Shown here one piece after another: positions 1-64,000 of a stretch of 64,000 nt of DNA. The notes under the pieces are model-generated. The model saw only the letters and a program-made list of their open reading frames with translations. It was not told the DNA's origin and made no database searches. Position numbers and translations under genes: made by a program. The DNA is from Bolinopsis microptera (taxonomy: Eukaryota > Ctenophora > Tentaculata > Lobata > Bolinopsidae): contig NC_087082.1 in NCBI RefSeq assembly GCF_026151205.1, positions 19,492,494 through 19,556,493 of the forward strand, given 5' to 3'. Every line of letters begins with the position of its first letter. Position 1 is the first letter of the stretch.

Positions 1-3000
1 TAGTCCAGTATATGTTAGTTTTATTGTCATTTCCTAAATAAGAAGGTTGAGGTAGACAGATGTTAGTTTTTATTGTCATTTTCCTAAATAAGAGGTTTGA
101 GGTAGCACAGTTTGTTTAGGTTTTATTGTCATTTTTCCTAAATAAGAAGGTTGTGAGGTAGACCAGTATGTTAGTTTTTATTGTCATTTCCTATATAAGA
201 AGGTTGAGGGTAGACCAGTATGTTAGTTTTATTGTCATTTCCTAAATAGAAGGTTGAGGTAGACCAGTATGTTAGTTTTATTGTCATTTCCTAAATGAAG
301 AAGGTTGAGGTAGACCCAGTATGGTTTGTTTTTTTGTCATTCCTAATAAGAAGTTGAGGTAGACAATATGTTAGTATATTGTCATTTCCTAAATGAGGAA
401 GGTTGAGGTATAGACCAGATGTTCGTTTATTGTCATTTCCCTAAATGAGAAGGTTGAGGTAGACCAGTATGTTAGTTTTATTGTCATTTCCTAAATAAGA
501 AGGTTGAGGTAGACCAGTATGTTTTTTTTAGGGTTTATTGTCATTTCCTAAATAAGAAGGTTTGAAGGTAATAGTACCAGTATGTTAGTTTTATTGTCAT
601 TTCTATAATAAGCAAGGTTGAGGTATTAGAACCAGTATGTTTGTTTTTTTGTCATTTCCTAAATGAGAAGGATTTGTGGCTAGAACAGTATGTTTGTTTT
701 ATTGTCATTTCCTAATAAGAAGGTTTTGAGGTTAGACCAGTATGTTAGTTTGTTTTGTCATTTTCCTAAATAGAAGGTTGTGGTAGACCAGTATGTTAGT
801 TTTATTGTCATTTCTAATTAGAAGGTTGAGTGGTAGGACCAGTAGTTAGTTTTATTGTCATTTTCCTAAATAAGAAGTTGAGGTTATAGACAGTAGTTTG
901 TTAGTTTTATTGTTCATTTTCCTAAATAGAAGTTGAGGTAGACAGTATGTTAGGTTTTATTTGTCATTTCTTAAATGAGAAGGGTTAGGGTAGACCAGTA
1001 CTGTTAGTTATATTGTCATTTCCTAAATAAGAAGGTTGAGGTTTAGGACCCAGTTGTTAGTTTTATTGTCATTTCCTAAATAGAAGGTTGAGGTAGACCA
1101 GTATGTTAGTTATATTGTCATTTCCTATATAAGAAGGTTGAGGTTGACCGTTTGTTAGTTTTATGGTCATTTCCTAAATAAGAGGTTTTGAGGTAGACCA
1201 GTATGTTTAGTTTTATTGTCATTTCCTAAATAAGAAGGTTTGAGGTAGACCAGTATGTTAGTATTATTGTTATTTACATAAATAAGAAGGTTGAGGTAGA
1301 CCAAGTATGGTTAGTTTTATTGGTCATTTCCTAAATAAGAAGGTTGGGTAGACCAGTAAGTATGTTAGTTTTATTGTCATTTCCTAAATAGAAGGTTGAG
1401 GTAGACCAGTATGTCTGTTTTATTTGTCATTTCCTAAACTAAGAAGGTTGAGGTAGACCTGTATGTTAGTTTTATGTCATTTCTAAAATAAGAAGTGATG
1501 GTAGACCAGTATGTTAGTTTTATTGTCATTTACTATATAGAAGGGTGAGGTAGACCAGTATGTTAGTTTTATTGTCATTTCCTATATAGAAGGTTGAGGT
1601 AGACCAGTATGTTAGTTTTATTGTCATTCCTAAATAGAGGTTGAGGGTAGACGTATGTTAGTTTTATTGTTCATTTCCTAAATAAGAGGTTGAGGTTAGA
1701 CCAGTATGTTAGTTTTATTATCATTTCATAATGAGAGGTTGAGGTAGACCAGTATGTTAGTTTTATTGTCATTTCCTAAATGTAAGAAGGTTGAGGATAG
1801 ACCAGTATGATAGTTTTATTGTATTTCCTAAATGAGAAGGTTGAGGTAGACCAGTGTGGTTAGTTTATTGTCATTCCTAAATGAGTAGGTTGAGGTAGGA
1901 CCTGTATGTTAGGTTTTTATTGTCATTTCCTAAATAAGATGGTTGAGGTAGGACAGTATGTTAGTTTATTGTCATTTCCTAAAATAAGGAAGGTTGAGGT
2001 AGACCAGTATGTTAGTTTTATTGTCATTCCTAAATAAGAGGTTGAGGTAGACCAGTATGTTAGTTTTATTGTCATTTCCTAAATGAGAAGGTTGAGGTAG
2101 ACCAGTATGTTAGTTTTATTGTCATTTACTAAATAGAAGTTGAGGTAGGACAGTATAGTAGTTTTATTGTCATTTCCTATATAGAAGGTTGAGGTTTAGG
2201 ACCAGTTTGTTAGTTTTATTGTCATTTCCTAAATAAGAAGGTTGAGGTAGACCAGGTTTGTTAGTTTTTATTGTCTTTTCCTAAATAAGAAAGGTTGAGG
2301 TAGACAGTATGTTAGTTTTATTGTCATTTCCTAAATAAGAAGTTGAGGTAGACCAGTATTGTTAGTTGTATTGTCTTTTCCTAAATAAGATGGTTAGGTA
2401 GACCAGGATGTTAGTTTTATTGTCATTTCCTAAAATAAGATGTTGAGGTAGGTCCCAGTATGTTAGTTTAATTGTCATTTCCTAAATAAGAAGGTTGAGG
2501 TAGTCCAGTATGTTAGTTTTTATTGTCATTCCTAAATCAGAAGTAGAGGTTGACCTGTATGTTAGTTTTATTGTCATTTCCTAATTAAGAGTAGGTTTGA
2601 GGTAGACCAGTATGTTAGTTTATTGTCATTTCCTATAAATAAGAAGGTGAGGATAGACAGTAATGGTATAGTTTTATTGTTTTTCCATAAATAAAGAAGA
2701 GCTTGAGGTAGCCGTATGTTAGTTTTATTGTCATTTCCTAAATAAGAAGGTTAAGTTGAGGTAGACCTAGTATGTTAGTTTTATTGTCATTTTCCTAAAT
2801 AAGAAGGGTTTGAGGTAGACCCAGTATGTTGTTTTTTTGTCATTTCTAATTTAAGAGGTTGAGAGTAGGACCAGTATGTTAGTTTTATTGTCACATTCCT
2901 AAATAAGAGGTTGAAGGTAGACCAGTATGTTAGTTTTTTGTCTTTTCCTAAATAAGAAGGTTGAGGGGTTTTTTTTTAAGACCAGTATGTTAGTTGTTAT

Positions 3001-6000
3001 TGTACATTTCCTAAATAAGAAGGTTGAGGTAGGTCCAGTATGTTAGTTTTATTGTCATTTCCTAAAATAAGAAGGTTGAGGTGACAGTATGTTAGTTTTA
3101 TTGTCATTCTAAATAGAAGGTTGTGGTAGACAGTTGTGAGTTTTATTGTCATTTCCTAAATGAGAACGGTTGAGGTGAACCAGTATGTTAGTTTTATTGT
3201 CATTTCTTAAATAAGAAGGTTGAAGGTAGACCAGCAGTATGTTAGTTTTATGTCATTTCCCTAATGAGAAAGGTTGAGTAGGACCGTATGTTAGTTTATT
3301 GTCATTTCCTAAATGAGAAGGTTGAGGTAGACCAGATGTTAGTTTTATTGTCATTCCTAAATAAGAAGGTTGGGTAGACCAGTTATGTTAGTTTCTTGTC
3401 ATTTCCTAAATAAGAAGGTTGAGGTAGACCAGTATGTTAGTTTTATTGTCATTCTAAATAAGAAGGTTGAGGTAGACCAAGTATTGTTAGTTTTATTGTC
3501 ATTTCCTAAATGAGGAAGGTTGAGGTAGACAGTATGTTAGTTTTATTGTCATTTTCCTAAATAAGAAGGTTGAGGTAGACCAGTATGTTAGTTTTATTGT
3601 CAATTTCCTAAATAAGAAGGTTGAGGTAGTCCAGTATGTTGTTTTATTGTATTTCCTAAATAAGAAGGTTGAGGTAGACCTGTATGTTAGTTTAATGTCA
3701 TTTCTAAAATAAGAAGGTTGAGGTAGACCAGTTTATGTTAGTTTTTATTGTCATTTCCTAAATAAGAAGTTGAGGTAGACCAGTATGTTAGTTTTATTGT
3801 CATTTCCTAATAAGAAGGTTTAGGTAGACCAGTATGTTAGTTTTATTGTCATTTCCTAAATAAGAAGGTTGAGGTAGACCAGTAATGTTAGTTTTATTGT
3901 CATTTCCTAAATAAGAAGGTTGAGGTAGACCGTATGATTAGTTTATTGTCATTTCCTAAATTAGAAGGTTGAGGCCTAGACCAGTATGTTAGTTTTATTG
4001 TCATTTCCTAAATAAGAAGGTTTGAGGTAGACCAGTATGTTAAGTTTTAGTTGTCATTTCCTAAATAGAAGTTTGAAGGGTAGACCAGTATTGTTATTGT
4101 TATTGTTATTCCTAAATAAGAAGGTTGAGGTAGACCAGTATGTTAGTTTTATGTCATTTCCATAAATAAGCAGGTTGAGGCTAGACCAGTATGTTTGTTT
4201 TATAGTCATTTCCTAAATAAGAAGGTTTGAGGTATATAGACCAGTATGTTAGTTTTAGTGTCTTTCCTAAATAGAAGGTGAGGTAGACCAGTATGTTGTT
4301 TTATTGTCATTTCCTTAAATAAGAATGGTTGAGGTAGACCAGTATTGTTTGTTTTATTGTCTATTTCCTAAATAAGAGAAGTTGAGTAGACCAGTATGTT
4401 AGTTTTATGTCATTTCCTAATTAAGAAGGTTGAGTTTGAGGTTAGACCAGTATGTTGAGTTTTTTGTCATTCCTAAATAAGAAGGTTGAGGTAGTCCAGT
4501 AGTATGTTTGTTTTATTGTCATTTCCTAAATAAGGTGGTTTTGGGTAGACCAGTATGTTTAGTATATTGTCATTTTCCTAAATGGAGAAGGTTGGGGTAG
4601 ACCAGTATGTTAGTTTTATTGTTCATTTTCTAATAAGGAAGTTGGGTAGACCAGTATGTTAGTTGTATTGTCATTTCCTAAAATGCGAAGGTTGAGGTAG
4701 ACCAGTTATGTAGTTTATTGTCATTTCCTAAAATGAGAGGTTAGAGGTAGACCAGTATGTTAGTTTTATTATCATTTCTAAATAAAGAAGGTTGGAGGTA
4801 GACCAGTATGTTAGTTAATTGTCATTTCCTAAATAAGAAAGATGAGGTAGACAAGATTTTAGTTTTTTTGTCATTTACTAATAAGAAGGTTGAGGTAGAC
4901 CAGTATGTTAGTTTTATTGTCATTTTCCTAAATGAGAAGGTTGAGGTAGACAGTATGTTAGTTTTATTGTCATTTCCTAAATAAGAAGGTTGAGGTAGAC
5001 CAGTATGTTAGTTTTATTGTCATTTCCTAAATAAGAGGTTGAGTAGACCAGTATGTTAGTTTTATTGTCATGTTCCTAAATAAGAAGGTTGTGGTAGACC
5101 AGTATGTTAGTTTTATTGTTAATTTCCTAAATAAGAAGGTTGAGGTAGAACAGTATGTTAGTTTTATTGTCTTTTCCTAAATAAGAAGGTTGAGGTAGAC
5201 CATATGTTAGGTTTTTATTGTCATTTCCTAAATAAGAAGGTTAGGTAGACCAGTATGTTAGTTTTATGTGTCATTTCCTAATAAGAAGTTGAGGTAGACC
5301 TGTATGTAGTTTTTATGTAATTTCCTAATAAGAAGGTTGAGTAGACCAGTATGTTAGTTTTATTGTCATTTCCTAAATAAGAAGGTTTATGGTAGACCAG
5401 TTATGTTAGTTTTATTGTCATTTCCTAAATAGAAGTGAGGTAGACCAGTTAGTATGTTAGTTTTATTGTCATTTCCTAAATAAAGATGGTTGTGGTTAGA
5501 CCTGTATTTAGTTTTATTGTTATTTCCTAAATAAGAGGGTGGAGGTAGACCAGTTATGTGTTTATTGTCATTTCCTAAATTAAGAAGGTTCAGGTAGACC
5601 AGTATGGTTAGTTTTATTGTCATTCCTAATAAGAGGTTGAGGTAGACCAGTATGTTAGTTTTTTGTCATTTCCTAAATAGAAGGTTGAGGTAGACGTATG
5701 TTAGTTTTTTGTCATTTCCTAAATTAAGAAGGTTGTGGTAGGACCAGTATGTTAGTTTTATTGTCATTTCTAAATAGAAGGGTGAGGTTAGCCTGTATGT
5801 TCGTTTTATTGTATTTCCTAAATAAGAGGTGGAGGTAGACCAGTATGTTAGTTTTTTTGTCATTCCTAATTAAGAGGTTGAGGTAGACCAGTATGTTAGT
5901 TTTATTTTCATTTCCTAAATAGAAGGGGGGTTGAGGTAGGACATGTATGTTAGTTTTATTGTTCTTTTCCTAAATGAGAAGGTTGAGGTAGACCTGTATG

Positions 6001-8635
6001 TTAGTTTTTTATTGTCATTTCCTAAATATGAAGGTTGAGGGAAGACCAGGTATGTTTGTTTTATTGTCATTTCCTAAATGAGAAGGTTGAGGTAGACCAG
6101 TTAATATGTTAGTTTTTTGTTCATTTCCTAATGAGAAGGTGAGGTTAGACCAGTTATGTTAGTTTTATTGTATTTTCCTAAATAGAAGGTTGAGTAGACC
6201 AGTATGTTAGTTTTTTGTCATTTCCTAAATAAGAAGGTTGAGGTATAGCCTAGGTATGTTAGTTTTATTGTCATTTCCTAAATAAGAAGGTTGAGGTAGG
6301 ACAGTATGTTAGTTTTATTGTCATTCCTAAATGAGAAGGTTGAGTAGGACCAGTATGTTAGTTTTTAATTGTCATTCCTAAATAAGAAGGTTGAGTAGGA
6401 CTCCAGTATGTTAGTTTTATTGTCATTTCCTAAATAAGAGGTTGAGGTAGACAGAGTATGTTAGTTTGATTGTATTTCCTAAATAAGATGGTTGAAGGTA
6501 GACCAGATATGTTAGGTTTTATTGTCATTACTAAATAAGAAGGTTGAGGTAGACCAGTATGTTAGTTTTATTGTCATTTCCTAAATAGAAGGTTGAGGCC
6601 TAGACAGTATGTTAGTTTATTGTCATTTTCTAAATAAGAAGGTTAGGTAGTCCAGTATGTTAGTTTTTATTGTCATATTCCCTAATAGAAGGTTGAGGTA
6701 GACCAGTATGTTAGTTCTTATTGTCATTTCCTAAATAAGAAGGGTTGAGGTAGCCGTATGTTAGTTTTATTGTCATTTCCTAAATAAGAAGGTTGAGGTA
6801 GACCAGTATGTTGTCTTTATTGTCATTTCCTAAATAAGAATGTTGTGGTAGACCAGTATGTTAGTTTTATTGTTCATTTACCTAAATAAGAAGGTTGAGG
6901 TAGACCAGTATGTAGTTTTATTGTTATTTCCTAATACGAAGGTTGAGTAGACCAGTATGTTAGTTTTATTGATCATTCCTAAATAAGAGGTTGAGGTGCC
7001 AGTATGTTAGTTTTATTGTCATTTCCTAATTTAAGGGAAGGTTGAGGTAGACCAGATGTTAGTTTTATTGTTCATTTCCTAAATATGAAGGTTTGAGGTT
7101 AGACTGTTGTTAGTTTTATTGTCATTTCCTAAATAAGAAGAGTTGAGGTTAGACCAGTTATGTTAGTTTTTATTGTATTTCCTAAGTAAGAAGGTTGAGG
7201 TAGACCGTATGTTAGTTTTATTGTCATTTCCTAAATAAGAAGGTTGAGGTAGACCAGATGTTTGGTTTTATTGTCATTTCCAATATAAGAAGGTTGAGGT
7301 AGTCAGTATGTTAGTTTTATTGTCATTTCCTAATAAGAAGGTTGAGGTAGACCAGTATGTTAGTTTTTATTGTCATTTCCTAAATGAGACAGTTGAGGGT
7401 AGACCAGTATGTTGTTTTATTGTCATTTCCTAAATAAGAAGGTTGAGGTAGCCCAGTAGTATGTAGTTTTATTGTCATTTCTATCCTAAATGAGAAGGTT
7501 GAGGTAGACCAGTATGTTGTTTATTGTCAATTTCCTAATTGAGAAGGTTGAGGTATAGACAAGTATGTAGTTTTTTTTTTAAGAATTTTTTGTCATTTCC
7601 TAAATAAGAAGTTGAGTAGGACCAGTATGTTAGTTTATTGTCATTTCCTAAATAAGAAGGTTGAGGTTAGAACCAGTATGTTAGTTTTATTGCATTTCTA
7701 ATTAGAAGGTGAGGTAGTAGACCAGTATGTTAGTTTTATTGTATTTCCTAAATGAGAAGGTTGGAGGTAGTCAGTTTGTTTAGTTTATTGTCATTTCCTA
7801 AAATAAGAAGGTTGAGGTTAGAACAGTTTGTTAGTTTTATTGTCATTCCTAAATAAGAAGGTTGAGGTTTAGGGACCAGTATGTTTGTTTATTGTCTTTT
7901 CTCTAAATAAGAAGGTTGAGGTAGACCAGTAATGATAGTTTTTAATGTCATTTCTAAATAGAAGGTTAGGTAGACCAGTTATGTTAGTTTTATTGTCATT
8001 TCTAAATAAGAGGTTGAGTTAGACCAGATTGTTAGTTTTATTGTCATTCTAAAATAAAGAAGGTTAGGTAGACCTGTAGATAGTTTTATGTCATTTCCTA
8101 AATAAGAGGTTGAGGTAGACCAGTATGTTAGTTTTTATTGTCATTTCCTAAATATGAAGGTTGAGGTAGACCAGTTGTTAGTTTTATTGTCATTTCCTAA
8201 ATTAAGAAGGTTGAGGTAGACCTGTATGTTTGTTTTTTTTCATTTCCTAAATAAGAAAGGTTGTTGAGGTTGTCCCAGTATGTTAGTTTTATTGTCAATT
8301 TCCTAAAATAAGAAGGTTGAGTAGTCAAGTATGTTAGTTTTATTGTTATTCCTAATAAGAAGGTTGAGGTTTGACCAGTATTTTGTAGTTTATTGTCATT
8401 TCACTAATTAAGAAGGATGAGGTAGACCGTATGTTAGGTTTATTGTCATTTCCTAAATAAGAAGGTTGAGGTAGACAAGTATGTTAGTTTTATTGTCATT
8501 TCCTAATAAGAAGGTTGAGGTTTAGACCAGTTATGTTAGTTTATTGTCATTTCCTTAAATAAGAAGGTTCGAGCGTAGCCTTGATTGTTTGTTTTATTGT
8601 CATTTCCTAATTTGAAGGTTGAGGTAGACAGTATG
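1..8635. repeat. 50-bp minisatellite, indel-rich copy (array A)
   Basis: About 170 tandem copies of a unit with consensus period 50 bp (core tagaccagtatgttagtttt, then attgtcatttcctaaataag, then aaggttgagg). It is the same unit as at 17338-20954 and 22658-26254, but here nearly every copy has one or more single-base insertions or deletions, often in homopolymers. On the minus strand each unit carries the GST start region (ATG and codons for MTIKLTYWS). Short minus-strand reading frames here, for example at 5387-5623, arise because indels shift frame between copies; they are not genes. The array reaches the left window edge and lies upstream of, probably inside an intron of, the GPCR gene. Confidence 0.95.
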
Positions 8636-8930
8636 AGTCTGTACAGGTTACTCTGAGTCTGTGCATGTTACTCTGAGTCTGTGCATGTTACTCTGAGTCT
8701 GTGCATGTTACTCTGAGTCTGTGTAGGTTACTCTGAGTCTGTGTATGTTACTCTGAGTCTTTGCTGGTTACTCTGAGTCTGTGCAAATTACTCTGAGTCT
8801 GTGTAGGTTACTCTGAATCTTTGCAGGTTATTCTGAGTCTGTGTATGTTACTCTGAGTCTTTGCAGGTTACTCTGAGTCTGTGCAGGTTATTCTGAGTCT
8901 GTGCAGGTTACTTTGAGTCTGTGCAATGGT
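8636..8930. repeat. 20-bp minisatellite
   Basis: About 14-15 tandem copies of a 20-bp unit (tgagtctgtgcatgttactc) with substitutions (gcagg, gtagg, gtatg, ttgc) but almost no indels. It abuts the noisy 50-bp array with no spacer. No coding potential seen. Confidence 0.93.
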
Positions 8931-9086
8931 CTCTAAACTGTTAGCTCATTATATGCTCTCTTAGCTGCTTATAATGGAAGACTAAACTGATAAATTGACT
9001 GCTTTGCTGATAATATAGCTTTGCTGTAATTCCCTCCGCTCTTCGTGCTCTTTTGCTGCTGCATGATCTGCTTCCTGCCCTGATCG

Positions 9087-9721
9087 ATTTTTTCCTTTTC
9101 ACCCTTTTGAAAAAAGGCAATAGTGAAAGGTTATGAATGGAGGTTTTTTGCAGAAAAACGTGGATTTTGGAGAACGAGATAGGTGGGTTTAAATATGTCG
9201 TGTGTTCGTTCGTTACCATGCAACGAAAAAGTTGGGCGCGCGCGAGGATTGCTTGCGGAGATGTGATGTATAGATAGCCTGTGATCTATGAATGCGCGGC
9301 GCGACTGTGTATATGATGCATGTAATGTATAATATTATTGACATACGTTGCATGCCACTTTTCGCGCGCGAAGCGCGCGCCGCCGAATTATCTCTGATAT
9401 TGGGATACGAAACATGTATCAATAATATTACTATTAGGTAATACACCCAATTTGTACGTGGCACGCGTAGTGTATTGATGTGTACACGAGTATAGTTTAC
9501 CTTTGCTGATAATTTCTTGAATTACAGATACAAGTTAAGTTCTACGGCAATTGAACTGAATTTCAAGTGTTTCCCGTATTTGATGCATAATTGATCAATA
9601 TTATTATCATGAAGATTGAAGTGAGCTGATTGGAGCTTATAGTTATACTTAAATTTATAGTAAATGTGAAATGGAAATCTAGCGTCCGCCAAAACGAAAC
9701 AACGGGCGCAATTCTTGTTTA
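9087..9721. mobile_element. Dispersed repeat, copy A
   Basis: Closely matches 46990-47534 in the same orientation, starting at a T-run plus ccttttcacccttttgaaaa and ending near a shared aacaacggcgcaa-type stretch. Copy A has about 95 extra bases (about 9318-9435) holding the palindrome gcgcgcgaagcgcgcgc; in copy B this is missing and the flanking aataatatta is joined. No transposase or RT motif is visible. Two copies 38 kb apart suggest a nonautonomous element of unknown class. Its ends are approximate. Confidence 0.75.
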
Positions 9722-9908
9722 TGTGTGGCCCAGATGAATTCTTTCTGATTGTGAAGCTCTCATGAAATCTTCTTCAATTAGTCTAGAAAACTACAAAACT
9801 AATTTTTTTTCCTTCGATCTCTCCTCCATAACCAATCTAGTTTTACCTTTAAAAGCTTAAACAAACAAATACTCAGTTTAACAAACATGCTCACCCCTCA
9901 ATTATCAG

Positions 9909-10021
9909 GTCAGAGCTGTTGAAGAGCCCCAAGAGACGGTCCAAAAACCTCAAGATAGTTTTACCTATGATTCTTATCTCAGTGGCTTTCCTCCTCTGCT
10001 TCATGCCTACCGTTATCGTCG
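9909..10021 (+). CDS. GPCR exon with TM6
   Basis: Acceptor attatcag before 9909, donor gttggt at 10022, phase 1 at both ends (one base is needed to complete the last Gly). It encodes SELLKSPKRRSKNL (basic end of intracellular loop 3) followed by TM6. Confidence 0.82.
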
Positions 10022-11690
10022 GTTGGTGCAATTGATAATCAAATTAATTGTAGTTGTATTTAATTAATTGTTTAATAAACCTATCTAGTTATTCTACAGT
10101 AACATCATTCCCCGTTCATAGATTTCCTTCGCTTTTCTTCGTTGCTAATAATCTCTGTTTCCAGGTTTTGCTAATAATCTCTGTTTCCATAGCTACACTA
10201 CTAGTTACCATAGTTACCTAGTGATATTTCCAGGTTTTGACATTACCATCAATCCTGGAACTGAGAACGGACAACCAAGACTGAAGATGATCGAATACTT
10301 TATCATTCACCTTTTATTATTGGGTACGTACTACGTATAGTACATTTAGTTTTTTAAGTATACTGTTCGATTTCCAAGCCTTTCAAAGGATCTTTGCCTA
10401 AGTGGTTATAATCATGTTTGGAATAACTTATGGACCTGTTTGACCTTTTAAAATGTGTAATATAAACTAAAGTGAATTTCAGTGTTCACCTGCGCGAGCC
10501 CACTGCTTTTGACTCTGTTTTGTAGACGTTTTAGGGCTGGCTTAGCTGAAATTTTGTACGAGTGAGTCCAAGCGATGTTATGAACTGAGGGGAAATCTTT
10601 TCTCGTGTGCCACATGTATTCTTGAGGGGGATTTAGCAGTCTTTTTGGGGATTTCTCTTTATTGTTTCACAACGGTCCAATGTTCAGGGCTTTCATGGAC
10701 TCACGACATTCACTGGAAAGAAATGTATTTTGCTATCAGATCGATATTATTTTTTATAACATGTACGTAGTCAGTAGCTTGCTTACGTCTCAGTCCTTCG
10801 AGCTCATGTTTACGCGCCAAATAATTATTATTAATAATTATTATCAATAAACTCTGAAACTACTCATTAACTTATTAGTTATTCATTGACTTATTCATTA
10901 CTCAACACTATTCAGTTAATAACTCATTAAAATATTCACAAACTTACAATTTATTATCACCACATCTCTCCCAGGTAACAGTGCAATGAATCCGCTCATT
11001 TTCACCATGTGCAGCACTAAGTTCCGAGCCAGTGGTATCCTGGTTGTAAAGCTGCTGTTTGACCAGCTGGTGTTGATACTGTTCTACGCGGTTTACGTCA
11101 TCTACTACGCTGTTGTTACCTTCTTCAAGGCCATCTGGAACTACTTAACAGATCTGGCCACTTCTCTGGGTTCCTGCAATGCCCGGTGTATTAAGTCAGT
11201 TGGAAAGTACGATTCTCTGAACGATGTAGTGATTAAAGTTACCCTGACAAACAGTAACGAGATGAATGGAGGAGAAAAAGTTAGAGGAGGAGAAAAAGTT
11301 AGAGGAGGAGAGAAAGTTAGAGGGAAGAACAATAATAAGGAGGAGGATTGTTGTGAAGGCGACTTGTGGGGAGTCAACCCAGGTTGTCATGGCGATCGTC
11401 AGGGTTGCCATGGTGACCGCCAGGGTTGTCATGGTGACCGCCAGGGTTGTCATGGTGACCGTCAGGGTTGTCATGGTGACCGTCAGGGTTGTCATGGTGA
11501 CCGCCAGGGTTGTCATGGTGACCGCCAGGGTTGTCATAGTGACCGCCATGGCCAGGGTGGTTGCAGTGGAAAGCTACATGGTCCTAGACAAACTCATATG
11601 CGGTCTCCTAGTGACACTGATAATTATAAAGAAAGTCAGAATAAAAATATAATTACTCCCGATAACAGGACTTCAGAAACTATGTTATAA
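9909..11690 (+). CDS. Class A (rhodopsin-like) GPCR, C-terminal three exons
   Basis: Three exons with compatible phases encode the end of a seven-transmembrane receptor: 9909-10021 (TM6), 10234-10323 (extracellular loop 3 and most of TM7) and 10975-11690 (end of TM7, helix 8, tail). TM6 reads KIVLPMILISVAFLLCFMP, with CFMP in place of CWxP. TM7 reads LLLLGNSAMNPLIF, with NPxxF in place of NPxxY, then CSTKFR as helix 8. TM1-TM5 must lie left of the window, because 1-8930 is satellite. The tail is odd: residues after KFR form a second long hydrophobic stretch (LVLILFYAVYVIYYAVVTFF), then three GGEKVR and eight GCHGDRQ repeats. Ligand unknown. A possible AATAAA lies near 12349. The GPCR identity is firm; the subfamily is not. 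Confidence 0.85.
10234..10323 (+). CDS. GPCR exon with loop 3 and TM7 start
   Basis: Acceptor tgatatttccag before 10234, donor gtacgt at 10324, phases match both neighbours. It encodes FDITINPGTENGQPRLK (loop) and MIEYFIIHLLLL (TM7). The acceptor motif tttccaggttttg also occurs at about 10157, inside a 26-bp tandem duplication built on gctaataatctctgtttcca. Confidence 0.82.
10975..11690 (+). CDS. GPCR last exon: TM7 end and repeat tail
   Basis: Acceptor cacatctctcccag before 10975, stop TAA at 11688-11690. The exon opens with NSAMNPLIF, which completes TM7 and fixes the frame. The tail of roughly 215 residues carries a hydrophobic segment at about 11047-11136, basic and acidic linkers, and two in-frame minisatellites. 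Confidence 0.83.
11266..11549 (+). repeat. Coding minisatellites in the GPCR tail
   Basis: Three 18-bp units at 11266-11319 encode GGEKVR. Eight 21-bp units at 11382-11549 encode seven GCHGDRQ and a final GCHSDRH. Both unit lengths are multiples of three, so copy-number change keeps frame. The Cys/His spacing repeats every seven residues, which could bind metal, but no known finger consensus is met. Open frames on the other strands here are shadows of the repeat. Confidence 0.9.
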
Positions 11691-12517
11691 CTAATCATCA
11701 TTACAATTGTAATATAATGATAATAATTTGATTTGCTTTTTATTGCCAGATGTTTACTGGCATGTTTCTCGCCACGATGGTGACCCCGAAAACATGAATT
11801 TATAGGGCCGCGATGCGGAACAATGGACAAGCTTTATATTCAATCGTGATGATAGTTACACAAGTGAGACGTGTGTTCTTTTCTCCCCTTTTGGCCTATA
11901 TAAGTTTATTGATACAATATATTTGGGATCATTTCTTCAATTGATGGGGAAGTATAAAACTTGTATGACTATCTTCCTGTTTAAATATATATCGCACCAA
12001 ACAGAATGAATTTTAGACAATATTGAACGAAATTATGTGTGCTTGTTGATGATGTTGATAAAAAAGAATACGTGCTCATAAGCGATTATTGCTGACGGTA
12101 ATGAACAGAAAAAGTTGTTGCAGTGTTAATGGTTAATGTGTGAATTTAGGAAATTTTATTTTATGTTGTTAGGTATTTGAATAAGTTGAAAAACCAAGAA
12201 TTTATCCTGTGATACGTGGAATTTATCTATAACTATAAGTAAAACTAAAAGAGAAAGAAACACCGCTGTATAACTATAAGTATACAGATACTGTCGTTGA
12301 AATGCCTTGGCAAGTTATTATTCATGTGTCATGGCAAGTATTTATTCTCAATAAATATTATTAATAATTGCCATTCGTACTTGGCTGTGCTGAAAATGAA
12401 ATTATAGTGGAAGCTATACTTAGGTTTTAAAAAATATTTATATTTTTGTTTACTTTTATTTGCTTTTAATTTAGTGTTCGATGTCATTAATATTAGTATT
12501 ACTTTGTTCGTCAGACG
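11691..12517. other. AT-rich 3' flank of the GPCR gene
   Basis: No convincing gene. It contains the likely 3' UTR, with AATAAA near 12349. Confidence 0.5.
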
Positions 12518-12704
12518 CTGCCCAACCCATCATCCCATCGTAAGTGGAGGACGGCGGAGGGGGTGCTTGCGACGCCGTACAGGCAGAACAACACTTTGCT
12601 TCCCTAGCATGCTAGTCTATTGCTCGCTTCTCTACAATGGGAGAAGCTCGAAAGGAGCGCCTCGAAAAGAGCGCCAAGCATTGGTGATTGGGTTGGCTTG
12701 CTAA
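12518..12704. mobile_element. GC-rich fold-back segment, possible SINE or MITE
   Basis: A sharply GC-richer block of about 190 bp in AT-rich DNA. Its ends are imperfect inverted repeats: gctgcccaacccatca on the left against gattgggttggcttgc on the right. No target duplication or tRNA boxes could be recognised, so the class is uncertain. Confidence 0.35.
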
Positions 12705-13062
12705 TTTTATACTTTTAGGTGAAAAGTGACGTAATTTGGCGAAATTAATTGATTTTCGGAATTCTAAAAATTCGATGGATATTGGGGTTGAAATAGTGAT
12801 GAAAATGGAGCAAAAGGTGTTGCTATGAGCTGTAACATGATGTTTGATAATTTGATATGCTCAAACTTTTCGCTCCCACTAAATCGCTCGCCCAAATTTT
12901 AAGAAAAGTCTTGTGAAAAGGCCCTGAGGGTATAAAAATAATTGGAGTGCAGAGTGGGTGTATTTTTGAACGCTGATTCAGAATCACCCCCATGACGTAG
13001 GGTAAAAATGCTTCTCTGGAGAGTTATGGGCAAAAGTATGAGTAATATTTCGAGAAGAAAGC

Positions 13063-13186
13063 GGCGCGCGCTACTTCGAAGAAATTTAGAAGAGTGACAT
13101 CAGTCAAGTAAAACACGAATTCAATTGTTTAGGGCTCAGATTTGACGGATGTTACTCGTCTAAATTTCTTCGAAGTAGCGCGCGCC
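13063..13186. mobile_element. 124-bp MITE-like hairpin
   Basis: The ends are a perfect 28-bp inverted repeat: the left arm begins ggcgcgcgctacttcgaaga and the right arm ends tcgaagtagcgcgcgcc. Similarity continues another 11 bp inward with two mismatches. The spacer of roughly 45 bp is non-coding. No clear target duplication was found. Confidence 0.8.
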
Positions 13187-13443
13187 GGGCCAAATCATTA
13201 ACAATGGTCAACCGTCAACCTATTATCGAATTGGATATCCATAAAACCTTACTATATATACCGGCTGATCGTGTTTGAAGGTGATCGCGTCTAGTATATA
13301 GCTCGTCTTTACAGCTCACGCACTTAAGTCTACTGGTCGTACACGTGACTTGCAGACACGCATTGCAATTTGCAACTCCCTTTCGTGACGCATTCCACCG
13401 TTGCAAGCTTCACCCGAAACATTTAAGTTAATCAAAGGACAGG

Positions 13444-14041
13444 TTGTATCACGTCGTGACTCGTGACACCCACGGTCGTTTCACTAGGTACATAGGTGAA
13501 ACAGGGTGATACAGGGGGAGCCGCGCATTTGTGTGACAAAGGACAGGAATGTGCAAAATTAAAGTTGCTAACACTATTTAAAAAAACGAACATTTTGCTA
13601 AAAACCGCGCGGTACGGAATACGGATGACAATATTTTTAAAACTTTTACCCCTTGTGAATGAGCCAATAAGGTACGTTTCTTGGGTGTACAAAATAATGT
13701 GGGAGAATTTTGCAACATAATATACAATTTACCATTTTGCAAAATTTACCACGTGCAACTAGCAAAAATGCACGTTTTATTTGATATAAGCCGTGTTTAT
13801 AGTTGATTAGCACTTATTGCTAGTATATAAATATTAAGCTGGATTGACGTTCCCACTCATGCGGTGTAAGAGTGTGAAAGTTTGGTAAATCACAACTAGG
13901 ATGTTGATGTACCAAAGTTTCGCACTAATAACTTGTCATACGTTGTATGACCCGCCGCGCACGAGTGCGCGGCTCCCCCTGTATCGTAGAAACTCTACAC
14001 TTATATAGTGAAGCGACAGTGGGGGTCACCACGTGATACAA
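13444..14041. mobile_element. Nonautonomous DNA transposon with about 85-bp terminal inverted repeats
   Basis: Starts ttgtatcacgtcgtgac and ends in the inverse (gtcaccacgtgatacaa). The arms stay similar for about 85 bp, ending in a perfect 20-bp inner block (gatacagggggagccgcgca at 13508 and its complement at 13966-13985). The interior is AT-rich with no transposase. Reading frames across 13432-13720 are incidental. No target duplication could be identified, so no superfamily is assigned. Confidence 0.72.
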
Positions 14042-14983
14042 CTAATAACAGGTTAATTATTATTAGTATTAGTAAATCCGTAATCAACACTTAATCACAA
14101 CACATGATCATTTAGATTAAACAACTATATCATATCTTTGGTAGGCATGGTAACGATATTTACAATTTAGTAATTGGTATTTCAGATCGGCCGGAAGAGA
14201 ACGACCTGCCCCAATTAGTGAGAGCTAGTTAACAAGATCACATGTGCGGCAGTAAATATCTCCATATTAATCAAGTAAGTCACTGATTCTTTTTTGTTTT
14301 TGTAGTCGTGTTGCGTGTTTTGCCTCCAATGTATTTGCTATGGTTACCAGGGAAAATTCCATAAACATGAGGTAAACAACACCTTGTTTACATTCCAAAC
14401 CATAATCCTCACTTTAGCCGATGGGACGACGAGACCGTCACATAAATTTAGTAACGTGAGATGATCGTCAATACGGGAGTTTGAGAATTGTTGTCGTGTT
14501 TAACTAATATTTGTTATAACCACACGGAATGAGATTGAGTTCTCTCACACGTGTTGAGGGGTTGATGCTGTTGTCGCACACCATAAATATAATATGCACA
14601 TCATTTCTGTGTTTTATCGAAGTTCCGAGTTTGCCTTTTTACACCGCTCAATCACCGACTGTATAATAACAACGCTTATATTTATTTAGTTACCTAGTTA
14701 CAATCCTTTACTTTTTGTTGGATCGAAATTTTGTTGCCTTGCTGCAAGAGTTTTCATCCATGATATGTTTTTGCAGTATATTAGTATACGTAACGAATTC
14801 AGTCGAAATGATAAGGCTGGGGCCTGGGCCATCTGTCTATATTGATCCCGCTGGGCCATCGCCCATCGTATAAAAATATAAAATTTTTCATAATTATCAT
14901 CTGGATTCATTTTTTTACTTTCATTTAAATAAGGATCAGAGGTTAGAAAAGTAGAGTTCCACAACAGATTCAGGGAAATGCTC
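14042..14983. other. Unassigned AT-rich stretch
   Basis: No gene recognised. A 95-codon minus-strand frame at 14698-14985 has no recognisable domain and no splice partners. This is the presumed promoter side of the LU-domain gene. Confidence 0.4.
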
Positions 14984-15082
14984 AAATGTATACTTAGTCT
15001 GATAAAAATGTATACTTAGTCTGATAAAAATGTATACTTAGTCTGATAAAAATGTATACTTAGTCTGATAAAAATTTATACA
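14984..15082. repeat. 22-bp tandem repeat ending at the LU-gene start codon
   Basis: Four to five copies of a 22-bp unit (gataaaaatgtatacttagt plus ct). The final partial copy changes to gataaaaatttatacag and runs directly into the ATG at 15085. The array therefore duplicates the sequence just 5' of the first coding exon, including an AG that could act as a 3' splice site. Confidence 0.88.
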
Positions 15083-15084
15083 GA

Positions 15085-15213
15085 ATGAAGGAGACCTTGG
15101 TTGTTATAGTTCTACTGGTGTGTTCACTACCCGCAGTTTTATGCATCTCCTGTTATTCATGTTCCACTTTTGAGGTGGAGCCCGGACTAGACGAGCCAAC
15201 CAGCCACTTACGG
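15085..15213 (+). CDS. LU gene exon 1: signal peptide and first cysteines
   Basis: ATG at 15085 follows the 22-bp array. It encodes the signal peptide and ISCYSCSTFEVEPGLDEP. The frame closes at CGG with donor gtccgt at 15214, a weak donor chosen because phase 0 fits exon 2; read-through gives only 71 residues. Confidence 0.8.
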
Positions 15214-18200
15214 GTCCGTTATTACTCTTTTCCACTCATTTTCACTCTTTGGGATGTTATTTTACTATCGAAGTGTTATAGTATGCAGTGTTGTCTATAG
15301 ACAATATATAATAAATTATGTTATTACTCTTTGCCGTGCTACTTCATTTTGCGTTCATCTTTCAATATTTTTGGCCAAATCAAATTTAGACTTACAGAAT
15401 TGACAGTCTAGTTTGGTCCATATTAATAATAATATGCTACTTCGTAAAATGTTTTATCTTCAGCAATACGTGATTGACAACCAGCATTTTACGTTGATAT
15501 CACAAAGTTTGAGCACGGACTGTGATGCAAGTGGTGGTAAAAAGTGCGCGGGGGACCGCTGTATCGCTAGCCATATCAAGTAATTTCTTGTTGATTTATT
15601 ATAACTCTTTGTTTTTAAATTTGCAGATTAGCCTTAGGATTCCGATTAAAATTATGATTAACGAACGTAATTAAAAAGCAAATTTTTTGTTTTTCACTTA
15701 AAGAAGAAGTTTCATAACTTGTCAATCATATCAATCAAAGTCAAAACAAAAACTGTACTATAATTTAATGGTAAAATCACAGTTCTCTCAAAAATCTGCC
15801 AAGCTTTAATCTATCCCATTCCATTCAGCGTGAGGGGCATTAATGTAATTCCCCTTCTTATATTCCTCACTCTCAAACCACTCCCTCAGATTTGGTAACT
15901 CCTTAAATCTTAACAAATAATTTAGGACATTGTTGCAGCTTGTGAAGGCCTCAGGTAGAAACTGTCTCAGTTGATCCAGATATTCGTAAAGAAGGAAGTC
16001 CACATAAATAGTAGAGGCTCTTACGGGCAAAAAGACGTGTTTTCTGCTACGAGTTTAGAGACCTAACCGCTAATTGGACACAATAGTATGATGTCTAAGG
16101 ATCGATAATATGTTAAGAAGTATAAATTTGGCCTTATTAGTCACGTGCTATACCAATGCGCGTTTTAAACTTTGACAGTCTATTACTCTAAGGCAAATAG
16201 AGTAATTATATTCATATTTTGTCAGCAATAAGATCACATTATTTTCTATTTAGTGTGAAAATATGAGCTAGAACGGACATAATCTCGCTGAGTTATAGCT
16301 GTTTGAAATTTATGATGAACGCGCGGGTGCCAATTGATAACAACTAAATGCTTTTGCGCGTAGTGCGCGTCGAAAATTTGGCAAAAACGCTTGCGGAGTG
16401 AAAATATTCAAACTTCGATAAAGTATATAAAGTGGGTACTTCTCGGAAAGGAAAAATTTAGGCAAACACGATGTGACTATTTTTGGGTTAATTTAATACA
16501 ACTGCAAAAAATTATTCAAACTTCAAGCAAAAAAGTCAAAATTTTTACCACTTTTTTGGATTTTTACCTCAGAACAAATAGAGGGATTTGTTTTATTTTT
16601 ATACAATCTTGTGCGGCTGTCTTTTAGCTATCTTTATGCAAGTTTTGCCGACATGCCAACAAAATTAACTTGCTCAAAATATCAAAAAACATGGTTTTTT
16701 GGCCTATTTTTGGCCCAAAAATCGGTTTTTTGCGATTTTACCCCAGAACAATCAGTCCAATCATCTTGAAACCACTTTCAATCGATTCTACGGTCAAAAA
16801 TACGTCTAGTAAGGTGTATCTGGGGTCCCTAACGTATCGAGCAGACAATGCCCGTAAGAGCCTCTACTAAAACAGGCTTATCCCCCAGCAGAAATTTCTT
16901 AGTCAGAGTCTTCTCGAACTTTGGAATCCTCTCTCTCAGTCTCCGGAGTAAAGTTCTTTTCATGAACTCGTGGTCGAAGACCCCCTTCTCAGATGCTGGA
17001 AAAGGTCCACGTGCGCCGTAATAATCATAGCATGCAGCTGTTAATCTATTGCGTAGATCATAGATTTCCTGCTCAACAACTTCACACAAAACCAACTCCT
17101 CTGCACTAGTCGGGTACAACCCAAACTTCCTACCAAGATACCTCATGATCGTAATACTCTGAGTTACCTTCTTCCCGTCGTCCTCGATAAAGGGCAAGTT
17201 CCCAAATGGCATGTCCTCTTGATCCCTCATGCTAACATACTCTCTAAAGGATCCAGCAGTCGGCTGTAAAGCATTGTCTTCCCAGTCCTCGTTTTGATAT
17301 CGGAGAATGTGTCTGATTGGCTCTCCCAAGGCTCGGATAGACCAGTATGTTAGTTTTATTGTCATTTCCTAAATAAGAAGGTTGAGGTAGACCAGTATGT
17401 TAGTTTTATTGTCATTTCCTAAATAAGAAGGTTGAGGTAGACCAGTATGTTAGTTTTATTGTCATTTCCTAAATAAGCATAGATGATACGTACGAACTCT
17501 ACGAACTCCTCAGTGACAACGAACTCTACGAACTCATCAACCCAAAATTACGAACTCTTGAGGAGTTCGTTTTGTACAACTTACGTAAAATGAAATTAAA
17601 CAGAAATTGTATTTACAATTCAGCCAATTCAACACATAACATACGATTGTAAAACAACTAAATATATTGGTACTCGAAACTTCTACCACGCGTCGCGTGT
17701 ACACTGTACATTTCACAGTACAAGGACTGGTCGATCGACTGGAACATTCTGGCGCCAATAGTTTGCGCGCGCACGTTCCCTGGACACGTTGCAGAAAACT
17801 TCAACTTGTACTTCTGGCGTTGCGTTTCGTTTTCTTCTGCTGTAAACAGCTGTGATCACACCGAATGTACATTGTACATTCAGTGTTCATGTATGATGTA
17901 TACATTTTATTTTGCCATGTACAGCAGACTGAACTATTTGAAATTGAAGTGCACTGTGTATAGACTTATAGGTATAGTTGATGATTCAAATGTCATTGTA
18001 GGTACAACTTTACAACAAGTTAGTAAAATTTAACATTCTGTATTGCTCGTTATTTATTTATTTATACAAAAATATTATAGTTTTATTCTTTATTTTTACC
18101 CCAATAAATATCTGAGATCATGCGAGAAATCCTGAGCTGATTACTTTAAAAAAAAAACATTTTCCATGTTTTTTTTTGAAAAATTGACTAACGAACTCCA

Positions 18201-21200
18201 ACGAACTCTAACGAACTCCAAATTTTGAACGAACTCCACGAACTCTACGCCAAAAATCAACGAACTCCGCATCTATGTAAATAAGAAGGTTGAGGTAGAC
18301 CAGTATGTTAGTTTTATTGTCATTTCCTAAATAAGAAGGTTGAGGTAGACCAGTATGTTAGTTTTATTGTCATTTCCTAAATAAGAAGGTTGAGGTAGAC
18401 CAGTATGTTAGTTTTATTGTCATTTCCTAAATAAGAAGGTTGAGGTAGACCAGTATGTTAGTTTTATTGTCATTTCCTAAATAAGAAGGTTGAGATAGAC
18501 CAGTATGTTAGTTTTATTGTCATTTCCTAAATAAGAAGGTTGAGGTAGACCAGTATGTTAGTTTTATTGTCATTTCCTAAATAAGAAGGTTGAGGTAGAC
18601 CAGTATGTTAGTTTTATTGTCATTTCCTAAATAAGAAGGTTGAGGTAGACCAGTATGTTAGTTTTATTGTCATTTCCTAAATAAGAAGGTTGAGGTAGAC
18701 CAGTATGTTAGTTTTATTGTCATTTCCTAAATAAGAAGGTTGAGGTAGACCAGTATGTTAGTTTTATTGTCATTTCCTAAATAAGAAGGTTGAGGTAGAC
18801 CAGTATGTTAGTTTTATTGTCATTTCCTAAATAAGAAGTGTGAGGTAGACCAGTATGTTAGTTTTATTGTCATTTCCTAAATGAGAAGGTTGAGGTAGAC
18901 CAGTATGTTAGTTTTATTGTCATTTCCTAAATGAGAAGGTTGAGGTAGACCAGTATGTTAGTTTTATTGTCATTTCCTAAATAAGAAGGTTGAGGTAGAC
19001 CAGTATGTTAGTTTTATTGTCATTTCCTAAATAAGAAGGTTGAGGTAGACCAGTATGTTAGTTTTATTGTCATTTCCTAAATAAGAAGGTTGAGGTAGAC
19101 CAGTATGTTAGTTTTATTGTCATTTCCTAAATAAGAAGGTTGAGGTAGACCAGTATGTTAGTTTTATTGTCATTTCCTAAATAAGAAGGTTGAGGTAGAC
19201 CAGTATGTTAGTTTTATTGTCATTTCCTAAATAAGAAGGTTGAGGTAGACCAGTATGTTAGTTTTATTGTCATTTCCTAAATAAGAAGGTTGAGGTAGAC
19301 CAGTATGTTAGTTTTATTGTCATTTCCTAAATGAGAAGGTTGAGGTAGACCAGTATGTTAGTTTTATTGTCATTTCCTAAATAAGAAGGTTGAGGTAGAC
19401 CAGTATGTTAGTTTTATTGTCATTTCCTAAATGAGAAGGTTGAGGTAGACCAGTATGTTAGTTTTATTGTCATTTCCTAAATGAGAAGGTTGAGGTAGAC
19501 CAGTATGTTAGTTTTATTGTCATTTCCTAAATGAGAAGGTTGAGGTAGACCAGTATGTTAGTTTTATTGTCATTTCCTAAATGAGAAGGTTGAGGTAGAC
19601 CAGTATGTTAGTTTTATTGTCATTTCCTAAATGAGAAGGTTGAGGTAGACCAGTATGTTAGTTTTATTGTCATTTCCTAAATAAGAAGGTTGAGGTAGAC
19701 CAGTATGTTAGTTTTATTGTCATTTCCTAAATAAGAAGGTTGAGGTAGACCAGTATGTTAGTTTTATTGTCATTTCCTAAATAAGAAGGTTGAGGTAGAC
19801 CAGTATGTTAGTTTTATTGTCATTTCCTAAATGAGAAGGTTGAGGTAGACCAGTATGTTAGTTTTATTGTCATTTCCTAAATAAGAAGGTTGAGGTAGAC
19901 CAGTATGTTAGTTTTATTGTCATTTCCTAAATAAGAAGGTTGAGGTAGACCAGTATGTTAGTTTTATTGTCATTTCCTAAATGAGAAGGTTGAGGTAGAC
20001 CAGTATGTTAGTTTTATTGTCATTTCCTAAATAAGAAGGTTGAGGTAGACCAGTATGTTAGTTTTATTGTCATTTCCTAAATGAGAAGGTTGAGGTAGAC
20101 CAGTATGTTAGTTTTATTGTCATTTCCTAAATGAGAAGGTTGAGGTAGACCAGTATGTTAGTTTTATTGTCATTTCCTAAATGAGAAGGTTGAGGTAGAC
20201 CAGTATGTTAGTTTTATTGTCATTTCCTAAATAAGAAGGTTGAGGTAGACCAGTATGTTAGTTTTATTGTCATTTCCTAAATAAGAAGGTTGAGGTAGAC
20301 CAGTATGTTAGTTTTATTGTCATTTCCTAAATGAGAAGGTTGAGGTAGACCAGTATGTTAGTTTTATTGTCATTTCCTAAATGAGAAGGTTGAGGTAGAC
20401 CAGTATGTTAGTTTTATTGTCATTTCCTAAATAAGAAGGTTGAGGTAGACCAGTATGTTAGTTTTATTGTCATTTCCTAAATAAGAAGGTTGAGGTAGAC
20501 CAGTATGTTAGTTTTATTGTCATTTCCTAAATAAGAAGGTTGAGGTAGACCAGTATGTTAGTTTTATTGTCATTTCCTAAATGAGAAGGTTGAGGTAGAC
20601 CAGTATGTTAGTTTTATTGTCATTTCCTAAATGAGAAGGTTGAGGTAGACCAGTATGTTAGTTTTATTGTCATTTCCTAAATAAGAAGGTTGAGGTAGAC
20701 CAGTATGTTAGTTTTATTGTCATTTCCTAAATGAGAAGGTTGAGGTAGACCAGTATGTTAGTTTTATTGTCATTTCCTAAATGAGAAGGTTGAGATAGAC
20801 CAGTATGTTAGTTTTATTGTCATTTCCTAAATGAGAAGGTTGAGGTAGACCAGTATGTTAGTTTTATTGTCATTTCCTAAATGAGAAGGTTGAGGTAGAC
20901 CAGTATGTTAGTTTTATTGTCATTTCCTAAATAAGAAGGTTGAGGTAGACCAGTCCTCCTCCTCCCCAGTCCTCCTCCTCCTGAGTCCTCGTCCTGGGTC
21001 CTCCTCTTCATACTCCTCCTCTTCCTCCTCAGTCCTCAGTCCTCCTCCTCATCCTTCTCCTCAGTCCTTCATCCTCCTCCTCAGTCCTCCCCCAGTCCCC
21101 CTCATCCTCCTCCTATTCAGTCCTCCTCCTCCTCCTCCTCCTCCTCCTCCTCCTCCTCAGTCCTCCTCCTTCTCAGTCCTCCTTAGTCCTCCTCCTTCTC

Positions 21201-24200
21201 CTCCTGAGTCCTCCTCCTGCTCCTCCTCCTCTTCCCTCTCGGTCATCCTCCTCAGCCATCCTCCTTAGTCCTCCTCAGTCCTCCTCCTCAGTCCTCCTCC
21301 TCCTGGGTCCTCCTCCTCCTCTTCATCCTCCTCCTCTTCCTCCTCGGTCCTCAGTCCTCGGTCCTCAGTCCTCGGTCCTCATCCTTCTCACCAGTCCTCC
21401 TCCTCCTCAGTCCTCTCCCAGTCCCCCTCCTTCTCCTCCTCCTATTCAGTCCTCCTCCTCCTCCTCAGTTCTCCTCAGTCCTCCTTCTCATTTCTCCTAA
21501 GTCCTCCTCCTGAGTCCTCCTCCTCCTCTTCCTCCTGAGTCCTCCTCCTCCTCCCTCTCAGTCATCCTCCTCAGCCATCCTCCTCAGCCATCCTCCTCAG
21601 CCATCCTCCTCAGCCATCCTCCTCAGTACTCCTCAGTCTTCCACCGTTCGGTACCCTATATTTTCAAAACGGACAAAAAATAGAGCGGATAAAAACGGAC
21701 AAAAATGGACAAAAATGGAAATAACATTTAGATGCTTCCTCCTCCTACTCTTCCTCCTCCTCCTCCTGGGTCTTCCTGATCTTCCTCAGTCCTCTTCCTC
21801 CTCCCCTCCTCCTCCTACTCCTCCTCCTCGTCCTCAGTCCTCCTCATCAGTCCTCAACAGTCCTCCTCCTCCCCAGTCCTCCTCCTCCTCCTGGGGCCTT
21901 TTCCTGGGTCCTCCTCCTGGGTCCTCCTCCTCCTAGGTCCTCCTTCTCCTCCTCAGTCCTTCTCCTCCTCCTCCTCAGTCCTCTTCCTCCTCTTCCTCCT
22001 CCTCCTCCCTCTCAGTCATCCTCCTCAGCCATCCTCCTCAGGCCTCAGCCATCCTCCTGGGTCCTCCTCCTTCTCAGTCCTCTTCAGTCCTCCTCCTGAG
22101 TCCTCCTCCTCCTGAGTCATCCTCCTCAGTTCTCCTCCTCCTCCACCTAGGTCATCCTTCTGGGAAAAATTCTCAAAATGTTTGTCCGCTAATGTCCACC
22201 AATGTCCGTCCGAGTCCGCCAATGTCCGTCCGGGTCCGCAAATGTCCGTCCGAGTCCGCCGGTGTCCGTCCGGGTCCGCCGGTGTCCGTCCGAGTCCGCC
22301 AGTGTCCGTCCGTGTCCGCCAATGTCCCAAAAAACACGTCCGTTGTCTCATAGAATCCAAAAAGGACAGGACATGGGCGGACATAGACGGACATGACACC
22401 CCCCCCCCTATGTCACCAAACTAAACCAATAAGTAATTTTAGATTGTTATATTTTTCTATATAGTTTATATAACAAGTATATTGACGTAGTGGATGGTTG
22501 AGGGGGTTTCAAGCACAGGTCACTCTCAAATCCTAAAGATAAGCAGTGGCCTTCGGCACTTGAAACCTCTTCAAACCTCCCCTGATATATTTATTATTGA
22601 TATTGTTTGATTGTGCCGTAAAAATAAATATTTGTTTTATTAAATATTTGTTTTATTAGTATGTTAGTTTTATTGTCATTTCCTAAATAAGAAGGTTGAG
22701 GTAGACCAGTATGTTAGTTTTATTGTCATTTCCTAAATAAGAAGGTTGAGGTAGACCAGTATGTTAGTTTTATTGTCATTTCCTAAATGAGAAGGTTGAG
22801 GTAGACCAGTATGTTAGTTTTATTGTCATTTCCTAAATAAGAAGGTTGAGGTAGACCAGTATGTTAGTTTTATTGTCATTTCCTAAATAAGAAGGTTGAG
22901 GTAGACCAGTATGTTAGTTTTATTGTCATTTCCTAAATAAGAAGGTTGAGGTAGACCAGTATGTTAGTTTTATTGTCATTTCCTAAATAAGAAGGTTGAG
23001 GTAGACCAGTATGTTAGTTTTATTGTCATTTCCTAAATAAGAAGGTTGAGATAGACCAGTATGTTAGTTTTATTGTCATTTCCTAAATAAGAAGGTTGAG
23101 GTAGACCAGTATGTTAGTTTTATTGTCATTTCCTAAATAAGAAGGTTGAGGTAGACCAGTATGTTAGTTTTATTGTCATTTCCTAAATAAGAAGGTTGAG
23201 GTAGACCAGTATGTTAGTTTTATTGTCATTTCCTAAATAAGAAGGTTGAGGTAGACCAGTATGTTAGTTTTATTGTCATTTCCTAAATAAGAAGGTTGAG
23301 GTAGACCAGTATGTTAGTTTTATTGTCATTTCCTAAATAAGAAGGTTGAGGTAGACCAGTATGTTAGTTTTATTGTCATTTCCTAAATAAGAAGGTTGAG
23401 ATAGACCAGTATGTTAGTTTTATTGTCATTTCCTAAATAAGAAGGTTGAGGTAGACCAGTATGTTAGTTTTATTGTCATTTCCTAAATGAGAAGGTTGAG
23501 GTAGACCAGTATGTTAGTTTTATTGTCATTTCCTAAATAAGAAGGTTGAGGTAGACCAGTATGTTAGTTTTATTGTCATTTCCTAAATAAGAAGGTTGAG
23601 GTAGACCAGTATGTTAGTTTTATTGTCATTTCCTAAATAAGAAGGTTGAGGTAGACCAGTATGTTAGTTTTATTGTCATTTCCTAAATAAGAAGGTTGAG
23701 GTAGACCAGTATGTTAGTTTTATTGTCATTTCCTAAATAAGAAGGTTGAGGTAGACCAGTATGTTAGTTTTATTGTCATTTCCTAAATAAGAAGGTTGAG
23801 GTAGACCAGTATGTTAGTTTTATTGTCATTTCCTAAATAAGAAGGTTGAGGTAGACCAGTATGTTAGTTTTATTGTCATTTCCTAAATAAGAAGGTTGAG
23901 GTAGACCAGTATGTTAGTTTTATTGTCATTTCCTAAATAAGAAGGTTGAGGTAGACCAGTATGTTAGTTTTATTGTCATTTCCTAAATAAGAAGGTTGAG
24001 GTAGACCAGTATGTTAGTTTTATTGTCATTTCCTAAATAAGAAGGTTGAGGTAGACCAGTATGTTAGTTTTATTGTCATTTCCTAAATAAGAAGGTTGAG
24101 GTAGACCAGTATGTTAGTTTTATTGTCATTTCCTAAATAAGAAGGTTGAGGTAGACCAGTATGTTAGTTTTATTGTCATTTCCTAAATAAGAAGGTTGAG

Positions 24201-27200
24201 GTAGACCAGTATGTTAGTTTTATTGTCATTTCCTAAATAAGAAGGTTGAGGTAGACCAGTATGTTAGTTTTATTGTCATTTCCTAAATGAGAAGGTTGAG
24301 GTAGACCAGTATGTTAGTTTTATTGTCATTTCCTAAATAAGAAGGTTGAGGTAGACCAGTATGTTAGTTTTATTGTCATTTCCTAAATAAGAAGTGTGAG
24401 GTAGACCAGTATGTTAGTTTTATTGTCATTTCCTAAATAAGAAGGTTGAGGTAGACCAGTATGTTAGTTTTATTGTCATTTCCTAAATAAGAAGGTTGAG
24501 GTAGACCAGTATGTTAGTTTTATTGTCATTTCCTAAATAAGAAGGTTGAGGTAGACCAGTATGTTAGTTTTATTGTCATTTCCTAAATAAGAAGGTTGAG
24601 GTAGACCAGTATGTTAGTTTTATTGTCATTTCCTAAATAAGAAGGTTGAGGTAGACCAGTATGTTAGTTTTATTGTCATTTCCTAAATAAGAAGGTTGAG
24701 GTAGACCAGTATGTTAGTTTTATTGTCATTTCCTAAATAAGAAGGTTGAGATAGACCAGTATGTTAGTTTTATTGTCATTTCCTAAATAAGAAGGTTGAG
24801 GTAGACCAGTATGTTAGTTTTATTGTCATTTCCTAAATGAGAAGGTTGAGGTAGACCAGTATGTTAGTTTTATTGTCATTTCCTAAATAAGAAGGTTGAG
24901 GTAGACCAGTATGTTAGTTTTATTGTCATTTCCTAAATAAGAAGGTTGAGGTAGACCAGTATGTTAGTTTTATTGTCATTTCCTAAATAAGAAGGTTGAG
25001 GTAGACCAGTATGTTAGTTTTATTGTCATTTCCTAAATAAGAAGTGTGAGGTAGACCAGTATGTTAGTTTTATTGTCATTTCCTAAATAAGAAGGTTGAG
25101 GTAGACCAGTATGTTAGTTTTATTGTCATTTCCTAAATAAGAAGTGTGAGGTAGACCAGTATGTTAGTTTTATTGTCATTTCCTAAATAAGAAGGTTGAG
25201 ATAGACCAGTATGTTAGTTTTATTGTCATTTCCTAAATAAGAAGGTTGAGGTAGACCAGTATGTTAGTTTTATTGTCATTTCCTAAATAAGAAGGTTGAG
25301 GTAGACCAGTATGTTAGTTTTATTGTCATTTCCTAAATAAGAAGGTTGAGGTAGACCAGTATGTTAGTTTTATTGTCATTTCCTAAATAAGAAGGTTGAG
25401 GTAGACCAGTATGTTAGTTTTATTGTCATTTCCTAAATAAGAAGGTTGAGGTAGACCAGTATGTTAGTTTTATTGTCATTTCCTAAATAAGAAGGTTGAG
25501 GTAGACCAGTATGTTAGTTTTATTGTCATTTCCTAAATAAGAAGGTTGAGGTAGACCAGTATGTTAGTTTTATTGTCATTTCCTAAATAAGAAGGTTGAG
25601 GTAGACCAGTATGTTAGTTTTATTGTCATTTCCTAAATAAGAAGGTTGAGGTAGACCAGTATGTTAGTTTTATTGTCATTTCCTAAATAAGAAGTGTGAG
25701 GTAGACCAGTATGTTAGTTTTATTGTCATTTCCTAAATAAGAAGGTTGAGGTAGACCAGTATGTTAGTTTTATTGTCATTTCCTAAATAAGAAGTGTGAG
25801 GTAGACCAGTATGTTAGTTTTATTGTCATTTCCTAAATAAGAAGGTTGAGATAGACCAGTATGTTAGTTTTATTGTCATTTCCTAAATAAGAAGGTTGAG
25901 ATAGACCAGTATGTTAGTTTTATTGTCATTTCCTAAATAAGAAGGTTGAGGTAGACCAGTATGTTAGTTTTATTGTCATTTCCTAAATAAGAAGGTTGAG
26001 GTAGACCAGTATGTTAGTTTTATTGTCATTTCCTAAATAAGAAGGTTGAGGTAGACCAGTATGTTAGTTTTATTGTCATTTCCTAAATAAGAAGGTTGAG
26101 GTAGACCAGTATGTTAGTTTTATTGTCATTTCCTAAATGAGAAGGTTGAGGTAGACCAGTATGTTAGTTTTATTGTCATTTCCTAAATAAGAAGGTTGAG
26201 ATAGACCAGTATGTTAGTTTTATTGTCATTTCCTAAATGAGAAGGTTGAGGTAGGTACTCAAGTGTTTATTGTGAAAATGTAAAAAGCTGCAGTATTTAA
26301 CATAGAAAATAGCACGGGAGAAACAGAAGCGTAATTTAGCAACAGAGGTTTGGTTGTACGTGAAAAGGATACAAAATAAATATTGTCAGAAGATAAGTGG
26401 GAGATAAAATGTAAAATTATACAATGTACGCGGTGTGCTCATATTTCATCGTGTTTCTTACGGCGACCATACCTCATTTATTATTTATACTTTTTCACAA
26501 CATTGCGTAGAACATACTTTTGATGGATTTGGCCCAATTGTTATAAATTATTATAAATTATCTTCACTGTTAATAGCTAGGCAAACTCGTTCATGTCAAT
26601 TACATGTACCGTACACAACAGCATAACGAACAAAATATGTTATAGATTTGCAAAATGATTTTCCCCTGCAGATTATCAAGAGAGGCAGAAGGAGAGCTGA
26701 CCACCCTGGGTACTAAAATGATATTCCCCTGCAGATTATCAAGAGAGGCAGAAGGAGAGCTGACCACCCTGGGTACTAAAATGATTTCCCCTGCAGATTA
26801 TCAAGAGAGGCAGAAGGAGAGCTGACCACCCTGGGTACTAAAATGATTTCCCCTGCAGATTATCAAGAGAGGCAGAAGGAGAGCTGACCACCCTGGGTAC
26901 TAAAATGATATTCCCCTGCAGATTATCAAGAGAGGCAGAAGGAGAGCTGACCACCCTGGGTACTAAAATGATTTCCCCTGCAGATTATCAAGAGAGGCAG
27001 AAGGAGAGCTGACCACCCTGGGTACTAAAATGATTTCCCCTGCAGATTATCAAGAGAGGCAGAAGGAGAGCTGACCACCCTGGGTACTAAAATGATATTC
27101 CCCTGCAGATTATCAAGAGAGGCAGAAGGAGAGCTGACCACCCTGGGTACTAAAATGATTTCCCCTGCAGATTATCAAGAGAGGCAGAAGGAGAGCTGAC

Positions 27201-30200
27201 CACCCTGGGTACTAAAATGATTTCCCCTGCAGATTATCAAGAGAGGCAGAAGGAGAGCTGACCACCCTGGGTACTAAAATGATTTCCCCTGCAGATTATC
27301 AAGAGAGGCAGAAGGAGAGCTGACCACCCTGGGTACTAAAATGATTTCCCCTGCAGATTATCAAGAGAGGCAGAAGGAGAGCTGACCACCCTGGGTACTA
27401 AAATGATTTCCCCTGCAGATTATCAAGAGAGGCAGAAGGAGAGCTGACCACCCTGGGTACTAAAATGATTTCCCCTGCAGATTATCAAGAGAGGCAGAAG
27501 GAGAGCTGACCACCCTGGGTACTAAAATGATTTCCCCTGCAGATTATCAAGAGAGGCAGAAGGAGAGCTGACCACCCTGGGTACTAAAATGATTTTCCCC
27601 TGCAGATTATCAAGAGAGGCAGAAGGAGAGCTGACCACCCTGGGTACTAAAATGATTTCCCCTGCAGATTATCAAGAGAGGCAGAAGGAGAGCTGACCAC
27701 CCTGGGTACTAAAATGATTTCCCCTGCAGATTATCAAGAGAGGCAGAAGGAGAGCTGACCACCCTGGGTACTAAAATGATTTCCCCTGCAGATTATCAAG
27801 AGAGGCAGAAGGAGAGCTGACCACCCTGGGTACTATTGAGCTGCACGAGTGTGGTTCTCTGTGGTTAGAGACGGAGCAGAAGTTTTGCAAATCCGCTGAA
27901 ACCGGAATATCTGGTGAAAATATTTTAATATAGCTTATAATGACCTGACGTCCGCAAGAAGTAAATCTATTTTTTAAAAGTTCAATTTTTAGCCTTAAAG
28001 TTGTATATCACTCTCATTAACAAAAATCCAATTATGCACAGATGACAACTTGAAAGCCGCCAAGTGCTACATGAGCACGTGTCAGGAAGACCTCTGCAAC
28101 ATCCCAAATGCACTTCTCGAGCCCCTGACATCTCCTACTGATGGTTAGTGTGAACTATAAACCACAAATAGATACCCATTAAACCCAGCTCCTACTGATG
28201 GTTAGTGTGAAGTATAAACCACAAATATATACCCATTAAACCCAGCTCCTACTGATGGTTAGTGTGAAGTATAAACCACAAATATATACCCATTAAACCC
28301 AGCTCCTACTGATGGTTAGTATGAAGTATAATCCACAAATAGATACCCATTAAACCCAGCTCCTACTGATGGTTAGTGTGAAGTATAAACCACAAATAGA
28401 TACCCATTAAACCCAGCTCCTACCAATGGTTAGTGTGAAGTATGAACCACAAATATATACCCATTAAACCCAGCTCCTACTGATGGTTAGTATGAAGTAT
28501 AAACCACAAATATATACCCATTAAACCCAGCTCCTACTGATGGTTAGTATGAAGTATAAACCACAAATATATACCCATTAAACCCAGCTCCTACTGATGG
28601 TTAGTGTGAAGTATAAACCACAAATATATACCCATTAAACCCAGCTCCTACTGATGGTTAGTGTGAAGTATAAACCACAAATATATACCCATTAAACCCA
28701 GCTCCTACTGATGGTTAGTGTGAAGTATAAACCACAAATATATACCCATTAAACCCAGCTCCTACTGATGGTTAGTGTGAAGTATAAACCACAAATAGAT
28801 ACCCATTAAACCCAGCTCCTACTGATGGTTAGTGTGTGAAGTATAAACCACAAATAGATACCCATTAAACCCAGCTCCTACTGATGGTTAGTGTGAAGTA
28901 TAAACCACAAATAGATACCCATTAAACCCAGCTCCTACTGATGGTTAGTGTGTGAAGTATAAACCACAAATATATACCCATTAAACCCAGCTCCTACTGA
29001 TGGTTAGTGTGAAGTATAAACCACAAATAGATACCCATTAAACCCAGCTCCTACTGATGGTTAGTGTGAAGTATAAACCACAAATATATACCCATTAAAC
29101 CCAGCTCCTACTGATGGTTAGTGTGAAGTATAAACCACAAATAGATACCCATTAAACCCAGCTCCTACTAATGGTTAGTGTGAAGTATAAACCACAAATA
29201 TATACCCATTAAACCCAGCTCCTACTGATGGTTAGTATGAAGTATAAACCACAAATATATACCCATTAAACCCAGCTCCTACTGATGGTTAGTATGAAGT
29301 ATAAACCACAAATATATACCCATTAAACCCAGCTCCTACTGATGGTTAGTGTGAAGTATAAACCACAAATATATACCCATTAAACCCAGCTCCTACTGAT
29401 GGTTAGTGTGAAGTATAAACCACAAATATATACCCATTAAACCCAGCTCCTACTGATGGTTAGTATGAACTATAAACCACAAATATATACCCATTAAACC
29501 CAGCTCCTACTAATGGTTAGTATGAAGTATAATCCACAAATATATACCCATTAAACCCAGCTCCTACTGATGGTTAGGTGTGAAGTATAAACCACAAATA
29601 GATACCCATTAAACCCAGCTCCTACTGATGGTTAGTGTGAAGTATAAACCACAAATAGATACCCATTAAACCCAGTTCTACTGATGGTTAGTGTGAAGTA
29701 TAAACCACAAATAGATACCCATTAAACCCAGCTCCTACTAATGGTTAGTGTGAAGTATAAACCACAAATAGATACCCATTAAACCCAGCTCCTACTGATG
29801 GTTAGTGTGAAGTATAAACCACAAATAGATACCCATTAAACCCAGCTCCTACTGATGGTTAGTGTGAAGTATAAACCACAAATAGATACCCATTAAACCC
29901 AGCTCTACTGATGGTTAGTGTGAAGTATAAACCACAAATAGATACCCATTAAACCCAGCTCTACTGATGGTTAGTGTGAACTATAAACCACAAATAGATA
30001 CCCATTAAACCCAGCTCCTACTGATGGTTAGTGTGAAGTATAAACCACAAATAGATACCCATTAAACCCAGCTCCTACTGATGGTTAGTGTGAAGTATAA
30101 ACCACAAATATATACCCATTAAACCCAGCTCCTACTGATGGTTAGTATGAACTATAATCCACAAATAGATACCCATTAAACCCAGCTCCTACTAATGGTT

Positions 30201-33200
30201 AGTGTGAAGTATAATCCACAAATATATACCCATTAAACCCAGCTCCTACTGATGGTTAGTATGAAGTATAAACCACAAATATATACCCATTAAACCCAGC
30301 TCCTACTAATGGTTAGTGTGAAGTATAATCCACAAATAGATACCCATTAAACCCAGCTCCTACTGATGGTTAGTATGAAGTATAAACCACAAATATATAC
30401 CCATTAAACCCAACTCCTACTAATGGTTAGTGTGAAGTATAAACCACAAATATATACCCATTAAACCCAGCTCCTACTGATGGTTAGTGTGAAGTATAAA
30501 CCACAAATATATACCCATTAAACCCAGCTCCTACTGATGGTTAGTGTGAACTATAAACCACAAATATATACCCATTAAACCCAGCTCCTACTGATGGTTA
30601 GTGTGAAGTATAAACCACAAATAGATACCCATTAAACCCAGCTCCTACTGATGGTTAGTGTGAACTATAAACCACAAATAGATACCCATTAAACCCAGCT
30701 CCTACTGATGGTTAGTGTGAAGTATAAACCACAAATATATACCCATTAAACCCAGCTCCTACTGATGGTTAGTGTGAAGTATAAACCACAAATATATACC
30801 CATTAAACCCAGCTCCTACTGATGGTTAGTGTGAAGTATAAACCACAAATAGATACCCATTAAACCCAGCTCCTACTGATGGTTAGTGTGAAGTATAAAC
30901 CACAAATAGATACCCATTAAACCCAGCTCCTACTGATGGTTAGTGTGAAGTATAAACCACAAATATATACCCATTAAACCCAGCTCCTACTGATGGTTAG
31001 TATGAAGTATAAACCACAAATAGATACCCATTAAACCCAGCTCCTACTGATGGTTAGTGTGAAGTATAAACCACAAATAGATACCCATTAAACCCAGCTC
31101 CTACTGATGGTTAGTGTGAAGTATAAACCACAAATATATACCCATTAAACCCAGCTCCTACTGATGGTTAGTGTGAAGTATAAACCACAAATATATACCC
31201 ATTAAACCCAGCTCCTACTGATGGTTAGTGTGAAGTATAAACCACAAATAGATACCCATTAAACCCAGCTCCTACTGATGGTTAGTGTGAAGTATAAACC
31301 ACAAATAGATACCCATTAAACCCAGCTCCTACTGATGGTTAGTATGAAGTATAAACCACAAATATATACCCATTAAACCCAGCTCCTACTGATGGTTAGT
31401 ATGAAGTATAAACCACAAATAGATACCCATTAAACCCAGCTCCTACTGATGGTTAGTGTGAAGTATAAACCACAAATATATACCCATTAAACCCAGCTCC
31501 TACTGATGGTTAGTGTGAAGTATAAACCACAAATATATACCCATTAAACCCAGCTCCTACTGATGGTTAGTGTGAAGTATAAACCACAAATATATACCCA
31601 TTAAACCCAGCTCCTACTGATGGTTAGTGTGAAGTATAAACCACAAATAGATACCCATTAAACCCAGCTCCTACTGATGGTTAGTGTGAAGTATAAACCA
31701 CAAATAGATACCCATTAAACCCAGCTCCTACTGATGGTTAGTATGAAATATAAACCACAAATAGATACCCATTAAACCCAGCTCCTACTGATGGTTAGTG
31801 TGAAGTATAAACCACAAATATATACCCATTAAACCCAGCTCCTACTGATGGTTAGTGTGAAGTATAAACCACAAATAGATACCCATTAAACCCAGCTCCT
31901 ACTGATGGTTAGTATGAAGTATAAACCACAAATATATACCCATTAAACCCAGCTCCTACTGATGGTTAGTGTGAAGTATAAACCACAAATATATACCCAT
32001 TAAACCCAGCTCCTACTGATGGTTAGTGTGAAGTATAAACCACAAATATATACCCATTAAACCCAGCTCCTACTGATGGTTAGTGTGAAGTATAAACCAC
32101 AAATAGATACCCATTAAACCCAGCTCCTACTGATGGTTAGTGTGAAGTATAAACCACAAATATATACCCATTAAACCCAGCTCCTACTGATGGTTAGTGT
32201 GAAGTATAAACCACAAATAGATACCCATTAAACCCAGCTCCTACTGATGGTTAGTGTGAAGTATAAACCACAAATAGATACCCATTAAACCCAGCTCCTA
32301 CTGATGGTTAGTGTGAAGTATAAACCACAAATATATACCCATTAAACCCAGCTCCTACTGATGGTTAGTGTGAAGTATAAACCACAAATATATACCCATT
32401 AAACCCAGCTCCTACTGATGGTTAGTGTGAAGTATAAACCACAAATAGATACCCATTAAACCCAGCTCCTACTGATGGTTAGTGTGAAGTATAAACCACA
32501 AATAGATACCCATTAAACCCAGCTCCTACTGATGGTTAGTGTGAAGTATAAACCACAAATATATACCCATTAAACCCAGCTCCTACTGATGGTTAGTATG
32601 AAGTATAAACCACAAATATATACCCATTAAACCCAGCTCCTACTGATGGTTAGTGTGAAGTATAAACCACAAATAGATACCCATTAAACCCAGCTCCTAC
32701 TGATGGTTAGTGTGAAGTATAAACCACAAATATATACCCATTAAACCCAGCTCCTACTGATGGTTAGTGTGAAGTATAAACCACAAATAGATACCCATTA
32801 AACCCAGCTCCTACTGATGGTTAGTGTGAAGTATAAACCACAAATATATACCCATTAAACCCAGCTCCTACTGATGGTTAGTGTGAAGTATAAACCACAA
32901 ATATATACCCATTAAACCCAGCTCCTACTGATGGTTAGTGTGAAGTATAAACCACAAATAGATACCCATTAAACCCAGCTCCTACTGATGGTTAGTGTGA
33001 AGTATAAACCACAAATATATACCCATTAAACCCAGCTCCTACTGATGGTTAGTGTGAAGTATAAACCACAAATAGATACCCATTAAACCCAGCTCCTACT
33101 GATGGTTAGTGTGAAGTATAAACCACAAATAGATACCCATTAAACCCAGCTCCTACTGATGGTTAGTGTGAAGTATAAACCACAAATAGATACCCATTAA

Positions 33201-36200
33201 ACCCAGCTCCTACTGATGGTTAGTGTGAAGTATAAACCACAAATAGATACCCATTAAACCCAGCTCCTACTGATGGTTAGTGTGAAGTATAAACCACAAA
33301 TAGATACCCATTAAACCCAGCTCCTACTGATGGTTAGTGTGAAGTATAAACCACAAATATATACCCATTAAACCCAGCTCCTACTGATGGTTAGTGTGAA
33401 GTATAAACCACAAATATATACCCATTAAACCCAGCTCCTACTGATGGTTAGTATGAAGTATAAACCACAAATATATACCCATTAAACCCAGCTCCTACTG
33501 ATGGTTAGTGTGAAGTATAAACCACAAATATATACCCATTAAACCCAGCTCCTACTGATGGTTAGTGTGAAGTATAAACCACAAATATATACCCATTAAA
33601 CCCAGCTCCTACTGATGGTTAGTGTGAAGTATAAACCACAAATAGATACCCATTAAACCCAGCTCCTACTGATGGTTAGTGTGAAGTATAAACCACAAAT
33701 ATATACCCATTAAACCCAGCTCCTACTGATGGTTAGTGTGAAGTATAAACCACAAATATATACCCATTAAACCCAGCTCCTACTGATGGTTAGTGTGAAG
33801 TATAAACCACAAATATATACCCATTAAACCCAGCTCCTACTGATGGTTAGTGTGAAGTATAAACCACAAATAGATACCCATTAAACCCAGCTCCTACTGA
33901 TGGTTAGTGTGAAGTATAAACCACAAATATATACCCATTAAACCCAGCTCCTACTGATGGTTAGTGTGAAGTATAAACCACAAATAGATACCCATTAAAC
34001 CCAGCTCCTACTGATGGTTAGTGTGAAGTATAAACCACAAATAGATACCCATTAAACCCAGCTCCTACTGATGGTTAGTGTGAAGTATAAACCACAAATA
34101 GATACCCATTAAACCCAGCTCCTACTGATGGTTAGTGTGAAGTATAAACCACAAATAGATACCCATTAAACCCAGCTCCTACTGATGGTTAGTGTGAAGT
34201 ATAAACCACAAATATATACCCATTAAACCCAGCTCCTACTGATGGTTAGTGTGAACTATAAACCACAAATAGATACCCATTAAACCCAGCTCCTACTGAT
34301 GGTTAGTGTGAAGTATAAACCACAAATAGATACCCATTAAACCCAGCTCCTACTGATGGTTAGTGTGAAGTATAAACCACAAATATATACCCATTAAACC
34401 CAGCTCCTACTGATGGTTAGTGTGAAGTATAAACCACAAATAGATACCCATTAAACCCAGCTCCTACTGATGGTTAGTGTGAACTATAAACCACAAATAG
34501 ATACCCATTAAACCCAGCTCCTACTGATGGTTAGTGTGAACTATAAACCACAAATAGATACCCATTAAACCCAGCTCCTACTGATGGTTAGTGTGAAGTA
34601 TAAACCACAAATAGATACCCATTAAACCCAGCTCCTACTGATGGTTAGTGTGAAGTATAAACCACAAATAGATACCCATTAAACCCAGCTCCTACTGATG
34701 GTTAGTGTGAACTATAAACCACAAATAGATACCCATTAAACCCAGCTCCTACTGATGGTTAGTGTGAAGTATAAACCACAAATAGATACCCATTAAACCC
34801 AGCTCCTACTGATGGTTAGTGTGAACTATAAACCACAAATATATACCCATTAAACCCAGCTCCTACTGATGGTTAGTGTGAAGTATAAACCACAAATATA
34901 TACCCATTAAACCCAGCTCCTACTGATGGTTAGTGTGAAGTATAAACCACAAATAGATACCCATTAAACCCAGCTCCTACTGATGGTTAGTGTGAAGTAT
35001 AAACCACAAATATATACCCATTAAACCCAGCTCCTACTGATGGTTAGTGTGAAGTATAAACCACAAATAGATACCCATTAAACCCAGCTCCTACTGATGG
35101 TTAGTGTGAAGTATAAACCACAAATATATACCCATTAAACCCAGCTCCTACTGATGGTTAGTGTGAAGTATAAACCACAAATAGATACCCATTAAACCCA
35201 GCTCCTACTGATGGTTAGTGTGAACTATAAACCACAAATAGATACCCATTAAACCCAGCTCCTACTGATGGTTAGTATGAAGTATAAACCACAAATATAT
35301 ACCCATTAAACCCAGCTCCTACTGATGGTTAGTGTGAAGTATAAACCACAAATATATACCCATTAAACCCAGCTCCTACTGATGGTTAGTGTGAAGTATA
35401 AACCACAAATAGATACCCATTAAACCCAGCTCCTACTGATGGTTAGTGTGAAGTATAAACCACAAATATATACCCATTAAACCCAGCTCCTACTGATGGT
35501 TAGTGTGAAGTATAAACCACAAATAGATACCCATTAAACCCAGCTCCTACTGATGGTTAGTGTGAAGTATAAACCACAAATATATACCCATTAAACCCAG
35601 CTCCTACTGATGGTTAGTGTGAAGTATAAACCACAAATATATACCCATTAAACCCAGCTCCTACTGATGGTTAGTGTGAAGTATAAACCACAAATATATA
35701 CCCATTAAACCCAGCTCCTACTGATGGTTAGTGTGAAGTATAAACCACAAATATATACCCATTAAACCCAGCTCCTACTGATGGTTAGTGTGAAGTATAA
35801 ACCACAAATATATACCCATTAAACCCAGCTCCTACTGATGGTTAGTGTGAAGTATAAACCACAAATATATACCCATTAAACCCAGCTCCTACTGATGGTT
35901 AGTGTGAAGTATAAACCACAAATATATACCCATTAAACCCAGCTCCTACTGATGGTTAGTATGAAGTATAAACCACAAATATATACCCATTAAACCCAGC
36001 TCCTACTGATGGTTAGTGTGAAGTATAAACCACAAATATATACCCATTAAACCCAGCTCCTACTGATGGTTAGTGTGAAGTATAAACCACAAATATATAC
36101 CCATTAAACCCAGCTCCTACTGATGGTTAGTATGAAGTATAAACCACAAATAGATACCCATTAAACCCAGCTCCTACTGATGGTTAGTGTGAAGTATAAA

Positions 36201-39200
36201 CCACAAATATATACCCATTAAACCCAGCTCCTACTGATGGTTAGTGTGAAGTATAAACCACAAATAGATACCCATTAAACCCAGCTCCTACTGATGGTTA
36301 GTATGAAGTATAAACCACAAATAGATACCCATTAAACCCAGCTCCTACTGATGGTTAGTGTGAAGTATAAACCACAAATATATACCCATTAAACCCAGCT
36401 CCTACTGATGGTTAGTGTGAAGTATAAACCACAAATATATACCCATTAAACCCAGCTCCTACTGATGGTTAGTATGAAGTATAAACCACAAATAGATACC
36501 CATTAAACCCAGCTCCTACTGATGGTTAGTGTGAAGTATAAACCACAAATATATACCCATTAAACCCAGCTCCTACTGATGGTTAGTGTGAAGTATAAAC
36601 CACAAATATATACCCATTAAACCCAGCTCCTACTGATGGTTAGTGTGAAGTATAAACCACAAATATATACCCATTAAACCCAGCTCCTACTGATGGTTAG
36701 TGTGAAGTATAAACCACAAATAGATACCCATTAAACCCAGCTCCTACTGATGGTTAGTGTGAAGTATAAACCACAAATAAATACCCATTAAACCCAGTTC
36801 TACTGATGGTTAGTGTGAAGTATAAACCACAAATAGATACCCATTAAACCCAGCTCCTACTGATGGTTAGTGTGAAGTATAAACCACAAATATATACCCA
36901 TTAAACCCAGCTCCTACTGATGGTTAGTGTGAAGTATAAACCACAAATATATACCCATTAAACCCAGCTCCTACTGATGGTTAGTGTGAAGTATAAACCA
37001 CAAATATATACCCATTAAACCCAGCTCCTACTGATGGTTAGTGTGAAGTATAAACCACAAATATATACCCATTAAACCCAGCTCCTACTGATGGTTAGTG
37101 TGAAGTATAAACCACAAATAGATACCCATTAAACCCAGCTCCTACTAATGGTTAGTGTGAAGTATAAACCACAAATATATACCCATTAAACCCAGCTCAC
37201 CTGATGGTTAGTGTGAAGTATAAACCACAAATAGATACCCATTAAACCCAGCTCCTACTGATGGTTAGTGTGAAGTATAAACCACAAATATATACCCATT
37301 AAACCCAGCTCCTACTGATGGTTAGTGTGAAGTATAAACCACAAATATATACCCATTAAACCCAGCTCACCTGATGGTTAGTGTGAAGTATAAACCACAA
37401 ATAGATACCCATTAAACCCAGCTCCTACTGATGGTTAGTGTGAAGTATAAACCACAAATATATACCCATTAAACCCAGCTCACCTGATGGTTAGTGTGAA
37501 GTATAAACCACAAATATATACCCATTAAACCCAGCTCCTACTAATGGTTAGTGTGAAGTATAAACCACAAATAGATACCCATTAAACCCAGCTCCTACTG
37601 ATGGTTAGTGTGAAGTATAAACCACAAATAGATACCCATTAAACCCAGCTCCTACTGATGGTTAGTGTGAAGTATAAACCACAAATAGATACCCATTAAA
37701 CCCAGCTCCTACTGATGGTTAGTGTGAAGTATAAACCACAAATATATACCCATTAAACCCAGCTCCTACTGATGGTTAGTGTGAAGTATAAACCACAAAT
37801 AGATACCCATTAAACCCAGCTCCTACTGATGGTTAGTGTGAAGTATAAACCACAAATATATACCCATTAAACCCAGCTCCTACTGATGGTTAGTGTGAAG
37901 TATAAACCACAAATATATACCCATTAAACCCAGCTCACCTGATGGTTAGTGTGAAGTATAAACCACAAATATATACCCATTAAACCCAGCTCACCTGATG
38001 GTTAGTGTGAAGTATAAACCACAAATATATACCCATTAAACCCAGCTCCTACTGATGGTTAGTGTGAACTATAAACCACAAATAGATACCCATTAAACCC
38101 AGCTCCTACTGATGGTTAGTGTGAAGTATAAACCACAAATATATACCCATTAAACCCAGCTCCTACTGATGGTTAGTGTGAAGTATAAACCACAAATATA
38201 TACCCATTAAACCCAGCTCCTACTAATGGTTAGTGTGAAGTATAAACCACAAATATATACCCATTAAACCCAGCTCACCTGATGGTTAGTGTGAAGTATA
38301 AACCACAACTATATACCCATTAAACCCAGCTCCTACTAATGGTTAGTGTGAAGTATAAACCACAAATATAAACCCATTAAACCCAGCTCACCTGATGGTT
38401 AGTGTGAAGTATAAACCACAACTATATACCCATTAAACCCAGCTCCTACTAATGGTTAGTGTGAAGTATAAACCACAAATATATACCCATTAAACCCAGC
38501 TCCTACTGATGGTTAGTATGAAGTATAAACCACAAATATAAACCCATGACACCCAGCTCACCTGATGGTTAGTGTGAAGTATAAACCACAAATATATACC
38601 CATTAAACCCAGCTCCTACTGATGGTTAGTGTGAAGTATAAACCACAAATAGATACCCATTAAACCCAGCTCCTACTGATGGTTAGTATGAAGTATAAAC
38701 CACAAATATATACCCATTAAACCCAGCTCCTACTGATGGTTAGTGTGAAGTATAAACCACAAATAGATACCCATTAAACCCAGCTCCTACTGATGGTTAG
38801 TGTGAAGTATAAACCACAAATAGATACCCATTAAACCCAGCTCCTACTGATGGTTAGTATGAAGTATAAACCACAAATATATACCCATTAAACCCAGCTC
38901 CTACTGATGGTTAGTGTGAAGTATAAACCACAAATATATACCCATTAAACCCAGCTCCTACTGATGGTTAGTATGAAGTATAAACCACAAATATATACCC
39001 ATTAAACCCAGCTCCTACTGATGGTTAGTGTGAAGTATAAACCACAAATAGATACCCATTAAACCCAGCTCCTACTGATGGTTAGTGTGAAGTATAAACC
39101 ACAAATATATACCCATTAAACCCAGCTCCTACTGATGGTTAGTATGAAGTATAAACCACAAATATATACCCATTAAACCCAGCTCCTACTGATGGTTAGT

Positions 39201-42200
39201 GTGAAGTATAAACCACAAATAGATACCCATTAAACCCAGCTCCTACTGATGGTTAGTGTGAAGTATAAACCACAAATAGATACCCATTAAACCCAGCTCC
39301 TACTGATGGTTAGTGTGAAGTATAAACCACAAATATATACCCATTAAACCCAGCTCCTACTGATGGTTAGTGTGAACTATAAACCACAAATATATACCCA
39401 TTAAACCCAGCTCCTACTGATGGTTAGTGTGAAGTATAAACCACAAATAGATACCCATTAAACCCAGCTCCTACTGATGGTTAGTGTGAAGTATAAACCA
39501 CAAATAGATACCCATTAAACCCAGCTCCTACTGATGGTTAGTGTGAAGTATAAACCACAAATATATACCCATTAAACCCAACTCCTACTGATGGTTAGTG
39601 TGAACTATAAACCACAAATATATACCCATTAAACCCAGCTCCTACTGATGGTTAGTGTGAACTATAAACCACAAATATATACCCATTAAACCCAGCTCCT
39701 ACTGATGGTTAGTATGAAGTATAAACCACAAATATATACCCATTAAACCCAGCTCCTACTGATGGTTAGTGTGAAGTATAAACCACAAATAGATACCCAT
39801 TAAACCCAGCTCCTACTGATGGTTAGTGTGAAGTATAAACCACAAATATATACCCATTAAACCCAGCTCCTACTGATGGTTAGTGTGAACTATAAACCAC
39901 AAATATATACCCATTAAACCCAGCTCCTACTGATGGTTAGTGTGAAGTATAAACCACAAATATATACCCATTAAACCCAGCTCCTACTGATGGTTAGTGT
40001 GAACTATAAACCACAAATATATACCCATTAAACCCAGCTCCTACTAATGGTTAGTGTGAACTATAAACCACAAATATATACCCATTAAACCCAGCTCCTA
40101 CTGATGGTTAGTGTGAAGTATAAACCACAAATAAATACCCATTAAACCCAGCTCCTACTGATGGTTAGTATGAAGTATAAACCACAAATAGATACCCATT
40201 AAACCCAGCTCCTACTGATGGTTAGTATGAAGTATAAACCACAAATAGATACCCTTTAAACCCAGCTCCTACTAATGGTTAGTATGAACTATAAACCACA
40301 AATAGATACCCATTAAACCCAGCTCCTACTAATGGTTAGTATGAACTATAAACCACAAATATATACCCATTAAACCCAGCTCCTACTAATGGTTAGTATG
40401 AACTATAAACCACAAATAGATACCCATTAAACCCAGCTCCTACTAATGGTTAGTATGAAGTATAAACCACAAATATATACCCATTAAACCCAGCTCCTAC
40501 TAATGGTTAGTGTGAACTATAAACCACAAATAGATACCCTTTAAACCCAGCTCCTACTAATGGTTAGTATGAACTATAAACCACAAATATATACCCATTA
40601 AACCCAGCTCCTACTGATGGTTAGTATGAAGTATAAACCACAAATAGATACCCATTAAACCCAGCTCCTACTGATGGTTAGTATGAAGTATAAACCACAA
40701 ATAGATATCCATTAAACCCAGCTCCTACTAATGGTTAGTGTGAACTATAAACCACAAATATATACCCATTAAACCCAGCTCCTACTAATGGTTAGTGTGA
40801 ACTATAAACCACAAATATATACCCATTAAACCCAGCTCCTACTGATGGTTAGTATGAAGTATAAACCACAAATAGATACCCATTAAACCCAGCTCCTACT
40901 AATGGTTAGTGTGAAGTATAAACCACAAATATATACCCATTAAACCCAGCTCCTACTAATGGTTAGTATGAAGTATAAACCACAAATAAATACCCATTAA
41001 ACCCAGCTCCTACTGATGGTTAGTATGAAGTATAAACCACAAATAAATACCCATTAAACCCAGCTCCTACTAATGGTTAGTGTGAACTATAAACCACAAA
41101 TAGATACCCATTAAACCCAGCTCCTACTGATGGTTAGTGTGAAGTATAAACCACAAATAGATACCCATTAAACCCAGCTCCTACTGATGGTTAGTGTGAA
41201 GTATAATCCACAAATAAATACCCATTAAACCCAGCTCCTACTGATGGTTAGTATGAAGTATAAACCACAAATAGATACCCATTAAACCCAGCTCCTACTG
41301 ATGGTTAGTATGAAGTATAAACCACAAATAGATTCCCATTAAACCCAGCTCCTACTGATGGTTAGTATGAAGTATAATCCACAAATATATACCCATTAAA
41401 CCCAGCTCCTACTAATGGTTAGTGTGAAGTATAAACCACAAATATATACCCATTAAACCCAGCTCCTACTGATGGTTAGTGTGAAGTATAAACCACAAAT
41501 AGATACCCATTAAACCCAGCTCCTACTGATGGTTAGTATGAAGTATAAACCACAAATAGATACCCATTAAACCCAGCTCCTACTGATGGTTAGTGTGAAG
41601 TATAAACCACAAATAGATACCCATTAAACCCAGCTCCTACTGATGGTTAGTGTGAAGTATAAACCACAAATAGATACCCATTAAACCCAGCTCCTACTGA
41701 TGGTTAGTGTGAAGTATAAACCACAAATATATACCCATTAAACCCAGCTCACCTGATGGTTAGTGTGAAGTATAAACCACAAATAGATACCCATTAAACC
41801 CAGCTCCTACTAATGGTTAGTGTGAAGTATAAACCACAAATATATACCCATTAAACCCAGCTCCTACTGATGGTTAGTGTGAACTATAATCCACAAATAG
41901 ATACCCATTAAACCCAGCTCACCTGATCTGCTAGTAGTACAGACAAGACAGTTGTCATGGTAACATGACTCATGTAGTACAATACCAGCGGTACACTAGT
42001 ATTATGTTACGAATAACCAGCCTGTACGAGTTGTCCTTCCCCCAATGCTCCCTAAACATACTGATACATTTTAAGTAGCTGATTTTGGGAAGACGACCCC
42101 GACCAGTGACCGACAACTAAGAACCTCTGATCATTCCGGGCTCCCACAGGTATCACATCACATGGCCCAATCAGTGACGTATCATTTCCCAAGCTAGCAT

Positions 42201-42953
42201 GTTAATTAGTTAAAATTGACAGGTTCTTAGTTGTCCGTTAGCCACTGCTTTTTGTTGTCCCAATTATTGTTAGACTCAGGCTGATATAGGGACAAAATAT
42301 TGTAGGTTCTGTTACGATGATTACTCTAGTAAGTGATGTTATTGATATGTTGATACTCATTTTAATCATACTTTAAGAATTTATCAACAATTTTTCAGAA
42401 CCTATACCCCCAGTAGCACCAACCCAAGAACCTAGTAACAGTTACCCTAGTAACAAGACTGCAGCTACGGCTAAACCACCCACTTCTGACACTGACGAGA
42501 ACGGTAGTGGAGCTGAAAACGGCGGAAGTCAAAATGATGAGACTGAAAGTGATAACAATGAGAATTCTAGTCAAAATGACGGTGTGATGGAAAAGACTGA
42601 TGAAGTTACTGCTAAACCAGTAACTGTAGAAATTGACCAAGGACAGGATGGCGGGAACGTTGAAGGTGTGGAAACTGAAAGTGATAACAATAAAAATTCT
42701 AGTCAAACTGAAATTAACGACAGCGGAAAAACTGGGAATCACACTATGGATGTAGAGGAAGGTAGTTCGCAGCAAGATGAGGACGAGGTTGATGGAAAAG
42801 AGGTTGGAAGTGAAAATGAAACTGAGCCTCAGAGCGAAAAAGATCCGTCCAGTCCAGACTCACCAGCATTTGAAAAATCAGAAGATTTGGACAATACAAA
42901 TGAGTCAACCGAAGCTGAATCTCAGTTGGACGAAGATATTGGTAGCGATGGTG

Positions 42954-43020
<67 letters not shown>

Positions 43021-43165
43021 AGGTGAGGGGAAAGGTGAGATTGATAGTACAAATGAAAGCGAAGTTGGAAATACCCCTGCAGACAGTGGTTATTGCAGAA
43101 ATGTTTCAGCTGTTAGTGGATTTTTGATCACGATGATTGTTTTAATCGTTCATGGAGAACATTGA
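15085..43165 (+). CDS. GPI-anchored Ly6/uPAR (LU) domain protein, five exons
   Basis: Joining 15085-15213, 15464-15579, 27792-27913, 28042-28143 and 42399-43165 gives one continuous frame of about 411 codons; every junction has GT/AG ends and matching phases (0, 2, 1, 1). Residues 1-20 (MKETLVVIVLLVCSLPAVLC) form a signal peptide. The LU domain has ten cysteines: CYSC in exon 1, three in exon 2, two in exon 3, and KCYMSTC then the family-typical DLCN in exon 4. Exon 5 encodes an acidic Ser/Glu/Asn stalk of about 225 residues and a hydrophobic end (VSGFLITMIVLIV) typical of a GPI signal. LU proteins are cell-surface binding or modulatory proteins; the partner here is unknown. Introns 2 and 4 are swollen by minisatellites, and an antisense GST gene lies in intron 2. 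Confidence 0.85.
15464..15579 (+). CDS. LU gene exon 2
   Basis: Acceptor ttttatcttcag before 15464, donor gtaatt at 15580. It encodes QYVIDNQHFTLISQSLSTDC and DASGGKKCAGDRCIASHI, with three LU cysteines. It ends in phase 2, as exon 3 requires. Confidence 0.83.
15806..17365 (-). pseudogene. Glutathione S-transferase (mu/sigma-like), interrupted by a transposon
   Basis: Minus-strand coding runs from ATG at 17363-17365 to about 16870 (165 residues) and resumes at about 16008 to the stop at 15806-15808 (66 residues), near the usual cytosolic GST length. The N-terminal thioredoxin-like domain has the catalytic-Tyr context LTYWSIRALGEPIR and the glutathione-binding NLPFIEDDGKKVTQSITIMR. The helical domain continues through FLLGDKPV and then YVDFLLYEYLDQLRQFLP. 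An 861-bp inverted-repeat element (16009-16869) sits between V165 and Y166; removing it with one copy of a 3-bp duplication leaves the frame intact. No ordinary introns are seen, so this may be a retrocopy. ATTAAA lies just 3' near 15765. Either the insertion kills the gene or it is spliced out imperfectly. The protein family is certain; the activity is not. Confidence 0.85.
16009..16869. mobile_element. 861-bp inverted-repeat transposon inside the GST coding sequence
   Basis: Ends are perfect 21-bp inverted repeats (tagtagaggctcttacgggc plus a, and its complement at 16849-16869). Weaker similarity continues to about 55 bp, for example tttctgctacgag against gtctgctcgatac. It is flanked by AAA on both sides, consistent with a 3-bp target duplication, though other parses such as TA are possible. 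No transposase; the 78- and 66-codon frames inside look spurious. GC-rich hairpin gcgcgtagtgcgcgt at about 16355. Confidence 0.82.
17338..17477. repeat. 50-bp minisatellite, three copies at the GST 5' end (array B1)
   Basis: About two and a half units run seamlessly into the GST gene: unit bases 1-27 are the GST codons for MTIKLTYWS in antisense. The sequence just 5' of the ATG on the minus strand is ccttcttatttaggaaATG, a pyrimidine-rich stretch ending in AG, so the unit straddles a possible 3' (or trans-) splice acceptor and a start codon. Confidence 0.93.
17478..18277. mobile_element. 800-bp nonautonomous hAT-like DNA transposon
   Basis: It interrupts the 50-bp array. Ends are short inverted repeats (catagatg... 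and ...catctatg) flanked by a perfect 8-bp target duplication, taaataag, at 17470-17477 and 18278-18285; taaataag occurs once in the intact satellite unit. Both ends are packed with the subterminal motif acgaactc (about five left, seven right, some inverted), resembling subterminal transposase-binding repeats of hAT elements. The interior is AT-rich with no transposase frame. Confidence 0.88.
18278..20954. repeat. 50-bp minisatellite, clean copy (array B2)
   Basis: About 53 near-perfect head-to-tail units. Variation is almost limited to ataag/atgag, ggttgagg/gtgtgagg and gaggtag/gagatag. atgag units are frequent here and rare in array C. The array ends abruptly at gaccagt before the pyrimidine-rich block. 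Confidence 0.95.
20955..22165. repeat. Pyrimidine-rich cctcctcag minisatellite
   Basis: About 1.2 kb made largely of TCC/CCT triplets with recurring cag and ctgggt spacers (cctcctcctcagtcctcctc). It is interrupted at about 21640-21720 by acggacaaaaatggacaaaa-type repeats. The long polypyrimidine runs could form triplex DNA. The reading frames (21715-21936 and others) are low-complexity shadows. Confidence 0.9.
22170..22400. repeat. 20-bp minisatellite (gtccgtccgagtccgcc type)
   Basis: About ten copies of aatgtccgtccgagtccgcc with ggt/aat and gag/ggg variants, trailing into a ggacatgggcggacat stretch and a C-run. Frames are open on both strands only because the unit lacks stop codons. Confidence 0.88.
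22488..22582. repeat. Imperfect inverted repeat
   Basis: Left arm ggttgagggggtttcaagca and right arm gcacttgaaacctcttcaaa are complementary with a few mismatches over about 25 bp. It sits in the single-copy spacer between the GTCC repeat and array C. It may be a small fold-back element or a structured transcript. Confidence 0.5.
22658..26254. repeat. 50-bp minisatellite, clean copy with higher-order structure (array C)
   Basis: About 72 near-perfect units. The rare gaagtgtgag variant occurs at 24391, 25041, 25141, 25691 and 25791, and gagatag at 25201 and 25851: repeated 650-bp (13-unit) spacings. A gagatag/atgag pair at 23401/23481 recurs at 24751/24831, 1350 bp (27 units) later. Confidence 0.95.
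26255..26651. other. Single-copy intron sequence
   Basis: AT-rich DNA between two arrays in LU intron 2. A 63-codon frame at 26435-26626 has no recognisable domain. Nothing else seen. Confidence 0.4.
26652..27834 (+). repeat. 62-bp minisatellite built on the LU exon 3 splice acceptor
   Basis: Nineteen copies of a 62-bp unit (five carry one extra base: copies 1, 2, 5, 8 and 16). Each contains gatttcccctgcag (pyrimidine tract and AG) followed by the first 43 bases of exon 3 (attatcaagagaggcagaag onward) and the spacer aaaatg. In the exon frame, reading from any upstream acceptor into the next copy meets TGA, because 62 is not a multiple of three. The gatatt variant in copies 2, 5 and 8 marks a three-unit higher-order repeat. 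Confidence 0.96.
27792..27913 (+). CDS. LU gene exon 3, starting in the last 62-bp repeat
   Basis: Acceptor ttcccctgcag before 27792, donor gtgaaa at 27914. The first 43 bases lie in the last copy of the 62-bp array; the rest encodes IELHECGSLWLETEQKFCK (two LU cysteines) and SAETGIS. Only the last of 19 identical-looking acceptors gives the full open frame. Confidence 0.85.
28042..28143 (+). CDS. LU gene exon 4, end of LU domain
   Basis: Acceptor attatgcacag before 28042. It encodes DNLKAAKCYMSTCQEDLCN, the canonical LU ending, then IPNALLEPLTSPTD. Donor is gttagt at 28144. The last 12 bases and the donor are the seed of the 57-bp array that follows. Confidence 0.87.
28132..41937 (+). repeat. 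57-bp minisatellite built on the LU exon 4 splice donor (about 242 copies)
   Basis: It fills almost all of intron 4. The unit starts with ctcctactgatg (end of exon 4), then the donor gttagtgtg, then aagtataaaccacaaatata, then tacccattaaacccag. Variants are tagata/tatata/taaata, gtgtg/gtatg, gaag/gaac, aaacc/aatcc, ctgat/ctaat and tcacctgat; the last clusters at 37190-38570. Copies near the ends are more diverged than the central block. Each unit keeps a donor-like gttagt and an AG before ctcctactgatg. Confidence 0.97.
41938..42398. other. End of LU intron 4
   Basis: Single-copy AT-rich DNA holding one MITE-like element and the acceptor of exon 5. Confidence 0.6.
42104..42247. mobile_element. 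144-bp MITE-like element with CAGTG ends
   Basis: Left end cagtgaccgacaactaagaa, right end complementary (ttcttagttgtccgttagccactg region), about 26 bp with two gaps and few mismatches. CAGTG-type termini occur in hAT-like elements, but no 8-bp duplication is seen. Confidence 0.6.
42399..43165 (+). CDS. LU gene exon 5: acidic stalk and GPI signal
   Basis: Acceptor caatttttcag before 42399; the first two bases complete Glu after exon 4. 254 residues: a Pro/Thr-rich start (PIPPVAPTQEPSNSYPSNKT), then a strongly acidic Asn/Ser/Glu/Gly/Asp region with several N-x-S/T sites, an SE dipeptide run, and DSGYCRNVSAVSGFLITMIV as a likely GPI attachment and tail region. Stop TGA at 43163-43165. No cytoplasmic tail beyond HGEH. 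Confidence 0.85.
42953..43020 (+). repeat. In-frame gaaagt hexanucleotide repeat (Ser-Glu run)
   Basis: About 11 tandem gaaagt units in exon 5 encode alternating Glu-Ser in the stalk. The period of six keeps frame. Long open frames on other strands here are shadows. Confidence 0.93.
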
Positions 43166-43575
43166 ACAGCTAAAAACGTTATATTCGAGAAAGATTGAAA
43201 TATCAAATTTTGGCATCGTGACAGTTAAAATATTTTACAGAAAATTTGAGGTTAAAACAAACGAATTAATGATGTAAATTATTTGCTTGTTTAAAACAGA
43301 CTTAATCCTTAAAAGTAGTTATTCGCTATATATCGTAATCGCAAATTAGATAAAATGTGTTCATTGCTGAGCTGTCATTATTTATAATCATTCGTTATAA
43401 ATCAATATTGAAAATTCGTGGAAAATCTGATTTGACAAAAGTCAATAGATTGTTTACTTGTCTCCTGTTAGTGCATGTAGATTGTAGAGTCCAATATCCC
43501 ATTATAATTTATAAATAAGAACAAGTAGGTATATGTAGGTGTAAAGGACCCAGACATTATAATCAAAAAGAGATG
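43166..43575. other. LU gene 3' flank
   Basis: AT-rich presumed 3' UTR. A stretch at about 43492-43540 (atatcccattataat and ataaataagaacaagtaggt) recurs as a diverged direct repeat at 43717-43754, on the far side of the MITE. Confidence 0.5.
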
Positions 43576-43720
43576 ATATTTGACCAAAACCCATAATCAT
43601 GGGTAGAGTGGACCGCTGCTAGTGTCTCTCTTTCCAAAACAAAAGGAAATGATATTAATTTGAATGACCGTCCGCAAATGCGGTCCACTCTACCCATGAT
43701 TATGGGTTTTGGTCAAATAT
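43576..43720. mobile_element. 145-bp MITE with perfect 41-bp inverted repeats
   Basis: Arms 43576-43616 and 43680-43720 are exact complements over 41 bases (left begins atatttgaccaaaacccata). The 63-bp spacer is non-coding. Perfect arms suggest recent mobility or selection for the hairpin. The flanking sequence is itself a direct repeat, so the target duplication is hard to define. Confidence 0.85.
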
Positions 43721-43895
43721 CCCATAATAAATAAGAACAAGTATAGGTAGGTGATACACATAACAACTCCCAATCTGGTTACCTGGTTACCGCCATGTGG
43801 TTACCCATGGTTACACAACATAATATAACAATCGAAATCCAAAACCACGTTTCCAGTTTCCTCCCCGACAGTATCCAGAACAGCAAGCCCGTAAT

Positions 43896-44009
43896 TAATC
43901 AGAGCAGAGCAGGTCAGACTTAAGTAGCCTGTTACCATGACTACTCTGTAACTAATCAGAGCAGAGCAGGTCAGACTTAAGTAGCCTGTTACCATGACTA
44001 CTCTGGAGG
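43896..44009. repeat. 57-bp tandem duplication over a gene 3' end
   Basis: Two near-identical 57-bp copies (43896-43952 and 43953-44009) containing agagcagagcaggtcagact. On the minus strand the unit holds the last 18 or so codons and the stop region of the small gene below, so a second copy of its C-terminal coding lies just downstream of its stop. Confidence 0.9.
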
Positions 44010-44644
44010 CGGTATATCTGAGGGGTCTGCTGTCTGGAGCCTATTTCCCTGCTGGTGATCAGCCGCACCTTCGTGTCGAAGTAGGATATCGGTTGCAACA
44101 CTTTACCGTCTCTAGGTGTGTGTACCTGAAAGTGAAGGTGTCACTTTCACTTCGTGTCGAAGTAGGATATAGGTTGCAACACTTTATCGTCTCTAGGTGT
44201 GTGTACATGCTGTGGGCAGCGTTTTCAGGAGAGTTTATGCTCAGCTTATTAATTGATATTATCCATTTTATCATCGATTTTGTAAGTCTTTAAATCTACT
44301 GCGATTGATTATTGAAAAGCATTTGATGTCTGTACAATGTACCATTATAGGCTTTGTTAGAATTAAATTTGATTTGTTAGATTAATTCAAGAGACAGTAC
44401 AAAATCGCGATAAAAATATGATAACTTGATAAGAGCGTTATAACTTAATCATTATAACTTTATAAGGCGTACAAGTATGAATACTTAATCTAACCGGTAG
44501 GGCGTGCTCCTTCATAATATCAGACCGGTAGATATTATCCCAATACTCCCTAGCCTTCTTCTCGTGCGCAATCTTCTCCTTCCAGATAGTCTCGTCTATC
44601 ACCTGACTGATCTGGGCTGTGTTCAGCTGCCTTCTCCCCGACAT
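43952..44644 (-). CDS. Probable small two-exon protein (88 aa), unrecognised
   Basis: Exon 1 44644-44495 encodes 50 residues from MSGRRQLNTAQISQVIDETI to the end SDIMKEHALP, with donor gttaga. Exon 2 44068-43952 encodes VRLITSREIGSRQQTPQIYR through KSDLLCSD and stop, phase 0 on both sides. The composition (amphipathic, charged, Trp/Tyr spaced, WKEKIAHEKKAREYWDN) looks like a real protein and recalls small axonemal microtubule-inner proteins, but I cannot assign a family. An in-frame ATG lies six codons upstream. The acceptor (cttcgacacgaag) has a weak pyrimidine tract; the exon 2 join is inference. An E-box array lies about 0.5 kb upstream. Confidence 0.5.
44069..44208. repeat. 81-bp tandem duplication ending at a predicted splice acceptor
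   Basis: cttcgtgtcgaagtaggata recurs 81 bp apart (44069 and 44150), followed by about 59 bp of similar sequence. On the minus strand each copy ends in cttcgacacgaag; the 44069 copy ends exactly at the predicted exon 2 start. The plus-strand 99-codon frame across it is probably a shadow. Confidence 0.85.
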
Positions 44645-44699
44645 TGCCCGACACTTCCGCACGTGGAAACTGCGCTTTTATTGTACGTTAAGTGGTGAG

Positions 44700-45143
44700 A
44701 TTTATATGTTGCAATAGTGTGTTGGAAAGGATATGAGAATATAGGGTAACAACCGGACACATCGCACAAGTATCTGATGTTGAAAGAGAATTTGTTAACC
44801 ACTAAAAATAACTGGTAATTGTAAACAAATCTATCAAACAAACAATGAAAACCTATCATATAATAGTAGGAGCATAAACAAAATCATGTAAAAAATAAAA
44901 AACGTACAACAAATTAAAACAAGCTCGACATATGCTCATGACATCATTTCTCGACAATAACAAAAGAACCAAGACAGTACAGCCACGTTGCTAAAAAAAC
45001 TGCTCAAGATTAGAACATGACACGAGTGTTTTCATAGGACCGATCGGAGGACGAGAGGCATCCTCCGAGGGGGTCTGCTTGCCAGGCTATTAGAGCTTTG
45101 TGCAGATCATCAAACTAACACCATTATCCTCTTTCGCAAGCTA
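44700..45143. other. 5' flank of the small minus-strand gene
   Basis: AT-rich, no coding signal; presumed promoter region. Confidence 0.4.
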
Positions 45144-46530
45144 GTCATGTGGCTGCTGGTCACGTGGCTGCTGGTCGCGTGGCTTGCTGGTCATGTGGCT
45201 GGTGATCACGTGGCTTGCTGGTCATGTGGCTTGTGATCATGTGGCTTGCTGGTCACGTGGCTTGCTGGTCACGTGGCTTGCTGTTCACGTGGCTGCTGGT
45301 CACGTGGCTTGCTGGTCATGTGGATTGTGATCATGTGGCTTGCTGGTCACGTGGCTGCTGGTCATGTGGCTTGTGATCATGTGGCTTGCTGGTCACGTGG
45401 CTTGCTGGTCACGTGGCTTGCTGGTCACGTGGCTTGCTGGTCACGTGGCTTGCTGTTCACGTGGCTGCTGGTCACGTGGCTTGCTGGTCATGTGGCTTGC
45501 TGGTCACGTGGCTGGTGATCATGTGGCTTGCTGGCCACGTGGCTTGTGATCACGTGGCTGCTGGTCACGTGGCTGTCATGGCTTGCTGGTCACGTGGCTT
45601 GCTGGTCACGTGGCTGGTGATCACGTGGCTGGCTGGTCATGTGGCTTGCGTCACGTGGCTGGCCCTGGTCATGTGGCTGCGTCACCTGGGCTGGTGAATA
45701 AGTGGCTTGTATCATGTGGCTTGTTGTCACGTGGCTTGGTGATCATGTGGCTTGCTGTCACGTGGCTGTGATCACGTGGCTGCTGGTCACGTGCCTCTGG
45801 TCACGGTGGCTGCTGGTCATGTGGCTGCTGCACGTGGGCTGCTGGTCATGTGGGCTGCGGCACGTGGCTAGCTGTCACGTGGCTGCTGGTCACGTGGATG
45901 CTGGTCATGTGGCTTGCTGTCACGTTTGCTGCTGGTCACTGGCTGTGCTCATGTCTTTGCTGTCATGTGCTTGCAGTCAACTTGCTGCTGGTCACTTGCT
46001 GCTGTCACATGCTTGTTGTCACGTGGCTTTTGGTCACAGTGCCTGGTGATCATGTGGCTTGCTGGTCACGTGATGTGAACATGTGGCTTGTTGGTCACGT
46101 GCTGTGATCAAGTGGCTTCTGGTCACTGGTCTGGTGATCACGTGGCCTGCTGGTCACGTGGCTTGCGGTCCACGTCCTGCTGGTCACGTGGCTTTTTGGT
46201 CACGTGGCTTTTTGGTCACGTGACTTTTTGGTCACGTGGCTGGATCATGAGGATTGCTGGTCATGAGGATTGCTGGTCACGTGGCTGCTGGTCACGTGGC
46301 TTGTTGGTCACGTGGCTGGTGATCATGTGGCTGGTGATCAGGTGGCTGTTGGTCACGTGGCTTGCTGGTCACGTGGCTGCTGGTCACGTGGCTTTTTGGT
46401 CACGTGGCTGGATCATGTGGCTTGCTGGTCATGAGGATTGCTGGTCACGTGGCTGCTGGTCACGTGGCTTGTTGGTCACGTGGTTGGTGATCATGTGGCT
46501 GGTGATCACGTGGCTGTTGGTCACGTGGCT
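45144..46530. repeat. 15-18-bp minisatellite rich in CACGTG E-boxes
   Basis: Tandem ggtcacgtggcttgct units with shorter (ggtcacgtggctgct) and gatcatgtggcttgt variants. By eye about 50 exact CACGTG palindromes, the core E-box bound by bHLH factors such as Myc/Max or USF; most others are catgtg. The middle (about 45640-46130) has more indels than the flanks. Frames of 60-150 codons rich in W, S, R and H here are repeat shadows. Confidence 0.92.
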
Positions 46531-46989
46531 TGTCGTGAAGCTTGTCTGAATATTACACATGACAGCTTTACAGTATGAATAGTGTCCTTTGCTGTGTCAG
46601 AGAGTAGCAATTCTGTAGATATCCAAACTGTTTGATTGAGAATGTTCTTTTTGATAGATGGTTAATGGACTATTCTATTTTACTACTAGACTATAAACAC
46701 GATGGGTTTATTGAATAATAAAGTGGTTCCTTACAAGGTTAACTTCAAGTGACAGCGATTGACCAATCTGCTTTTACTAAATTCTAGGTATTTAAGAATG
46801 AGTGATTTCGACGTAATTTTCATAGTGAATTTTTCTTTTGGTTTAAATTTAATAGAACTAGCAGGAACCCGTATAACCAAAAGACTCAAAAGACTAAAAT
46901 AACTTTTACCTATTTAATTTGCGTTTTTGACACCACTTGATGGTCAAAATTGTGGGCTCTAAAACTCCTATTGCTTGGCCAATTTTCAA
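46531..46989. other. Unassigned AT-rich stretch
   Basis: No gene or repeat recognised. Confidence 0.4.
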
Positions 46990-47534
46990 TTTTTTCCTTT
47001 TCACCCTTTTGAAAAAAGGCAAGAGTGAAGGTTACGAATGGAGGTTTTTTGCAGAAAAGCGTGGATTTTGGAGATAGCAGTAGGCGGATCTGAATATTAT
47101 GTCATTCCGTCCCGTTACCATGCAACAAAAATTGCCGCGCGCGAGGATTGCTTGCGAGATGTGCTATAGATACCTGTGATCTATGAATGCGCGGCGCGAC
47201 TGGTTTTTAATTTATATGATGCTTGTAATGCAATAATATTACTATTAGGTAATACGCCCCAATTTGTAACGTGCACGCCAAGTGTATTGATGAGTACCGA
47301 GTATGTGTTACCTTTGAAGCTAATTTTTGAATTACAGATACAAGTTAAGTTCTACGGCAATGAACTGAATTTTCAATGTTTTCCACCCGTTTATTAGATG
47401 CATAATTTATCAATATTATTATCATGAAAGATTGAAGTTAGGCTGGATTGGAGCTTATACTTAAATTTATAGTAAATGTGAAATGGAAATCTAGCGTTCC
47501 GCCAAAACAAAACAACGGCGCAAATTTCTTGTTC
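46990..47534. mobile_element. Dispersed repeat, copy B
   Basis: Same orientation as 9087-9721, sharing long blocks (ccttttcacccttttgaaaa, gttaagttctacggcaa, gtaaatgtgaaatggaaatc) with scattered substitutions and indels, and lacking the roughly 95-bp GC-palindrome segment of copy A. Frames here are not conserved between copies, so it looks non-coding. Confidence 0.75.
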
Positions 47535-50500
47535 ATACTGATTTTGGAGTCCATTAAAGAAAGCTTTTACCCATCAAAAAAGTTTCAATTGGATATCTTT
47601 TTACGGTTTTTGCAGAAAGTTCGCGTTAAAGTTGATGCCATGGTGCCAAAGGGGTTAAAAAAAAAAAATGGCCGCATGGTACGATAAAACACGTTCATAT
47701 ATATCGTCTCGCTTTAATATAGTAAGAATAGCAAATTTTTATTTACAAGAAATTTCGCCGCTGTTAAAACCACCACGAATCAATTTCCCTCCATACGATG
47801 TACTTGAATTTTGTATCATTAATTCTTTTCGATAAAAGTGTGACTGGAAAAAAGTGCAGCATATTCAACTACTATGTTTTTAATAAATGTAAAATGAGTG
47901 GGATTCGCGCATGGTAAAAATAGACGATTGTATTTGACCAATGTAGCGCCGCGCCGATCAACAATAAATAAAATCCAGAAAATTGCGAAATAACTTGCGA
48001 AGAGGAACTTCACTGTAATTAATTAACACATGGCTACGTCGCGCGCAGCATAACAGACGCTTAGCTTCCGGCTTCCAATACACATAATGATAGGGGATCG
48101 ATGGTCTAATTGCGAAGGAGCAGACTTTTGTCCATCACCGTAGACTAGGACCGTCCGGGCCACCTCATATTCATAACTCGATTACTTCTTTTCCTACGAT
48201 CTTTTTGCCTTCGCAAGAGATAGGGAAAAAAATTCAAACAAATAAAGTTAATTGCTTTACACAAGACCAAAATATTTAGCAAAGAATATTGGGCGGATAT
48301 TGAATTTCTGTTCAAATTTCAAAGGGTGCAGGATGTTCAGCTCGACTAAAACTATGAAAATCATTTGTAGGCCCAAAAATGACTCGTCTCCAGAATCCCA
48401 GTCTTATGCTTAAATTGATATAACCCACTAGCTCTAACTAGCGCTGAATTGTTTGATTAAAACGCCTGTAATGTGACCTCCAGCTAGTCATCATTGAGAT
48501 TTCAGGCAAATTTAGATGTTCAAAAGATCAGGATGTTTTCACTGTTCAGCTCGTCTAAATCCAAAAATCCCGATTTACTGCGTCGCTTTTTTCCTTTTCC
48601 AATCTCCGCGGTAAATCGATGCACCCATTGGTAATGTTTCAGCATTATCATAACATCTTGTTGTGTTATTTGGTGGTTTCAAATGCAAATTTCCAGTTAC
48701 GCTGGGGACCCCAGGCTATTATTACTCGCCCAGTAATTTTCCAGTAGATCCCGTGGGACTTGTTTCTTTCACTCCCAATTGGATCATTAATTTGAATATA
48801 ATTATCTTTCAGTGTGTGAACGAGATAAAGCTGAAAGTCCTGAAGATCCTCCCAAAAATCTAAACACACGACACAATGAATCAATTGCTACACTTATATA
48901 CTCTTACTTTTATTTAGAAAAGGCCTTTTTCACAACATACAGGAAGTTAAATGTTCTTTTCAATATTCCCTGCTCAGCAAATCACATACAGATATTAAAA
49001 GTAGTAAAATTAGTGGCCGAGTTTTTATGTTTATCTTTAAAACCTCGGCGGCATTTATTGCATGAGCTAAGGTCAAACTTTCAGCTACTCTTACTCAAGA
49101 ATGTTTGAAATCCGTGGCACATAAAAAAGCATTATCTCTTAAAAAAGATTTTGAACGCTGGATTTTCGAAACACTCCCAGAGAAAAGAAAGCCATTGACC
49201 AGCACGCTCAGAACAACTGTTTCACTTGTCCTACATAGTCTCTACGACCGCAATATAATCCTGGAAACATATCCTCATATCATCGACTGATAAAAGCGAA
49301 ACCTCTCCAGGATCTCACACAATAAAAACTACCAATATTTGAGGATCCGATAAAAGTTGCCTCAATTATCAAATTTCTAATCATCACAACTAACAATACT
49401 ATTACTATATTGTAATAACCCAAAACTTTAAAAGTCCTTTTTTAAATCTTTTTTAAAGCATATCTTACACTTTCTGTTTTCTTCTAAATTTTAACTTCAC
49501 TACGAAACTATTCATACTACCTTCATATCACAACATCCCTCCAAAAATGCTAACGGTATCCTCATGCAATGTCCGAAGAAATTGTCGCTATTCAGAACGG
49601 ATTTTAGGGTGGATTATATCTATGCTGGTCTGTCGACAGTCGAAGGTCCGAAGTTTTGTGGCAGTAAAGTGCTCACAACACAGCTCTGAAAGGCTCTAGA
49701 AGGTTCCCGATACCATCAGAAGATCGGACACTCCATTCTATCATATACAAGTAAGAACCTAAAAGAAAGTCCCAGGGCTCGAGCAAAAAGTGGATTTTTA
49801 TGCCCGTAACAAAACAAGCTCAACTATGATACAAAAGGAAGTCACTTCATATTCAAAAAAAGATACAACCAACAAGATCCCGAAGTCTAACTAACGTAAA
49901 TAACTAAATAATATTAACCCACATCAAGCCTAATTTATACCTATTACCTGAATTTATAATAGAACAGTTAGCAATACCTGCAGGGCATTAACTAGCAAAT
50001 CTGCTCAAAACAAAGCGTCGAGGTGAAATACCGTAGCTTCTGTGTTTTATGTCCTTTTTATTCAAATGAAAAACTAGCTGCGCTGTAAAAACACAACTGT
50101 GCTCAGAAGGAACTACACACACCCAAAACTTTAATAACTCACGTACTTCGTAGCAGAATGCTAAAACATTTTAGAGAAATTGATATGGGGTCAAACTTAG
50201 AATTTCTGACGCCAATCCCTTTTTTCATCACTAAACTTGAATGACACTTTGAGCCAGGGGACTCAAGTATTCTAACACACTTTTGGTTTGGGTAATTGAA
50301 GCGCTTTCCCTCCCAAAAGTTCAAGTCGTTTATCGCACTTTAAAATGTCATATAACTCGGCATAGTTATAAGCCGAGTTGTGATGAAATTTTAACGAATT
50401 TCAGAAATCTAAGTTATGACCCATATCTCTATATTCTCATGAAATATTTTAGCAATACAATTACGTAGTTATTAAAGGTTGCGTGTGGTATTTCCTTCAG

Positions 50501-52400
50501 CCCACCCTGTAATTAATACTGTATTTAAATTTAATTATAGTTGTGTACGCACAATAAGCGACAAACTTTCAAACTAATTAATTCTACCAATATGTTAACA
50601 AATATTATTATTAAGCACAGCTTAGGATATGGAATTGATGATTTTTTGCGTTCTACGTCATATCAAAAATTTTCATCCCTATTCGTTTTAAGTGTTCAAA
50701 CGATTTTCAGGCTAAAGTGACGCGGTGAAACGCCTAATTAAATAAGTTCATTGCACACAGCAAAGTAACAAAGAGGATTACTGATCTTGCTATATATCCA
50801 AGCACCTGAGTATTTCGTGATCTGAGAGCAGGTTGGAGTTGCAAATATCCGTCCTCCCTCGCTGTCCCCCTCGCATTCTTATCCTCCGTTCTCAGAACTT
50901 GGGTTTGTACAGGTCTTACTCCTCATATGATTAACCTCCTCCACATTCAGCAGAACAGGGCCGAACCATATCTCCAAATTCACTCCATCCCACCGTCAAC
51001 TCAACTACTTTTAGGTGTTATCATATAATTTTGTTGTATTAACAAATTTATAAACCGTCATTCAGATGGGGGCGAAAAGAGGCGATTTGGACTGTTTCTT
51101 CTTCCTGCTGCTAAAACTGTATTCTACACAGCTTACAAAATTTATGAAATGATAGCCAGGGGTCCCCACTCAAACTATATCATTGGATCAATGAAAAACT
51201 AGTTTACGGAAGTAACTGCACCCACACGCAAACCTTTCAAATTTCGGAGCTGAGAGTATAGACATTATAGACACAACGCCAGCACATGAACTCAGCTATA
51301 AAATATAATATTATGAGTATTTATGATTTATTGTAAAAATGCTTACCAGGCATGTAGGTATTTCACATAACCCCCCGCGAGATTAGGTTCCCTCACTATT
51401 CAAACACCAAGGGTTTTTGCTTCACTGAGTAAATGACGACCACATTATAATGAAGAATTTCTAGTCAAAGTATAAAGAAATTTCTCCAGATCATTTATAA
51501 ATCCAAAGCCCCTTCATTGCAGATTTTTGTAGATGTTTTACTTAAATTATAATAACGGTTTGTGCCCCTACCTTGTGCTCGCACTTGATAGCAATGATTA
51601 TGGAACACTACCAGATATCAGATATTGAAGACTTACCCGTCTGGATTTCTGCAATAGTCTCCTTCCATTCCTGAATCAGGTAAGCTGAAAAATGTTTTTG
51701 TAATAAAAATTTTCCTCAAGTAGGTAGTGTTGTGAACTAACAAATTTGGCTTCGAGTTGAGATCCCTTTTAGAAAAAATTCAAGTTTGGGTGTAAAAATT
51801 ATTGAAAGACGCTCGATTAAATTAGAGTACATGTCTATCGTCCAAAAACCGAATAATTGGATAAGAATAAATCTAATTCTCTGGATTTATGTCGTATTGT
51901 GTCGCCTTGGGTGAGACTAGCATTATACGTTGTGCATTAGAACACCAAGAAAACTTACTTCTCAGCAGTTTCTGTCGTGTTTAATAGGTGATTGAGAGTC
52001 CATCTCTGGCAGACGTGTCCCTAATGATGTGACAGATACAGTTCCCCTGTAGTCTGATCCACCTCACCCGCTTTAAAACACACACCGCGTCTGGAGCTGG
52101 AGTTAATCCATGTTGTTTATTCATTTTAGAAACGAACGTTAATAAGAATAAAAGTAGTTTCTTGATAGAAGAAACTGCGCACGACGGAAGAGAAAAAGAT
52201 CAAGAGCCTGAGTTTGACAGAGAAGAACTCTAAGTTTCTCTTTGAAAAGGAGTACAAAGATATAACCGAGAGCGTGACTATGTTAAACCCCACCAGGACT
52301 TGAAAGACCTTGACACACCTAATTGGAACTACGTACAGGCCACCCAACATGGGATGAATTCCCCTAACACTTAAGTCAAGGAGAAATAATTCCACACATG
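47535..52400. other. AT-rich region without a recognised gene
   Basis: About 4.9 kb. Two overlapping frames at 48812-49108 and 49105-49290 are the longest coherent stretch but match no family I know and are offset by a frameshift. A small hairpin (aactcggc...gccgagtt) sits at 50355-50380. The right part may include 5' sequence of the retroelement fossil below. Confidence 0.4.
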
Positions 52401-54765
52401 GGTCAAATGTGTCAACTACCAGATCTAAAGAAGTGTCGAACGTCAGTCAACAATCTACACCATATGAAATGCAGGAATTGGAAAACGAGTTGTTCCCCCC
52501 ACAGTGGAAGGTGGGAGTGAGTACATTAATTCCAAAAACGGATGATCTGAAAGATCACTGCAATTCCGTACATCACACTCCAAACTTAGTGGGAAGCTGT
52601 TCTTGTGCCATCTGGGAGACCGTGTACTTGAGCAGTGCTCAAGTACACGGTCCCCCCAAGGGCAAAAACAGCTTCCCCCAACTCAATGAGCACATGACAA
52701 CAAAATCTTCTCATTGACACCTCAGTACAGAAAGTTTACATGAAGAAAACCCCTGGATGCCTAGAACACACTCAAGCCCATCCTGCACAGTAAAGATGCT
52801 AAAAGCCACCAGAAGACAAGTCCACGTGATCTGGATTACCTTAATGCGTATGGAGAGTCCCACAGCCTTATAAATTATGCCCTACGCCGGTACCACCTAC
52901 CTGAAAAGCTTCATTAAGCTTATAATTGAGTATTATGGAAGCCTAAAGGCCTAGTTAAGTGCAGAAAATGGACATCCAAACATTCTGGTATGAGCTAGCT
53001 GTTTCCAGAGGGAGACCCACTGATCCTGTCCTTATGTAATCAACGTCCTTACTGTACTTCTAGCTGTACTGGTCAGTCAAGTGGGTATGAGCCAAGCTTC
53101 AGTGTGCAAGACTCAAAGAAAGCATTTGCTGATGACCTATAACCCTGTTGTCGTTAAGGAGCGAGAAGGAGAAGAAGAAGATTTGAAGGAAGTAAAAGAG
53201 TTCCCTGGACTGGGCGAAGAAATGAAGGCTAAACCATCGAAGTGCCTGTCGGGTCTATTATGCGTACTGGAGGAAAGTACAATACCTATGATGCAATGTA
53301 CTAAGTCGAACAACAGGTGCCAAATCCATTATCAAGCACCAATGACGTTCCTAGGAATGTACATGTATGTAGATCTTAGGTGAAGAGAAATTTGGACCCT
53401 GATTAAGAAGAACTAGAGGACCTTTTGGAAACAAAGGTCTAATGATGAAATCACGGTCCACAGTAGGCGTGGGTGGATAACCACCTCATCATTAGTAAGA
53501 TGTCATGGGGTTAACTGTTGATCAACCTACGCATCACATTGTGAGAGCGCTTGAGGCGCATAGTGTAACAGATACCTTAAGAAGTGCTAGGGAATTGTGC
53601 ATCCTTGTACCACCACCACCGAACACTAGCAGGAGTAGAGACCAGAAAGGATTGCACTGAAAAACAATCTGCACTGAGTACAAAGTCATCCAACGTATTA
53701 AGGGACAAACCAAACTTTGTAACTCTAGTGACCCCTAACTGCTAAAAAGTTTACACTAAACCATAGCTATTGCAGACACACAGAAGATTGGTCTTATCCC
53801 AAAGAGCAGAAGACCGTCAGCGCCAACTTTACTTCCAAGAGATTTAGTTGGAAACCTGTAGTTGGTACAACTGCCCTCGGGTATGGACAAGATAATGAGG
53901 ACAACATCAGAGAGGAAACAGCTAACCAACAGGTGTAGGACTTTGATGAAGAGACCTTATTTGTTCAACTTTGTTGACAAAAAGCGGCAAAACCTCTTTC
54001 TCACATGGGAACATACAAATGACATTCACAACCGACGTGGAAAACCTGATCATCAAACTTAGTCCGAACTGTCATGCTATCCATGAAACTGCGTCAACAC
54101 CTAGCACCTAAAGCTTTGGAATAAAGCCTTTCAGAAACTGTAAACTCCATCAAACAAGGGAGACACTCAATCAAAACCTCACGTTCTGCCCAGGTTGCAA
54201 CCAAGACAGGGACGTTTTCAACTGGCGCTATGATCAGGTCTACGTGAAAATCATGAAGACCTGCTTCATCACAGATGACGAGGTTAATCCTACAACGCCA
54301 AGGAAACCGAAGAGGGCACCGTCGGTCCTTCACAAGGCAGGGCATAACGCGAAAGGTTACCTAGCTGCTGACCAACTCATCATAAGACCCAAAATATTTC
54401 TTTCAGATGCCAACGACTAGAAATGATAATATTTGATGAGGAGGAGAAGACAGAGGAACTTCCCGCAGCACAATTGCAGCTACACCACTAATACCTGATG
54501 TAGTATCTATCCCAGATAAAGTAAAGTAGGTTTATCTAATGGAGCTGAACTTGTGGCAATGACAGAACTTGCTGATCAAGAGAAGCGAAAGATGAAAAGA
54601 TTATCAGCGCTGACAGAAGGATAGAAGCCAACGATGGCTTGCAAACTCCAGACAGAAGCAAGTGGGAGCTCGATCATTAACCACTATAGCTCCCAACCTT
54701 TATGAACCACCGCTGAACGTAAAGACCAAAGAGAAGAAGAAGACGCTGAGATCATCTTAAGGAAC
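52400..54765 (+). pseudogene. Decayed non-LTR-type retrotransposon reverse transcriptase
   Basis: No intact frame, but RT landmarks appear in order: WKVGVSTLIPKTDDLKD (52510-52560); a YGxxHSLINYALRRYHLPEKL stretch at about 52850-52915 (the DAYGSVPH-type block); a remnant of the FQGDPLS block near 53000-53030; and AFADDL, the catalytic YxDD equivalent, at about 53122-53139, followed at once by a stop. Further on, NWRYDQV near 54220 and a charged ELAD/ERK-like stretch near 54540-54640 fit the C-terminal part of this RT family as seen in many aquatic invertebrates. Multiple frameshifts and stops. Exact clade not assigned. Confidence 0.7.
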
Positions 54766-57700
54766 ATAGTATCCCCCATCTATTTGTCCAGAAACACAAG
54801 CAATGGCCAGATGATAGGGAGTTAACCAAGAGACCAGTATAACATAGTGGAGCGTAGAATGTTGGGCCCAGAAAAACATGTTTCTACTATCCCGCTATGA
54901 ACCCGTCATAATCCAGGGACTACTAGAAGTGATGATGCCTGAGGTTGTTGAAAGACCTTTCGAAACCAATCAAAGAGTAGCCCATCACGCCAAGCAGTTA
55001 TGCATGTAGTGAAGTATACACTTATAGATACAACCAACTTTGTAACACTCCGATGGCTTGATAGTGAGGTCGTATCTTCAACAAATGTAATCCAGTGTTT
55101 CTCACTACATCGGGCCCACAGGTTCCTCCTATTAAAAAATTTTTGATTTTGGTAAATGTGTGCTGACTCACCAACTAAGAATTAAAAAACCTAATATTTA
55201 GTGTATAACAGGTAACATTGAATAGGTTATATTTTACTCTTAGGTAGATATTAAGAATTAGGTAATTTCTTAATTGTATGACTATTTCCATTAGTGAACT
55301 TTAAAATATTTGATTTAAGAGGTTTTTTTATATAGGACTGGATCACAGTGTGAAAAACAGATTCCTATTTATATATTATTTTTAAAGTGATATTTAATAA
55401 ATGATTAAAAGAACCAATTTTAAAGTTGCCATAGTAAAGCCTTAGGTCCCAAAAATATACCCATTATGCCACGAAAAACAACTTAAATCAGAAGGGCTGT
55501 CACTCTATTAAATGCACCACACCGCTTTCCCATCCACTGACACTAAAAGTTATAACAATAAATTTCTTCAATCCTAATTTTGTATGTGATGAACACGTGT
55601 CCTAACAAAATTTTACTAGTTTGCCGTTTGGTGTGAGCAATAGCGAACAGCACGAACACTCCTTTTGCCCGTCCAACCTAAATCTAATCTATTTACAGAG
55701 TGACAACCATACTACACATTGAATTAGGATTCCTTTAAATAATATTGATTTATTGTAATCTTGTTTACTCGGTAATAAATGCATAAAATGAATTTTTTGT
55801 TTAACTGAATTTTTTTGTTTAACTGAGGTAGATTTAATTAGATTTGGGGTTTGCGGTTAATTCTGCGATTGCGGTAAATATGAGGGATTCCTTGGAATTC
55901 CTGGAAATATCTACTTTACCTCCGTTTGCACCCCGACACTTATTGGGACCGACAATGGATGGGGGTCCACGACATGATGGTAAGGGGTCACGACTATGTA
56001 TGGGGTCACGAACCTTCATACAAATCTTAATCAGGTCACCGCATAACCCGTAGAGGAAATTCTACGAATCTTCAAAACTTTGGAACAATCCACTTATTGA
56101 TAGGGAATATTTTATATCTCATATTTCCTTACTGACTAGACCCATAATAAACTTAATTTTTACATTCTGCAACTTTCAGTGAAGGGATCAAACATTCAGG
56201 ATAAAATATACATTCCTATTTGCCCAAACGAGCTGTCCCCATTATGTCAATGGGTTATCCGACTTAAAGTCATTCCTATCGATTGGCAGTCGTTCTAAGC
56301 AACTTGTTTTTCTTAAGTATCAACATTTTAGTTATTCCAAAGTTCAATATCAAACTTTTAATGAGGAACACAACGTGTAGATACATAAGACATAACATGA
56401 AGATTGTACAGATACTCCCATGTGTAGCCTGTGTAAAACATATTTTAAAAACAATTCTCATATTTACCTCCCGCATATATACCTCCATGTATTTCCACAC
56501 AAATAGCCTTCATCACATTACTTTAAACATTTATCAAAAGGAATAACCGATTAGTAATTTAAAAGATCCACTAAAATTAATTTTATAGTTGGTAATCACA
56601 CTTCCACAAATAATTAATAAATTTTTTAAATATTCGTTGCCCAAATGGTACAATAGCAAAAAATTCCAGGCAGGAGACATGCCGATCTGTCATGGGGGTA
56701 TACAAACTTCTTAGCATCTCTACAGAAAAAATAGTCAAAAAGTTTCTAAATTGTGTCGACCTTGCCGATTAGGGCATTATGTCCACTCCATTAATTATAT
56801 TGCTTTCTATGTCCTTAAATTTTGTATTGTTATTGTTACTAATCTTGCAGGCTACTAGCTGTTTTTTTTGCAGTCATGCCCTCTTTCCTTCCTTTCTAAA
56901 TTCCTTACAAGCCCTCCTCTCTTACCACCCTTTTCACCACTTCTTTCACTCCATTCACTACATATCTTATTACCACAGTATCCGCCAAAACCAACAGGCC
57001 CAGTAGAAAGGGGCTTGACGTTGTTTCCCACTTGGCCCCTGCACCCAACTGACGGTCGCTTCCATCCAACTCTCAAATAAACTTACCTTCAGTGAAAGGC
57101 CAATGGTCACAAATAGCGATGTTTAGAGCATGGTGGGAACAAATCCGACCTCCTTTTACACCCTTTGGACGACTCTCCGCAAATGCGAAAGAAGACCCCG
57201 GGGAGGCTCCATTGGTTTTAGTAGGTTGCATATTTTATTAAAAATAAAAAATAATAAATAAAAAAATTTAAAAATAGAATAAAAAAACTTAACTCTCTGT
57301 ACAACCCTGCTGTACTAAATGTCGAACACACTAAATCATGCCTAAAACTTTCCTAAAATACGGTGGCTAACACGAGTATACAACAACTGTTAGAGCAATC
57401 TTATACTCTATTCCGATGTCTAGTTGGAAGAAAATTGGCCTTTTTACCATCAGGAATGTAGTGACCCGTCCCCATTTTTAATAGCTTTTCTATTTCTACC
57501 AAACAGAATCGTACACAGGAATTTTGTGCTTCAGGAGTTTCTTTATGAGAAAATCAGGTAAACAGATCAATATAACATTTCTTGATTATTATTATATAGC
57601 ATGCAAAAAGTACTATACTTACTGCATCAACCAACTACAGCAACAATATGGCAGCTAGGGACACTGTTAACTTCATCTTTGAATTTCTTTATCACCACTG

Positions 57701-58107
57701 TGATATTCCGCTGAACAAATTAATCCTATGTTTAAAGTTTTGGATTAAACAAATTTGAAACAACAGTGTGATAGAATTCGGAACTCTATCACCAAAACAG
57801 GATTTTGTGTCGTGCAGCCAAATGACTTCACAAGAACTTCAGTGACCACCTCAGGGCTCACATAGGCCTGTCAGATATCATGATACTTACTGATCCAACC
57901 GGAAATCCTACGCGCCCGCTTTCTTCTCGAAATAATTTAAGACTTGACCTATAAATTTTGAGTTTCTCACGCTTAAATCTAGGTTATTTCGATTTTAAAT
58001 CTGACAAACCCATCATAACAGCATCATTTAAAATAAAGGCCACGCCAATCGAAACATATTAATAAATGTGTTTAACTTTATCAGTCAAAACTTGCCCTCT
58101 GTGCATT
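54766..58107. other. AT-rich region without a recognised gene
   Basis: Only short frames without domains (55834-56053, 56276-56546, 56779-57080). The last are pyrimidine-rich low-complexity readings. No RNA gene seen. Confidence 0.4.
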
Positions 58108-58171
58108 GACTGGTAACATTACATTTTGAAGAAATGAATGATTTATTTCTTCAAAAGGTAATGAACCAGTC
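58108..58171. other. 64-bp hairpin, possible pre-miRNA-like fold
   Basis: Left arm gactggtaacattacatttt then gaagaaa pairs with right arm tttcttcaaaaggtaatgaa then ccagtc over about 27 bp with about four mismatches or gaps and a loop of about 11 nt. It could equally be a tiny fold-back element. Confidence 0.4.
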
Positions 58172-58489
58172 AGCCCAAAAAGAAAATTTTTTTTTAACCG
58201 ATTAAAGTTAACGAAATATTCAAATTAAAAGCCGTAAATATAACAAACTGTTAAACTCCTACTAGTATAATATGATGTGTCAAGGGTTACTTTGGCCGAA
58301 AAGTCAATAATAAGTGACGTTCAGGAAAAATTGATGGTCGAAAAAATTGAAAATTGAAAATAAGACACAAGTCCGCAAATGATTGTGATTGAATATAGCT
58401 CGATATGTATTACTACTTAGTTTACATCACCCACCAAATGCGATATGAACAACTCGGTTTGATTGTTGAGGAAAAGAAGAGGTCTGGTA

Positions 58490-58870
58490 ATACAAGGCCC
58501 CTTCCAGCCATTGCCACCTGCCACCTAATTTGGCAGGTTTTACATTAAGGCTGATAATCAATTTGAAGTCTTAAAATGATTCCTGCAAAATTAACCGAAA
58601 TCCTGCCTATTTATCGTATTCGCGCAGAGATGTATCTCACGTAATTATTTAATCGAGTTGTTGATTTATAGAAAAGCCTGCAAAATTAAGACAAAACCTG
58701 CCTCACCTTTTACCTACCCTCAGCAGGTTTGCTCTATTTTAGCAGGTTTTCCGTTAAATATAAAGTCGAATGCTGCATATTTAACGCAAATCCTGCGTAA
58801 TCTGAGATAATTCGAATCAACTTGTGGCGTGATTAAACCTATATATTGGCAGGCTTTTGGATAATTTGAG
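58490..58870. repeat. Cluster of cctgc / gcagg motifs in both orientations
   Basis: At least nine short blocks such as cctgcaaaattaa, aaatcctgcc, gcaggttttacattaa and gcaggttttccgttaaa, spaced irregularly over 380 bp, half inverted. Not a regular tandem array. Confidence 0.45.
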
Positions 58871-59024
58871 TGTAAAATGTGGAATACTGTAACGATCGTA
58901 TAACCTTATCACTAGGTAAATAGGTAGGGATTAGGACTGAGACTTGGGTTGTGCAAAGCTACAGAAGTACAGAATGCTACATGGCTCTATAGTTTACACT
59001 TTTATACAATATGCAGTCACTAGT

Positions 59025-59137
59025 CAGTGGCGAAACGACCGCCCGACACCCCGGCTATGCCTATACCCCTGCTATGCGGAAGTGGGATGGGGGGGGGGGG
59101 GGTGCAGCTGCGGCCTCTTAGGTACGTTTCGCCACTG
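59025..59137. mobile_element. 113-bp MITE-like element with CAGTGGCG ends
   Basis: Ends cagtggcgaaacg and cgtttcgccactg are perfect 13-bp inverted repeats. The match continues outward to atatgcagt/actgcatat if an 11-bp insertion (cactagtcagt) on the left is skipped. GC-rich interior with a G-run. CAGTGGCG termini occur in several cut-and-paste families. Confidence 0.65.
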
Positions 59138-59334
59138 CATATTATCCACTATTACCAACACGGGGTCTATGATAAGTTTGAGTATAAAAGTATAAAAACC
59201 GATTATTGGAAAATAACTGTTTGCTTAACTTCAGTTCTGAGGTTGCCATTTTTAGATACATTCCTTGACTATGCCATACTCCATAGGTCAAAGAAATAAT
59301 AGACTTATCATGTTGCAAAATCATTCGGTGACAG

Positions 59335-59864
59335 CATTTTCCTGTTCCAAACAGTACAGGAAGCGCTACTTGGAAACTCCATCGGAAGGTTCACTGCCGT
59401 CAGAGGAAGTTGACACTTGACAGCATGGTTAAAGAGCTTGCCGTTACCTTAGCTGATGGGCCAAAGTACGTTGTTATTTCTAGCAAGACAAGCAAAAGCA
59501 ACACAGACCTCACAAAACTGTTGCCAGCGGTAAATATCGCAAAAGCCCAGCCTAGGCGCACCACTAGGACAAAATACAAGGAAGAAGCTGGCTATCGACC
59601 CGTCATGAACACGCAGGTTATCCAAGACCCTAAGATAGAATTATATTTTTCGAAAATGACTTGTTCATGTTTAAAAATGCTGACGGCACAAACAGTGTCC
59701 TGATAATCGTGGAAAATATTTCACAGAACGATTTTATTCTCCATAAGGCTGTCGTTGGCAAACTCGTCCAAGAGTGCCACGACCATGCTGACTGCTTTCA
59801 GTTAATAGATTTAGACGAAAAGTATGTCAGTGTTCAGGAAGATGCGCTTATATTTTATAATTGA
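59335..59864 (+). pseudogene. Frameshifted coding remnant, unrecognised
   Basis: An open frame (59410-59703, open further upstream without ATG) containing LAVTLADGPKYVVISSKTSK shifts at a T-run near 59648 into a second frame (to stop at 59862-59864) containing NADGTNSVLIIVENISQND and CFQLIDLDEKYVSVQEDALI. The two look like parts of one protein with a single-base homopolymer error or mutation. No domain recognised; it could be a transposon-derived or host gene exon. Confidence 0.45.
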
Positions 59865-60261
59865 TCGAACAAGTGGTCAGGAAATGGGTTGTCCACGTTA
59901 TCAAAAATATTGATATTTGACTAATTTATGGGACGAAATTTACCAAATTTGGTGCGTATGCCCAAATATGGGCATATGGTTTTTGGCTCATAACTCAGTC
60001 ATTTTTAGTCCAATCTTGATGAAATTTTATATACGAGTTCAGGAGACCACTAGCTACAAGTACAGCACCTAAAATCTGGGTTTTTGGCATGTTCAGGGTA
60101 TTTGGCTAAATTGGGCCTAATTTGGACCAAATATGGGCGTGGCTGCCCCGCAGGCACCGTTTGGCGGTTGGGGTCCAGGACCCCCTCAAAAGTTCGGTCA
60201 CTGGTCCTAGTTTGTTGGTCAACTGCTATCTGCAAATCAAGTTTCACAAAAAAATATTAAC
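59865..60261. other. Unassigned stretch
   Basis: Contains the palindrome gcccaaatatgggc and a ggggtccaggacccc hairpin at about 60169. No gene. Confidence 0.4.
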
Positions 60262-63200
60262 TTGTGGTTAAGTTTTGTAGTTGGAAAGTGTTTTTAATGT
60301 AGAGTGGGAGCTCTGAGGATTTATAATTCGCATCATTTGATCATTTCAGAACCTAGAAATAGTGCTCAGAGCTTGTTTTGTGGTTAAGTTTTGTAGGTGG
60401 AAAGTGTTTTTAATGTAGAGTCTTAGAGTGGGAGCTCTGAGGATTTATAATTCGCATCATTTAGTCGTTTCAGAACCTAGAAATAGTGCTCAGAAGTGGT
60501 TTTGTGGTTAAGTTTTGTAGTTGGAAAGTGTTTTAATGTAGAGTCTTAGAGTGGGAGCTCTGAGGATTTATAATTCGCATCATTTAGTCGTTTCAGAACC
60601 TATAAATAGTGCTCAGAGCTGGTTTTGTGGTTAAGTTTTGTAGTTGGAAAGTGTTTTTAATGTAGAGTCTTAGGGTGGGAGCTCTGAGGATTTATAATTC
60701 GCATCATTTAGTCGTTTCAGAACCTATAAATAGTGCTCAGAAGTGGTTTTGTGGTTAAGTTTTGTAGGTGGAAAGTGTTTTAATGTAAAGTCTTAGAGTG
60801 GGAGCTCTGAGGATTTATAATTCGCATCATTTAGTCGTTTCAGAACCTAGAAATAGTGCTCAGAGCTGGTTTTGTGGTTAAGTTTTGTAGGTGGAAAGTG
60901 TTTTTAATGTAGAGTCTTAGAGTGGGAGCTCTGAGGATTTATAATTCGCATCATTTAGTCGTTTCAGAACCTATAAATAGTGCTCAGAGCTGGTTTTGTG
61001 GTTAAGTTTTGTAGTTGGAAAGTGTTTTTAATGTAGAGTCTTAGAGTGGGAGCTCTGAGGATTTATAATTCGCATCATTTAGTCATTTCAGAACCTATAA
61101 ATAGTGCTCAGAAGTGGTTTTGTGGTTAAGTTTTGTAGTTGGAAAGTGTTTTAATGTAAAGTCTTAGAGTGGGAGCTCTGAGGATTTATAATTCGCATCA
61201 TTTAGTCGTTTCAGAACCTATAAATAGTGCTCAGAGCTGGTTTTGTGGTTAAGTTTTGTAGTTGGAAAGTGTTTTTAATGTAAAGTCTTAGAGTGGGAGC
61301 TCTGAGGATTTATAATTGGCATCATTTAGTCGTCTCAGAACCTAGAAATAGTGCTCAGAGCTGGTTTTGTGGTTAAGTTTTGTAGTTGGAAAGTGTTTTT
61401 AATGTAGGGTGGGAGCTCTGAGGATTTATAATTCGCATCATTTAGTCGTTTCAGAACCTATAAATAGTGCTCAGAGCTGGTTTTGTGGTTAAGTTTTGTA
61501 GTTGGAAAGTGTTTTTAATGTAGGGTGGGAGCTCTGAGGATTTATAATTCGCATCATTTAGTCGTTTCAGAACCTATAAATAGTGCTCAGAGCTGGTTTT
61601 GTGGTTAAGTTTTGTAGTTGGAAAGTGTTTTTAATGTAGAGTGGGAGCTCTGAGGATTTATAATTCGCATCATTTAGTCATTTCAGAACCTATAAATAGT
61701 GCTCAGAAGTGGTTTTGTGGTTAAGTTTTGTAGTTGGAAACGTTTTTAATGTAAAGTCTTAGAGTGGGAGCTCTGAGGATTTATTATTCGCATCATTTAG
61801 TCGTTTCAGAACCTATAAATAGTGCTCAGAGCTGGTTTAGTGGTTAAGTTTTGTAGTTGGAAAGTGTTTTTAATGTAGAGTGGGAGCTCTGAGGATTTAT
61901 AATTCGCATCATTTAGTCGTTTCAGAACCTATAAATAGTGCTCAGAGCTGGTTTTGTGGTTAAGTTTTGTAGTTGGAAAGTGTTTTTAATGTAGGGTGGG
62001 AGCTCTGAGGATTTATAATTCGCATCATTTAGTCGTTTCAGAACCTATAAATAGTGCTCAGAGCTGGTTTTGTGGTTAAGTTTTGTAGTTGGAAAGTGTT
62101 TTAATGTAAAGTCTTAGAGTGGGAGCTCTGAGGATTTATAATTCGCATCATTTAGTCATTTCAGAACCTAGAAATAGTGCTCAGAGCTGGTTTTGTGGTT
62201 AAGTTTTGTAGTTGGAAAGTGTTTTTGTAGAGTGGGAGCTCTGAGGATTTATAATTCGCATCATTTAGTCATTTCAGAACCTAGAAATAGTGCTCAGAGC
62301 TGGTTTTGTGGTTAAGTTTTGTAGTTGGAAAGTGTTTTTAATGTAGAGTACTGGGAGCTCTGAGGATTTATAATTCGCATCATTTAGTCATTTCAGAACC
62401 TATAAATAGTGCTCAGAGCTAGTTTTGTGGTTAAGTTTTGTAGTTGGAAAGTGTTTTTGTAGAGTGGGAGCTCTGAGGATTTATAATTCGCATCATTTAG
62501 TCATTTCAGAACCTAGAAATAGTGCTCAGAGCTGGTTTTGTGGTTAAGTTTTGTAGTTGGAAAGTGTTTTTGTAGAGTGGGAGCTCTGAGGATTTATAAT
62601 TCGCATCATTTAGTCATTTCAGAACCTAGAAATAGTGCTCAGAGCTGGTTTTGTGGTTAAGTTTTGTAGTTGGAAAGTGTTTTTGTAGAGTGGGAGCTCT
62701 GAGGATTTATAATTCGCATCATTTAGTCATTTCAGAACCTATAAATAGTGCTCAGAGCTGGTTTTGTGGTTAAGTTTTGTAGTTGGAAAGTGTTTTAATG
62801 TAGAGTCTTAGAGTGGGAGCTCTGAGGATTTATAATTCGCATCATTTAGTCGTTTCAGAACCTATAAATAGTGCTCAGAGCTGGTTTTGTGGTTAAGTTT
62901 TGTAGTTGGAAAGTGTTTTTGTAGAGTGGGAGCTCTGAGGATTTATAATTGGCATCATTTAGCCGTCTCATAACCTAGAAATAGTGCTCAGAGCTGGTTT
63001 TGTGGTTAAGTTTTGTAGTTGGAAAGTGTTTTTGTAGAGTCTTAGAGTGGGAGCTCTGAGGATTTATAATTCGCATCATTTAGTCATTTCAGAACCTAGA
63101 AATAGTGCTCAGAGCTGGTTTTGTGGTTAAGTTTTGTAGTTGGAAAGTGTTTTTGTAGAGTCTTAGAGTGGGAGCTCTGAGGATTTATAATTCGCATCAT

Positions 63201-64000
63201 TTAGTCGTTTCAGAACCTATAAATAGTGCTCAGAGCTGGTTTTGTGGTTAAGTTTTGTAGGTGGAAAGTGTTTTTAATGTAGGGTGGGAGCTCTGAGGAT
63301 TTATAATTCGCATCATTTAGTCGTTTCAGAACCTATAAATAGTGCTCAGAGCTGGTTTTGTGGTTAAGTTTTGTAGTTGGAAAGTGTTTTTAATGTAGGG
63401 TGGGAGCTCTGAGGATTTATAATTCGCATCATTTAGTCATTTCAGAACCTATAAATAGTGCTCAGAGCTGGTTTTGTGGTTAAGTTTTGTAGTTGGAAAG
63501 TGTTTTTAATGTAGGGTGGGAGCTCTGAGGATTTATAATTCGCATCATTTAGCCGTCTCATAACCTAGAAATAGTGCTCAGAAGTGGTTTTGTGGTTAAG
63601 TTTTGTAGTTGGAAAGTGTTTTTAATGTAGAGTCTTAGAGTGGGAGCTCTGAGGATTTATAATTCGCATCATTTAGTCGTTTCAGAACCTAGAAATAGTG
63701 CTCAGAGCTGGTTTTGTGGTTAAGTTTTGTAGTTGGAAAGTGTTTTTAATGTAGGGTGGGAGCTCTGAGGATTTATAATTCGCATCATTTAGTCATTTCA
63801 GAACCTATAAATAGTGCTCAGAGCTGGTTTTGTGGTTAAGTTTTGAAGTTGGAAAGTGTTTTTAATGTAGGGTGGGAGCTCTGAGGATTTATAATTCGCA
63901 TCATTTAGTCGTTTCAGAACCTATAAATAGTGCTCAGAGCTGGTTTTGTGGTTAAGTTTTGTAGTTGGAAAGTGTTTTAATGTAGAGTCTTAGAGTGGGA
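60262..64000. repeat. About 111-124-bp minisatellite with a TATA-like motif, runs off the right edge
   Basis: About 31 tandem units. The full unit is about 124 bp; shorter classes lack agtcttag and/or the aat of ttttaatg. Fixed blocks: ttgtggttaagttttgtagt, tgggagctctgaggatttat and gcatcatttagtcgtttcag. Most units end in cctataaatagtgctcag; a minority have ctagaaatag. No open frame. Confidence 0.95.

Follow-up and report, generated by a model that had tools for sequence, protein, structure and literature searches.

Probable mirage-type minisatellites at gene edges in a 64-kb window of the ctenophore Bolinopsis microptera

Genes and tandem arrays in the window

The window analyzed here, a stretch of 64,000 nucleotides from the genome of the ctenophore Bolinopsis microptera, contains several short tandem repeats, each of which includes part of a gene edge, the edge being either a splice site or the start codon. 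The arrays have units of 22, 50, 57, and 62 bp and comprise 4.5 to 242 copies within the window. Three of them accompany an LU-type gene, the five exons of which were joined in phase to an open reading frame (ORF) of 411 aa:

14984..15081, plus strand: 22-bp array of 4.5 copies; its end lies 3 nt short of the LU ATG and is directly followed by an acceptor-like AG
15085..15213, plus strand: LU exon 1 (signal peptide, first Cys), opening the phase-consistent 411-aa ORF
15464..15579, plus strand: LU exon 2, consistent in ORF phase and also present in paralogous locus A
26652..27835, plus strand: 62-bp array, 19 copies, 99% alike; unit of 19 nt of intron with a TGCAG acceptor and 43 nt of exon 3
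27792..27913, plus strand: LU exon 3, its first 43 nt inside the last copy of the 62-bp array
28042..28143, plus strand: LU exon 4, its last 12 nt inside the first copy of the 57-bp array
28132..41920, plus strand: 57-bp array, 242 copies, 97% alike; unit of the last 12 nt of exon 4, the donor GTTAGT and 39 nt of further intron
42399..43165, plus strand: LU exon 5 (acidic stalk and hydrophobic C-terminus, GPI-like by eye), identified from the ORF

No relative of the LU protein was found in the protein database among the candidates listed, and the protein had no match in Pfam; the gene model is thus based on the ORF, its phase, and the Cys pattern. The overlap of the 62-bp unit with the acceptor and first 43 bases of exon 3, and that of the 57-bp unit with the last 12 bases and donor of exon 4, both given in a preliminary description of this DNA, were confirmed. 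Three of the upstream acceptors in the 62-bp array were tried, and each leads to a stop in the LU frame. In the 57-bp array, an AG stands exactly 12 nt upstream of GTTAGT at 225 of 241 sites. The 22-bp repeat had been described as running into the LU ATG; it does adjoin this edge, but the array as delimited by TRF stops at 15081, and an acceptor-like AG (15082-15083) precedes the ATG that begins at 15085. Its copy number is 4.5 in the window versus 5.2 in paralogous locus A, which is a comparison of duplicated loci and not of alleles. The LU exons of the duplicated loci showed too few differences for selection to be assessed.

The second gene, the GST gene GST-B, lies antisense within LU intron 2 and is accompanied by the 50-bp array:

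11..8635, minus strand: end of a 50-bp-unit array of about 104 kb (C11:19397257-19501128) that starts at the paralogue GST-A
15806..17365, minus strand: GST-B gene, nested in LU intron 2
16010..16869, unstranded: insert of about 860 bp in GST-B with inverted ends AGTAGAGGCTCTTACGGGC, absent from GST-A
17338..26254, minus strand: 50-bp array upstream of GST-B, each unit with an acceptor-like AG, ATG and nine codons
17478..18277, unstranded: insert of 800 bp interrupting the 50-bp array (ends CATAGATG/CATCTATG, 8-bp target duplication TAAATAAG), hAT-like by eye

The GST-B coding sequence is broken by the mobile-element-like insert, and the array upstream of it is interrupted by two unrelated inserts. 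Within the 50-bp unit, the ATG and nine codons (MTIKLTYWS) follow TTCTTATTTAG-GAA; as had been noted before, the unit covers the start codon together with an AG that is a candidate acceptor. The start is independently supported by an NCBI protein from the contig (P0007, 231 aa), which begins with MTIKLTYWSIRALGEP, and agrees with a second homologue (P0009, 231 aa), which begins with MTIKLTYWSIRGLGEP and likewise reads MTIKLTYWS. A GST paralogue on C5 reads MTITLTYWS and shows no array in the 160 nt given before its ATG. Judging from this paralogue and P0009, the coding part of the 50-bp unit is gene-derived. The 50-bp repeat proved far bigger than first noted: at the intact paralogue, 112 kb away, it extends over about 104 kb, with some 2,000 copies of the nine GST codons plus leader. 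The far part of this array shows a self-similarity of no more than about 83% and numerous indels. The array at 11-8635 is the end of this larger array, has the same unit, and is not an independent case. LU exons 1-2, the GST gene, and the 50-bp array all occur in two loci 112 kb apart, with 96.6% and 98.8% identity over the blocks around LU exons 1-2 and GST, and we read this arrangement as a probable segmental duplication.

A small gene with weak similarity to LLC1 follows downstream of the LU gene:

44069..44209, minus strand: 81-bp duplication over the acceptor of exon 2 of the small gene, 60 bp of which align
44495..44644, minus strand: exon 1 of the small gene

The duplication had been described as ending at the exon 2 acceptor. 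It does span this site, but only 60 bp align, with 3 mismatches (44069-44128 versus 44150-44209), and two acceptors are possible. With the inner acceptor, exon 2 starts at 44125 and the predicted protein has 107 aa and matches positions 8-93 of the LLC1 profile (E 8.2e-5, 23.7 bits), whereas the outer one gives a match to positions 7-34 (E 0.0013, 19.8 bits), both being below the Pfam cut-off of 27.3 bits. Because of its longer, albeit still weak, LLC1 match, the inner copy is the likelier functional one and the outer copy the spare.

The arrays are real, and the matches between units and edges are exact. The units are of minisatellite size, while the 81-bp case is a single duplication and lies outside the minisatellite arrays proper. 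Exonic and intronic parts are combined in the 62-bp unit (19 intron + 43 exon) and the 57-bp unit (12 exon + 45 intron), and the 22-bp array merely abuts an edge. Judged by the ORFs, the authentic copy would be that at the exon-side end of the array and the spares would be intronic. The units are, as claimed earlier, unrelated in sequence to each other: whichever of the 10 pairs was compared, its score was also reached by between 18 and 99 of 100 shuffles. The earlier notion of several independent amplifications at splice junctions is supported in so far as several unrelated arrays were seeded across gene edges.

Chance contacts and word counts in the genome

The coincidence of arrays and gene edges was evaluated against chance. 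When the LU introns were collapsed to 2223 and 523 nt and a unit was placed at random, the probability of covering the splice site was 0.053 for the 62-bp and 0.193 for the 57-bp unit, which is not extreme for a finding chosen after the fact. A sample of 20 random 5-kb segments contained 42 arrays, 4 of which touched a splice edge, where 0.38-1.26 would be expected (P 0.0006-0.04 if 45-150 edges are assumed); edge number and contact zone were assumptions, and contacts were scored visually. Homology supports the exon in just two of these four cases, and for two contacts P is 0.056-0.36. One sampled array (36-bp unit) lies over the acceptor of a DEAD-box exon, an edge backed by homology, and another (54-bp unit) over the donor of a dynein-heavy-chain-like exon with a weak match (E 0.001, below the cut-off). 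A further array is located at the stop codon of a gene for DNase II, which favors general tolerance of arrays at gene edges over a mechanism tied to splice sites. A 42-bp array initially regarded as a donor array was rejected and left out of the count, as its open reading frame means that it could be coding sequence.

At the genome level, the donor word GGTAAGT was found in three-copy arrays in 6114 matches per 36804 occurrences (16.6%), as compared to 3.9% for GTGATAG, 6.9% for GATAGTG, and 0.23% for TGAATGG. In C1:1-2.25 Mb there were 10 donor-word arrays versus 3 for GTGATAG and 1 for TGAATGG. These counts point to some enrichment of the donor word in arrays. Relative to the three controls, which themselves differ about 30-fold, arrays of the donor word are more frequent by a factor of 2.4 to 72, a spread too wide for the test to settle whether splice sites are hotspots. 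A 93-fold excess over the reversed word (6114 versus 66) was rejected, as further controls showed the reversed word to be exceptionally scarce in arrays, and an acceptor-word count of 197 versus 13 was set aside, since most places among the matches listed fell in a few arrays. The random, flanking, and GST-query loci together gave 47 distinct arrays, over which the best donor-motif score was not higher than that of reversed units (P 0.69); a general bias of arrays toward splice donors was not seen in this set.

Origin of the arrays and relation to mirages

The preliminary description knew of no named process for such repeats. This was not borne out: in two reports on amphioxus, minisatellites over exon-intron boundaries are termed mirages and described from Adh3 and the globin genes BflGb6 and BflGb9, and comparable repeats are noted in TnC and PGBD5; judging from Adh3 data and RT-PCR of the globins, splicing in amphioxus seems to be normal (PMC3087553, PMC3902484). 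The repeats agree in that a tandem minisatellite unit joins exon end, splice site, and intron, that either end of the intron can be affected, and that extra copies are intronic, with the normal splice site presumably remaining in use. They differ in the ctenophore host, the involvement of a start-codon exon, the presence of several arrays in one gene, and size, with 19 to 242 copies and the array of about 104 kb as compared to 3 and 6 units in two BflGb6 haplotypes. The window is therefore a new, large-scale instance of mirage repeats, a phenomenon itself known from amphioxus. Internal tandem repeats that change genes in human segmental duplications likewise lie at exon-intron boundaries and may create introns; in contrast, they have on average a 30-bp unit in four copies, half of them are within coding sequence, and the duplicates are primate-specific (PMC2812944). 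In the Rogers model, as summarized in PMC3087553, introns are gained when AG/GT proto-splice sites are duplicated in tandem. A duplication with splice signals there likewise makes the sequence between copies intronic, whereas the introns of B. microptera need not be new. For mirages outside amphioxus or in ctenophores, the open-access literature yielded only the works cited here and a few unrelated ones.

We consider it likely that the arrays are mirage-type minisatellites that arose from chance tandem duplications across a gene edge. A small duplication would happen to straddle the acceptor of LU exon 3 or of exon 2 of the small gene, the donor of LU exon 4, or, in GST, the start-codon exon with its acceptor-like AG, the 22-bp LU array abutting an edge of the latter kind. 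Ordinary minisatellite turnover, e.g., unequal exchange or slippage, would then enlarge the array. The working copy would be that joined to the rest of the exon, i.e., the last acceptor or the first donor, and the remaining copies would fall in intron or upstream DNA, where, judging from the ORFs, array growth should cost the mRNA little. In the case of GST, the process would have reached the scale of a satellite. The comparable arrays elsewhere in the genome, over the dynein-heavy-chain-like donor and the DEAD-box acceptor, fit this reading. Against chance seeding stands that the four contacts in the random sample, if all are real edges, exceed uniform seeding and are not predicted by plain neutrality. 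This excess, together with the donor-word counts, would favor the alternative that gene edges, above all splice sites, are true initiation hotspots for tandem duplication, be it via R-loops, splice-linked breaks, or another cause. We regard this as unlikely, given the homology support for half of the contacts only, the assumptions behind the expected number, the scatter among control words, the donor-motif score equal to that of reversed units, and the 38 of 42 random arrays with no recognized splice-edge contact. The more far-reaching view that gene edges are the true birthplaces of ctenophore arrays, with duplications across splice sites and start codons that arise or persist far above the intron background, fill introns, and can grow to 100-kb satellites, is likewise improbable.

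It is very improbable that selection acts on the spare splice sites, be it as buffering copies, decoys, or in-frame microexons of 12 nt in LU intron 4. The regular AG/GTTAGT spacing would fit the latter, and inclusion of 12 nt is predicted to add the four codons APTD to the stalk with the frame kept; yet duplication by itself accounts for the same regularity, the acceptor TACCCATTAAACCCAG is poor in pyrimidines, and neither the 62-bp nor the 50-bp unit has a length divisible by three. We give equally little credence to false exon borders or mis-assembled arrays as the source of the coincidence. Despite the missing database entry for LU and the divergence in the far part of the 104-kb array, which could reflect poor polishing, the GST start matches two proteins, phase is kept across the five LU exons, and homology backs the DEAD-box edge and, through the weak LLC1 match, the inner acceptor of the small gene.

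If gene edges were indeed the birthplaces of arrays, exon edges would be a main source of B. microptera repeats and intron growth, and LU intron 4 would offer more than 200 predicted in-frame microexons of 12 nt. A question that can be answered by counting is thereby raised, namely whether array units lie over splice sites more often per base than over intron interiors. Mirages, described earlier from single amphioxus genes, are now seen several times within one ctenophore gene, with another array reaching about 100 kb. Their presence in a ctenophore, and also in DNA sampled at random, suggests that mirages are more widespread among animals and could drive intron growth and the birth of satellites.

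The LU gene, its neighbours and the arrays on their edges

The LU-type gene (LU) consists of five exons that join in phase and encode 411 aa:

15085-15213, +, LU exon 1
15464-15579, +, LU exon 2
27792-27913, +, LU exon 3
28042-28143, +, LU exon 4
42399-43165, +, LU exon 5

The cysteine pattern of the protein is presumably Ly6/uPAR-like; comparison with Pfam gave no match, and two database searches found no relatives. A GST gene (GST-B) is nested antisense within LU intron 2, and nested intronic genes are reported as common in the ctenophore Hormiphora (PMC8527503). At 16010-16869, an inserted element some 860 bp long, with inverted ends, splits the GST-B coding sequence; it is absent from GST-A, the intact paralogue 112 kb away. 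Downstream of LU, on the minus strand, there is a small gene with weak similarity to LLC1.

As the preliminary description had proposed, the 62-bp unit contains the acceptor of LU exon 3: 19 intronic nt, the last five of which are TGCAG, precede 43 nt of exon. The unit is present in 19 copies, and use of any of the three upstream acceptors tried would run the LU frame into a stop. Likewise, the 57-bp unit carries the last 12 nt of LU exon 4 and its donor, plus intron, and its 242 copies occupy 13.8 kb of the 14.3-kb LU intron 4. Since an AG lies exactly 12 nt 5' of GTTAGT at 225 of the 241 GTTAGT sites in this array, nearly every unit could in principle serve as a frame-keeping 12-nt microexon encoding APTD. 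The units are indeed unrelated in sequence: in each of 10 unit pairs, the score was reached by 18-99 of 100 shuffles.

The 50-bp unit holds, in this order, TTCTTATTTAG, GAA, ATG and nine GST codons, which bears out its description as carrying the GST start. The 22-bp repeat, said to run into the LU ATG, does adjoin the start region, but its 4.5 copies stop at 15081, before the ATG at 15085, with an acceptor-like AG at 15082-15083 in between. Because at least 56% of Hormiphora mRNAs are reported to carry trans-spliced leaders (PMC8527503), the AGs 5' of the GST and LU start codons may be trans-splice acceptors. The 81-bp duplication at the exon-2 acceptor of the small gene provides one extra copy of the acceptor region; 60 bp align, with 3 mismatches. 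Its inner copy is the likelier real acceptor, because with it the LLC1 match extends over profile positions 8-93, as compared to 7-34 with the outer copy, both below the Pfam cut-off.

The 104-kb GST array and the duplicated locus

The window corresponds to C11:19492494-19556493, and its array at 11-8635 forms the last part of a longer one, which adjoins GST-A:

C11:19397257-19501128, 50-bp-unit array, about 103.9 kb, some 2,080 units

The bases read comprise its first 15.2 kb, the 50 kb that precede the window and the 8.6 kb inside the window; the remaining 30 kb were sampled by seven 500-bp probes, all covered to 99.6-100% by the unit. Matches had a single orientation throughout, and coverage in 10-kb pieces wholly inside the array ranged from 95.2% (L037) to 100%. 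A 35-nt part of the unit matches the genome (264.65 Mb, 232 contigs) exactly at 343 places, all forward and none reverse, and the matches listed all fall in this array. Its far part is about 83% self-similar with many indels, and is either old or poorly polished.

LU exons 1-2, GST and the 22-bp array are present in both loci, with identities of 96.6% and 98.8% in the blocks around LU exons 1-2 and GST and 95.0% in a third, upstream block, whereas LU exons 3-5 were found in the window only; from this distribution we read the loci as a segmental duplication that would have carried the 50-bp array along. A GST paralogue on contig C5 (67% identical) starts with MTITLTYWS and shows no array in the 160 nt upstream, and P0009, a further homologue of 231 aa, starts with MTIKLTYWS. 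These sequences indicate that the coding part of the repeat derived from the GST gene and not the reverse.

The 50-bp array upstream of GST-B is broken up at 17478-18277 by an insert of 800 bp that has short inverted ends and a target duplication of 8 bp and looks hAT-like by eye. At 20954-22650 it is interrupted again, by repeats that are TCC-rich or of the GTCCGCCAAT type and resemble some on other chromosomes (L046 on C5, L048 on C1).

Edge arrays elsewhere in the genome

Random placement of one collapsed unit over a splice site has a probability of 0.053 for the 62-bp unit (2223-nt intron) and 0.193 for the 57-bp unit (523-nt intron). For a random sample, 60 places were drawn and the first 20 fetched, 5 kb each (L045-L064); with a minimum period of 10 and a minimum TRF score of 80, 42 distinct arrays were counted, which make up 17,148 of its 100,000 bases. 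Splice-edge contact was seen for 4 of the 42, two with homology support, a count that may miss contacts, as ORFs were listed near all 42 arrays and six were inspected at base level. The contacts, a fifth one at a gene edge and one from the 17 GST-query loci, outside the sample, are:

L054 729-865, unit holds acceptor and first nt of a DEAD-box exon (E 6.6e-13)
L050 420-501, ends at acceptor just 5' of a cohesin-loader exon (E 1.8e-13)
L054 4203-4313, ends 4 nt before an exon (supported by ORF and splice motif)
L050 3270-3889, starts 3 nt after a GT at 3267, a candidate donor (supported by ORF and splice motif; no Pfam match for the ORF)
L048 4136-4244, 23-bp array, unit contains the final codons of a DNase II gene with its stop (fifth contact)
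L024 204-711 (C4, about 1.277 Mb), 54-bp unit in 9 copies, spanning the donor of a dynein-heavy-chain-like exon (E 0.001, below Pfam cut-off)

In the DEAD-box gene, the match of the preceding exon ends at profile position 115 and that of the array-edge exon begins at 116. The DNase II array is the coding-end counterpart of the start-codon arrays. With edge number and a 15-nt contact zone assumed, and contacts judged by eye, 45, 70, 100 and 150 splice edges give 0.38, 0.59, 0.84 and 1.26 expected contacts and probabilities of at least four of 0.0006, 0.003, 0.011 and 0.039; for at least two, counting the homology-supported contacts only, these become 0.056, 0.12, 0.21 and 0.36.

Genome-wide, the donor word GGTAAGT gave 6114 matches as three copies at 27-57 nt spacing, against 36804 single occurrences (16.6%), as compared to 66/28761 (0.23%) for the control word TGAATGG, 1225/31148 (3.9%) for GTGATAG and 2309/33534 (6.9%) for GATAGTG; it is thus arrayed 2.4 to 72 times more than controls that themselves vary 30-fold. 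Grouped by eye among the matches listed for C1:1-2.25 Mb, which cover three of the four words, distinct arrays numbered 10 for GGTAAGT, 1 for TGAATGG (11 genome-wide) and 3 for GTGATAG, one of which (C1:885206) is also a donor-word array. An acceptor word (TTTTGCAG) gave 197 matches versus 13, most of those listed lying in a few arrays. The proposal that tandem amplifications began at splice junctions is upheld in part: edge arrays recur in the random sample, but when 47 distinct arrays (random, flanking and GST-query loci) were scored with textbook donor weights, their best scores were not above those of reversed units (Wilcoxon P 0.69). A true hotspot of array birth at splice sites is the less likely reading.

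Palindromic words (CACGTG, GTTACCATGGCAAC or close variants, TGACGTCA) were also seen in arrays at window 45140-46532 and 11382-11548, L045 4560-4751, L060 1301-1358, L050 420-501 and 3270-3889, and L015 466-522; we take CACGTG, the X-box-like GTTACCATGGCAAC and TGACGTCA to be transcription-factor-like words.

Relation to amphioxus mirages

The preliminary description knew of no named process for exon-edge repeats, yet minisatellite-like repeats of intron-exon boundaries are described in the amphioxus globin genes BflGb6 and BflGb9 as "mirages", a name coined for Adh3, with units of 10-160 bp and 6 and 3 units in two BflGb6 haplotypes; data on Adh3 and RT-PCR of the globin genes point to normal splicing (PMC3087553). 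Similar cases are reported for amphioxus TnC and PGBD5 (PMC3902484). Searches of an open-access paper collection found no report of ctenophore cases. The B. microptera arrays are probably of the mirage kind, but they stand apart from those of amphioxus by their lineage and scale, by the involvement of a start-codon exon and by how many of them lie within one gene. The arrays would have expanded by unequal exchange or slippage, the spare copies being presumably neutral and the exon-proximal copy probably the one used in the cell. We conclude that edge arrays occur repeatedly in the B. microptera genome, where they may be enriched.
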